NCBI GenBank assembly: GCA_947172415.1
Contig: OX359196.1
Location: 6,635,901 to 6,699,900, forward strand
DNA length: 64,000 nucleotides
Direction: 5' to 3'
Source: Chondrosia reniformis
Lineage: Eukaryota; Porifera; Demospongiae; Chondrillida; Chondrillidae
The notes below the pieces were generated by a model. The model was not told the origin of the DNA and made no database searches. It saw only the letters and a program-made list of their open reading frames with translations. Below are positions 1 to 64,000 of this stretch, piece after piece. Position 1 is the stretch's first letter, and every line of letters begins with the position of its first letter. The translations under genes were made by a program, and so were the position numbers.

Positions 1-163
1 TATGTATTATAACATATATGCATACATACGTACATACTTGCATCCATTTTGCTATGTGCATATATATTATAATTACAGCATAGAGTGCAATATAAATCCA
101 TACATGTATATATGTACCTGTGAATGTCGTCATGTCTGGTCTGTACCAATAGCCAAGTATTAG

Positions 164-1012
164 AGTTGAACGAGAACCTGTGACAACTGCAGCCAGCGAA
201 GAGCCAATATCAGTATCAACTACTAATCATCCTACAATGCTTGAGGCATCACCAATCCGTCAGTCAAACTCTCATATCCTTACAGCATCAACAATCCATC
301 AACCAACATTTTCAACAGTTAGGAAAATGGAAGATATTTCAACTGATGCAACATCAGAATTATCAACCTTAAGTTCTCAGTCAGAGGAAGATGAGGAAGA
401 AGAGACTAAAGATAGACAATCTGAAAGGAGTCCATTGCAAGTTGTCATAGATGAACGCATTCAGCAGCTAACAGACTGCATTGAAAAGATGTCTGCTCGA
501 ATGGTTCTGCTGGAGACTCAAGTACAATTGAATGAACAGGGACAAGTAGCGAGGGAGGATGAAAAGGAGAATAAGTTGGTGGATGCTGTTGGCAAGAGTC
601 ATAATCCTAGACTACTAGACATTGAGAGACCAGTCACAGCTAATGGGTCGCTCTGTAGCACTGTTCCTACAAATGTCACCCAAAGGGGTCACACAAGTGA
701 AGGACAACAGCTCAGTACTGGTCATACGGATATAGCTACTTACTCCAAACAGGACCAGACTGCAACATGTATGAATACAACTCCACCAAAGACATGCTCT
801 GACGATTATCTACCATCATCAAGTGGTAATGAAGATGTAAGTCAGTCATGTAGTCACACATTTCAGCATACAATCTGTTCAGGTGTCCTTATAAATTCCT
901 TATATCTCTTTAGATTTCTACTGAATTCCTCATTAAATCCTTGAAAAGCAGGCAAGTCTATAAGTTTGCATGCAGTGTTGTTTTATATATGTATGACAGT
1001 GTCACTGTATAA
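164..1012 (+). CDS. 3' end of an unrecognised coiled-coil protein gene (two last exons)
   Basis: Two exons can be read: 164-836, after an acceptor TATTAG, ending at GTAAGT, and 914-1012, after CTCTTTAG, ending in TAA. The reading frame is kept across the junction (phase 0). The visible part is about 257 residues, with the 5' end outside the window. The first exon is rich in Ser/Thr/Gln, has an acidic run (SEEDEEEETKD) and then a short predicted coiled coil around IQQLTDCIEKMSARMVLLETQ. The last exon encodes FLIKSLKSRQVYKFACSVV, which looks like a small folded helical end. I do not recognise the family and suggest no function. It is convergent with the SLC36 gene. The exon pair is well supported by splice sites and phase, less so by homology. 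Confidence 0.55.
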
Positions 1013-1166
1013 TTTATTTCTATTGGATCCAGAACTCATGAAACACATCTGGTACTACAGAATGCCATGAATGTACAACACTCGGCGGCCATCTTTTAAA
1101 TGTTATAATACGTACATATACCCCTTTACTCTGTCAATCAACATTGTATTATACGCATCTTTCTGC

Positions 1167-1172
1167 AATAAA
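1167..1172 (+). terminator. Poly(A) signal of the first gene
   Basis: AATAAA about 155 bp after the stop codon of the 164-1012 gene, in the 548-bp convergent gap before the SLC36 stop codon. No other feature is visible in that gap. Confidence 0.5.
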
Positions 1173-1560
1173 ACAGAATTACCATTTACATGAATGTACA
1201 TATATGTTTATATACATGGATTTATACAATAATAATGATAATATTAAGTCATGATATATACATATGGGCAGAGAAGTTATCCTATATAGTGCACCTTTAT
1301 TTATATTTATACTTTACATTATAATTGAAATGAGCAAATTAATTTTACAATTTCTATAATAAACTATATTTATCTGTGATTTCTTTCTCAGTAGGAATAT
1401 ATTAACATTTGTACATAGTATACCAAGCTTTTAGCTTGCATATACAAACAAATGAAATGTGATGTATCTATAGAGTTTCTTATTTCTATACTGTATATCA
1501 AAGTCAAAGCAATAATTGATATATGTATTAACTTAAAATTTAGATTTTCTCTGTAAACAT

Positions 1561-4500
1561 TCATCCAAGTTGCACACCAAGGCACTCTGCAGACTTTGAA
1601 CTTTTAGTAAAGGTTGTAACTATGTCATCAAGGGTGGAGTATGTTCCAATGACTGCTCCTATGAGACCAATACACATGATACATACGTCCTTTACAATCC
1701 ACAGCACAGAAAGGATGGCACAGCCATTTCGCTTCACTTTAACAGTCAATGAATGATCATGACTAGCTAACTCTGTCTGCTCCTTCCTTAGCAACGGCTT
1801 GTTAATTTTACAGGGATTTTCCCTTCCACAAGCAAACACAAGCAAGTGGATCACTGTTGGAAAGATAAGCGCCAAAGCAGAGCTGGCAAAGGCTCCCACC
1901 AGAGATATGTAATCATCCAAATGCTCAGGGTCAATCAGAGCTAAGCCACCTTTAGGAACAAGCAGACAATAAAGCATTCATAAGGAGTAATCTTTTCACA
2001 AATTACTAAATAATAACTGTTTGTTTACTCACAGACAATAACTACAAGATTAAATCTGAAGGCATACTGAACCATTGTTCTCCATAATTTTCCCTTTATT
2101 GTTGCTTCTCCGTGAAGTTTAAAGGTTTTAATACGCTGAAACCATTTCAACAATACTGGTTCCAGGAAATCCAGTGGTACATAGAACTGAATAGCAAAGG
2201 ATGAGTAGATCACAAATCCAATGCACAGCTGAACAGAGTGGTAGATGCTATGTGAGCAAAAAGGGAAATCCCTAACCAAGTTTATACGAATGTCATATAT
2301 ACTAAATAGAAGTTAGAAGTTTTAGCAGCAATAGTCAGCTTAGCAAGCTACATATACAGTGAGTAGTCAAGACAATGCATACATACCTACTCATACATAT
2401 AGTGTAAAAATATCAACTAGAACAAATATTTCTGGCTAAACAACTTACGCACTAAGCCAGGGAATGTTTTCAGCATTTAAGTTCAGCAGTACGTTTCCTT
2501 GTGCACAGTCACCATAAGCCAGGTAACCAAGGAGACCAGTAGCTAGATACAAAATGGCTACTACACTCATAGCAGAATACACAACAGCTTTAAAATGTTC
2601 CGGCTTTTTCATCTTATTCTCGAGAGGCAGCACCTAAATAGAACACAAACACGACTTTAGCTATACGAGGGATAGATAGGCAACAAGAGGAATTCTTTCC
2701 AATGGCATTCTAGTGTATACATATGTATATATACACATTATATTATATATGCAATACTATTTCAAAATCATATATAAATATAAATTAGTACTATATACGT
2801 ATACATCATACACAGAATATACGTAGATTAATTATTTGTCTTGTAACATGTCAAAAAAGCCAAGAGATTATCTATACAATCTTCTTACCACTCCAATTCC
2901 CTCAAATGCATATATTGCTACTCCAAAGAAAATAAATATTTTCTTTACATCTGGAACAATTGCATCTACACCGCATAGATGTGCAGTATGTGAATAAATA
3001 ATTGACTGATTGGCAGATTCCGTGTCATTTGGTCCTACACAATTAACAGCTGCTTTTTCTGTGGCAAATCGATAAAGCATATCACAGTAACCAACAATTA
3101 ACCCTCCCACCATTAATATATTGGCCAACATCATCAGAGGGGCTAGCGTGCGGAGGTCCCGGATTAATGACAGCAGCAGAAATGGAAAAAAGAGAATAAG
3201 AACTATTAGCCTCAGATCAGCGTTTTGCCACCATCCTGTTGCTGACAAGATCTAACAGGAAAATCAAATGACTCCACTCATGTGTACTTTTCAACTTTCC
3301 ATACAGGAACAGTGTAAAGAAAACAAGTTGTACCTTTTGGAGATTCTCCGCACAGAACACAAAATAGACAGTACAAAATCCAAATTGTGTGATAATGAGA
3401 AACACGTTGATGACATATCTACAAAGAGAAACAATTTTCAGAGTAAAAGTCAATTATTCAACAACTTGTAGTTCCCACAATATAGAGCACATGACTTATT
3501 GGTTTAAATGTGTAAGATAATGACACCTTTCTCTTTTCCATTTTGCTTAAAGATGTCTTGTATACATACATATGCCTTAACATACATACATATGTACATA
3601 TGCCTTAACATACATACGTAAGAGTGTTGTCCAAACATACTTTGCAACTTTTGCTAGGATTGATCTTTTGATTTTCCCACAATACAAATTCAGATGCTTA
3701 AAATTGGTATGTTCCACAGCAAATTGAGCAACCTGACCATAATCCAGAGTTTTTACTCTATTCAGAGTTAACCTAAAATTAACATGCATAAGCTGACACT
3801 GATAGCAATATACAGTGAATAATTAACTTGACCATACTGTCATGAATAATCTAATAAAGCTATTTTCCTACATGCTATGGCTACTCTGTAATACGTAAAT
3901 TAAAAAGCATATAGGAAACTAAACCTGGTGATCGCTTTGGATACAGGAGTCTTTTCTTTCTTCTTTTGCTCCACTGGGCCACACAGCTGTTTCTGGGAAT
4001 TCCACCCTTCGTTAGTGACCCTGGGAATCTTTGTCTTTTTCTTGATCTTTTGTGAATCCTTGGTGTTGCTAACTATGGTTGTCATGTACGTATATATACA
4101 CTGTCTTTCTACTAGAATTATGAATCATATATCAGCTTTCATATCCTTTGTACACAGTGAATAACAACATTGTTTATGTGTACCACAAGCCACTTCAAAA
4201 TAGCAACCAGTAATTGCTTCCTAGTCGTCCAAAGATCACTACATTGTTACTCTCCACCAACCAGAAATCTCCAACTATCCACAATTAGTGTTGTTGGATT
4301 ATACAGTCTGTCAGGCCCTTTCCACCCAATGCATGCAGCCCCGTCATGCAGCACTGATGTACACAAACAAAGGATAAAACACACTCACTCTTTCACAAGA
4401 TACTGACTCGACTTGACCAGCAGTATCATGCAGTGTACAGCTACTACCGCCATGACAGTCATCACCACAGAGGCCAACTACATAGGACAAGCAATTAGCT

Positions 4501-4941
4501 ATAGAACACATACACACTCGTGAAATGTACTACATTGCTAACTGTATATTCACTGGAAGTTGAGCTAACTCACGCCGTATCCTGCTTTACTGAATCCAAC
4601 GGGAAGAGCTAGGAGACCCGTTCCGATATTCCCTTTTACTAAATGGATCCACGCATCAAAGTCACTTAACAACAGAACAAGAAGCAGAACTTCCATGATA
4701 TATATACCACATACACTATTAAAGTAAAACTATAGTTAATAGATGTGAGTAGCAACACAACCGCATACTTTGCCGAGGCGCCAGATCTTTTGGCTTCGTT
4801 CACTGCATTTATCTCTTCTATTACTCTTTTGAGACTATCATCATCATTATCGATGTGATAATAGTCTTCGCTCTCTTCCAAAGTGTCGGTGGAGTTGTCA
4901 TCTGGAATAGCCTGGTATCCTTGCCGTTTCTTCGACGCCAT
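1561..4941 (-). CDS. SLC36-type proton-coupled amino acid transporter
   Basis: Multi-exon gene of the AAAP/SLC36 family, which exports amino acids with protons from lysosomes or takes them up at the plasma membrane. The start is the ATG at 4941 (MASKKRQGYQAIPDDN); an upstream in-frame TTG is not a start. The cytosolic N-terminus is acidic. The diagnostic first transmembrane motif GNIGTGLLALPVGFSKAGYG is in exon 2 (4574-4664). Later exons give VAVHCMILLVKSSQYL (about 4391-4477), NVFLIITQFGFCTVYFVF (about 3340-3420), KKIFIFFGVAIYAFEGIGV and KPEHFKAVVYSAMSVV, all in family order, and a C-terminal exon ending near 1561 with hydrophobic helices. About ten to eleven membrane segments are expected. 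The internal exon borders are approximate. It lies 81 bp downstream of ALG8 on the same strand. Family assignment is secure; the exact paralogue (SLC36A1-4) is not. Confidence 0.9.
3862..4090. mobile_element. Dispersed repeat copy in an SLC36 intron
   Basis: It matches, in the opposite orientation, the interior of the TIR element at 54951-55355 (GGAATTCCACCCTTCGTTAG versus TGATGAAGGGTGGAATTCCC). Its left part, TTTTCCTACATGCTATGGCT plus ACTCTGTAATA, also matches one arm of the foldback at 30531-30727. It is probably a fragment of a non-autonomous transposon. Confidence 0.7.
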
Positions 4942-5022
4942 TTTGTAATTATCCAATTACTATTAAAAGTATTTACGGATGAACAAGGAGGTGATATGAT
5001 TTGTGTGTATATAGACACGTAA

Positions 5023-8000
5023 TCATTCTGTATGCGGTTTGAAGGTGGATGTAGGTGCAAAGATGAAGTCATGATAAAACACTGCCCAGCTCCATATCAC
5101 TCCAAAGCTACAGGAGACTGATGTGAGGAGGAGGGGGAGAAAGGGATAGTGAGTGCCGCTGTCCAGGAGGGGGTGGAGCAAGCAGCAGTAGACTTGAGTG
5201 AAACATAGAAGAGCTAAATATGACCTCTCAAATGCAGTCAAGAAGGACAATATCCCTCCACCATATTCTTTAGGAGGTCTACACACATATGTATAGTAGA
5301 AACATATCAGCTATATTACCATTACTATTATATTACATTATATTTATTATTATTTATATCATTAAACTCACTTCAATATGATAAACAACCCAATTAATGT
5401 GACAAGGCTATAGCAGACAAACATCACAGTTTTGATCAACAATTCTACATTGAAACCAAGAAAAAGTAGCAGCTATATACACCTGTCAACTGATATGGCT
5501 CAAAGGATAACTATCTAGCTATAAGTACCTGCAGGTTGGAAAAGAAGAGGAAACAGTCCGATGTGTCCAGCAAATGTGACCACAGTAAAGCAGCGTGCCC
5601 ACACCTTCCTCTCCACAGCCAGCAAGCTACATAAACACAGTATGGTCACCGGGGTGTCATGTGACATGGCTACTCACCACAGTGGGATGTCATGTGACAT
5701 GGCTACTCACCACAGTGGGATGTCATGTGACATGGCTACTCACCACAGTGGGATGTCATGTGACATGGCTACTCACCACAGTGACATGGCTACTCACCAC
5801 AGTGGGGTGTCATGTGACATGGCTACTCACCACAGTGGGATGTCATGTGACATGGCTACTCACCACAGTGGGATGTCATGTGACATGGCTACTCACCACA
5901 GTGGGATGTCATGTGACATGGCTACTCACCACAGTGGGATGTCATGTGACATGGCTACTCACCACAGTGGGATGTCATGTGACATGGCTACTCACCACAG
6001 TGGGATGTCATGTGACATGGCTACTCACCACAGTGGGATGTCATGTGACATGGCTACTCACCACAGTGGGATGTCATGTGACATGGCTACTCACCACAGT
6101 GGGATGTCATGTGACATGGCTACTCACCACAGTGGGATGTCATGTGACATGGCTACTCACCACAGTGGGATGTCATGTGACATGGCTACTCACCACAGTG
6201 GGATGTCATGTGACATGGCTACTCACCACAGTGGGGTGTCATGTGACATGGCTACTCACCACAGTGGGATGTCATGTGACATGGCTACTCACCACAGTGG
6301 GGTGTCATGTGACATGGCTACTCACCACAGTGGGGTGTCATGTGACATGGCTACTCACCACAGTGGGGTGTCATGTGACATGGCTACTCACCACAGTGGG
6401 ATGTCATGTGACATGGCTACTCACCACAGTGGGATGTCATGTGACATGGCTACTCACCACAGTGGGATGGTGACCATCATGATGGCTTTCTCATGAACAT
6501 GCCAGCCAAACAAGAAGGAAGCAAATCCACACAACACAAGGCACCTCAGAAAATCCCTTGGGGGGCTGGGACTGGTCCACAACCTCACCAGACAAGGCTG
6601 CATTGTACCAAACGTAGATAAACATTTGCACATAGCTAAATGTAACAGAAGTAATTCAATCAAGTGTAAGAGTGAAAGACAACACAGAAACAGACTTATT
6701 ATTATAAGACATGGAACCACAGACATATGACTTCTGATTGCCAGACCCACCAAAATGGCTACCAATGTGAGAAGTATGGTGCACCAGGGGGGGATAGAGG
6801 GCAACACCTGATGCTCTATCTCCCCAACCAGCCCTGATGTCATACCACCAGCAGGTGAGACGGACCACAATCTAAACTTCTTGCCTACACGAGAGAGGAG
6901 AAGGAAGAAAGGGTAGATAATAAAATGTAAAAGACAGTTGGTCTGAAACTGAATCCTCATCCAAAGCTCTATTTTCTTAAGTAATGGTCTAGGAAAACAG
7001 TCAATTTTAAGTATATTCCTCAGCCTCATGGTGATGTTAACCATGTCTTTAGGAGAATGGTGTTTTAGATAATTCAATTGCTTACATAGACTCACATGAC
7101 CTAATGTAGTGAGTAGTCATGTCACATGACCCAATGTAGTGAGTAGTCATGTCACATGACCCAATGTAGTGAGTAGTCATGTCACATGACCCAATGTAGT
7201 GAGTAGTCATGTCACATGACCCAATGTAGTGAGTAGCTATGTCACATGACCCAATGTAGTGAGTAGCCATGTCACATGACCCAATGTAGTGAGTAGCCAT
7301 GTCACATGACCCAATGTAGTGAGTAGCCATGTCACATGACCCAATGTAGTGAGTAGTCATGTCACATGACCCAATGTAGTGAGTAGTCATGTCACATGAC
7401 CCAATGTAGTGAGTAGTCATGTCACATGACCCAATGTAGTGAGTAGCCATGTCACATGACCATGTAATTAATAACTTAGCTCTCATACAAACTACACACA
7501 TATTTATGTCCCTTACAATTCCATATTAGTTGAATCTCTGCCTGTAGTGCAAGAGCTTGTTGCCAGTTGCTCTCCTACCTACCTAATATGGAGGCCATCT
7601 TGTCTGCTACGTTATACAGGGCCCAGAAGTTGGCTGCCCAGTAGGCGTGGCAGAGCCCACGCTTGAATGGAAACAGTCGGGAGAGGACCTGGCCAAGCTG
7701 TCCCTATGAATACAATTAAATTGGCATGTGGTGCACAATCATGGCTGCCTTCAGCTGAAGGGGTTCCAACATGTGGTCTGCCTGCTGGAGACCCACTTAC
7801 CATTGCTATGAATGGTCCAAATGACATCACAAATACAAAGATTACTAATATTCCAAGTTTCAAAAATTTAAATATGGAAAACGTCTTCAATGAAACACCA
7901 TGTCTCCCTGAATATTGAGCAGAAAGAGACTTCAAACTCAATGTTTAGGTATATCTTATATGCATACCTTCAGAAAAGCAGAAGTTCTTCAACAAGAAGA

Positions 8001-9352
8001 CAAAGTAAGCCGGAGCCACATATAGGAAGAGATGCTTGAGGTTGAGGAGACATGCAAACCAGAAAGCACCTTCCAAGTAACGTTCCTGTGGGGGGAGGGG
8101 GGAGGGATTGATGAATCAAGTCATTTATGTATATACACTTGTATAATTATGTACACGGTAAGCTATCAGTGTTCAGAATAAGGTATGTGCTCCACTACTC
8201 ACTTGGTATATTCTAACAACAGAGAGGAGCAGGATTCCGAATAACATCCCATTGTACTGAAAGTGAATATCTGCCATGGAATATTAAGGAGCATATATTG
8301 TGGGAGAGACACACCCAGGGGAGGGACACACCCAGGGGAGGGACACACCCAGGGGAGGGACACACCCAGGGGAGGGACACACCCAGGGGAGGAGGGACAC
8401 ACCCAGGGGAGGAGGGACACACCCAGGGGAGGAGGGACACACCCAGGGGAGGAGGGACACACCCAGGGGAGGAGGGACACACCTAGGGGAGGGACACACC
8501 CAGGGGAGGGACACACCCAGGGGAGGGACACACCCAGGGGGGAGGGACACACCCAGGGGAGGGACACACCCAGGGGAGGGACACACCTGGTGTAAGAGAT
8601 TAATGAGTCACCAGTCCCACTACTGTTGGATACGATCCACAATAAATAATCCATAATTCATCAACAGGAGGATCCCCAGCAATACTGTATACTTGTCCTG
8701 ATTGACCTTCTTCCTTAGCTGAACACAATATCTATGAAAGAGTTGCTATGGTTACATAGTTATTAATTGAGGACTGCTTAGATTGTGCACATCAAACACT
8801 TGGCTGTGAGGGGCTGAGAATAGCTAATTGGTGAGCTAGAAGTGTCTCCAGGTATTTGAAATACACAGTAGATTAATGTGTTACAATAAGTACAGTGCGA
8901 TAGCATTACTAAGAGTGCATACAAGTCACTCACTGTTGTACGGCATACAGGAGAACCAGGTCTGTGGCCATTACACTGAATCGCTGAAAGAGAATGCAGC
9001 TCCAGGAAGAATAGTACAAGTTATTCAATTTGACTATTTCGCTGTCCACTACGACAGCGAGTTTGGACAAGAGCCATTCAAACCATGCAAAAAATGGGGG
9101 ATAATCCAAAGTCCACTCAGAAGTGTCCTAATATGAGCCACATCACACATGTACTGGTTGGTATATTGCTACATCTATCATTAGGGGGGGGGGGATTTAG
9201 TCGCAGTTTCTGCAGAGTAGCTCTATGGTATATACATCCATGAAGATTTCTTAGACTTATCCATGTTTAACTCGATTGTATGATTCATTACTCTTTGTAC
9301 AGTGCAATGTAACTAGGCCTATAGTGTGCGTCCAGCACATGATGCACTCAGC

Positions 9353-9386
<34 letters not shown>

Positions 9387-9699
9387 TATCAGTACGTCTA
9401 TGGTATTATGTACGTCACAACGTCTGATGAGTGACTGGACGCTATGTCGGGTGCAGCTGCAGCTGGCTCTTACCTCGTAGTACCATTTGGACACAGGCAG
9501 GGAGTGGGTGATAGCCAACCAATTGCGATGAACTTCAAAATCAGTGGATTTGCTGGTATAACAAGAGTTACGGAGGAAGTGCACACAAGCTAATAAACTG
9601 TATAGTAGTCTTTTAAACTTACTAAGCTGGTAGAAATAACATCTTGATACACGTGGAAAGTAAGAAAATTACCAGAGTAATATTACTAGTAGTCGCCAT
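5023..9699 (-). CDS. ALG8: ALG8, dolichyl-P-Glc:Glc1Man9GlcNAc2-PP-dolichol alpha-1,3-glucosyltransferase
   Basis: This ER membrane enzyme adds the second glucose to the lipid-linked oligosaccharide for N-glycosylation. Exon 1 (9623-9699) encodes [14 protein letters not shown]...; it joins in phase to an exon with [18 protein letters not shown], an almost invariant ALG6/ALG8 block. Further exons give [18 protein letters not shown] (about 9090), [19 protein letters not shown] (8200-8270), [20 protein letters not shown] (about 7590-7670), [18 protein letters not shown] (about 6800) and [20 protein letters not shown] (6458 onward). The last exon ends [17 protein letters not shown], as in animal ALG8. 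All are in order, so the gene looks complete. Three introns are filled by minisatellites (5650-6457, 7086-7465, 8306-8590); the first of these contains the exon's own donor site. The product should have about 11-12 membrane helices. Confidence 0.95.
5650..6457 (-). repeat. 33-bp minisatellite carrying the ALG8 5' splice site in every unit
   Basis: About 24 copies of a 33-bp unit fill almost the whole intron between the ALG8 exons ending at 6458 and starting at 5626. On the sense strand each unit contains CCACTGTG followed by GTGAGTAG. That is the last bases of the exon plus the donor, then CATGTCACATGA. Copies are nearly identical, with G/A variants and one shortened unit near 5777-5797. Because 33 is divisible by three, the array is open in several frames and yields spurious ORFs of about 300 codons. 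Confidence 0.95.
7086..7465. repeat. 30-bp minisatellite in an ALG8 intron
   Basis: About 12 copies of a 30-bp unit, on the plus strand GTGAGTAGTCATGTCACATG plus ACCCAATGTA, with T/C variants. It lies inside the intron between exons at about 6730-6890 and 7585-7670, not at a splice site. Its core is shared, in the opposite orientation, with the 33-bp array at 5650-6457. Confidence 0.95.
8306..8590. repeat. GC-rich purine/pyrimidine-skewed minisatellite in an ALG8 intron
   Basis: About 15 copies of a 17-20 bp unit (GGGACACACCCAGGGGA, some with an extra GGA). It fills most of the intron between the exon ending near 8630 and the acceptor near 8271. It starts about 45 bp from the donor and stops about 35 bp before the acceptor, so the junctions themselves are not included. 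Confidence 0.92.
9352..9388. repeat. (TAA)n microsatellite in an ALG8 intron
   Basis: About 11 perfect AAT units in the intron between the ALG8 exon with the [10 protein letters not shown] block and the next exon. Confidence 0.9.
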
Positions 9700-9912
9700 T
9701 TTTAGGGGCTGGCCTAGATTGTCTTTTAAAACATTATTAGAGAAGTGTGCTTTTATTTTAGTGTATTGGGTCGGCCTCAGAATCAAATTAAATGTACATT
9801 CAATAATACGAATATACATTCACTTGAAAATTAAAAGCATAGAAATAAAGAAATGCATATAATATATATAATCTTTACTCTATGTAATAGATCAACATGT
9901 TTTGCTTTTAAG

Positions 9913-11283
9913 TTAAAACCTGATGATTGGATGATGGCGACAATTTCCTTGACAACAAAATTGTTTTCTATAAGGCAGGAGCCCTATGTTGGACGACAAG
10001 GTTGGGAAATTGCTTACTGAAAAGACAAGCATGTCTGAATGAGCCATTAAGGATATATCAACCAAATTATCTATTACATTTTGAACACATCTTTCTTGGG
10101 AAATTTCTTTTCCTTCTAATGCATCTTTTTCAATGTGACTTGGTTCAATCTCTTGTGAAACAATCTTTGAATCTCCATAAATGTTCTTTGCATACCTTTT
10201 CAGCTGAACTGAGTCTGTCACCAATACAAGAGGCTGCATTATCATATTTTCTTTCATAAAATTGAGAGTACAAGTAATTTTCTCTTCCCATGACACTTTA
10301 CTCCATGAAAAACGAGTCATATTTCTTCCGTTTTTCACAATCTCAATTCTTCCATCACCAAATATTCCCGTACGGATGTGTAATGCAGCATACTTTTTGG
10401 GGACGCCATATTTAAATTTGAATGCTTCTTCTTGGGTACTTATTCTGGCAACATTGCTGAAATCAACCAGGAGGTGTGTCATTAAAGATGCTATAAAAAT
10501 TTGCACTCTATCTTCTTGTGGAAGTCTCCTGAATAGGGCCATTTGACTAATACGATCAATGCAAGATTGATTATGCATTCCAAAAGTATGATACATTTCG
10601 AATAAAACCAGTTTATCGTCTTTAAAGGGATCGCTGCAGTCAATTTTTTTATGTGGCTCATCTCTAAGATTCACATCCTTGTAAAACTGATTTGGGACTT
10701 TCCAAGGTATTGCGTTTGGTTTCCATAATGATATGGAACCATTGCATTCGTCTGTTAGATCTGCAATAAAATATCTTCTTGAGAACAGACTCAACAAGAA
10801 AGCATATCTCAAATTAGAAACGACGCCTCCTATGCCAATCTGCCTCTCTTGGTTTCGCTGAAAGTGCAGCACTTTTATTTTGTTTAGGAGATCATCCTCT
10901 CCATTCTGCAGTCTCTTGTATATGCTCTGACTCCAAATTAAATATCTGTACAACTTCTCTAGAATAGGTAAGACGGTTGTCTTAGCTCTAGCTAGGACAA
11001 TAAGATTGCACTCCATTAAAAATTCTTCTCGAACGGGCAATGATCCTTTTGAAAAACTTAGCAGTCGGTGGCAGATACCTTTCTTCAGTGATCCTTCCAT
11101 ATTCTTTGTCTCCTTATCCGTTATAGCTTCAACTTTTCTTGACAAAGACGGTTGAGTTATGAAGGTGTTAAGCTTTACAGATAAATATTCAGTTGTTCTG
11201 AAACTTTCATTAACCAGAATAATATTAAATAGCAAAACACTTGCTGAAAAGAACACAAGTATGATCTTTCTATTACTGCCCAT
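9913..11283 (-). CDS. Intronless type II membrane protein, fucosyltransferase-like (GT-B type)
   Basis: Single open frame of 456 codons with ATG at 11283. Residues 7-24 form a signal anchor (IILVFFSASVLLFNIILV), giving the type II topology of Golgi glycosyltransferases. A loop GIGGVVSNLRYAFLLSLFSR resembles the glycine-rich GxGNRLRxLxSAFxLALLTGR block of fucosyltransferase-like enzymes, and AALHIRTGIFGDGR resembles the HxRxGD nucleotide-sugar motif. LVLVTDSVQLKRYAKNIYG followed by SDMLVFSVSNFPTLSSNIG also matches the C-terminal pattern of these proteins. I infer a fucosyltransferase-like enzyme; the substrate cannot be named. It lacks introns, unlike most neighbours, which would fit a retrocopy origin. 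Alternative: another glycosyltransferase family with the same fold. Its stop codon lies 213 bp upstream of the ALG8 start. Confidence 0.7.
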   Translation of the reverse strand: MGSNRKIILVFFSASVLLFNIILVNESFRTTEYLSVKLNTFITQPSLSRKVEAITDKETKNMEGSLKKGICHRLLSFSKGSLPVREEFLMECNLIVLARAKTTVLPILEKLYRYLIWSQSIYKRLQNGEDDLLNKIKVLHFQRNQERQIGIGGVVSNLRYAFLLSLFSRRYFIADLTDECNGSISLWKPNAIPWKVPNQFYKDVNLRDEPHKKIDCSDPFKDDKLVLFEMYHTFGMHNQSCIDRISQMALFRRLPQEDRVQIFIASLMTHLLVDFSNVARISTQEEAFKFKYGVPKKYAALHIRTGIFGDGRIEIVKNGRNMTRFSWSKVSWEEKITCTLNFMKENMIMQPLVLVTDSVQLKRYAKNIYGDSKIVSQEIEPSHIEKDALEGKEISQERCVQNVIDNLVDISLMAHSDMLVFSVSNFPTLSSNIGLLPYRKQFCCQGNCRHHPIIRF

Positions 11284-11799
11284 CCTAAATGGGAAAACTG
11301 TAATAAAACTAAACTGACTAGCAAATATAAGAAACTGCTGTATTTACACTTGTTAATAAATGCATGCAGAGCTGCTATATTGGTGATAGATAACACAATT
11401 AGAGGTGAAAATAGCGCGGAATGATAGGAAAACTTCCTGTGTTAATAAGCGCCAATAAGTGACATTGGGAGTAGATATTGCAATTTAGGGCCATTTATTT
11501 ACAAAAATTCTAATCACATTATAACGTTTAATGCCTGGGGGGCGGGGCACCAATGACTATTTATACCTCATGTATATATACAGCACCATACTGTTTACTC
11601 TTTGTTTTTCTATGTAGTAACTGTGAAAGCTGGTCTAATGTTCATTTGTTTACATTTATTGCGAGATTGCTCTTGGAAAAGATACATACAGTATACAGTA
11701 TATACGCCTACGTGTTTCCGGAAAATTAGCATTCCGTTACAGGCATATATATATCCGCGTGCATCATCGTTTAGGAGCTCACGAAGTCACATGATCAAG
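11284..11799. promoter_or_regulatory. Shared 5' region of the divergent glycosyltransferase-like and LAMTOR1 genes
   Basis: 516 bp between two divergent start codons. It is AT-rich and has no recognisable coding content. GTCACATGAT lies at 11786-11795, just before the LAMTOR1 start codon, and resembles a MITF/TFE-type E-box. A GGGGGGCGGGGC run lies at about 11537-11548 and looks like a GC-box (Sp1/KLF type). Promoter function is inferred from position. Confidence 0.4.
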
Positions 11800-13498
11800 A
11801 TGGGGTGCTGTCAATCCGAGGAGAAGGAAGAGCAGGTTATTTAGCTTATATAGATACTGCTCTCCTTAGCACGTACCTTCTTTTACAACGATCTATAGAT
11901 GTCTGATAATATTCCTATCAATTTTAAGTGGTACAACAAGTGTATTGCAATCATTTTTATACTCTAAGTCTATAGCAAGATAGTGAAAGTGTAAATGCTT
12001 ATCGTCACGTATGACCTTCTAACTGTAGGACCCAACTGAGAGAAGTCGACTGTTAGAAGGAGCTAGACAGAAGAGCCCGTCGTGAGTGATTTGATATCAC
12101 GCACTAGTGACCTGCTTAAAGAGAAACTTGGTTTGCATGTACAGTCATCCAAGCGTTTATTGTGGGGGATGTCATGTGACATGGTCATGTGATCAGAATC
12201 AAGTAAAATAACATGGGATATATTAGTGTTGTGAACTCATGTTTGTGTGCTACTTATTGGACATTGACTTTGTAGATCAAATGTACCAATTGGTTCGGGA
12301 AGTAACAGTTATGGGACCGTTACAGATGAAGAAGGAAGATTAAACCAAATTCTTCAAAAGACTGCTGAGTAAGCTAGTTAATTGAGAATCTCAGTGTGTA
12401 TGCTTTCTCACTATGCTCAGTTTTGAGATCACACAGTAAATAATAAGTTACATAATGCATTAAATCATCAGTTGAAGAGTTTCTAAAACGCTATTCTTCC
12501 TTTAAGGGTCACTACCTGGTGACCTCTGAACCTCTGGGAGGTCACACTTGTACCTATACTGTATTGACCATGTTAATTTATTGCATCATGTTAATGGCCA
12601 GGAACCTATGGATTATTACTATTTCTACATACGTATATTTCAAATCTAGTTTGGTTTGTAAAGTGAAGAATTGAATTGCTGTGTCTTTAAATGTGTTCCA
12701 CTTCACAGAAATCTCATTGACATTGGAGATGTTGAGCCACATAGCCTGGACCACTCTGAAGTTGTCGGGAGGCGAAGAGAATACGAGTGAGTGTGTTATG
12801 TATTATTGTGCGTGTTGTCCAAACATTGAAACGTACAATGGTTACATATGTTGTAGGTTTGTACATACGTAGTTGGGATGTGTCTTGTGACATCACCGCC
12901 TCATTGTATTACAGTCAGTGAATAGGGTGAATGAAACATTCAATTGCAATATATTAGACAATCAGTTTCAACTCTTACTGCCCTGCAGAACATCTACAAA
13001 ATTGAAAAAATTCCTGCGGGTCTGCACGATTTAGATTTATTTCATAACGCCTTTCTATGGGCTTGACTAATGATCATATTCTGTTTTCCCTTGTAGTCAA
13101 AGAGTGTCTGCCTGGAAGCCAAGTGTACCAAGAGGCGGGACCAAGCTACCTTCTGGAGGGGCAGCCCCAACCATCTTACTATCAAAGGAACTAGTATCGC
13201 CCACTGATATTGGATTTGTGAGTCTTAGTATAATCAGACACCAATAAATGCAACCACTCTTTTATTTAATCATAAACTTCTGTTTCACCTTAGCTAGTTG
13301 ATGGCTATGTAGTCTATGTAAACCAAACTAAGAGTATAGTGTATTTAGAACATAGAGCAGCTTATAATGTGTCAGTGTGCATCTGGTATCTCTGTTCTGC
13401 TTCAGATCAGTGACAAGGCCAACACTCTGTCAGAGGCCCTTGAGAGCATGGAAGTTAAAGCTGGTGAACCAGTGGTTGTACCTTTCACAACTACCTGA
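11800..13498 (+). CDS. LAMTOR1: LAMTOR1 (p18), membrane anchor of Ragulator
   Basis: LAMTOR1 holds the Ragulator scaffold on lysosomes, where it recruits Rag GTPases and mTORC1. Six exons join in phase: 11800-11835, 12029-12081, 12276-12368, 12709-12786, 13097-13217 and 13406-13498, giving 157 residues (human 161). The product starts MGCCQSEEKEEQ: Gly2 is a myristoylation site and Cys3/Cys4 are palmitoylation sites. I therefore chose this ATG over the in-frame ATG three codons upstream. Family landmarks follow: DPTERSRLLEG, EEGRLNQILQKTAENLIDIG, and the C-terminal helix SDKANTLSEALESMEVKAGEP ending VVVPF. All introns have GT-AG ends. Confidence 0.93.
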
Positions 13499-14040
13499 AC
13501 TGAATCAAATTTTAGCCTATTTTTCACCATGGTTCATAACTATTTTGAATATAATTGGCACAGCTCCAGTGATCTTATATATACCACCATATATATTCAC
13601 ATAGTACATTTAACATTGTGCAGTTCATACTCACATTTTCACTTTTGTTAATCTTGTTGGGAATGGGAATGGGAATGAAAACGAAAGAGCATGGAAATAT
13701 ATACACATTTGACAACTCAGTTAATTAGTCAGCCATTGTTTTACTGTGCCATCTTTAGGTTAGGTTAGGTAATCTTATTGGCCAATACGTATATGGTTTG
13801 GTTCAATAGCAAATACTTTGCTTCTATTCTGAAAAGTTCTTGTTGAACTGTGGCTATTGCAACAAATATCATTCCCTGTCATAGGACAGTCACTGAGTTG
13901 CTTTGCATTAGACCCGCCATTGTTCTTTGTTATTCCCCATAACTGTTCATAACAATAACCTGGACTAGAACATTCTAACAAAATTCTCTAAGAAATAGTC
14001 AATCACAAATAATCTGAAATGATTATCACACAAGGAATAC
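13499..14040. other. Gap after LAMTOR1, no gene seen
   Basis: AT-rich, with no open frame showing conserved sequence. Only short direct repeats such as GGGAATGGGAATGGGAATG (about 13659) are visible. Confidence 0.5.
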
Positions 14041-14045
14041 AAAGT

Positions 14046-14290
14046 GACATGCCCTACTTTAAACTAAAAGGTACCAGGCCCCAGGGCTTTACTCTAAACT
14101 AAAAGGTACCAGGTACCAGGCCCCAGGGCTTTACTCTAAACTAAAAGGTACCAGGCCCCAGGGCTTTACTTTAAACTAAAAGGTACCAGGTACCAGGCCC
14201 TAGGGCTTTACTCTAAACTAAAAGGTACCAGGTCCCAAAGGCTATACTTTAAACCAAAAGATACCAGGCCCCAGGGCTTTACTTTAAACT
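14046..14290. repeat. Imperfect intergenic minisatellite
   Basis: About six copies of a 35-45 bp unit built from CTTTAAACTAAAAGGTACCA followed by GGCCCCAGGGCTTTA. Some units carry a doubled GGTACCA. It is the largest array in the window that is clearly outside a gene. Confidence 0.88.
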
Positions 14291-16430
14291 AAATTGGAAC
14301 AATGAAACCCAAGAAGCTGTGTAGCTACACTTCAATAGATACCTGGCTCCAGGGCATAGAGACACTTTAAACTAATTGCTGGCCTATTAAATGGCTTGTA
14401 CATGGCCAAGAAGCTCTCCAGCTGAGCACTGCCATATTTCTGGTTTGGTTGGAGAACATTAGCTGAGAGCTAGGACAAAAGCCAACTTGTATGAAAAACA
14501 AGTTGGGATTCCTTTGGTTAACCTACGTAACATAACCTGCCTTCATCACTTTAAGACACAAAAAATTAAAAACTATAGCTAGGGTTATAGAAACAAAAAT
14601 GAAGCTTACAGTTGTATGAACCTGGGAATAAACATGCTGAAAATCTACTATTATTATTGGCCTGGAGTGATATAGACAACTATCAGAATAATCTAGTAAG
14701 ACTTGAGGAAAACATTCCTGACATTTAAGAACAAAAAGTTCATACAACCAACCAAGTACAAATTACCATGGTTACATCATACAAATTGCCATAGAAACAG
14801 CTGCAATCCATGCAATCAATTTAGGCTGCAACTGTATAAACAATTAGAACATTACCTTAGCTGATTACCTTAGCTGGTGTACAATGTCTTAATTTAAACT
14901 TTATAAAGTACAAATGAACTTTAAGAGCATGAATGATTCCCATGTAACTATGAAGTTGTCTACAGTATATATTAACTTTATTTAACAGTTTGTACATGTA
15001 CATAGACTTTGCTAAGATGTACATGTATGCCTCTGCCATACAAGTATTCTTTGAGCATATGGTCGGCAGATTTATATTGCTCAGTTATAGGGCTAATTGA
15101 CTACTAATCAGTAGTTTAGCTGGATTTTGCTAAAAGGTTAACAGAGTCCTAATATCATGCTTACATATAATTGTACAGCTATACGTTTACACTTTATACA
15201 TGTGTACTGAGTTGACAAGTGTTCTGAGCTTGAGACCTCAGGAGGCTAAGACAATAGTGATGTCAAAAATGGTTATCTTGCCAAATGTCAATGTCACACT
15301 GAGGTCCAACTAATCCACCAAATTTTCCTATAAAAGCTCAAGCAATAATAATCTTGCTCAAAGGGATTGGACAGTTTCACAGCCAAATAGCAAGGCAAAC
15401 TGATCTATAGGATACAGAGAAGCTGTTAAGCATGTACTACACACCTCCCCTAACTGAATTACAGTAGCTGGGAGTTACTAGTTACTAGGGACTGATAGAC
15501 ATGCCAAATCTGGTGGTCCCATTGAACAGATGTAATCCAGGACCTTTACAGTTGTCATACTCACTGTAAATTCCATGTAATTTGATCCAACACTTTCTTT
15601 CACCCACCTGAATGGTTAACCCAAAAATCTTAATAATTGCACTCAGTCCTCCTTGTTTCTTAATTAGACAGGTTGCTAGGTAACTGATATTTGACTTCCA
15701 TGACAATTCTATAAATAGATGAATATACAGCAAATCAAGTATAGGCTGCACAATAATACATATACTTGTCTAATCAAAATTTAATTCTAGTTTGTATAAA
15801 CGTTAAGTGCAAATTACAATTTGAACAGTCTCACTAATAAAAAGTATTTTACATGAGCTAGGAAAAGATGCTGATTAATAAGTATGCTGATCATAACATT
15901 AAGTATTAAAATAAATAAGATGACCTACCAATGAGTGTAGTTGACAACGCCAAAGTTCCTCAAACTAGGCAATTGCAATTAGAACAACGGCCATTTTGGA
16001 TTCACAAAATGATTGAGCAAAGCTAGGATTTAGCTACGTATATATGCACATAATAATGAATAATGTTATAATGTGACATCGTCCTGGGAAACATGCCGCT
16101 TGCATTTGACATGCCAGTTCATGTACTTGCAAGAGCTTGTGCATATGTTTATTACTGTTGAAACAATTAGAGGTTCATTAGATTGATAGCTCCTTAATTA
16201 ATAATAATAATTAATTAATTAAGCGCTTCTATACATGGGGTCACTGGACATGTTATGATTTGCTTCGCTGAATAGCCATAAACGATTTCGAAGTAACAAT
16301 AACAACTTGCTGAATAGATCGGATCATGTACTACATGTAGTCTATTCTTCTCGAACACGACCTCGAAAAACATTTTGGTTCTACGATTTTCCGCCAAGTT
16401 CATGTTGTTTCCCGCCGACAATTTCTAATA
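14291..16430. other. Gene-poor AT-rich stretch
   Basis: About 2.1 kb with only short open frames on either strand and no conserved motifs. A TTAATTAATAATAATAATTA run near 16196-16220 is the only simple repeat of note. I see no gene in it. Confidence 0.45.
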
Positions 16431-16439
16431 AATAGTCGA

Positions 16440-17290
16440 GGAATTTTTCAGTCTTTGGCCTCCGGGCTATCAACTCTGGAGGTCTGCTTTGGTGCGGATC
16501 GATGCGAAAACCGTGGTAGGAGCACGACCATGGTACCATGCGACAAAGGGTCATCGGTGTTCGTATAGTGGGGTGGTCTCTCTATCATGGGTTAGTGCCT
16601 GGAGATGTATCTCACTATTAATCCTGCTTGTGTGTTAAATTGGCACTTGCGGATTCTTGCTATACGACCCGTACCTGGAGGAGCGTGGGTCCAGTGCCAC
16701 TACGTAGTCGGTCAGGAACCCCTGTTGTAGGCTGCAGCTTCAGGTTGGTTTAAAAGGCATTTGCATTTGAATTTGTATGCAGTTTTCGAATCCATGCATC
16801 AATGCAGTATTTCATTTTATATCATGTATTTTCAATTCTTTTCTTGCAGTTCAGTGAACTGATGGGTCCCTACTCTAAAGCGCCTGGCCGATCCCAATGA
16901 GCTAAAGTCTGTGTGCAGTGTTCCCAAGCTACGTTGTGTGCACATGATGATTCTCATTGGAGGGAGTTTGTGGTCCGCCAGGGTCGGGCTTGTTCTGTTC
17001 GTAGCGTGGCAGAGCAAGACTAGTAACTGGTCAGAGGTCGGTCAGGTACGCCGGATCGCTCCCGTGCAACTTCTCTTACGACGCAAGTAGTGGAAGTGTC
17101 AAACAGAGTTGAGAAACCGGAGGCCATTTGGGGCACGAAGTACTTCTACCTCCTCGTGGTGTGCCCTGGGGTCACCTTTACACTCAGTAAAGTGATGCGA
17201 AACGAAGTACTGCAGCACCGTTCCAGTAACATTCAAAAGGAGAAGAAACGGCATGGTCTCTTTACAACCATGCAGAACTTGTTTTAAGAA
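16440..17290. other. Unexplained GC-rich block
   Basis: This block is clearly more GC-rich than the AT-rich sequence on either side, but holds only short open frames (the longest is 65 codons at 17090-17287, unlike any family I know). GTCGGTCAGG recurs near 16707 and 17037. TTCGTATAG near 16560 can pair with CTATACGA near 16660, and CTCCGGG...CTGGAG makes a small hairpin near 16460. It could be a non-coding RNA gene, a decayed gene or a CpG-rich regulatory island. I tried to match spliceosomal, SRP and RNase P/MRP RNAs by eye and found none. Confidence 0.35.
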
Positions 17291-17514
17291 CTACATTGTT
17301 TGAATATTTTTTTATTTAAAACCATGTACATATGTATTTCAGAATTGTCAAACAAAAATGATATTGTGTAGTGGTTATAATTCCAATTGTCGATAATGAC
17401 GAATTCATAATGAAAGTAATAAGATATACATTAAAACATAACCCAGCTCATCGCAAATGCATACATCTACGCGTAAGTATTCAGTATACTCTTGTAAACT
17501 AAGTAAGTACAGTA

Positions 17515-17690
17515 AACGAAAAATAAAAAAGGGAAAAAAGGAGGAAAGTAAAACGAAAAAGAAAAAAAGAAAAAAGGAAAAAGGGAGGAAAGCGAAAACG
17601 AAAAAGGAAAAAAGGAAAAAAGGAAAAAGGGAAAAAGGGAGGAAAGTGAAAACGAAAAAGGAAAAAAGGAAAAAAGAAAGATGCATTTTG
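17515..17690. repeat. Polypurine tract with degenerate repeats
   Basis: About 170 bp of almost pure purine on the plus strand, built from GGAAAAAAGGAAAAAGGGA and AAAACGAAAAAG blocks. Open frames across it on both strands (Lys/Arg-rich or Phe-rich) are composition artefacts. Confidence 0.9.
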
Positions 17691-18390
17691 CATGATGTAA
17701 ACTCCAGAGAATAAGAGAGGGGTAGCGTACCAAGTCTCTTGCAAGGACTGCAACAGGTTGGGGTCACCTCTTTTCACTGCCTGTTTGTGCTCCCCAAGTC
17801 TTAATGGTATTACTGGTCATGCTCATGAAATCCAGCATGAGATTAACTGGGACGGTAAGCAACTACCTACAGTGTGGAACCCTGTATTTATTCAGTATGA
17901 ATCTGCTATGGTTGTCATGCCCTGTTCATTATTTCTTCATTTACCACCCATTTATCCTTTTGACGTCATCACCTTCTTCACTATAAATAGACCAATCTGA
18001 TACCCTATACTTGCTCTATTGTAACTGATGAAGACTTCATACTTCAGCGCCCAAACACAGAAGTGCATGGTTAAGTTACTTAAAGATGTACTAGTCACTG
18101 GTGCAACACTGCCATTCCTACTTTTAACATCATTTTACTTGTGATATTGTGTGTTAAGACTCGTAACAATTGAAGTCTTTTGAAAATGCAAAATAAATAT
18201 AATATATAGAATAAAATATATATTGACAAACAAACGTATTTAGAAATACTATACTAAACACCACATATACAAGGAGCCATATACATATTAATAATTAATG
18301 TACTATATTTTACAAATGGTCACTGAAATAATAAAAACTCTGTTTTGTGATTTTTACAACAGAATGGATGAAAGGTCCTTCACATCCAGG
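17691..18390. other. Gap before the JADE stop codon
   Basis: About 700 bp of AT-rich sequence downstream of JADE. No conserved coding sequence is visible. The part next to 18391 is probably the JADE 3' UTR. Confidence 0.4.
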
Positions 18391-21300
18391 TTACCTATGT
18401 CTGTGGAAGAGCTTCTTACATGCGTCAGATGGGACACCGACATGCCTCGGGTTGTTGAGATGCTTATTGTTCACAGTAAGAGAAGGGTCAATAGAAGGTA
18501 CAGAAGGGGTCTTGAAGCCATCATGGTATGCACTACCATTTGGCACACTGTGTCTTAATGAAGATTTTTTGTCACTTTTATCAAAAGCTGTCAATGTAGT
18601 CTCTAGTATTTGTCTATCCATGATTAATAACTGTTTCTTCATTTTCTCTCTCCTTTCTACCATGTAAAGAAGATTGCGTGCTTTCTCTAAATCATGTCTC
18701 ATTGACAGAAGTTTCTGAAAATTTTGTCTCTTTTGAGGCAAGTCCTACAAAATCACAGCAGGGCATTTACACAGTTAAACCTCCACATGTCACAAATGTA
18801 CATGTAATCATCACATGACTTACATGTGACTGCTGAACCAGCTCCAGTCTTAAACTATCAACAGATATAGCTGCCACAAGTGGGCGATTCTGGTTTGCCT
18901 GCAGTTACAATGACAGGTGCATTACATGTATCCAAGGTAGCAAGATATATTTGAACACTGTCTCACTCAGTAATAGTGAAATAGCATGGCTATTAACCTT
19001 TCGTTTTAACTTCCAGTAATTATACACCACAGAAGCAAGTTTTGGATTCAATTTCAAGTCTTCTTGCAAGTCTTTGGGTGATGCATGTTCATGGAAATGT
19101 TCCTCTAAAGTGTGAATTCTATAGCCAACACAAGGACAGATATAGGGAGGTGAAAATGGAGGGCTCTGATTGGCTCACTTTTCTGAAAGCCTGAGATCTT
19201 TCTTTGGTGAAGGTGTTCGGATTACCTTGCGAAGCGCTGAATGCTTTGGACAATAGGACTAAAAGAAATCAGTGATACAATGAATGATGTTAAAATAGGC
19301 AACTACATACATACATACGTACATAGCTGCATTCTATAAGTTAAGCTCACTAAAACAGATATGAACATTACCTCATGAATCACTTTAGTGCCATCCGGGG
19401 AGGTCTTCATTTCCAGCCCATGGTTGAATCCACATGTCACATGATAGGCCACAGTACATGAGGCACACTAATTGAAAATAGTAGTATTGTTCTACTCACA
19501 TAAATTAGATAAGTCAGCAGATTAACAGAAATAATTAATCAAGAAATTCCTGTAATTTCACAAAATAATTTATAATAATAATTTGTTTATCAGCCCAATT
19601 ATAGAGACATTGCTACACTTATAAAATGAAGATGACAAACGGTGGCACATTTCCACAGAGTGTCTATGAATACGTACGTAGCACTGAATGCAAGCTCCTT
19701 CCTTCTTCCGGCACAAACTACACAGTAAGCTCCACCTACGGGCCTACATACAGTACGCAACACAATCACAGATACGTCTGTACATACATTACGCAACACA
19801 ATCACAGATACGTCTGTACATACATTACGCAACACAATCACAGATACGTCTGTACATACATTACGCAACACAATCACAGATACATATGTACATACATTAC
19901 GCAACACAATCACAGATACGTATGTACATACATTACGCAACACAATCACAGATACGTCTGTACATACATTACGCAACACAATCACAGATACGTCTGTACA
20001 TACATTTGTCTAGAAAATGTATATTAGTGTAATACACGATAGATTGCAAATGTTGTACAACTCACTGGAACCTGATTAATAATTATATTCTTCATTCTTT
20101 CTGGTACACCAAACCGAACTTCAGGGATCCACAGAGCACAGCTAATATGTGCCCATCCACCTCCACCACTACACACATACACATACACAAGAGGCAATGT
20201 GTGGACAGCTAATATGTGCCCATCCACCTCCACCACTACACACATACACATACACACAAGAGGCAATGTGTGGACAGCTAATATGTGCCCATCCACCTCC
20301 ACCACTACACACATACACACAAGAGGCAATGTGTGGACAGGTGAGCAGAGAGAAGAGACAAGAACCAAATAACTGATAAATGATACAGTGAAAAGTGTGA
20401 AGTTTCAGCTTGGCGACCCACTCACTTCAGCTTCTTCAGTGTACCTTTAGACAGCGAACAGAGGACACACTTGGGACTGCCTTCCTTGGCCTTACAAATA
20501 TCACAGAGCCAGGGTCCCTCGGGAACCTTTTCAATTCCATAGCATGCCTACAAGTAAATAATATTCATAGCTGTGGCACTCCCACAACTACGCCCCACTC
20601 CATCACACCCATCACGTACACACCCCACTCCATCACACCCATCACGTACACGCCCCACTCCATCACACCCATCACGTACACGCCCCACTCCATCACACCC
20701 ATCACGTACACGCCCCACTCCATCACACCCATCACGTACACGCCCCACTCCATCACACCCATCACGTACACATCTCACTCCATCACGTACACATCTCACT
20801 CCATCACACCTACCTGGTGAACGCAAATGTTACAGCCGTCACAAAATACAATCTCATTTGTATCTTCACTTTCATACTGCAGAAAGAGAATATATTGTGT
20901 CTCTCATTTCACACATCACAGCTCCAGTAGTAGTGCATGCTGCTACAGAGTATCCATACCAACCTCTCTACACACGTCGCATCCTCTCAACTCATCCATC
21001 TCCATCTTCAAATCATCTCTAGTTGTCATTGCATAAGCCAAATTCTGCTGGCACTAAAGATACAACACTGACACATATAAATATTTTCTTCAACAATGAA
21101 AACTACACGCATGTTTGAGTTCTATTGTTACTTTGATCTCTAATGCTGCAATGGCTTGTCGCAATATCACTTCAGTTAGTACTTGACCTCCAGATAATGC
21201 TAAACATAGCAGAGAAAGGATAACTCTCTTAGCAAGTAACGTAGCTTGAAGATGTGACATTGCACAACTCACAGGTGTACTTTCTCTTCTCATGGAAGGT

Positions 21301-23680
21301 CTCCAGCCAAGCGAGGTCCAACTCATCCAAGTCATACTGAGGCACATGGTTGTGTCCAGATTCGTCTGGTATCATACCTGGGGGCCTTTTCAATGGAGAA
21401 GGCAGTACTAACACACACATTGTATATCAAACATTACTACCTCTACAGCCAGAAATGCATTTGCCAGCCACGGAATACATGTAAATACAAGTACGTAGAC
21501 ATTGCAGAACATGCACCAGGACACTGAACAGTTCAAGAGATTGGCTAATTACGTAGCTTACATCACAAAGTCTTCTCTTTTGAATAAATCCTCTCCACAG
21601 TCACTACAGTGATAAGTAGAGCTTGAAAGTTTGAATTACATGTATGTCTGATAATCAAACCACAACCAGACAAATGTACCTAACGTTGTTGGAGGCCAGT
21701 GCAGTTGGATTCACACACACCTGCGGAACATGAACGACACTAGTATCACTTCAATAGGAACAGTAACTAGCTACCAAACTTCAACATTGGGTCAACATGC
21801 TTTGTGGAAGTGGTAGCTATATATATATATATAAAGCATGCTCAGGTGGGTGTGGCAGCATGATCAGGTGGGTGTGGTGGCATGCTCAGGTGGGTGTGGT
21901 GGCATGCTCAGGTGGGTGCGGTGGCATGCTCAGGTGGGTGTGGTGGCATGCTCAGGTGGGTGTGGCAGCATGCTCAGGTGGGTGTGGTTACCTGAACCCC
22001 TTTCTCCCATTCAGTTCTCCAATGGTCCTTGATGTTCAAGTAAGACCCTTGCTCAAGATGGTGAGTGTCAGGTAACTTCATAGCACTGATGAAGTCTGCC
22101 CTAAAGAGCTGTTTGAGGAAGGAGAAATTTGATAATCATGTAAAGCAAGCACAAAGACAATTTGTTATGAACTGAATTCACATATGTACGTACATACTGA
22201 GATTGTAAGTAACAATGATTTACATATACGTATATACGTATACATATACTTAAATTAATACAGATCATATGTGCATCAGTGTTAGATTATCTTTAGTTTA
22301 CGCAAGTGCATTCTGCAAACATATTTGACACCCTTAAACAGACTGGACTGCATTTGACCAAAACATTATTGTTTACAATTACCATAAACCATTAACACAG
22401 CTCTTTGAACAAAAATACAGAGGTGGATAACCCTCTCATTAATGGCACATATATAGTAATACACTAAGTATAGCCTCTTTTGAAAACTTAAAACTACTGA
22501 GGAATATACACATGTAACAGAACAACCTCTCCTATTAAAAATATACATTTTCATTAAAGCAACTAGGAAAAGCCACAGTCGAATCTAATTGAAAATGGTA
22601 AGAGAAGATTCCTATTTTAAATGCCCTACACAGGGCAGCTGCCACGAATACAAGGTGTAAAGCTTCCTACAACCACACTCATTAAAATGTAATGATTTTG
22701 ACCTGAAAATACCTTTTGAGGTTAGCATAAAGGATTATTCTAATAGGAAAGTCATTTAAATCAATATAAAAGTAATTCCATATAAAATATGTACAACAGA
22801 TACTGTCACATGGGATAGGAGTTAGTAGTTAGTTAGATCAGGGGCTCTTGTTGAAAATACCACAATGGGGGAAAATGTAGTAAATTTGAGGGGTCAGTGT
22901 AGTTCAATATTTGTCTGCTATTAAAACTTGGCAATTTCATTTTCTTCAAGAGGGAGGGGGATGATTTTAAGAGGAGGCAAATGCCTAAAGGAAACACTGG
23001 CTATGGAGTTCAGTTCTGATTGGCTGCCATATTGACCACTACATACCAGCTACACACTTAGGGCATGTACATATATGTGCACACAAGACTACAATACTTT
23101 GGCAAGTGATAATGTGATTAACATATCTCATTACAACAGATACTGCCTCACCCTAGCTCGTTAACTGCCCAATACTGCTTCAACTGGCTTAATTGCATGA
23201 AAGAAGGTATAACTATATGCTTTGTATGTATGCACGCATAGAAATCTCTCAAAGAGAAGGTAATACATTGGAATGAGGAAAGACAGGGAATAATGCCTAC
23301 AAGGTTTCAAACTTGGAGGTTGTAGCTGAAGTCTCCTCTAGACCCCAGCCATCCCATAATATATACCTATATCACAAAATATGTGACATCCTGACATGGC
23401 ACAATTACTCATTCAAATGGATGTCACTCTTAAAGTAGCTCTACTAGCAAGATTGTCTCAACACTAAATCTCATTACGTATGAGGAGCTAGCCGACCTTA
23501 ATTACTGCTAACAGTTCATAAGTCGCTCTATAATGGAAATAGCGGATGGTTCGCAATAGTGACTAATACACCATTCCTCGTGAAAAGGCTACATCGCTAT
23601 GGCGTTACCTCCGAAAGCAGTAAGGAGCCTATTGGACAATACAGATACACATAACTCACCTCCTGATGCTGTGAAGTCAT
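18391..23680 (-). CDS. JADE-family PHD-finger protein, HBO1 acetyltransferase scaffold
   Basis: JADE proteins are chromatin-binding scaffolds of the HBO1 histone acetyltransferase complex. Exon 1 (23660-23680, MTSQHQE) joins in phase to exon 2 (21992-22108), which starts LFRADFISAMKLPDTH and ends WRTEWEKGVQ. An EPL1-like segment follows (YDLDELDLAWLETFHEKR, about 21290-21390). Next come PHD1 (DTNEIVFCDGCNICVHQ, then ACYGIEKVPEGPWLCDICK) and the extended PHD2 (GGGWAHISCALWIPEV from 20168, RRWSLLCSLCRKKEGACIQC from 19743, TVAYHVTCGFNHGLEMKT near 19430, SYCPKHSALRK near 19260). Zinc-binding Cys/His spacing is intact. The end has YNYWKLKRK and the helix RHDLEKARNLLYMVERREKM. A minisatellite touches a splice site of four internal exons. 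Exon borders between 21270 and 21660 are uncertain, as is which vertebrate JADE is closest. Confidence 0.92.
19744..20008 (-). repeat. 36-bp minisatellite ending on a JADE 3' splice site
   Basis: About seven copies of a 36-bp unit, on the sense strand GATTGTGTTGCGTAATGTAT plus GTACAGACGTATCTGT. The last copy is altered to GTACTGTATGTAG and supplies the acceptor of the JADE exon starting at 19743. Confidence 0.93.
20148..20345 (-). repeat. 67-69 bp repeat (three copies) spanning a JADE 3' splice site and exon start
   Basis: Three copies, each with a TGTGTATGTGTGTAG acceptor followed by 31 bp of the exon that begins at 20168 (TGGTGGAGGTGGATGGGCAC and on to AGCTGT). After that the true copy continues into the exon, and the other two return to CCACACATTGCCTCTTG. 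The exon beginning is therefore present three times. Confidence 0.92.
20585..20813 (-). repeat. 30-bp minisatellite starting at a JADE 5' splice site
   Basis: About seven copies of a 30-bp unit (plus strand CCATCACACCCATCACGTAC then ACGCCCCACT). It begins directly at the donor of the PHD1 exon: CACCAG, then GTAGGTGTGATGGAG, which already matches the unit. Confidence 0.92.
21838..21991 (-). repeat. 22-24 bp minisatellite starting at a JADE 5' splice site
   Basis: About seven copies of TGGCATGCTCAGGTGGGTGT (plus strand; some with CAGCATG). On the sense strand the exon end GTTCAG is followed by GTAACCACACCCACCTGAG, so the first unit includes the donor. Confidence 0.92.
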
Positions 23681-24027
23681 TCTTAAACGACAAGTTAGCT
23701 ACAATGTAAGAGGAAGATCATTGAAAGGATGTCACTGGTTGATAAAGCTTTAGATTACAAGTTTAGTATCTTACAAAAAGGAAAAGACAGTCAAAAAACG
23801 GAGTTATGCAAGAAACAGTGTAAGAAAAGGCAATCGAAAACACATAAGTAAATATTACAACAAAGAATGACATTTACAGAGAATGCAGGACAGCTTTTCC
23901 AAGGATAGAAAGAGAATTAAAAATTTCTGAAGACCTACCTTAGCGTTGCTACTTGTCGCATGACACTGCGCACGCGTATTAACGAGAGGCGTATTGCAAT
24001 GAATCTCATTAGCACATGTAGGTATAA
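23681..24027. promoter_or_regulatory. Divergent 5' region of JADE and MRPL9
   Basis: 347 bp between divergent start codons. Two short plus-strand open frames cross it or the JADE exon 1 (23599-23709, 36 codons; 23729-23851, 40 codons). They have coding-like composition but no recognised family. A shared promoter is inferred from geometry. Confidence 0.35.
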
Positions 24028-24702
24028 ATGGCGCTAGGGAAGTATGCAGCTGTGACTTTGCAAAGAATTGTGATAGAAGTATTAGAATTAAGGAGTAAGG
24101 TATATATTCCTTCACTGATTCAATCTGAACATTACGCAACTAAAACGCAACCGCATCAGCGGAAGCAAAAGCCAAATCGAAGGGCAAGACTGAAGATAAT
24201 ATTGACTGAGGATGTAAAGAACTTGGGAAAGGCAGGCGACTTTGCTCTAGTGAAACATGGATACGGAAGAAATGATCTAATACCTAACAAGAAGGCAGTG
24301 TACGCCACTCACTACAACATTGAGGAATATGGAATAACTGAAGAGAACATGAAAGCAGCCGGTCAGCCCAAGCCTGCCCAACTGCACGATACAGAATACA
24401 TAGCAAACTATCTCAAAGATAACACACTTATTGTTCGCCAAGATCCAGAACCGAAAACTAAAAATTGGGTAATTTTTAAGCAAGACATTTCTAGAGCATT
24501 TTGGTATTCTCTTCAGATCCATGTTCCGATGGATTGTATTGAAATGGAGAATCCCATTAGAGAAATGGGACCGTCGTCAGTGAAGGTTCAGCTTGATGAG
24601 GACACAGTTGTACCTGTTAACCTGGAAGTGGTTCCCTTTGTTGATGCCCCCACGCAGAGGAAAAGAGAAAAGAAAAAGGCTAAAAAATCAGAGGCCCTTT
24701 GA
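24028..24702 (+). CDS. MRPL9: Mitochondrial ribosomal protein bL9m
   Basis: Intronless frame of 224 codons. After a mitochondrial-type N-terminus it has IILTEDVKNLGKAGDFALVK followed by HGYGRNDLIPNKKAVYAT. This is the conserved N-terminal domain of bacterial L9 (VxNLGxxGDxVxVKxGYxRNxLxP). The C-terminal part is specific to animal MRPL9 and ends in a Lys-rich tail. The product is a structural part of the large mitoribosomal subunit. The ATG follows a short leader shared with JADE's promoter region. Confidence 0.92.
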   Translation: MALGKYAAVTLQRIVIEVLELRSKVYIPSLIQSEHYATKTQPHQRKQKPNRRARLKIILTEDVKNLGKAGDFALVKHGYGRNDLIPNKKAVYATHYNIEEYGITEENMKAAGQPKPAQLHDTEYIANYLKDNTLIVRQDPEPKTKNWVIFKQDISRAFWYSLQIHVPMDCIEMENPIREMGPSSVKVQLDEDTVVPVNLEVVPFVDAPTQRKREKKKAKKSEAL

Positions 24703-25156
24703 AAGCAATACTGACAGTGATTGAGCACCACTCTCATTTTACAATGATGCTGTGTCATGTGTTTTAAATTACTTATTTATCATTTCTTCTTTTAATGTTG
24801 TGCAATTTGATTTAATTGGAGAATTGTATGCATCATCATTCAGAATTCAGAGTTATCACAGTTATGGGGGAAAACACTTCATTATTGGTATGAGTGATAC
24901 AAAAATCATGAGCCTAAGACACAGGGGAAATGTTTTTTAAAGAGTGAAAAAAACATACCTGGCAAGGTAGTTATATACAAGTTATAAGGTATAATTAAAA
25001 TTGTCACTTTTTTAATTAATTAATCATAGGAGATGGGTATTATACAGATTTGCATTTAATATGCATGAATTAGATGGGCTATTATGAGGATAAGTTTTAG
25101 AGGCCAGAGGAGTATTGTGGTCAATCCAAAGGTTAAAGGTCAAGTCACTGCAGAAG
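24703..25156. other. Gap between MRPL9 and CPOX
   Basis: 454 bp, AT-rich, with an ATTAATTAATTAAT stretch near 25015. It probably holds the MRPL9 3' UTR and the CPOX promoter. No other feature is seen. Confidence 0.4.
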
Positions 25157-26326
25157 ATGCTTTCTCGCATGTGTTGGAGATATGTAGTGCTCGTGAAATC
25201 AGCCCAAACAGTACAAGCTTTTTCCAGAAATCTCTCATCCTCTACAAAAAGTTATTCTCCCAATCTGCGACTGAGAGCGGTTGGTTTGGCAGCGGGAGGG
25301 CTGGGTGCAGCGCTACTCTGTTTAGGACCATGGAGGACGAGTAGTCACTTCGCTGCTACGTACATGTCCGAACCTATTTCTGGATACAAACAAATTGCCA
25401 AGTCTTCAGATATGAGACATAAAATGGAGAAATTATGCATGGAGGTACAATACGATCTGTGCCAGAAAGTAGCTTCCCTCGATGGTAAAAAGTTCAACGT
25501 GGATCGCTGGGAGAGGGAGGAAGGCGGCGGAGGAATCAGCTGCGTGCTTCAAGATGGCACAGTGTTTGAAAAGGCAGGTGTTAATATTTCTGTGGTGTAT
25601 GGTAATCTTCCACCGGCAGCCGTCAAGCAGATGAGGAGCAGAGGAAAGGACTTGCCAGAAGGCAAGGAACTGCCCTTCTTTGCCGTGGGTGTGAGTTGCG
25701 TAATCCACCCGGTCAGTCCGCTTGTCCCTACAATACACTTCAACTATCGCTACTTTGAAGTTGAAGTGGGCAAAGGTAGGAAGCAGTGGTGGTTTGGAGG
25801 TGGAACAGACTTGACACCCACGTACCTCAGCCAGGAGGATGCAGTTCACTTTCACGGTACTTTGAAAAAGGCATGTGACCTTCATGATAAGGAGTACTAC
25901 CCTAGCTTCAAAAAGTGGTGCGACAAGTACTTCTTCATTAACCACAGAAATGAGAGTAGAGGAGTTGGGGGAATATTCTTTGATGACTTGGATAAACCGG
26001 ATCAGGAGAGTGTGTACAGGTTTGTGACGTCTTGTGCTCGATCAGTCATTCCCGCTTACCTCCCAATTGTGGAGAAACACTACAAGAAGCAGTACACACA
26101 GGAACAGAAGCAGTGGCAGCAACTGAGGAGAGGTCGATATGTGGAATTTAATCTAGTCTATGACCGTGGCACTAAGTTTGGCTTACTGACGCCTGGAGCT
26201 CGAATTGAGAGCATCTTGATGTCACTTCCTCTATCAGCACGATGGGAATACATGCAGCAGCCCACTCCCAAGTCACCAGAAGCAGAGATGGTGGAGGTTT
26301 TAAGAACCCCAAGAGACTGGGTGTAA
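25157..26326 (+). CDS. CPOX: Coproporphyrinogen III oxidase, oxygen-dependent
   Basis: The enzyme converts coproporphyrinogen III to protoporphyrinogen IX in the mitochondrial intermembrane space, in heme synthesis. It is an intronless frame of 389 codons from the ATG at 25157; the frame extends upstream only to a TTG. The N-terminus ([18 protein letters not shown]) is basic and is followed by a hydrophobic stretch ([17 protein letters not shown]), as in mitochondrial CPOX leaders. Family signatures are complete: [58 protein letters not shown], and [20 protein letters not shown] followed by IFFDDLD. The end carries [33 protein letters not shown] and [10 protein letters not shown]. No break is seen. 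Confidence 0.97.
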
Positions 26327-26686
26327 TGTAACAACTTATTGGTAATTGTATCACTCCCAATCTCAGAAATCTGTAATTTATACAGTAATTCAATTGCAAT
26401 TTCCTAACTAGTGCATTCTTACATATATACAATCTCATATACAATTTAGGTATTCAATGTATATAGCCTCTGTGCACTCATTGAAGACCTCTGATTTAAA
26501 TGAACACATACATATGCAACATGGCCATCTCTGTATCAGAAATAGGAAACCACAAGCATTTGTAATTACCTCATTGACAGATAATACAATACACAATATA
26601 AAGACATTAACAATTCAAACATTCATATGTACTACATATAGATTTGCAGCAAAACACTTAAAAGCATGCAATGTTTGCAGTACAGT

Positions 26687-29600
26687 CTATGGAGAGGAAG
26701 GAGGTGAAAGGAGTCCATTTTCCTCTGACTTTAGAAATATGGCAAGAATCTCTTCTTGAAATGCCTTAATCTTCCTAACCAACTGCTCATGTGTTTCACT
26801 GAAGAAACGGGAAATACAAGTGGTAAATATCAACTAGGAAATAGAAGTGGCAAGTTATTAGAGGTATTCATGTATACATTGAGATTTCTCAAATCCGTTA
26901 ATCAAACAACAGAAATGAGCCAATCAACTCACTGTACTCCACTAGCGCTCCAAACATCAACATAATACTTAATCTTAGGTTCTGTTCCACTTGTTCGTAA
27001 TGTAAAGATGCAGTTGTTGTCCATAGTGTAAGTGATCATCTGGCTGGATGGATCCATCGGAAGGTCCTGATAATACAGATTAACAGACTAGCTAGTGCAT
27101 CCAATATAAAAGCCAATATTAACGACAATTCTATTACAAAATCACTAGCTCAAAAGCTTATATAAGCTTCAAGAACATCTCTTGAAGTACTTTTAAATAC
27201 AAAAGCACTCAATTCCACAACTATCAGACTGACAATTAAGTCATGTGACAGTCATGTGACAACACTTGCAGCTGCCACTTACTGGTTTGTATGAGGGTGG
27301 CTTGCTGGTATCGTAGCCAATAGTGAGATCTCTAATGCTCACCACTTTACCTCCAGCAACACTTCTGATTGGGTACTACAGAGTGAACAGACACTAACTA
27401 AATGGAGTGTCAATGTATATCCCAGTATACAAGACTCAGCTTGCAACCTCGTACTGTTTTGTTTCTTCGAATTTCTTCAAAAATATCCCCAATCTTCTCA
27501 GGACTCTTACAAATGACATATGCCGTTTCAGACACATATCTTCCGTACCTATGTATGCATGCCATTAATGTGTAACACACACTCCAACATGAGACATAAA
27601 TGAGCATAAACTAATATTATATATGCACTCGTGGTGAAACTTTTCCTTACTTCTGATGTAACTCTTCCAGCTTTTTAGCGAAACTCAATCCCTGTTCCTC
27701 CAACTCTATTCTCATTTCAGCTGCCACAGCTGCTGCACTCACTCCATCCTTGTCCAACACGTTTGTGCCATACATGAAACCTTAAAAACAAATTTTATGA
27801 AAAGTGTTACTCCTTCTATGCTAATCAGGGAGCTAACAAATAATAAACAAATCATAACATTCTTCTAATTACCAGCAACATACACTGTGTGAGTCAATCG
27901 AAATTTACATGATAAATTTCAGAGCAAACTAGTTTTAATGACCAAGCAAACACTACATATAAATTATTGTTTTAGTGATCGTGTCATCTCCAATTTAATC
28001 GATGACACTAGAATAACAAGCAATAGTACAAATAGAGAAACAGGTTATACATTAGTCGATAATCAGAGATATATAAACACACATGGTTGTACTGCCAGAG
28101 CAGCAAGCTTAATACAATTAAAACAATTGAAATAAAATTAACAATTGTAAATTTCCGTCTGTCCATTCACCAGTTAGCTCTTTACACAATAACTACTTTT
28201 GGAAATGGAGCAATTGAAAATGTATATTTGATTAGCAGCCAGTCAACAATAGCTCCACATTCAATTGTGCTACTTATTTTAACACAGAAAACTTTTTAAT
28301 GGATAAACAACAAAATCAAAAATTATATATGATGAATCATACTGTATTAATGATATTCATGGGTCAATCTTCATGCATGCTATAAAAGAATTTCGCTAAA
28401 TTGGCAAACAGTACCCTTTTAGCTAAAAGAACTAAAAACACAGTTCTTCAAGAGATTTGCACAGTATGGGAGAATTGCCACACTTGATAGGTAAGATTTA
28501 AGTATTAACCAATTATTTACTAACAGACAACCCTTTTTATAATCTAGCTTTGATCCTCCATCTAATAACAATAACAAGTAAGCCTTTTAAGAGAAGAACA
28601 TATAGACCCTTGATCACTTCTCAGCACATTTGTATAGGTGGATTTGAGGTTATTCTAGATGGCTACACACCAGAGAGGACATTGGAGTCTGGGTCCCCCC
28701 AGGTCCCACTTGGGGGAACTGTCATTCTTGTATGCAGAACCGTCGGATTACCATATGGTACAGAGGTAGCCTATAGCTGGACATGTCCTGGACGCTTAAG
28801 TGATCCGTGTAACCTTGGAAACGGGAAAAATCCAAACAGAAAAATCTACAATGACATTCTAGTCATCAATATCATCTCACGAATACATGATCATGGTTCA
28901 TATACATGTGAAGTTAACACAAATGATCTAGGACAGAATGGCAGCGGAGTTGACCTAATAGTTTCAGGTAAGTTTTATATTTTTATGTGAATCACTACTG
29001 TATCACTTAATTATATTACTTAAGAGGTTGGAAAAGGGCTAGTAATGTGTGTTGCTTTTCAAATACAGGTGGACAAGTACTGCACTCTAATTATCAAATG
29101 TTCCTAAACAATTCCATTATAAATAACATGACAGATATTGAAAATGAGAACAACGGATGGATTAACTGTAATACAACTGAGGGAATATCAAAGTTTTACA
29201 ATAAAACATGGCTAGATCCTTTACCAGACAGCAGTGAGAGACATTCTGTCTATCAAAAAAGAACAGGGGAGAAAGCAATTGCAGTGATAAATCTCCAACA
29301 GTTTGGGTCTTACTTTCCAAATACAAAGTTTATATGTGGGATCCAGCAGTATAGAGGAGATACTCTGTACATCTATGTGCACACTGAAGGTATTTAAGCA
29401 TTACCAGCTAAAATTTATTTGATCAGTAATGATTTGAGAATCAAAAGAAAGATGCCATACTTACTTCTTAACTGGCAAATTCACTAATTCTCTTCTACAG
29501 AGTCACTTGCACCTCCAAGGGTTCAAAGTATAAATGCCGGAATGTACTTTCTAACAGCCAATTTACAGCCATACAACTATAACCAATCATTGGATCTCCA

Positions 29601-31919
29601 ATTCATTGGCTACCTTGTTGGCTATGAGAGACTGGACTTTGGAATTCCAATTGAGGTAAAATATCAAATATATGACCAATATGAAACAGCCAAGAGACCA
29701 GAACCGAGAATAGTGCCGGGAGCCACTTACAGGATAAGAACATGGACCAACTTTGATGTCCTCTTCAGTCCCATACCACATGAAACAATTTATACAGTAC
29801 CAGAGAAAAGTAAATAACATATACTATCTGTTATTTGTTTACCTACTATGTACAGTACTTTGTTTCTAAATTAGGTCCTTCCCCACCAAGAAGACTAACC
29901 ATTACAAGATCATTCAAAAATACTATTGAACTAAATTGGCTTCCTCCCAAAGACCCAAATGGAAACCTAAGTTACAAGATACGCCAAACAGTAGGACACA
30001 TAGTAATTACATTAGCAACAAATAGTAACAAAACCTATTACAATTTGACTGGACTTACAAATGGGACCACATATAAAATTGAAGTTTTAGCAGTCAATTC
30101 AATGAATGGCGCTTCAAGGAGCACCAGTATACTCCACAATCACGTAGTCACAGAGGAACAGAACTTGAATGGGAACTCGGGTAAATAGATTGCTTAGTAC
30201 AAATTCCCAGTTAGATTGACTTATCATGAAGGCCATAATACTTATGTATTACTTCATTCCAACAAGATATCTCTCCTCCAAATTTGTAGGAACTTATTCT
30301 ACCAAACGTCCTACAACAGAGACCATTGCCACAACTACAATACCAAGCTCTTGCATACCTACCACTAAAACAAGTTAGCTCACTTGCTCAATGGAGAAAA
30401 CAAAATAATCCTATATCCAACTGATAATATTTCAGATTAGTCACTGAACTATATTTTATATATGAAGTAATGAGTCATGTTAATACAAGTCAAGGTGTAG
30501 AAATTAAGAAAGGTTTTACATTTAACTACATGAATACTGTAGATATGGTTGACATACATAGGCTTTTTAATATATTATAGAGTAGGCATAGCATGTAGGA
30601 AATAGATGTAGGAAAAATGAAAATGGTGTATTAATCTAATACACCATTTTCATTTTTCCTACATGCTATGTCTACTCTGTAATATATTAAAAAGCCTATG
30701 CATGTCAACCATTATCTACAGTATTCATTTTTCCTATATCTATTTCTTACATGTACGTAAGTATTAATTCAAACTATCATACAGGTTTATTAACATTATA
30801 TATATATATATATATAGGTCCTTCATCTCCGAGCAGTCTAGCAATTTTAAATAAACTCCAAGATGGAGTAGTACTGATTTGGCAACCTCCAAGAGAGCCT
30901 AATGGCAATGTATTGTACAAAGTTCGCTACACTGTGAATGACACTGAAATCACAAAAGCTACAGGCAGCAATGACACACATTACAAACTGACGGGATTGA
31001 GGTTTGGTGTCACATACACCATAGAAGTCCTAGCAGTAAATGAAAATGGAGCATCTACTAGTAACGGACTAGTATATACCCATGATGTTGCCATGGAAAC
31101 AAGTAAGTTGCATAATAACAACAAATTATAAAATTTATCACTGCTTTGCAATCTTTACAGATGTAAATCCTAGCAAAGAAGGTCAAGATTTTGAAAGTAA
31201 AGGTTTGAATTCAAACCAACAAATGATTTAAAATCACTAAAGATTCTCTATACCCTTTCCAGGTTGTACTGCATCAGCCAAACCAGTGATAATTCTGATA
31301 GTGATATCTGTTGTTCTGTTTATAGTTTCCATGGCTCTCTTAATTACATTAATTGCAATAGCAATTAAGCTAAGAAATACCAAAGAATCAAACCACAGTC
31401 TCAGTAAGGTTCTGTATGATTACGCAGACTCAGCTGATATACAACACAAGAGCAGACCACATAACACAACTCGCCTGTTTGGAGAAACCCATCCTCCCAG
31501 GCCAGCCGTAAGAGACTACAAACCTCAGCTCAAAGACACCAGTGTCCCTCCCTTGCCTGGAGCAAGGAAACAGAAAGCTGGGTGTGCCTATGAGGACATG
31601 TCTAGTCCTAGTGTACCCGACCATCAGCACCAGTTGGGAGACGAATCTTATGAGTACATGCGCACCACTGACACTAAGAATGTAATGCGCTCACACATCT
31701 ATGATGCAGTGTACGTACAGCCAGACACAAATGAGGAGAATGTCCAGGAAACTATAGATGAAGACAACAGGAAGATGACGGAAGAAGAAATGTAACTCTG
31801 TCCCTCAAATGAAACCAAAACCGATTGAGTGCATCACAGTATGATTGATATTAGTGTGTGTGTGTGTGTGTGTGTGTGTATGCGTGTGTGTGTGTGTGTG
31901 TGTTTAAGTATGCAAGTAA

Positions 31920-32005
<86 letters not shown>

Positions 32006-35000
32006 GTATGTGTGTATGTGTGAGTAAGTTAATGAATACGTGTATGTGTGAACAGGAATTTAAAACATTCATAGCAAGATAAACAGGTGAAAATAGAATA
32101 GCTAGATCACATCTGTCCTTACAAATACATTACTCACTACCTCCTACTTCTGAAACAAAACAGCATTTACTAGCAGACCAGTAATGAATAACAAGTCAAG
32201 TTACATACCAATGGCTTCCTCGTAGGCAAAGATTACTTCTTTTCCTTCCTTTGCCAGCTGAACTGTTCTGTTTCCCATCCACTTGAACCCCGTTAGAGTC
32301 TCTTCATGATGCAATCCCTCCTCCTTGGCCATGGCACCGAGCATGTTGGAGGACACAGTGCTATTGAGCAAGGCATACTTGGAGCCTGGGAGGGCAGGAA
32401 TTGTGAAAAGATTGAAAATCAAACTATCATCACATTTAAAAATTAGCCAAACACTATTAATCCCAACACTTAAGCACACCTTCCATCTTTTCTCCCTTGG
32501 CTCTGAGTCTCCTTCTCTTACTCTCAATGGCCCACCATCCCAGCAGCACACCAATCTCATTGCCATTAAACACCCTCCACGTCCCGTCCTCTCTCCTCTC
32601 TGCAATGGCCAAACGGTCCGCATCAGGGTCATTGGCCAGAATGACAGAGCTTCCATTCCTCTCAGCAGTTGCCATCGACAGGTTCTAAGAGAAAAAGAGG
32701 GTCTGTTTCACTCAAAGTATGTTGTCAAGTTGTGTAAGCTCAGCTACACATCAAAAGCCATGACATACCACAGTGGCACATAATCAAAGGTGATACCTAT
32801 ACAGCAGAGCCATTGAAGGGTGCAAAGTGCATTAGAAGGCACTATAGCATACATCCTCTCTGAATGAGAAGCCATAGTAAGACTGAAGCATTTTGTCTAA
32901 TTAAGCAAGGAATACATTACAGGCTCACCAATGCACTCTTCCCCTCCTCAGGGTTGGGGAAACTGACAGTGGGAAAGTCAGGGTCCGGCTCCACCTACAC
33001 CAACAAAAAGAACCAGCTGGAAATGGTCAAAATCACCAAAGGGTGCCACGCTAGCTACTGCACGCATCACTTGATCTTGTACATTCTCTACAAGTTAACT
33101 ACACGTTGAAGTGTTGGAGCAACTTGGGCCTTCTTACTTGTTCAAGAGTTGGTACATACTCTGGCAGACTAAAGATTGCAAAAGCTTGCTTAACAAAGGC
33201 AGCACCTACTCCGTGCATGGCAGTGTAAGTGAACTTCAGTGATGAGACAGCATTTCTTTCTCTAAAACAATCAAAATATTTGAATAATTTGACAAAAAAG
33301 TTCTGTCTGATACGATAATTCATGACCTCATTTAATGATTCAATACTATCCAACCCTATTCTATCACAAGTAAACCTTTCATTATTTTTACACCTTCACT
33401 TTCATATTTTACAGCCACTAAAAAGTGGAATAGTTTCAGATTTACAAATTTGTACTCACATAGCCATGATTAAATGGGTTTTCCTAAATAGATAATTTTT
33501 TAGGAAAATAGCCAACCATATCTATAGGAAATTATTCCTGCAACAGTTAAATTATTTAGTTTCTTCACTGTAGAAGGGGGTCCCCCCTTTAGCGCAAAAA
33601 CAATGTCCAGCTATCAACAACAGCTACAGCACTGCACAGTTAGGTAGGTAGATACCGGTTTAAGCTGTACTTTCCAAGCTCTGTCATGTAGTCCAAATAC
33701 ACCTGTTCATAAGGGTCAGCTACTAGTGTGGAGGAGTGGATAGCATCAGTGTCCCAGGCCCCTGGCCAAGGGTCTAGCTGCCTGAGGATGTTGGTGGCTA
33801 TTCCCTTGTCAATTGGAGGGATTATCTAATGAAATAGCAGTTGAACAGGTTCACTGAACATGTACACTAAACGAGAGATTACTAAATAAGGTATTAGTCA
33901 CATGAAAACATGCCCCTCCCACAGGATGTAGCACATGTCTCTAATGACAGGAAGTCTGACTATTGTAACCAGATGAAAAGTGTAAAACAGCAAAGGACTC
34001 AAATGGATTCAAAACAACTGCCTCTCTCCTTCCTAGTGACGAGGAAAACAGTAGTAATACACTTCACATTGTAGTAGCTGACCTGTGCTCCGTTGTTCCA
34101 GTAGACCTTGTAACCGTTATCCTGTTTGGGGTTGTGTGAGGCGGTAATCATCACTCCTGCAGCACAGCCATACTTGTTCACAGCAAAGGGCTAGAGCACC
34201 GAGAGGTAAGAAGATCATTAAAAGGTTAATATACTGCTTGCTTTAGCATACATATGGACATTACAACCTTTTAATACATTTTCAACATGTAAGAAATAAT
34301 AATAATGATAATAAACTAAAACACAAGTGTTATTATCGCACTTTTAGGGAATTACATATTATGTGAAGGGACATATGCAATTAATAAGGTAATTATAGAT
34401 GTGTGCACATAGCATGCCTATGATGCAATTTTCAGTACTTGTACATTATGGACAAAGGTAGCCTAGCAACAGATCTCATTTTAATTAAAGAAGTTCCATT
34501 TGGAAGAAGCCTTAAAAGTTATCATTATAGCAGGCCTCAAATACCACACACCACCTCAACCAGAGGTGATGGATGCATTACATTACATTCTAAATATGTA
34601 CACCATGTACCTACATGCTTCTCACAAAGGACTGAATTATATTAACAGGAACTTACCACAAATGGAGTAGGAGTTATATGCGAGAAAAGATACACCTTAA
34701 TTCCTTTTGAAATAAATGTATTGGTAACACGGTCAGCAAACCTACAAAAATAATAGTTATATATATTGTTGACATTGATTAATTATTATTCTCTGCAGTT
34801 AGGCCACATGAGACTACATCTACCCAAATGTCACACCCACCTCATCCGACACATCCACCTTGTCACACCATCCGACACATCCACCTTGTCACACCATCCG
34901 ACACATCCACCTTGTCACACCATCCAACACACCCACCTCATCCGACACATCCACCTTGTCACACCATCCAACACACCCACCTCATCCGACACATCCACCT

Positions 35001-36072
35001 TGTCACACCATCCAACCACCCACCTCATCCCCCTAACTCATCCGACACACCCACCTCATCCCCCTAACTCATCCAACACACCCACCTCCTGCTATTGTAT
35101 CTTGCATCAAACCCAACTGTTATACCTCTCTCCTTTACATCAGGGAACTGCTCAATCAAGTAAGTACACAGACCCTACATACAGATAGCAATCACACAGA
35201 GGTAGTATATACGTAGAGGTGCATTTGAGTGCAGAGGGTATGACATCATGTTTACATTGGCTGCACTACATAAGCAAGTAGTTAATCGAAAGTCTGTTCA
35301 CCAAATCACAAATTATGATGATACCCATCAGAAGTTAAGTACATCTTACCTGAGTGCTCTGAATGATGGTCAGGTCATTCATCCTATTGAACCCCGCCCC
35401 CATGGGCGCCCTCAGGCCTACATAACAGCAATACAGTACATGAGCATGGATGGTTTACACAACCCACTTTCATGTCACTCATTACAGCTGACACAAGGAT
35501 CAAGCTGTCAGCAGAGCAGGCAAAGCTGTTTACATCTCCAACCACTCCAGGAAAGCAATTTATTTGATGCATAATTATTTATTTAACGCAAGACATGCTG
35601 CACCACGTGTCTGTTAGTCAAGCATATAGAAAGTATATACCGACACGAAGCGATAGCGCAGAGAAGACCTAATTGTTAATTAAAGGATCCTTCAGAACCC
35701 TCATAACTGCTACTTTCTCGTACGAAGAACCACTGGCAAATTAGCCTAAGGTCAGGCGGACTGGAGGTCATCTGGTGGATAGCGCAGACACCATTTCAAC
35801 CACCAATCTCCCTACCTGCGGTGCCGAATTTCATCCTGGAACAGAGTCTGTTGCGCAGCTCGACGATATTGCTTGTGTTGACCAAGCTCTCTATCTCCTC
35901 TCTCGTGTCTTCCCACTACATACACACGGAGAATGATACTTAAGAATTGACAAATCAACTTTAGACTACACACGTAATCAGTCACTTTACATAAACACAC
36001 TTTGTCCAATCTTCTCCATTCCGCGATTTTCTTTTCCAAATCTGGGTCGTTGACTATAGATAAACTTGCCAT
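26687..36072 (-). CDS. PGM2: Phosphoglucomutase-2 / phosphopentomutase
   Basis: Alpha-D-phosphohexomutase family enzyme that interconverts sugar 1- and 6-phosphates (PGM2: pentose and glucose phosphates; PGM2L1: glucose 1,6-bisphosphate synthesis). The start is ATG 36072 ([20 protein letters not shown]). Exons follow family order: [13 protein letters not shown] (35086 side), [16 protein letters not shown] and ITPTPFV (about 34670-34740), the catalytic phosphoserine loop [20 protein letters not shown] (about 34100-34160), [16 protein letters not shown], the metal loop [16 protein letters not shown] (about 32600), [14 protein letters not shown], and [17 protein letters not shown] followed by FAYEEAIG. 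The 3' exons encode the [15 protein letters not shown] block and the phosphate-binding domain, ending SPPSSP at 26687. A 4.4-kb intron (27785-32210) hosts another gene on the opposite strand. Confidence 0.94.
28466..31795 (+). CDS. Nested Ig/FN3 single-pass receptor with a tyrosine-rich tail
   Basis: A complete gene inside a PGM2 intron, on the other strand. Ten exons read in frame: 28466-28490, 28548-28577, 28638-28967, 29069-29389, 29501-29809, 29875-30180, 30290-30373, 30818-31102, 31161-31196 and 31263-31795. All junctions are phase 1. Order: signal peptide ([18 protein letters not shown]); an Ig domain ([22 protein letters not shown]); a second Ig-like module (exon 4); an FN3-like module (exon 5); an FN3 (exon 6); a short Thr/Pro-rich mucin-like piece (exon 7); an FN3 very like the exon 6 one (exon 8); a transmembrane helix ([20 protein letters not shown]); and a cytosolic tail. 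The tail has proline motifs ([20 protein letters not shown]) and tyrosines in YDYA, YEDM, YEYM and YDAVYV contexts. I infer a cell-surface adhesion or signalling receptor; the ligand is unknown. Confidence 0.85.
30531..30727. mobile_element. Foldback (MITE-like) element in an intron of the nested receptor
   Basis: Two arms of about 90 bp run TGAATACTGTAGAT...GTGTATTA and its reverse complement. They meet at a short centre (TAATCTAA) near 30633. The arms differ at few positions plus a 13-bp insertion in the left arm, so insertion looks recent. There is no coding content. Confidence 0.85.
31852..32030. repeat. (TG)n microsatellite
   Basis: TG dinucleotide runs interrupted by TATGCG and TTTAAGTATGCAAG. 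The longest uninterrupted run is about 75 bp (31924-32002). It lies just after the receptor stop codon, still within the PGM2 intron. Cys/Val and Thr/His frames across it are artefacts. Confidence 0.95.
34828..35085 (-). repeat. Minisatellite spanning a PGM2 5' splice site
   Basis: About nine copies of variable 26-37 bp units made from GATGAGGTGGGTGTGTTGG, TGTGACAAGGTGGATGTGTC and GAGTTAGGGG (sense strand). The exon ending at 35086 reads AATAGCAGGAG and its donor is GTGGGTGTGTTGG, the same GAG plus GTGGGTGTG that recurs in the array. Confidence 0.9.
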
Positions 36073-36411
36073 CTTTATGTACGTACAGACTTGCCTTTCA
36101 AAACCAAGCACAACCTTTATTAAACTTAATTTTCCATATCAATTTGGTTAACGTTAAACCGATATAATGCACACTCGTCCCGCCGCTTTCAGCCCAATAT
36201 CACGTGTACAGATTCCGGTTAGTGTATTCGATCAATGTACAATGGAGGAATAAAAAGGAAACATATGGAACGCAACGAGTTAACAAATCGTTCTGTAATG
36301 TTTGAGTATCAGGAGTCATGTAAACCCTACAGCAAGACGGAGAAAACAGAAAGACGTGTTACTTACAGTCCACACACAGATGACACTTGATATGATGTTG
36401 ACAACATTGAT

Positions 36412-38639
36412 TCACTGAGAGATATTTGCTATACACACAATGTAAACAAGAGAAGGTGTAACTATACAATGCAGTCTGGCAGAGTTCAAACTGTACCAAG
36501 TACTTTCCCAGAATGCTTAATGCAAACTGGTACATTACTCTCTGCCATAAAGTGACCACAAATATCCACATTACACTGGTACATTGAGGTATACTTACAC
36601 TGGTCCCATGGATGTCTGTAGCTATTCCAAGTTGTTGTTGCTGCTGTAAGAGCTGCAACTGTAGTATCTGCTGCAGTGTCTCTATACTGGCCTTAGATGG
36701 GCTGGCTTGGGAGGCTTGTTGGAAGGGGTGGGCCTGGGGCTGGGGCTGATGTTGGGCCTGGGCCTGGGGCTGGGGCTGATGTTGGTGTTGGGCCTGGGGC
36801 TGATGTTGTTGGGCCTGGGGCTGGGGCTGATGTTGCTGTTGTTGGGCCAATTGGAGCAGTGCCTGTAACTGTTCTGGAGTTATGACAGATTGTTGTTCAT
36901 CCTGTGTGGGAAGGAGAAGACTCGGGGTGAATAACACAAGATTTCCAGAATAATAGAAATCCATTGCATAGCATCTAGTCTGTCCCCCTTGGGTAACCTT
37001 TCTGTACCTTTTTAGCCGTCTTTTGAATTTCATCTCTGGGAACAATGTCGATGAGAAAGTCAAACATGTCATATTTGGTAACTGCAATGGCAATGTCTGA
37101 TCTCTACAATAACAGATAGTCAATATTGTCATATTCACTAACCTACAATTCGGTGTATAAATACACTGTAAATACAACTCATTATGAACATACCATAATT
37201 GAGATGCAAATTAACATATGCAGCCATTTTTGTAGTATAATATATTAGAACATAATTGTATAAATGTATATTAATGTCATTCTTGATTTAAGCCTCAATT
37301 TAGTTTCCTCACCAAAGTACATGTATCTAGTTACTTCCAGCTAATTAATACTAATTCTTATTGACATACAGAGTAGACATCTCGTTATGAGACATGCAAC
37401 AAATATACTGCACCTGGATGGTCCTTCTCTTAGCTTCTTCAGTTTGGATCCAAGCTCTGAGAGCAAGCTCCTTGATGAATATACTTACAGCCTTTGAGAG
37501 CAGCACTGGTACTTCAGCGCTAATCATCTTTATGGGGAGCATGAGAGGTTAAAGTTAGAGAATTGATTTATCCAATTTTGACATGTTGTAGACTCACCTT
37601 AACATCATCGTCCATCCTCATAATCTTCTTTATTCTTGCTAAAGGCATTTCTGGATTCTTAAATATGTCCTAAGCAGCAATTAGGTAAGTGTTAACTGCA
37701 TTAACATGCTATTTAGCTAAGAATTAATAGGCACATTTAGATGTGCAATATTCTAGCTAATTATTAGCAGGAAAATGTATGTACTAATGCTTTTGAAGCC
37801 TAATAAATGGCCAATTTCAAGTATGTGGAAGTTAATATGTCATGTAACACAATATGCACCAGGGCTGCATAGCCCTCTGGCCCCAAGTTCTGCATGCATC
37901 CCTGCGCACATATGCTGTGCTACATAAGCCATGCTGTATTTGTGTGACTAACTGAAGTTGGAGTTATCTTTCTAATTTCATTTCCTTGGTCGTACCAGAA
38001 TGTGGCCAATTTTGACATTGACTCTGACATGCCAGGAGCAGTTAGACTGGGCTGTTCATTAGTAGAGTCGGTCTACAAAGTCAGATATAGACATTTCATT
38101 TATAAGTAATCACGTGCAATCAAATACTTGCATTCATTTGACCCACTCCACTAGGGCACCGCGGGATAAAGGTTTGGGAGAGCGAGGATTTAACTGAATG
38201 GAGGCTCTCCCCAGAACCAACGGAGGATTCTGAAGACTGGGCAAACGAAGGCATGCGATAGTCTTTCCCGGGGCTATCAAATACCAGAGAAACCACCCTA
38301 GGTTTTGTTCGCATCATTGGATAGGTCCTTTCAAAACTCCCCGCTGGTCTCACACTTGTCTCTACCACCTCTTCTTGGGCCAAGTACATTCTCTCTCGTA
38401 AGAATGCTTGCGTAACTCACAGACCCCCCGGCAGTCTCCAAGCTCCCCGCCTGTTGCTGCAGCTGCTGATCACCACTCACACCACACGATAGATGGCTTG
38501 GTGCGGCCAGATCGGAGGAACTGGAGGAAACGTACGTTACCTCAGAACCACGATTATCATGACCAGACAAAAGAAGATTGCCAATATTATTAGTCGAGGT
38601 CAAAATAGACGAAGTGGTCGAAATGGAGGGTTCCGCCAT
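36412..38639 (-). CDS. NFYC: Nuclear transcription factor Y subunit gamma
   Basis: NF-YC pairs with NF-YB through a histone fold and, with NF-YA, binds CCAAT boxes. Start is ATG 38639 ([18 protein letters not shown]), a long Ser-rich N-terminus. The core reads [15 protein letters not shown] (about 37990), [18 protein letters not shown] (about 37620), then [20 protein letters not shown] and [18 protein letters not shown] (about 37410-37530), then [20 protein letters not shown] followed by RDE (about 37030-37090). These match NF-YC nearly residue for residue. The C-terminal activation region is Gln-rich, with a PQPQAQQHQ repeat at 36690-36880. The last donor is at 36599. I place the stop at the TGA just after an acceptor at 36415, which is uncertain. 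The intron between exons 1 and 2 appears to be only about 52 bp. Confidence 0.9.
36690..36885 (-). repeat. Coding Gln/Pro repeat in NFYC
   Basis: Imperfect 6-18 bp repeats in the frame of the NFYC exon ([20 protein letters not shown]). The Ala- and Gly-rich reading on the other strand is a shadow. Confidence 0.85.
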
Positions 38640-38870
38640 TTTCTATAGAGTATAACCCCTGTAAAATATTATATTATTAATGGGCATTCAATTAGCGTGT
38701 GGCCAGCTACAGCAGTGGCAACATATACGTATACCTTTTATGATAATTTGCAATCAATCACTTCAAAATAGTAAATACAAATATACAAATGCTACCAGGA
38801 TGTATGTAGAATTACCATCAAATACAAAAAGAGTCATCTCAAGATATATAAGTTGTAAATCTGCATATTT

Positions 38871-41800
38871 CTAATTGTAGTTCTTTGCCATAATGGTATG
38901 CATTTCCAGTTTAGCAGCACCTATATCTATCCTTGTCTCCCGTCTGAACTCCAACATATTCTTCACAAGTTCAGTCAATCTTTCAGGTAGTTTCTCTGCT
39001 TGCATAATGTCCTTCCCTCGAGTGTGTGTAAGTCTAGGCAACTCTGAGCTCACATACCCACACTGATCAATCTCGCCAGTGGTGAAGGGGCTGATGTGGC
39101 CGGCCATCTCATAGGCAAGGATGCCAGCTGCCCACACTGAGTGCTTGTCATAGTGGAGGAGCCTGTTTGGTCCCGGCCTAGCATTGAGAATCTCTGGGCT
39201 CTTGTGGTTCAAATTTCCAGGTATCTGCATGCCTGTAGGGAGCAAGGGACCTACTAACTCTCATGTCTACCAAGTGTGTGTGACTCAGGTAGTTGACCTT
39301 GGATGTAGGGCATTGTCATCTGCTTCTCCAACAGCAGGGCCACCCCAAAATCAGCAACTCTCAGAGTATTTCCATCCAGCAGGAGGTTGCCCATCTTCAG
39401 GTCTCGATGCACCACGTTGTGTGAGTGGAGGAACTCCAGAGCACAGAGCAGCTGAAGGAACCACTGGCATACCTGTTTACGCTACAGAGAGATGAGTGGA
39501 AATGGTATACAACAAGTAAACCTCAAACTATCTGCATATGTGAGGCCTATCAATTTCACTGTTTACGGTTTCCACTCACAGGTATTCCCCTTGGAAAAAA
39601 TCCTTGTACTGCAGCTTCGAGTGAGTTTGGATAGAAATCCATGACAAGAAAGAGCGAGATGGATCTCACTCCTGGGAGAGCTTTCAGAGCGGGATGGATG
39701 TCTGGTTCAAAACGATCATAGAAAAAAGCATGCAGCTTTATAATGTTATCATGGGAAGGTAGTTTACAGAGAATGTCATACTCGTTCTTGAACATTGCAC
39801 GAGCCTAAGAAGAGGAATAAATATTCATAACATTAGCAAAATAGAACCGTTTAAAATTCAAGGAATGAAAACATAGTTTATCCATTAATAACAGTGCTCT
39901 AAAAAAGGAAAATACTGAATTGTTAGCTGAAAATTTAACAGAATCATTCAAAGATTCAATTAGAGCCTCATAATAGTCAAATTGTACAACAGAGCTATTC
40001 ACTTAGAGAGCTATTGTCCTTACTCTAGTAACAGTCTTGGCTGCATGATAGTTTATGAGACCTTTCAAGGCAAATATCTTGTTTGGATCAGTTAACCTGG
40101 TCCTCTGACACTTCACCTTCATAACAACACCATCGTCTCCCTGACTCACTAACTCCAACTTTATTATACAAGTGAATAATACGTACATGAAGCACGAGTC
40201 CAAGGAGAGAGACAAGTAGAGACTTACCACTTTGTAGTCCTCCAGAGAAGTGCTGTACAACAGTCTCATGTCAAATAGCTCATTGGCCAATCTCATTCTC
40301 TCCATTTCCAAACGCTTTGTACGATCCTTTAGGTCAGCATCCATACCCCCAGAGGGAGACTACGTACAAACACATCAAATCCACATTGCTACACTCTTGT
40401 ACATACAGGTGTGATGTCTCAATACAAATTAACAGTTCTGAGTCACCTACTCTAAACAGCTGCTCTCCAGATGGACTCTTAAGTGGACCAGATCTAGCTT
40501 GAGGTGTTCCACTAGTGTTAGCAGCTCGACGTTGGGCCAGGTCCAAATCCATTTTCAGCTTGTTTGCTTGATCCTTCATTTCCTTAATTTTGTCATCCTT
40601 GTCTCTCAATTCCCTCCTCAACTGCTCATTTTCATTTTTGGTCTTTTCGTACTTGATTTGGAAGTCCTCCAGTCCTCCTCCCCCTCCCTGGTAGCTTGGG
40701 ATGCTGGCTGAATCAGATGCATAGTTCCTCAAAGCTCTCTCCATAGCAGCCCGGCTCTCAAAAGCCATAGGATCAAGGTCGGCGTCTCTAACTAGTTGCT
40801 TGAGCTCACCAAATGCAATCTTTGAGAGATTAATGTTGCGAATACGCTTTGCCAGAGAAGACTCGCTTGGTGACATTGGTAGGTTGAACTCGCTAGATTG
40901 GCTACTTCCTGTAGAGTTACTGGTATGGGAGCGATTGGAGGGCCTCAGCTCCGGTACCCTCTTGTAAAGCCTGTCCAGGTAGTCAGAGCGATCCAGTAAC
41001 CCAACGACACTGATTTCCATGTCTTGCATGATACTCTTAATCTCCTTCACTGGTGCAGACTCAAGATCCATCGCTTTCAGCTTGTTAATGCCCCTGGCTC
41101 TTTTTTCCTTTAGTTCATTCTCCAGCCTCTTCTGTTCTTCTTCTTGTCTCTCCTCTTCCTCCCTCTTCCTTTTCTGTTCATTTTCTCTCCTTCTCTTCTC
41201 CTCTTCCTCATGCCTGATTCTCTCTTGGGAGAGTTGCTGCTCTTTCCGTCTCACTTCTTCCCTTTCCCGTTTCAGCTTTTCTTCGTACTCCCGTTTCAGT
41301 TTCTCTTCTCGTTCTTTGGCTGCCAGTGCTCCCAACACAAAGCCACTTGCCATCTCCTCTGCCATTTTCTCAGCAATTTTTCTCTTTATCTTCTGCTGGA
41401 CCCATTCCTCCATGGTACGTCTGTAACGGCCACTGTTGAATGCATCTACAATACTCTGAAATCCTTCAAACTTTTGAATTGAGAGCTTTCCGTCCTCCAA
41501 GAAGTTGAGGTTTAGAATGGTAGGTGAATATTCTATGCCTCCAAGATCATTTCTCAACTGAAAGTACAATAGCCAAAAAGGAGTCAAGTGCATGGAGCAA
41601 CAGACTCAATGATAAATCACCTAATGTAACTAAGTGATTAGTGACCGTACATAGGATTGGCCTAGATATTCACTTAACTATGCCTACATTAGCTACGGTT
41701 CGAAGTCACTCACAATATGTATCCCTGCTCTACTATTCGAGGTGCTGTGTTAATTATGCAACAGATCGACAGGTGCGTACCTCTCTATGCGTGAAGCTAG

Positions 41801-42065
41801 TAGAAATGGGGACTCGAATGAAGGGAACTCCCTTGTCCTCGAAGAGACGAGCCATCTTGTTGAAATGAGGTCTGATCTCGCGAGACCTCTCTTGCTTGCC
41901 GTCAGAGATCTCCATACTGGCAACCTCATGTTCGTCTTGGAGGAGTTTGTACAATCTCTTCCAAGCGGAGACATTCTCTGGAAGAACAAACAAGTTGTCC
42001 GGTGCTTGAGCCAGCGCCGCGTCCCGTGCTAGATCCGCCAAGAGGTGAGCAAACAGAAATTCCAT
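38871..42065 (-). CDS. Protein kinase with PINK1-like catalytic domain, coiled coil and thioredoxin-like N-terminus
   Basis: Exons 41781-42065, 40451-41567, 40228-40359 and several to 38871 join in phase. Residues 1-140 look like a thioredoxin fold: [20 protein letters not shown], then [20 protein letters not shown]. The CxxC position is replaced by non-cysteine residues. A highly charged coiled coil follows ([16 protein letters not shown]... [19 protein letters not shown]), then two SAP-like helical segments ([40 protein letters not shown]) and a second coiled coil. The kinase domain has [11 protein letters not shown] (Lys), [40 protein letters not shown] (catalytic Asp), ADFGVALL (DFG), and [20 protein letters not shown] followed by [12 protein letters not shown]. 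The last block, and the LFLVMxxYPxxL block, are typical of PINK1. The glycine loop is weak. There is no mitochondrial leader. Function is unknown. Confidence 0.75.
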
Positions 42066-42211
42066 GACTTCTTCTTTGTTAGTAAACTAGCTCTACGCCC
42101 ACGTATCTGCGGGGGACTTCCAAGAAATACTCAGTAAACTACAAGGTGTCATGTGATAAATCCGTATATCGCAATGAATACAGTTAAAATTTTTACAAAA
42201 GGCAATACACA

Positions 42212-43232
42212 TTAAGTGTCTTCGCCAGCAATACCACCTGTCCGTGTACCTTCTGGGAAAGCACTCTTGAAGTCATCTACACGTTTCTACAGGAAAATGG
42301 CAGCACTTGATAGAAGAGAAATCAATACTCAAAAACAAAGGTTCTGCCATCTAAAAGGATTTACACGAGGTCATACAACCGAAATGAATCATGGGATTGA
42401 AGTACACACAACGTGGATATAATGAAATAGTAATTACATGTCAATTTATGGGAGCAATCAAATGGAACTTACTTGAAAAATCTCAGTCATATGATCACAC
42501 ATCAGCTGAAGGTCCTCTAGACCCTTCCTAAGCACATCTAAAGCAGATGCTCCTATACACCAATTAAATATTACTGCACTGATTTAACCTGCATACACGC
42601 TATTATGTAGTAGTCCCGCATAGCCAGGCCCTTTTCCCTAATGGCTTCCTAACTGGTTAGCCAGACCCTTTTCCCTAATGACTTCCTAACTGGCTAGCCA
42701 GACCCTTTTCCCTAATGGCTTCCTAACTGGCTAGCCAGACCCTTTTTCCTAATGACTGGTTAGGAATCCACTAGGGAAAAGGGTCTGGCTATGCAGGACT
42801 ACTACATGTACCATAGTAAAGTATATGTACTGTGATCAGATGTAACCTTGTACAACATCGCAAAGTAATCACAGAAGTAATACACTATACCATTGGTCTG
42901 TATTCGCAGGCTAATCTTCTTCTCTGATGGATGCGGGACACTATAGCCACAGAAGGTCACAGACGGACTACAAAGAGTATTACATAAATTTACTTATTAA
43001 CCAATTCCTATTACCGCCTCTTCCTACTTTTTAGTGAGGACGTGTCTCAGCGCGTTCCCCAATGTATGGCTCTCTCCGGTCAGCACAAAAGTCATACACG
43101 TTTCTCCCTCGCACCCTTCTACCGGAAGCTACAAATAATGTAAATTACCTGTATGTAAAGAACACACAATACTGCAGAGCCTTCATGTAACTATAGCTAT
43201 AGCTTTACCACTTGCAATCTTCCCGTAGCCAT
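42212..43232 (-). CDS. POLR1D: RPAC2 / POLR1D, shared subunit of RNA polymerases I and III
   Basis: Five exons join in phase: 43209-43232, 43028-43128, 42891-42967, 42473-42552 and 42212-42286, giving 118 residues. The alpha-like dimerisation signature is complete: [20 protein letters not shown] followed by [20 protein letters not shown]. These match the human FVLHEEDHTLGNSLR and [20 protein letters not shown] blocks. The helix [19 protein letters not shown] and the tail [12 protein letters not shown] complete it. The protein pairs with RPAC1 in the assembly core of Pol I and Pol III. A 200-bp TIR element sits in the fourth intron. Its start codon is 71 bp from that of the divergent VAMP7-like gene. 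Confidence 0.95.
42608..42808. mobile_element. TIR element (MITE-like) with internal tandem repeat, in a POLR1D intron
   Basis: Inverted ends: GTAGTAGTCCCGCATAGCCA at the left, and at the right TGGCTATGCAGGACTACTAC (one or two mismatches). Inside are about four copies of a 36-bp unit (TGGCTAGCCAGACCCTTTTC plus CCTAATGGCTTCCTAA), and a reversed partial copy (GGGAAAAGGGTCTGGC) before the right end. It can fold into a long hairpin. Confidence 0.85.
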
Positions 43233-43303
43233 CTCTATCAAATAAAGGGGAATCCCCCGTAGCCATTCCTAGCTAATTAAGGGGAATCCCGAAATTTAAT
43301 AAA
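43233..43303. promoter_or_regulatory. 71-bp bidirectional promoter region of POLR1D and the VAMP7-like gene
   Basis: It contains one copy and a half of a 34-bp tandem duplication that includes the POLR1D start region. CGTAGCCAT (ATGGCTACG on the sense strand) occurs at both 43225-43233 and 43258-43266. GGGGAATCCC occurs at 43247 and 43281 and fits the kappaB consensus GGGRNWYYCC. The transcription start sites must lie in or near this space, possibly within the first introns. Confidence 0.6.
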
Positions 43304-45186
43304 ATGTCTTCTGCAGTTAGCTATCGCTCAGATCTTAGTGATGATAGCGAAGATGACGAGTCCAAGATTGTATTCGCTGCTGTGACCTCTTCGACAACAA
43401 TCCTGGCAAGGTTCTCCCCTTATGATGGGAACTTTGACGAAATTGTTGAACAGATTTTGCAAAGAACTTCAATGAAGGAAGGCAAAGTAACCTTTATGGC
43501 TAACAGTGATCCGGAGTAAGCTGTTCCAAGGAGCGGATAAAAACTCGCATAACTAGTTTATTATTCCTAATCTTAATCTAATGTACCAATAGGGACACAT
43601 TTCAGGTTTCTTTTAGAAAAAAAACAGAGGCATATAGTACCTTCTTCCTGTATAGCCACATCATGTGACCGTCTTCCTGTGTAGCCACATCATGTGACCT
43701 TCTTCCTGTGTAGCCACATCATGTGACCTTCTTCCTGTATAGCCACATCATGTGACCTTCTTCCTGTGTAGCCACATCATGTGACTGTCTTCCTGTGTAG
43801 CCACATCATGTGACCTTCTTCCTGTGTAGCCACATCATGTGACCTTCTTCCTGTGTAGCCACATCATGTGACCTTCTTCCTGTGTAGCCACATCATGTGA
43901 CCTTCTTCCTGTGTAGCCACATGTATCATGTACTGCAGGAAGGGCACGAGGAAGAGGCACTTTTGTTTATTTGCATTACTGATGATGTAAGATGATGACA
44001 TATTTCAGTTTATTATAGTAAATATTTTATGGGACCATCTTTGAATTTTTAAGGATTTTGCAAGACCCACTGCCTTTCTGTTTCTAGAAGACATACGATT
44101 AAGGTATATATGATATATGGTTAAGGTATATATGATATATGGTTAAGGTATATAAAATATATGGTTAAGGTATGTAAATATATATATCCATCTATACTGT
44201 TTGCATTCAATATGTGTATATACTATCTGTACAACCTTACTGAATGATTAATCAAGTTAACTTTTACTCTCTTATATTAGATTCCATGACTTACCCAAGG
44301 CAAATGTGAACTTAACAATGCCATATTCACTTAACAGCAGATTTAGCTTTGTTATGGAGGAATATATGGTTAGTATACAATGACCCTTAGATAAGGTAAA
44401 TATTAGCCATATACTAACACAGTGATATCTTAGTTATGAGTATGTAGTCTACTTTTCTAAAATCTTTTTCTATAATTTTTAAAGCTTAGAAGAAAGATTC
44501 TACACCTGCACATGTGTCTCTCTCTCAACTTACCTACGTATAAGAGTCCTCTCCACAAATAGTGAAGATATGTAGCTTTAGTATCTGATTTCTTGTATCT
44601 GTCATTCTATATTCCTCAGCAAAAATATTCAAAGATCAGTGATCTGAATTTGATTGCGTCAGTTGAGCGAGTTCAACACCAAATTAATGAAATGGAACAA
44701 ATTGGGATCAGAAACATTGGTTAGGGCGAGAATTTCTGTTGAGATTGTGTAGTATAGAATTGTTTCTTATTAATACTAGATCGTAGCCAATTTGCCATTT
44801 CAGAAGTTGATACCGAATCAATCACCGAACGAGTGAGTGGGGCTATACAACTTACTTCATATTTGCTGTAATCTCTAATGAGTAATTGTATAATGATTCA
44901 TCGTTTATATTTCTTAATTATATATGTGTGTTTGTTGGTATTCACTGCTTTGGAATGTTATTTACATTTTGTGCAGCATTCTCTCTTGGGAAATGTATCA
45001 GTACAAGTACAGGGAGGAGTAACTCCTAATTCACGTCCTATATGGAAGAAACCACTGTGCATATTTACTATTATTTTTATTGTGGTGGTATTGTTAGTGG
45101 TGAGCTATACCAGACGCACACAGATAGACCTTCCTTTGAAGCAGTTTGTAACAGTGTTGCATAATAAGATGAAGACTATAAGCTAG
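43304..45186 (+). CDS. VAMP7-like longin-domain SNARE protein
   Basis: Seven exons join in phase: 43304-43515, 43917-43986, 44054-44103, 44281-44368, 44620-44719, 44804-44832 and 44977-45186, giving 252 residues. After an acidic N-terminal extension the longin domain reads IVFAAVTSSTTILARFSPYD, NFDEIVEQILQR, LLFICITDDDFARPTAFLFL and LTMPYSLNSRFSFVMEEYM. It aligns with human VAMP7 along its length. The SNARE region starts normally (ERVQHQINEMEQIGIRNIG), but its second half (EVDTESITERHSLLGNVSVQ) has lost the regular heptads and is several residues short. A transmembrane helix follows (IFTIIFIVVVLLVVSY), then 30 residues after it, longer than VAMP7. I infer a late endosome/lysosome or exocytic SNARE relative; fusion activity is doubtful. 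Confidence 0.82.
43645..43930 (+). repeat. 29-bp minisatellite carrying the VAMP7-like exon 2 acceptor in every unit
   Basis: About ten copies of TCTTCCTGTGTAGCCACATC plus ATGTGACCT. The last copy reads CTTCCTGTGTAG then CCACATGTATCATG, and is the acceptor and start of exon 2 (43917). Confidence 0.92.
44095..44185 (+). repeat. 22-bp repeat spanning the VAMP7-like exon 3 donor
   Basis: About four copies of GGTTAAGGTATATATGATAT. The first junction is the real exon end (CGATTAAG) followed by GTATATATGATATATGG; the copies then recur with slight changes. Confidence 0.9.
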
Positions 45187-46361
45187 TTCTTTAGGTTCTA
45201 GTATGCAGTGCTGAGACAGTATCCACATGAGTATGTTTTTCACTTCTTATTTCTCAACTCCTTTCTCCTTTATTTTGCATAGATTGTTATAGTATTGGCT
45301 GTATTGTTGTCATGTGGACGGTCACTACTCTCAAATTGTTGAATATATTATACTGCCCAGTATTTATCCAGTGAAAAGATTTTGAATTTGTGAACTATAA
45401 ATATATAATTTGAAACCTTATATTTGGTTATATATTTTGTCCCATGTACCTGTGGTATAATTTGGTATATATGAACTGTTATAAATCATATGGTTGCAGT
45501 AATTAATTCATCTGTGTAGAGACTCGTGCTAATGGATTCTCATCTTATACTGTCTCCTTCACTGACCAAATCTGAACTGCAACAAGTGACTGTTTAGAAT
45601 ATGACATTTTGGTCAACAAAAAGAGTTATCGGAGCTAGATGGAGAGGAGACATGTCTGCTAGTCCTTATGCATGTACAGTGGTTGGAATCTAATGACTCC
45701 AAATATAGGCTTCTTTATCCATTATAATGCATACCCAAAATATATTTGCGACTTTCTTGACGTATTCTCACAAGTGACTGTAAATGGTCAATTAGCCAAT
45801 GATTCCTATTGTCCCCATGGTAATATTGCTAACATGTTAACTATTCTGAATAGCATTCCTTTACAGTATGTACGTATATATGGAGAGGATATATAGAAGA
45901 GGGGGTCATATATCACAAGACCTGCGTCTAAGAACCTTTGTCTTTCATTTGACTTTTGAGCACTGAACATATATATGCCTCCCTCTGGTGCACATGAACA
46001 TTTCAAAAAGTGTTCAAACTTCCTTCTCGTTGAGGTTATATACATGTTTTCATCATCATTTAACTCTGGGTATTGTCCCTGCCCACTCATGTCCCCTGAG
46101 GAGCACAATGAGCTAATGGGCACACTCCTCAGGGGACATGAGTGGGCAGGGGTAATACCCAGAGTTAAATGATGATGACATCGATGCTTTAAGATCAGCT
46201 TTAGATCTTATAGTTCCCCTATTTTTTTCTATACATATGTTTGTTATGTCAGATTCCATATATATATTACATACTGTACAAAACCAATATAGCTATACAC
46301 AAGTGAGGCAGTGCAGCGAGAGTATGTAGACATAGTTTGGTTAGCACAATTAGTAGCATAA
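45187..46361. other. Convergent gap between the VAMP7-like and TBC1D genes
   Basis: About 1.2 kb, AT-rich, presumably both 3' UTRs. It contains a near-perfect hairpin (46051-46178) and no conserved coding sequence. Confidence 0.5.
46051..46178. mobile_element. Near-perfect hairpin / foldback repeat
   Basis: Arms of about 53 bp (CATCATCATTTAACTCTGGG ... CCCCTGAGGAG and its complement) are separated by about 20 bp around 46104-46123. One or two mismatches are seen. It is probably a MITE end-to-end remnant or a palindromic insertion. Confidence 0.8.
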
Positions 46362-49300
46362 TTAGTTTTGAATTTCAGACATCTTCCTCTCAATATCTTC
46401 AATTCGTCTGGTCAACCTGAAAAAAACAAAGAGAAACAAATATAAACAGAATGTGTGACTAAACAATGCAGTAGTGTGGTAGTGGAGCCATTATAAAAGT
46501 AAATGTAAATAAAATCCTTACATTTCAATGATTGCATCTTTTCTTGTTTCTCTCTCCTCCTGGGCCTTCAGCTGTGCCTCAACTCGACACAGAGTGCCTC
46601 TGCACACAGCAACTTGCTCAATCAACTGACTGTTTTGCTTCTTCACTATTTGTAGTTCTTCCTCCAAGTTGGCAGGTTTAACACTACTAAAGGAAGCCAG
46701 TTTCATATCGTGTAGAGCTGAATATTCACCCTCTAATGCCTTCAACTTGAGGCCAAACTCTGGAGGAGCCTTCAGTACCTTTGTCACTATGTATGGCAAG
46801 TGATCCAGGGAAGACTCGGGTATTGCTGTTTTAAAATATTCAGAAATGCTCTCCATCCCATCACATTGCAAGATCAAGTCCTCATGCAAAGTCAGTAGGG
46901 CCAGTGCAACCTAGGAAGGTTACCATGGCAACAACTCAAATAGAAAAGGTCACAAAAGGTGTCTATTGAGTAAGAGTTCTATACTACATTGTGTATTGCA
47001 TGTACGACATTCTACACAATGTGACATGATTAACGTTAAATGATATTCTCAACAGGGTGCTATGTGAAGTGTAAAGTACCTTAAAGAAGGCTTCCATCCC
47101 TTGATAAAAGATGAGATCTGTACAAAGGAAGATATGGCTGGCATAAAATTAGCTAAACAAGACTATTACAGTACAGATATTGAGGAGAATGGCCACAAAT
47201 TAAATGTAGATACCATATTTGTCTGTAGAGAAGCTGGGACTCATTTAGAGACCAGGGAGTAAGGTGGGCTATTCTCTTAAATAGAAACTGGGTCTTTAAT
47301 AGGTCAAAATTGACTGGAATAAAATGGAGGGCCAGACATCTATTCAGACAAATGTGGTAATTAATACAAGTGTAAGAGGTTTGAAGGTAACAAAGGTGAC
47401 ATCTTTTCTCTGGCTAATTACTACTAACCCATAACACGAGCGACAAAGGCCATTGGATACTGGGAGGAGAACATGGTAAGGAACCAGGGTGCAGCTATGA
47501 GATAGGTCGACATTGAATGTTTCTCCAGGTGGGCATGCAGCCTTGGGAGACACTCGTGAATCTGAGCTGACAGCTGGTACAGTCGGACCTACATGGAACA
47601 GGAACAGCAAGGCAATAATCACATACAGGAGCCAATGGTGTACCATGACCATACTATCTGCCATACACTATATATGCAGCACACACAGACAGTGTATATA
47701 GCCACTGGCCAATCACTAGTCTATATGTGATAGGCTATACTGTACACATCACTTGTCGTTCATAAATCAGTTGCCATGGTAATGTTCTTAACAGCACTGA
47801 CCTGAAGTGCAAACATGTTATGTTTGTAGTGATCCCTGAATTTGTAATGCTTCATGTAGTAGTGGAGAAAGTCAAACGCCTGTTCCTCCTCTTTGCTCTA
47901 AGCATTCAAAAAGGTACATACCTTTAACAAATTACGCATAAATTACAAATACAAACTACAAAAATGATGTATTTTCAGAAAGTGAAACACATAATATATC
48001 TATATGGTATACCTATGGTGGTGTATATAATACAGAACAAGTATCATAGATTACCACATGACCACCTTCTATATCACATGACTATCACACAACTATCACA
48101 CTGTATAGCTATAAATACTCACATGAATGAGGAATATTCCTCCGATGTAGCTCATCCCTTGACAGTACCCAACCTGCTTGTCACACTTTGCATAATCGTG
48201 AAGTATGTTGAACAGCTCCTTCTGACCGGCTGCTTCTTCAACGGCCTCGGCAAAATAAGGATGAGAGGGAAACGTTCTCCCTACACACACCACAAGAGAG
48301 ATCAATGTGTATACACTGTCACTACACAAGAAGAAGGTGCTGGGTGGTGTTCCTCACCTAAGTCCATGGATATCACTTGGTTATAGTCCGTGTCTGAGTC
48401 TTGCTCTTGTAGTGTGTCATACTCCTCGTCCAGCTCTCCATTGTCTTCATCCTCCAGGTCCTCTGAGGAAGGAGTCACCTTCTCTGTATACCTACTGATG
48501 AGGAAACGCCACACCTCTCCTCTCTTTAGCGGGGGAACACCTGTACATCGTGAGATAGAATGGGAGTAAAGGAGTTGGATTGCAGCTATAAGCACAAACT
48601 AGTACCAATCCCAGGAGGGTTAAAAGATGTCACTGAAAAGAGCAATTTCAAGTGGAAGAAAGATCCTTTGGGGTAAATCATATAGATTGGAATCCTAAAT
48701 GTGCTAATTAGCACTTCCAACTTGCCTCTCAGTAATGCTAACTGCAACTCCTCATCGGAGACAGAAGGCTCCAACAAGATCTCCTCCCATCTCTTTTGGC
48801 AGCTAAGAACATTTATGGTTGGATCATAGTAAGACAGTTTCTTTCTCTGTTGCTCTGCCTTTTCAGTGTCAGCTACAAGAAACAAAGAGCACATCTGTAA
48901 CATAAAGTCTCTAAAGACAAGCTTTCAAAACTAACTTTGTAGAGACTTGTTAAGTTTCTCCATGCGGTTTAGCATGATTTGTTGTTCAATAACTACCCTC
49001 CATCGCTTCTTTGCTCGGGTCCTCGGTGTGTCTCCTGCACCAACCCTCTTTAGCGGCATCCCAACAGGATCAGAACATTCAAAATTGTTGAGGATTTCAT
49101 CTGCAAAAGGAATCACATTCACTTGCATAATAGACTTTATTATGACACACACATTCAATAATAAGAGGATGAATACTGTAACCAGCTGATCCTCAGATGA
49201 ATGGCTGGTGGAACAATGACTTACATGAAGATGTACTTGTAGGTCCCGACCTGCCTCTCTGGGGGGTCGTAGAGATGTCATCATATATGTTCTGAGTGTG

Positions 49301-51743
49301 AGGGGGAGAGAGAGACTTGGATATTGAGCTGAGCTGAGCTGTCAAGCTCCATGCATAATCACATTACTATGTTAATTTAACAGGCAAGCAACAGCTGGTT
49401 TATATACGTACCTGTCTCCATGGTGATCCACGTTCTTGTGACAACCTCAGTTCGCTGATCCTGGACATAGTGTGGGAGTTTGAAATGTGAGTCTTTGAGG
49501 TAGTGGGTGTGGTCAGGGAGAGGTTCCTTCGGTGCTTCCTAATGTACTCAGGGGCGGGGATGGCTGGCGAGGAGGGTTCAGACACAGAGTTGGTTATGCT
49601 CCTGGAGCTTGAAGTCAACGATACAGTTGTCACTGAAACTTGCTCCAGTAACTTGGGCTCTTCAGTGACATTTGAAGGATGACCCACACTTTTGATACCG
49701 GGCAATCCGGTTGGTTGATCTGGTGCTACTAGTTCCACAGGCTTAGGAATGGGTAAAGAAAGAGCTCGGTCTTTTCCATTGACACTTAAACCTTCACACT
49801 TCTCAACACTGGAAGACTTTTCAACACTGGAAGGTTTTTCATGGCTGCCATAGGTAATGGTTGAAGATCTTGTCAATGGGGACGCATTGGTCTACACAGT
49901 TGAGTATGTACAGCGTAACTCAAGAGTATGTACATTTGATCTGCATGTAACACTTACATGTAACACATACATGTACACAGATAGTTACTGTATGTGTAAG
50001 TGCTAAGTATACTACAGACCCGTGCCCTTAAGGATCAATTCAATTGAATACGGCTGACATACAGTACCATGTACTGTACAAACAAACAGCCCCCATGCTC
50101 AATTCAAGCATATCAAGGTACCAATTACTGCACTAGTTGTACAACGTGACGGCATAATCAATATACAGTCAAGTACATCATTAGTGCAGTATATAGTCTT
50201 ATCTCAGTATTGCATACCTTTTGAAGCTTTGAATGCTGTTTTTCAGTTAAACTTGACTCTTGCGACTGAACACGTTTCTAGTAGAAGAGAAAGGAATGAT
50301 TACTTTAATAATCTCCACAAAGCCCCCTCAGGGCCCGGTTGCATAATTGCTTAAGAAGTGATTAAACAATTAAATGACCAATTAAAAATGTATACATGTA
50401 CAGTACACAGCTAATTACATTATGAACATTTAGTACAGTAATCACATGCATGTGAATAATAATAATGTCCATGCCCCATACCTGTTTCTTGAATAAGTTC
50501 TCAAAGGATGATGTGAGAGATTGTTTAAACTTTCCCATTTTCTTAGGCACTGACTTCCCATTTGAACCTCCCTGGGACCCTGCCACCTACATACACAGAA
50601 ATGCTCAGTTAAACTCTACACTCGTTTACTTAGTTGATATTGAAAGGCGACCAATTATTGGTATATGAAGTGATGTAATACTTCCTAAAGATATAAGCAC
50701 TTTCAAATTCCTGTCTGTATTCACTTTGTTGATTCCAACCACAAATGTAAATTTATAAAACTACTTTGTATTCTAAGTTAGGACAAAAATAACTGAGTTT
50801 TGAAAATTATAGGCTACCAGTGAGTGAAATCCTTACATTTTTGGTGTGGGAGTGGTCCACCTGTTGAGCCTCAATGTGCTTCCTATATAGAGCTACCAAC
50901 TCTACCAACTCTCCATTTTCACTGTCAAAGGGTTTACTCTGAGGGAATGAGAAGGGAATCTTGTGAATATATAATAAATATTGGCCATGAATGGTAATGG
51001 AATGCGGAGTACCCCAATGTGCAACACAGAACAGCTGACAGCTCCTCATAACATTACAGTAATAATAGCATTCTGTGTACATCAGTCCAGCTACATTTCA
51101 AAGGGTTCTATTAACTTCCTGTTTCATGTTAATAACCATGAAATTACTATTATTCTATCATAAATAAAAGACTTTAAACCAATTGGAAACCCACAACACA
51201 ATATCGACAGGTCAGAGTACTACTGTATATATACATACATATGCACTGTACGTATATATGTACACATCATACACATAATGTACATCATTCTATGATCTGT
51301 CTGGTTAATTACACTGAACTGTGTTGTGCATTGATATCTTATACTAACTGTACACCCTATGTACAAAATCTTAATGTGTGAACCTCATGAAATTGAATTA
51401 ACACACTCCAACCTTTACACTGTGTGAAAGGATTATATCTCTTCTTCACTAATTATATACATAACTGCTACTACATACGTTATTGACTAGCATGAGATGT
51501 GGAAAAGGAGAAAAAATGGTATGCAACTGTATGGTCAAATAGTATTATAGAATATCCACGCAAGTATCTCTGATAGTGCTAAGGATACTAGAGAGGAGTT
51601 TGATCTTGTCTAGACGCTGTACCTAAAACCTATCAGAGACAACACTAAATCCAATTAGTGGCAAAGGTTAGACAACTATTGCACCAGTGGCTAATCTCAT
51701 CTTCTTCAGACATGACAGATATATACACACACACAGAGAACAC

Positions 51744-51784
<41 letters not shown>

Positions 51785-54700
51785 AACCAAGGATGGACAG
51801 TAAACAACTTGAAACTGAAACACAAACATTTAATTACTCTCAGATCATCTAATTTCGGAACAAAGTGAAAAGACAAAGCTAATTGTTAAATTTGCTCTGC
51901 TCTCCTGAGAAAGTTAGCACAATCTTCCTCTATGAGACTAATCACATTAGACCAATGAGTGCACTAATTAACAGACTACATTACAATAGGTAATAGCTTT
52001 TGGTGAAAAGGTGGCAATTATTCACATGCGTACTTGCATGTATAGCACTTAGGTAATACAGTTTTCACACTAACACATATACATACACTTTTATCACACG
52101 TCGACTATCAGTCCCGTCCATCACTATCAACCTCTCTACCATCTGCCTCAGTCACAGTGCTACCTTGTTCTACTACAACATGGCTAGTGACATTCAGTTT
52201 TGATCTCTCTCTCTTTCCCTTCATCTTTGTACTTTTTAGAAGTTTATTCACATTTTAACTTTCAATAAACTGAATCATTTTGCAAATGAAATTAAAAGTT
52301 GTAAATTCCTAATCTGTGACAATTAGCTAGTCTAAACGCAGGTCACATTCCTCCCCAGCCTCATCAACACATTCATAGCATGGACTGAACCAGCTACCTC
52401 TCAAAGGCATACCATCCAGGACACCTTAGTCACAGCTACTGCATTCAACTACTCTATCGAGTTGGGCTAACATATCAAAGGGTATACAGCTCTTTTCAAA
52501 CTTTTGAACCTCGATTACTCCCAAGGACACCCAATCTGACAGGACAGGCCTCGATTACTCCCAAGGATACCTAATCTGACAGGACAGGCCTTGATCACTC
52601 CCAAAGGACACCCAATCTGACAGGACAGGCCTTGATCACTCACAAGGACACCCAATCTGACAGGACAGGCCTTGATCACTCCCAAAGGACACCCAATCTG
52701 ACAGGACAGGCCTTGATCACTCCCAAAGGACACCTAATCTGACAGGACAGGCCTTGATCACTCACAAAGGATACCTAATCTGACAGGACAGGCCTTGATC
52801 ACTCACAAAGGATACCTAATCTGACAGGACAGGCCTTGATCACTCACAAGGACAGCTGATAACAACCTCACCTCAACACTGTCTGGAGAAGTGGCCACTT
52901 GTGGATCGTCAAAAGTGATGGAGAACTCAGCCAAGGTTGTCATACTTCGGTTAGACTACTATCATTCAACGCCTGCATGAAATCTTTCTAAAACGGCACT
53001 ACCGGGAATCGAGGAAGACCTAAATACCTTCTCAAGTGCTATGGAAGCCAGCCAAGTGCATGAGAAACCTTACGAGTGAGATCACTGGACTCGCTGCTAC
53101 ATACTCCCACACAGACAATATTCATAGTTGCCACACAGCTGATTCGCGCGCTCTCACACACACATTCAGAGGTACGACCTGAGGTGGACTGCGGCTCCTA
53201 GCAACAGGCTTCAAAGAGCAATGTACCTGATCTAGCATATCCTTATACGGAGAAGGTACCGTGCAATTATGAGGGAGTCACATGGTACTGCTGAGGCACT
53301 ATTAAACATTATCCTTATCGCATTACATTAGGCAACACTGTCTCACTATATTACAGGAGGGGAGGAGTTACAGAGTGTCCATTAGATCCATATTACACTT
53401 CCCAGGCAGTATCAGTTATTCTCACAGTGTTGCCTAATGTAATACGGTGATGCCTGTCAAGAAAGATTGCCACTGACTCATGCAACATAACATGCTCACT
53501 ATATCTACGATCAGCAAGTTTTTAAACTGTTACACTTACTATATTATATACATTTAAGAGACACATCTTTAGAGGAACTTATCCAATATACCACACATAT
53601 CTAAAAAGGACTTTCAAAGGACTGAATGTAGTAGAAACTCTGTCATCATAATAAATATATACATGTCTTTTCTATAAGTCAGTGTGGCTATATAATAGAG
53701 ATGTTTCATGATCTCACAGATGTGGTCAAGTACTGGATGAAGTGTCCCATAGTGTAACTGTACATAAACATGACCTCTCCTCTTCAGAAGGAGGGAGGAG
53801 GAGTCTAATGAAGTCACAATACAAGTTATAAGCAGATGCTTAAACTATAACCTCTACCTAGTGAGGCTATATAAAGGTGTCACTCATATTTTTTCTACCA
53901 AACACAACCATTTTTGGGGAAGTAGAGATTACAAGATGAGATATTACTGTTTTTGTATATTTGTGACAAATCTAAGCTATAAAATCAGCCATAAAGGGGA
54001 CAAATAGTTCCAGAGCAATGACAGTTTATCACTTGATATATTCTGATTAAATAGCCTATCACCTAAGTCATAAGGCTAACTTTTCACATATTTAGGTTAT
54101 CGATGCTTCCTCTGTAACCATCTAAGATGGGTTTCAACTGTGTATCACAAAAGCTGACACATCAATGTCTCACCAGCTATAGTTCAGTAGGGTGCCATCA
54201 GCAAAACAAGGCTGGTAAGACACACTTGACACTCCCCCAGGACCTGCAGGTCACATTAACAATCTAAAACACCATTTTCCTGAGGCAAGCCTACAGAACT
54301 ATGGCCTATAGATATGACAGACACCCAATGTGCTGTCTGACCAAACAGACATTCAATGGGAATGTGCTGAGGTGCTCACTGCTGTCAGCATTCACCTCCT
54401 AAGCCTGACCATGCCCAGAAGCCATAGTCATAGGGGAAGAGCCTGGAGGAAATGCACTTTAGGAAGTGATACCCATTTAAACATGACAGCGCTGCACACT
54501 AATAGTTGCTGCTAAATAGAATGGCTGACACAAAAACAGACATTAACATCAAAACAAGCTGTGAAGTTAGAAGCCATTAAATACACCTGACTTAACACTC
54601 TGGCCTGCTGACTGGGACAGCATCACTGAACTTGACTTCAGTAGCATCTTTCAAGTTCTAATGAGACATGAAGAGCCTCCTTACCCACACAAAACTGCGA

Positions 54701-57700
54701 TTATACAGGAGCTATTAGTTCAATATTATGGTACATCCTTTGTACCAGTACACATAAAAGGGTTATAAACACATGAAGGATTTGTACTGAAGTCATACAG
54801 AGATATTCACCATAGTCTTCTGTGGCAAGTACATCCTTTGTTAAACATAACAGTTTATCAAAATAATTGTTATCACACACACTCTAAAGTGATACACATT
54901 ATCACTACAATTATAATCAACCAAGGCACTACAGCAGTACTTTGTCTAAAATTACTATACAGTACTTTTGGGTTGGTTGTCCAGACTGGACGTTGCAATC
55001 GGTAACTCATGACTACCATTCGAACAAACTTTCCCACTAGAATGATGTCACCATGCATGCCAAGGACTCACAGATCAAGATAAAGAAAAAGACAAAGACT
55101 CTCAGGATCACTGATGAAGGGTGGAATTCCCAGAAATGGCTGTCTGACCCAGTGGAGAAGAAGATGAAAGAAGGGAAAAGAAGGAAGAAAAGACTCCTAT
55201 ATCCTTATCCAAAGCTCGCTTCAGGTTTAGGCTCTTCTACAGAATAGGCATTTAGCATGTAGGAAATGGTATCTTAGATTTTTCATGCGGCGATAACCTT
55301 TTACGATTGCAATGTCCAGTCTGGACAACCGACCCAAAAAGTACTGTATAGTAATATCAGATACACTACCAAAGGCCACTATACATTCTACTGCAACTAA
55401 AATTACTATACTAATTAGTAATACAGACATACGTAATAGAATGTATTACTATACTAGTCCTATACTTTATTCAATGCTAGTTACTTGAGTACATACAATA
55501 GTTGACCAACTTTTTTGTGTTCCTTAATAATCTCCTGGTAGGCCTTTTCATTCAAGCTTGTGAGAGCCTCTTGTACTATAGACTGCCTCTTAAGTGTGTC
55601 TCCTTTAACAAGATAAGCAGGCATATTAGTTTTATTGTCACATTAGTCTCATCTTACTGTAACTACGCTTCAAGACTGATTGTGATAACAAATGTCCAGG
55701 CTTTGTTCATTATTAGACATCACTCTTTCTCTCTCTCTCTCTCACACACACACATACGTACATACGTACATAAACATACATACACACCCACCTAATTTCT
55801 CTAGATTTTTACAAAGGTTGTTGAGATGTAGGATTGGACAATCCTGACAGAGGCTGTCAACGTGATGTGCTCTCTTCTTTGCTTGAATAAAGGCCTCCCT
55901 AAAAGTCGTCATCACCTTTTCTGCCTACACAGGATGCCAAATGTAAATTGGCCTGGGATGGGAAGTCTGTTAGCATATCTCACCTCCATGGCGTCTTGAG
56001 CTTTCAGGATGTGACAGAGATACATCATTTCCTTGCTTCCTCTTGCTCGCTCTACAAACCCAACATGGTTAGATTCCTTCTTGGCCTGTGAAACAAAGCC
56101 AAATTTGGTAAAACTTGTCAACTATATTCATAGACATTACATACAGCTAGTATTTTAACGTTAGCACACAATGCTACTCTACGAGGCTTAGTCACTTGGT
56201 GTGGTCATAGATTTTAAAACAGTAATAAAGGAAAATCAAAGAAAAATATGTCCATATAAGGAAATACTGGATAAACATGTCACATGACATCACATGACTC
56301 ACTAACCTGAGCGCAACAGGCTATATCTTTGATGGATGCATTCACAAGAGATTTTTGGTTCTGCAGAGAAGTGATTACAAATCCGGTGTCCCTCACTTGC
56401 ATCCTCACCAGAGGAAAGGGGGAAAGTGGACGATCAGCGTCCTCACTACAATCAAACAGTGGGCACTCAGACTCAAGCGCCCCCAAGCTGTTGGACTTAA
56501 CCAGAACGGAATTACCAGTTGGGCAGGCATCACTAAGGGATAGTTCCTCCTGCTTCAAAGGCTCAGGCAGTCCTGGCTGCTCAAGTAGGGGAATATCATC
56601 ACTTTGTGAGTTCCTCCCTGTTTCAACAGTTCTTCCATTGTCATCTATCTCTGAAACATTTCCACTAAGAGTGGGATTTTCCCCTTCGCTGCTGCTCCCT
56701 TTTGATTGGTCTGATTTTATTGAATCCTCATTCATTGAAGACAGACTTCTCTCAGAGTCGCTATGAAACATCTGCAACACCATCTTCTTCTCTGAGTCCT
56801 CATTGTCGCCCTTGGCAACCACTGTTTTGTTCTGTTCATCCATCCAGCTGCTATCTGAACAGATACGTGTCTCCCTGGGGCCAACTTGGATGCTCATCTG
56901 CTGTAGATCCTCTAGTCTCTCCAGCTCCTTGTCCAGTGCCAGTGGCTTCTTCCCTGGCTGCGGCACCTCAAGGGAGCCCACATACTGGAGGACATAACGT
57001 CGATCCCAAGCAGGCGGCTGAAAAGAAGTGTTACTGTGTTTGGTTGCACCAGAGTTAAAGTCAACAGAGTCCTGACTTCCCCAAATGTCTCTGTGAAGTT
57101 TGGGATCAGGGTTAAGGTGCTGATGCAGTCCTTCTACACTGCTTGATGTCGCAATCAGGGGGTGACTTCCTAAAGCCTTCCTTGTGGGCTGGGGAGAATG
57201 AAATGATAAAGTAAGAGAAACTCCCTTGCCATCATACAGTATCCCCATGAATGAATCCACCTAAGGAATAAAGACATCAATGTGTCTACATTAGATTGAA
57301 TCAATGATAACTTATTTAGCTAAACTGGGGACTTGAGGGATGAAATATTATTAGGTTTTGAGTCTTTAGTCTCACTGTTCAATGGAACGGTGCTTTCTAT
57401 AAGGAAATGATTGTGGTTTCCTCAATCAGCCCACTAGAAAGGCTTAATGGCTAATATACAAAGGTGCTACCTTTACAAGTTGGTACAAAACATAATAACA
57501 CATGTACAACCCTACATACTGACCCAGTCTAAATATTATGGATCAGTCTATATATTACAAACTGATGAGTTGTAGAGTTCAAAACTTTATAGAGCCTTGT
57601 TGACATATACTGATACCACTTGTCTGCTTATAATAACTGTGGTCAAGTGGCCCTGCCTTTATCAGTAAAATTACAAAAGACTATCAATGTCAAAGCACTT

Positions 57701-58887
57701 CAGCATTTTAATGTGCAGAGTGAAGAGGGTGCAGTTTCAATATCCCCTTTAGACATACGTAGGTTTGGATGATAACTGATTCCCATTTGGCCAAATCAGT
57801 GATAGTGAAACCATATATGGTAACTTATCAGAATGAGTAGAGACAGAAAAGGATTCATATTGATAACACAGACCTACTCTCTATATATGCTTCATAACCT
57901 ACTTTCTATATGATAGCTTCATCAATGGTAGAGCATTATCTGTCAATAACAAGTTTAGACAACTGACAACAATACCATATTCATGACTCAGTGAAGCAAA
58001 GCAGAAGTAGACATGAATAGAAATATACTGGCACTTGTATGACGTATATACTATCGTCCTTATATTGTATGCAAGAGGCTGGGAGGTATTATGTACAGTA
58101 ACAAGTTGTTAGAGTGTGCACTTTTGGTTTTCGCAAATCCTTAACATAGCAAAGATACCACCTCTACACTTAAATAGAGGTTATCATGGTAACAATTGAG
58201 GGCATGTGGAACAGTGGATCAGTAATTTTCCAAAAGGTGCTAGACCTACATTATTACTGGGTTCATCACAGAGAGGTCTGTATCCCAAATAACAATAATT
58301 ATTAGCATGGTCTCTTATTGCTAAGAAAAGCCTTTCTTAAATAAGCAACAAACAAAATTACTCAAACTAGGAAATCAATTTTATGACTCATGAATATGTT
58401 TAGCCAATACTAACTACAATACATACATTTTAAACTGTAATGCATAAAATTAATGAACCTCGTTATATATCAATTAAATACTTGAAACATGTTTACAAAC
58501 GCTTTGAGGAAAATAGGTAAATTAGCTCACGTCTTCTCTCTTTTGTGTCAGGAATACTAGACACTCGTGCAACTTTCTCTGGGAAGGCCGCTCGCGCATC
58601 ACCACCGCAAACGCCCTGGGGTTCTCCGAGCACCTGGAACATCGCAAAATTTCTTTATAATCGTACTTGAAATGTGCTTCTCCGTCCTCTTTCACTAGTG
58701 AGAATGACTCTTTTCCTGGGGCTAACCAGTAACTTGGCGAATTGCTAGCACCATTTTTGTGTTTGTAACTCAGTTCTCTGATTATCCACGGAACTACTGC
58801 GGATGAGCACTGAACGCTGACGGGAGTAGAGTCGAAATACTCAACTAGAAAAAGACTTTGAGAAACTCTTCTCTTAGTTTGTTCCAT
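46362..58887 (-). CDS. TBC1D1/TBC1D4-type RabGAP (two PTB domains plus TBC)
   Basis: A GTPase-activating protein for Rab GTPases. Exon 1 (58530-58887) encodes the first PTB domain (SLFLVEYFDSTPVSVQCSS, VVPWIIREL, LHECLVFLTQ). The second PTB starts YVLQYVGSLEV near 56980, carries a roughly 190-residue acidic Ser-rich insertion, and resumes at VRMQVRDTGFVITSLQNQ, SLVNASIKDIACCAQ (56312). It continues with HVGFVERARGSKEMMYLCHI and REAFIQAKKRAHHVDSLCQD. Linker exons hold RKHRRNLSLTTP (about 49520), a likely 14-3-3/basophilic kinase site. The TBC domain has GVPPLKRGEVWRFLISRY, ISMDLGRTFPSHPYF (arginine finger), DKQVGYCQGMSYIGGIFL (glutamine finger), AAPWFLTMFSSQYPMAFVAR and HEDLILQCDGMES. A C-terminal coiled coil ends at 46362. 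Both catalytic fingers are present. Introns near 51080-52860 and 57265-58520 hold no coding sequence. Confidence 0.92.
51751..51781. repeat. (AG)n microsatellite
   Basis: About 15 AG units after a short CACACACA run, in a TBC1D intron. Confidence 0.95.
52515..52860 (-). repeat. 41-42 bp minisatellite near a TBC1D donor
   Basis: About eight copies of GGCCTTGATCACTCCCAAAG plus GACACCCAATCTGACAGGACA. It begins about 20 bp inside the intron after the exon VATSPDSVE. On the sense strand each unit carries GTGAGTGATC or GGGAGTGATC, some of which resemble donors. Confidence 0.93.
53320..53446. mobile_element. Short TIR element (MITE-like)
   Basis: Inverted ends CATTACATTAGGCAACACTG (53321-53340) and CAGTGTTGCCTAATGTAATA (53425-53444) are perfect over 20 bp, enclosing about 85 bp of non-coding sequence in a TBC1D intron. 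Confidence 0.8.
54951..55355. mobile_element. 405-bp TIR element with an internal dispersed repeat
   Basis: Ends of about 50 bp are inverted and about 90% identical (ATTACTATACAGTACTTTTG at the left; its complement near 55335-55355). They include a TTGTCCAGACTGGAC palindrome. The inner part (55050-55250) is a reverse-oriented relative of 3862-4090: both encode the degenerate peptide pattern KDSQ..KKKTK..R.T.EGWNSQK. It is in a TBC1D intron. Confidence 0.8.
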
Positions 58888-59102
58888 CCTCAAATTAGTT
58901 CTAGCTACGAAGCCTATTCAACTCAATTGCTCCAAGTAGCTATAGATGCAAGGGACTTGATTTGGCTATTCGGAGGGAGTGGAGTCAGGTGATTTGCATG
59001 TGACCAGTCCAGGGGACTTTACCTCGTAAAAAACCAGCCTTTTTATCTCACTACATTAATATTTAATTCTTTTTTAAATCCCTGTCTTATGACCGGAGCA
59101 AG
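58888..59102. promoter_or_regulatory. Divergent promoter region of TBC1D and CAPN15
   Basis: 215 bp between the two start codons. A GGAGGGAGTGGAGTC stretch lies in the middle and AT-rich sequence before the CAPN15 start. There is no coding content. Confidence 0.45.
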
Positions 59103-62100
59103 ATGGCAGAGCAGGTAGAATGGACATGTCCGTTATGCACTTTCAGAAATCCTGCGACGAATATAAACTGTACCGCTTGTTGTGACGGCCACCAGCTTAC
59201 GTTTGGCACTCTCTTTGGAGAGGAAGATTATCGCCAACCTTCTCCTCCAGCAGATAGATCTCTCTTTAGTCTCATTAGAGGCAAGTTTAAGAGTCCAACT
59301 TGGGAATGTCGCGATTGTGGTAGCGTTAATAGGAACTCGCTGTCACACTGTAGTAACTGTACACGTAGAAGAGAAAGGAAAAAGCGAACATCGGATGGGT
59401 CCTCATTTTTTTCTAGACTTTTTCGGCGAGATTCCTGGAAACCTGACCGTGTCGATGACACTTCACAGCAAAAGTCAGATGTAGATGCGAGGAAGAATCC
59501 TTCTAGATCTGTAAAGCACCAAATTACTAGTGTGCAAGATCATGATAGCGAATTACCAGAAATCCACCGGGGATCACCTTGTCCGACTATTGAAGGAGCT
59601 TCGCTCGAGAGAGATCCTTTCGAGGAGGACTCGTTCTCGAGTATTAGGCCTCAGGTCTATCAGAGTCTATCAGTGAACGAGAGGAGAATAAACGAGGAAG
59701 ATGACGCCCAGAAGCAGTGGCGTGCTATTATGGAAATGCAGAGAAAGGTACCTTCTGTATGTGTTCGTATTACAACAGTTTCATCATGTGAGTGTAATTG
59801 TAGTTAATCTACCATAACCTTTATAGTCACCATTTTGTTCATTTTAGTTGGGAGATGCCTTTGTTGACTGTGATTTTCAGCATAAAGACAGCTCCCTCTA
59901 CATGAGGGGTACAGCTACCAGAGACCACCATTGGAGGGTCCATCAGTGGTTGAGGCCTCATCAGATCCGAGATCTGGAACATAACCACGTGAACTGGACA
60001 GTATACCGAACTCCCAGACCCTCAGACATCTGCCAAGGAGCATTAGGGAACTGCTGGTAAGGTCAGGACTCATTGAGGGAGAAGGAAATTACGGTTATTG
60101 TGGCTTCCTCTTGCCCGAGTTAGAGGGACTGTCTCTTGACTGTACTACATGTACAGTCACAATTTTGTATTTGTATGCGCAGACATTAATTCTCTTAACC
60201 CTTTGACGACAGAAGACTATAGTCTCTTAGTTAAAGTTGTTCATTGTGTGAGACTTTATTTTTACAATCTTTCCTATAGTTACAACGTCTTTGAGTATTA
60301 ATCTTCTCTTCAGCATATTCATAAGATGGCATTGTGTAGTTTCCTAACTTTACAAAACCTCATTAGACGTTGACAGTCACTTGGTAATCATTCAATACTC
60401 TCTATTTAATGGTTCAAAATGAATTAGTCCACATTGTATATGTAGTATGTATGTATACACAAACTAATGGCTGATGTACATATATATGTGTGCATCTATA
60501 GATAATCCGCCACAATTTGTTTAAGCACTTTTTTAGCGGAATATTGAGTTTGGCAGATTAACCAAATATCGTCAAAAATATAAATTATGTAATAATATAT
60601 TTTTATTATTAAGCGGGGGCGGATTATCCGGGTTACACTGTATTATCAAGGTATTCTCTGCTTATCTTTGAGATGGTTCATCTTTAGTCTTTTGAGCATC
60701 TAGAAACTGAAGAGCTCTCAAGAAACTACCTGCGTCTTTAGATGCTCAAAAGACTAAAGATGAACCATCTCAAGATAAGTTTGGCACAGTTAAAAGAAAT
60801 CCCTATCATCTGTTCTCTGCTGGGCTGACCCATAGGTTGTTGAGTGCTCTTGCACTTGTTGCAGAGAAGCAGGAGTTGGTTCAACAGATAGTGGTCACCA
60901 AAGACTATTGTCCGGAGGGGGTGTATCAGGCACGCCTCTGTAAGAACGGACAGTGGACCATTGTGACAGTAGACGACTACTTCCCGTGTTCTGCTGACGG
61001 CTGCTTGGTGTTCTCACAGGCGAGACGGAAGCAGCTTTGGGTACCGCTGATTGAAAAGTGTGTTGCTAAACTCTTTGGGAGCTATGAATCACTACACTCT
61101 GGTACCATTGAGGAGGGAATTTCCCTTTTAACTGGAGCAGCCAATGAAGAAATAGAAATTTGCAAGCGAGGTTTGTGACCTACGTAGTGTGACATGGATA
61201 TTTGGTTGTGTATTTATTACACTGTAAGGGTATTTATACAATGTACATTATTCTATCATTCATGATTGTACCTCTTCCCTTATACTATCTATAGATACCG
61301 AGGGGGTTGTTACTGTGAGCATTGATTTAGAGGTACTCTGGGCAAAGCTATTGAGCTTCAAAGAGATTGGGTAAGTGCTAAGATTTCTGATGATCAAATA
61401 GATTTTCACTCTTTAAACCAGTATGTATGTTAAATTGTGTGTCAGTCATAGGTAAGACAAATTAATGGTTAATGCAGAAGCATATTGTATTTGAGTGATT
61501 TCAGTTTATCTTTCTCTGTCTTCCTCTCAGCTTCATTGTGGCGGCAGCTTGTGGTCAGCTGGAAGATGACGACAGAATGGAGCAGATGTACTTAGGGCTT
61601 GGGCTCCTCACAAGCCACGCCTACTCTGTGCTGGATGTCAGAACCTTTCATTTGGACGGAAACCGAGATAAACCAATTAGGTCAGTTGCTAGGCAAAGGA
61701 TAAGGAGGGGAAATCCCCATAAAACCAAACTTCTCTCTTCCTGTGCTTCATTTATGCACATGGCTTCATTTATACACATGGCATGCCTAGAAGGAATGTT
61801 CCGGAATTAGTATGCATAGAAACACATTTTAACTCTCTTTATTAGGTTAATACGTCTTAGGAATCCATGGGGGCGGTTCTCTTGGAAGGGGGAGTGGTCT
61901 GATGATTCTCCACTATGGGATGGCTATCCTCATCTCAAGGAGGAGCTAATGCCACTGGGAAATGAAGAAGGAATTTTTTGGATGTTATTTGAAGATTTTA
62001 TCAAGTTAGTTTCCATTGTGCCTAATAAGAAATGAACAGCTAGATGGTCAAATGACTGAAGATGTACAATACATTATGGCTGTTATAGTACGTATATTGT

Positions 62101-64000
62101 TTAGTAAGAATACTGAAAATCTGGTCTTTTTAATGACAGATACTTTTCCAGAATTGTTGTATGTAAATATCGTCCTGACTGGTTCACAAGCTCAATCCAT
62201 GACCAGCTGCTTCCTCCTGGGAAGCTGAAAGCCATGTTCATCACTGTACACAAACCAACCGAAGTAGACATATGCTTATACCAACGGAGCAACAGGTGAA
62301 TGGAAATGTACATACATACATCCGTACATGTATATCCTTCATTCTGCCTCATTCTCAAGAATGGATCTTGTACCAATTCAAATGTTGTCAGATCCTTAAT
62401 TTAAATGGTTCCCCACTGATTCTCCACCCACCCACCACCCCAAGTTTGATTGAACACTCATCTATCTAATAATTGCTGTGTTCCTATTTAATCATGTCCT
62501 TAATACACAACACCACAGGGGTCTTGGTGATTTCATGCAGTCATGGAATCTTTGGATTTTAGTAGTCAGGTGTGCTACTCCTCCGCAGCCCAACTTTGAC
62601 CTCCTTCTCTCTTGTTCGGATCCAAGGGAACCTGTTCTCCACAGCAAATGCTCATGCAAGGAAGTCATGAGTTGTAGTGGGTGGTTGGAACAAGGGCATT
62701 ATGTAATCTTGCCTTTATCATTTCTTGCCTGGACCAATAATGGAGGAGAGCTGCTTGGAAACCAACATGATCAGCAAACTTCAATAGATTATCATTTAAC
62801 TGTGTTTTCTTCCCGAATTCTCCCTGTCGACAAGGTTGCACTGCGGCCTGGATTTGTATCAAAATCTTTGTTCATGTTGGTGAAGGCCTTTGGTGAAAAA
62901 AAAGAAGTTAGTGCGCACTAAACTATAAAGTGATTGATATCCATATTTATACCAGCTAGAAAAACTTAAATATATCACTATACAGTTCATCTGTTCACTG
63001 TAGACTGTTTTGCATAATAATGTAACAGAGTTACTGACACTGTAATTGTTTAGGTTATCAATTTAGATTAATAATCCAACTTGGAATAGGTCAGTGTGTG
63101 TACCACTCTTATATGTATTCTGTTTGTTATACCACTTCCTTATGATTTAGCTCACCCCAGTTTATGATCTCTCTGTAATTAAGTTTATTCACTTTTATAA
63201 GAGACACATTTCTATTCACTTAAGCAGTCATATTCTTTTCCATGATATTTGTAAAGGTCACTTCACCCTCATCATCTATAAATACCCTCACCTAGTTTTA
63301 CCATGAGGCTTGATTATACACAGAGTGTGTATAGCTCTAATAATCTAATTGGTCATCCAATCTAAGTTCATTGCGATCCCTCGAGTCGTAATCTCGACGC
63401 GATTACAATAAGGAATAGCTACATGTTAGATATAAGCCTTTTTATGAACATATAAGAAGATCTGACAACATGACCTGATAATTATGTTTCTCTATCTGAT
63501 TATATGTGGCAATTGTAGCTCAGTAGCAGAGAACTGGTAGTCAAAACCATCTAGTCTCTCGATTCTCAGCAATTACTTTTTTTTTTCTCTTCATGATTTT
63601 TGTGATTAAATAACCCATAAATACCAGCTTATTGTTGAAGGTATTATATATCTTATTTTGGTAACTGTTCCTGTGTAGTTGACAGTGTTTGTAAAGGTGT
63701 ACACTCTAAGCATTCCCAGGCTAATGAAAATTGCTGTGGCAGAGAATGGAGCCAATTCTCATTTCATAGTCAACTCTGACGCTGCTAACAGTTACAATGT
63801 CTTATCCACCAGAGGACAGTTGGAGACTTGTGACTGTATCCCTCCCAACCATTGGCAGATCCTCTGGGTATTGAGTAGAGCTTTGGATACCGTTGCATAT
63901 AGCCTTGTGTTGCAGTCTGACTTCCATCTCACTCCAAACAGAATGGGAGGAGGATGGGGAGCCCTGCACCAACCTCCCTATCCCCTGCACCTGCAAGAAC
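59103..64000 (+). CDS. CAPN15: Calpain-15 (small optic lobes type), 3' end outside the window
   Basis: Cytosolic cysteine protease of the SOL calpain class. Exons read in frame: 59103-59747, 59848-60056, 60836-61170, 61295-61370, 61531-61680, 61846-62004, 62140-62295, 62519-62906 and 63679 to the edge. The N-terminus has two RanBP2-type zinc fingers: [20 protein letters not shown] and [20 protein letters not shown]. The protease core has the catalytic Cys in [11 protein letters not shown] joined to [10 protein letters not shown], the His in [13 protein letters not shown] and the Asn in [17 protein letters not shown]. The tail exons [20 protein letters not shown] and QILWVLS match the SOL homology domain that defines CAPN15. 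All three catalytic residues are present, and introns split the active-site tryptophan codon. Only the last part of the C-terminus is missing. Confidence 0.95.
60661..60779. mobile_element. Hairpin repeat in CAPN15 intron 2
   Basis: Arms of about 41 bp (CTTATCTTTGAGATGGTTCA ... GAGCATCTA, and its complement ending at 60779) are nearly perfect, with about 37 bp between them. It ends about 57 bp before the acceptor of the protease exon at 60836. Confidence 0.8.
63508..63582 (+). tRNA. Degenerate tRNA-like sequence
   Basis: TAGCTCAGTAGCAGAG resembles an A box and D arm, a TGGT-7 nt-ACCA stem resembles a short anticodon arm, and CTCGATTCTC resembles a B box. The acceptor and T stems do not pair properly and the loop lacks U33. 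It is most likely a tRNA pseudogene or a tRNA-derived SINE head, in a CAPN15 intron. Confidence 0.25.

Follow-up and report, generated by a model that had tools for sequence, protein, structure and literature searches.

The main observation is that 8 of the 17 tandem arrays or array clusters found in the window (a 64,000-nt stretch of the Chondrosia reniformis genome, analysed as a whole) overlap or adjoin the splice site of a coding exon. We consider it probable that these are ordinary minisatellites that arose by local tandem duplication in very short introns, the exon-side copy of the duplicated site still being spliced. Under this explanation, local duplication inside the very short introns of a demosponge would suffice to form a minisatellite, and no special attraction of arrays to junctions would be required.

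Tandem arrays and their junctions

Arrays were counted at a TRF score of at least 80 and a period of at least 10; TRF clusters below either threshold were dropped before counting, and a 40-kb block on C5 was excluded as a satellite (65 clusters). The resulting 17 replace the "about a dozen" of the initial annotation. The eight junction arrays have units of 22–69 bp in approximately 3–25 copies (Table 1), while three arrays (ALG8 7092–7461 and 8302–8587, POLR1D-like 42621–42754) lie deeper inside introns with checked borders. One array (36729) is situated within a modelled coding exon, three (14055, 17519, 43222) fall between gene models, and for the remaining two, at 52509 within a gene-finder model and at 57872 between two models, the flanking borders are unconfirmed.

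Table 1. Arrays and ALG8 exons in the window. The edge column gives the distance from the array edge to the junction in bp; negative values denote exon overlap.
Feature	Position	Strand	Edge	Description
ALG8 exon, downstream of array	5531..5626	-		acceptor at 5626; far end set by hand; alignment
ALG8 minisatellite	5651..6469	-	-12	33-bp unit, ~25 copies; 12 exon bases and donor GTGAGT; TRF, curated exons, protein alignment
ALG8 exon, gene-upstream of array	6458..6597	-		alignment; Pfam Alg6_Alg8 in overlapping ORF
Second ALG8 intronic array	7092..7461	.		30-bp unit; splice sites 121 and 207 bp away
Third ALG8 intronic array	8302..8587	.		17-bp unit; splice sites 31 and 46 bp away
JADE intronic array	19745..20006	-	+1	36-bp unit, 7.3 copies; no exon bases; ends within acceptor AG of exon starting 19743
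JADE array	20138..20340	-	-31	69-bp unit, 3.1 copies; acceptor 20168 and 31 exon bases in unit
JADE array	20590..20807	-		30-bp unit with 21-bp variant; no exon bases; ends 6 bp from donor 20814
JADE array	21836..21988	-		22-bp unit, 7 copies; ends 3 bp from donor 21992
PGM2 composite array	34843..35088	-	-3	26/31/44-bp units; AG|GTGGGT donor copies; 3 exon bases; donor 35086
POLR1D-like intron array	42621..42754	.		37-bp unit; splice sites 68 and 136 bp away
VAMP7 acceptor array	43639..43922	+	-6	29-bp unit, 9.8 copies; repeats polypyrimidine tract and acceptor; 6 exon bases
VAMP7 donor array	44099..44185	+	-5	22-bp unit, 3.4–3.9 copies; repeats TTAAG|GTATAT; 5 exon bases

The exons of ALG8, JADE, PGM2, POLR1D and VAMP7 were joined from the window sequence, translated and aligned. 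All eight junctions are supported, as the joined-exon translations align across the borders with ALG6/ALG8, JADE, sugar-mutase (PGM) and VAMP7 proteins, and every array either runs into the exon or has its edge at most 6 bp from the junction. In five arrays the unit includes exon bases (ALG8 6458, JADE 20168, PGM2 35086, VAMP7 43917 and VAMP7 44103), and three (JADE 19743, 20814 and 21992) adjoin the junction without exon bases. Thus, both the eight splice sites named in the initial annotation and its assignment of exon bases to five units hold.

JADE junctions 19743, 20168 and 20814 are located inside the alignment to human JADE1 (8ge0), whereas 21992 (EWEKGVQ|VCVNP) aligns with Jade-3 of Geodia barretti. 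The PGM2 junction 35086 is inside matches to Pfam PF02878 and to solved sugar mutases; both VAMP7 junctions are inside the alignment to VAMP7 (4afi), 43917 being a few residues past a 3-residue gap. The ALG8 junction 6458 was aligned with the solved relative 6snh (whole match, E = 8.5e-16; the 18-residue stretch alone, E = 0.005) and is the weakest-supported of the eight.

It is extremely improbable that the pattern is an artefact of exon borders lying elsewhere or of mis-assembled arrays: protein alignments run through all eight borders, and the assembly comprises 15 contigs for 117 Mb, although the ab initio gene finder did place false sites within arrays, and hence its unaided models are unsafe here. 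It missed the JADE exon at 19743 and the VAMP7 gene and misplaced the ALG8 borders, which were corrected by hand; in the FERM-like paralogs on C1, the real donor AAG|GTAAGT is hundreds of bases from the site chosen. In its raw output a junction fell within the array in 5 of 18 cases (window and L031), 2 of 6 (C11) and 11 of 41 listed C1 arrays, and these counts were left out of the position tests. This gene finder, self-trained and run on array-collapsed sequence, was useful for locating exons but was rejected as a measure of junction distances due to the false sites inside arrays.

Array position and intron geometry

The initial annotation held that junctions make up a small share of the sequence, so that chance was unlikely. 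This argument is weak, since the relevant quantity is how wide the unit is compared with the length of the intron. We removed the extra copies and tested array placement within the introns with checked borders (n = 11), a position being near if at most 6 bp from a junction. The collapsed introns are 72–368 bp long, the duplicated units are 17–69 bp, and the units cover 31–134 bp. With units that large relative to the intron, approximately half of such duplications would inevitably reach or cross a splice site.

The outcome depends on how far a placed array may extend into the exon. When no array may enter an exon, 2.59 of the 11 would be expected near a junction, whereas 8 are observed (P = 0.00012, or 0.002 at a cut-off of 10 bp); permitting at most 12 bp of overlap gives an expectation of 4.27 (P = 0.014, or 0.042 at 10 bp). 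If overlap up to 31 bp is allowed, which is the largest observed and comes from one array, the expectation rises to 5.8 (P = 0.13), and with any overlap allowed, to 6.7 (P = 0.29). Junction-spanning arrays (n = 5) compare with 4.4–5.9 expected, depending on the null, and abutting arrays without exon bases (n = 3) with 0.8–2.6 expected (P = 0.04 to 0.49), the lower expectation and the lower P being those of the loosest null. Thus, the statement that the arrays are at junctions more often than by chance holds only in part: a clear excess is seen only for exons closed to arrays, and significance is lost once overlap of the observed size is permitted. The choice of the right null depends on the strength of selection removing junction-spanning duplications.

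Beyond the window and C5, fifty further arrays were collected (43 on C1, 6 on C11, 1 on L031), and the five with recognisable flanking exons entered the intron test; their borders come from the gene finder and from homologs, making this a weaker set than that of the window. None of the five is near a junction. In the pooled set (n = 16), 8 arrays near a junction compare with 7.0 or 8.1 expected under the exon-overlap nulls, and under the strict nulls at 6 bp we obtain P = 0.0009 (no overlap) and P = 0.065 (12-bp overlap). The C11 arrays at 34750 and 25602 were left out, their exon borders being ambiguous; the former may be another donor-adjacent case. In the ARL6-like array, one of the outside five, degenerate repeat-like sequence extends to approximately 3 bp from the acceptor, while the TRF edge is 27 bp away.

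A true seeding bias, in which junctions, or selection acting there, draw in or preserve more tandem duplications than intron geometry alone would place there, is to be weighed against these figures. The excess under the strict nulls, the mild excess of abutting arrays under the loosest one, and the involvement of both donors and acceptors across four genes speak for it. On the other hand, the overall excess loses significance with overlap of the observed size, the other introns contribute 0 of 5, the genome as a whole shows no tandem enrichment of strong donor motifs (below), and the window was picked because the pattern had been noticed in it. We consider such a bias unlikely, and it is doubtful that junctions are favoured places for tandem duplications to arise or persist in this sponge, or perhaps in other short-intron animals. 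If it were true, the copied donors and acceptors would steadily supply cryptic sites and changes in intron length, and arrays like that of ALG8, with its approximately 25 nearly identical donors, would provide a natural test of spliceosome choice. Claims of junction bias require the modelling of intron geometry first.

A contribution of the donor sequence itself is not supported. It had been suggested that an AGGT-like core promotes slippage, but a search over 117 Mb, which covered strong donors, showed no enrichment of these in tandem: AGGTRAGT forms 464 tandem pairs, compared to 864 for the mirrored motif, 383 for the permuted motif and 984 for the permuted mirror. These controls are imperfect, as a small number of long arrays account for clusters of matches; one such array, with 16-bp spacing (C1:9605008), provides 25 of the listed mirror rows. 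In a hand count of the listed rows, in which places had to lie over 2 kb from each other to be separate, donor pairs occur at 6 places on C1 vs 10 for the mirror, and at 14 on C1–C3 vs 20 for the permuted motif. As a single motif outside arrays, AGGTRAGT is the most frequent of the four (46 vs 23, 30 and 13 in the sampled 314 kb). An apparent enrichment of donors in array units (44 families, KS P = 0.012) was rejected as explained by base composition: GC content is 46% in the units vs 37% in the background, permuted and mirrored matrices yield mean percentiles of 0.34 to 0.48 vs 0.37 for donors, and against a dinucleotide shuffle of the same 44 families the donor scores are not raised (P = 0.30). 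Acceptor scores across these families are not raised either (KS P = 0.42).

Copied splice sites and the origin of the units

The working ALG8 donor is presumably the copy farthest out in the array, where the exon ends at base 6458; similarly, the working VAMP7 acceptor would be the last copy of its array (exon start 43917), and the working VAMP7 donor the first copy of its own (44103). Internal sites whose score equals or exceeds that of the working site number 24, 4, 3, 7 and 4 in the five spanning arrays, all 24 further ALG8 donors being among them. Within 3 of the working score, there are 24 internal donors in ALG8, 17 in PGM2 and 7 in VAMP7 44103, and 9 internal acceptors in VAMP7 43917 and 6 in JADE 20168. 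Among the abutting JADE arrays, that at 19743 has five internal acceptors at most 3 below the working score, none equally strong; that at 20814 has one internal donor within 3, weaker than the working site, and the scan of 21836..21988 for extra donors within 3 found none.

Spanning units would be tolerated because, in the exon-side copy, the exon still borders on a complete site, the other copies becoming part of the intron. Tolerance of this kind, with the outer copy spliced, had been proposed at the outset; it stands as the simplest mechanism and agrees with internal sites that score as high as or higher than the working ones, but both the use of the outer copy in the animal and the selective tolerance are what we infer. 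The ALG8 array would then be a clean natural case for asking why the spliceosome uses the exon-side copy.

The arrays might instead be kept for regulation of splicing, with tandem decoys tuning intron retention or nonsense-mediated decay. A premature stop is predicted from the use of every internal site within 3 of the working score (ALG8, 24/24; PGM2, 17/17; VAMP7, 7/7 and 9/9; JADE 20168, 6/6), and over-representation of a minisatellite, CeRep25B, close to regions of alternative splicing is reported from C. elegans (PMC4039745). Stops are, however, expected in noncoding extensions, and frameshifts add more; hence, on the sequence, such a role would seem highly improbable.

Another possibility is that the arrays were carried or spread by mobile elements, such as MITE-like palindromes with internal repeats, and came to lie in introns by chance. 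Indeed, the POLR1D-like intron array, outside the eight, sits in a palindromic element that is dispersed in the genome (39 stretches match, own locus included), the ALG8 arrays at 5651..6469 and 7092..7461 have a common core in inverted orientation, and a related array is present in an intron of the FERM-like paralogs on C1, one of the copies having it partly inverted. Against this, the junction-spanning units contain local exon bases. Moreover, of the four junction arrays searched in the genome, dispersed copies of the unit or carrier were absent for three: the ALG8 unit core without mismatch matched only the two ALG8 arrays, and neither VAMP7 43639–43922 nor JADE 20138–20340 had a full match elsewhere; the PGM2 array has weak matches (67–78%). 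A mobile origin is thus unlikely for the former three, unless the source element has been lost, and as a general explanation we consider it very unlikely.

Comparison with known systems

No sponge report of junction-spanning minisatellites was present among the literature matches listed, most subscription journals being outside their scope. The supposed novelty is hence preserved in that these matches hold no genome-wide description, but the structure already has a name, "mirage", in amphioxus (PMC3087553, PMC3902484).

Tandem duplications at exon borders are known in two further settings. In human segmental duplications, TRF-found variable repeats at exon-intron boundaries can create new introns (PMC2812944); the sponge arrays are similar in being internal tandem repeats at such boundaries, although the human case is one of paralog variation with transcript evidence, and ours concerns the sequence of one genome. 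In the AGGT model of intron gain, a tandem duplication crossing an intron-exon boundary made a new intron (PMC4974935); the duplications here also cross the boundary, but the sponge introns hold non-repeat sequence as well.

A close resemblance is to the amphioxus mirages, minisatellite-like tandem copies across exon-intron boundaries at both donors and acceptors, described in Adh3, the globins BflGb6 and BflGb9 and troponin C, with PGBD5 repeats likened to them; the Adh3 units are 10–72 bp with copied AG/GT signals, and a link to intron birth has been proposed (PMC3087553, PMC3902484). The eight sponge arrays likewise consist of tandem minisatellite-like units of similar size, found at donors and acceptors; five of eight span the boundary with exon bases, and the same five hold copied AG/GT signals (6–24 additional sites scoring within 3 of the working one). 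The differences are the demosponge host, the three of eight arrays that merely abut the junction, and the source, which for the sponge is a single assembly. Only the five spanning arrays are therefore filed as mirage-like. Intron geometry and tolerance together would make them sponge examples of the amphioxus mirages, and they extend mirage-like minisatellites from amphioxus, to which the term is confined in the passages cited from PMC3087553 and PMC3902484, to a sponge.

Splice junctions and the arrays beside them

The window (G000:C8:6635901-6699900, in a genome of 117 Mb in 15 contigs) is gene-dense and contains 17 minisatellite clusters, as counted with TRF at a period of at least 10 and a score of at least 80. 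The initial annotation had placed eight arrays on or at splice junctions, and this observation was careful and right: exon models made from the window sequence were tested by protein alignment, and 8/8 named junctions are supported, each by an alignment running through it. For ALG8, the joint between donor 6458 and acceptor 5626 is covered by the alignment to 6snh, a solved relative (E = 0.005 for the aligned stretch alone). The alignment with human JADE1 covers the JADE junctions 20814, 20168 and 19743, and that with Geodia Jade-3 covers 21992 (EWEKGVQ|VCVNP vs EWEVGVQVCVSP); the JADE protein scores best against that of Geodia barretti, a demosponge (49% identity over 99%), and the identity to Halichondria panicea is 55% over 74%, which makes a demosponge the most likely host. 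Junction 35086 of PGM2 is inside a PF02878 match and alignments to solved sugar mutases, and a VAMP7 alignment covers both VAMP7 junctions. Exon bases (12, 31, 3, 6 and 5) are part of the unit in five arrays, as had been claimed; the other three abut the junction without exon bases, at gaps of 1, 6 and 3 bp.

The gene names POLR1D, NF-YC, ARL6 and FERM/ERM are our assumption from the appearance of the proteins; the other names are backed by alignments or Pfam. Only one of the 17 arrays is placed within a coding exon; it is Q/P/H-rich, its gene is presumably NF-YC, and a Pfam search of the ORF holding it gave no match.

Coordinates of arrays and repeat blocks
Feature	Location	Unit, bp
ALG8 array	window 5651-6469	
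ALG8 array, opposite orientation	window 7092-7461	
Coding repeat, NF-YC-like gene	window 36729-36829	
Palindromic MITE-like element with tandem array inside, POLR1D-like intron	window 42590-42815	
Tandem gene families, FERM-like and others (L003-L022)	G000:C1:2000001-2200000	15, 23, 31, 33
ARL6-like intron array (L003)	C1 block 6185-8066	27
FERM-like paralog arrays (L004, L007)	C1 block 19113-19671, 43830-44419	31
FERM-like paralog array (L019)	C1 block 163289-163763	31
Diverged satellite (L023-L026)	G000:C5:3000001-3040000	22/23

Copied splice sites and array origin

In the ALG8 array, 24 extra donors equal or exceed the working donor in score. Among sites differing from the working one by up to 3 units, there are 17 extra donors in the PGM2 array (4 of them at or above the working score), 7 in the VAMP7 donor array (3), 9 extra acceptors in the VAMP7 acceptor array (7) and 6 in the JADE 20168 array (4). 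Use of any of these extra sites in the five spanning arrays is predicted to yield a premature stop, and the exon-side copy is the sole predicted productive site among those scored.

Mismatch-free genome matches of the ALG8 unit core are confined to the two ALG8 arrays, the second being inverted, and genome searches with the VAMP7 acceptor and JADE 20168 arrays returned no match except the arrays themselves. These arrays were most simply born in place. For the PGM2 array, the fourth of the eight junction arrays covered by these searches, weak matches occur at other loci; the POLR1D-like intron array, by contrast, lies within a dispersed palindromic element, with 39 matching genome stretches, own locus and both orientations counted. 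The ALG8 arrays are ~620 bp apart and share the core GTGAGTAG(C/T)CATGTCACATGAC, which ends in a near-palindrome, GTCACATGAC.

Chance, intron geometry and donor motifs

It had also been proposed that chance was an unlikely explanation of the junction positions. In our null, run on 11 introns with checked borders, each array was reduced to one unit and placed randomly in its own intron, "near" meaning across a splice site or at most 6 bp from it. Near a junction were 8/11 arrays, compared with 2.59 expected at zero exon overlap (P = 0.00012), 4.27 at an overlap of up to 12 bp (P = 0.014), 5.78 at up to 31 bp (P = 0.13) and 6.66 at any overlap (P = 0.29); a 10-bp cut-off gave P = 0.002, 0.042, 0.21 and 0.39, respectively. 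We consider the last two nulls the fairest, because exon overlaps of up to 31 bases are seen among the arrays. Spanning arrays numbered 5 (4.4-5.9 expected) and abutting ones 3 (0.8-2.6 expected, P = 0.04 to 0.49). In five introns from elsewhere in the genome 0/5 arrays were near a junction, so that the pooled count is 8/16, against 7.0 (31-bp overlap) or 8.1 (any overlap) expected, in a small intron set and with a window selected because the pattern had been noticed there. The excess is significant under the stricter nulls, where a bias may exist, and loses significance under those that we consider fairest. The proposed bias towards junctions is not demonstrated, and most of it can be explained by very short introns.

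If arrays were seeded on donors, tandem donor motifs should be common. Three tandem copies of GTAAGT occur 900 times genome-wide vs 1067 for the mirror (singles outside arrays in sampled sequence, 246 vs 287), and two of AGGTRAGT 464 vs 864 times (singles, 46 vs 23); for a permuted motif and its mirror the counts are 383 and 984 (singles, 30 and 13). Strong donor motifs, the class that this test covers, are not enriched in tandem; the VAMP7 donor is of the weak class.

Arrays elsewhere and known systems

The same arrays recur among the C1 families in varying copy number (the main 33-mer has 7.5 to 38.5 copies, and 3.6 where the block ends), and they form a natural series for array growth. In FERM-like paralogs the array is deep in the intron, ~64 bp upstream of the acceptor; one paralog has few copies, partly inverted. 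The array in the intron of the L003 gene, which we take to be ARL6-like, has 66 copies, is pyrimidine-rich on the sense strand and nearly fills the intron, its degenerate edge reaching ~3 bp from the acceptor. The C5 satellite, GGATATATTTGGCAAAAACTAT-like, forms long runs in both orientations, and the block is perhaps centromere or heterochromatin.

Passages of two amphioxus papers (PMC3087553, PMC3902484) describe tandem repeats across exon-intron boundaries, termed mirages, which affect both boundaries, splice normally, are unstable in length and have a proposed role in intron gain. Related cases are human repeats at exon-intron boundaries (PMC2812944) and intron gain through duplication across a boundary (PMC4974935). 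No sponge case of boundary-spanning minisatellites is among the literature matches listed; the five spanning arrays are additional cases of this already known kind.
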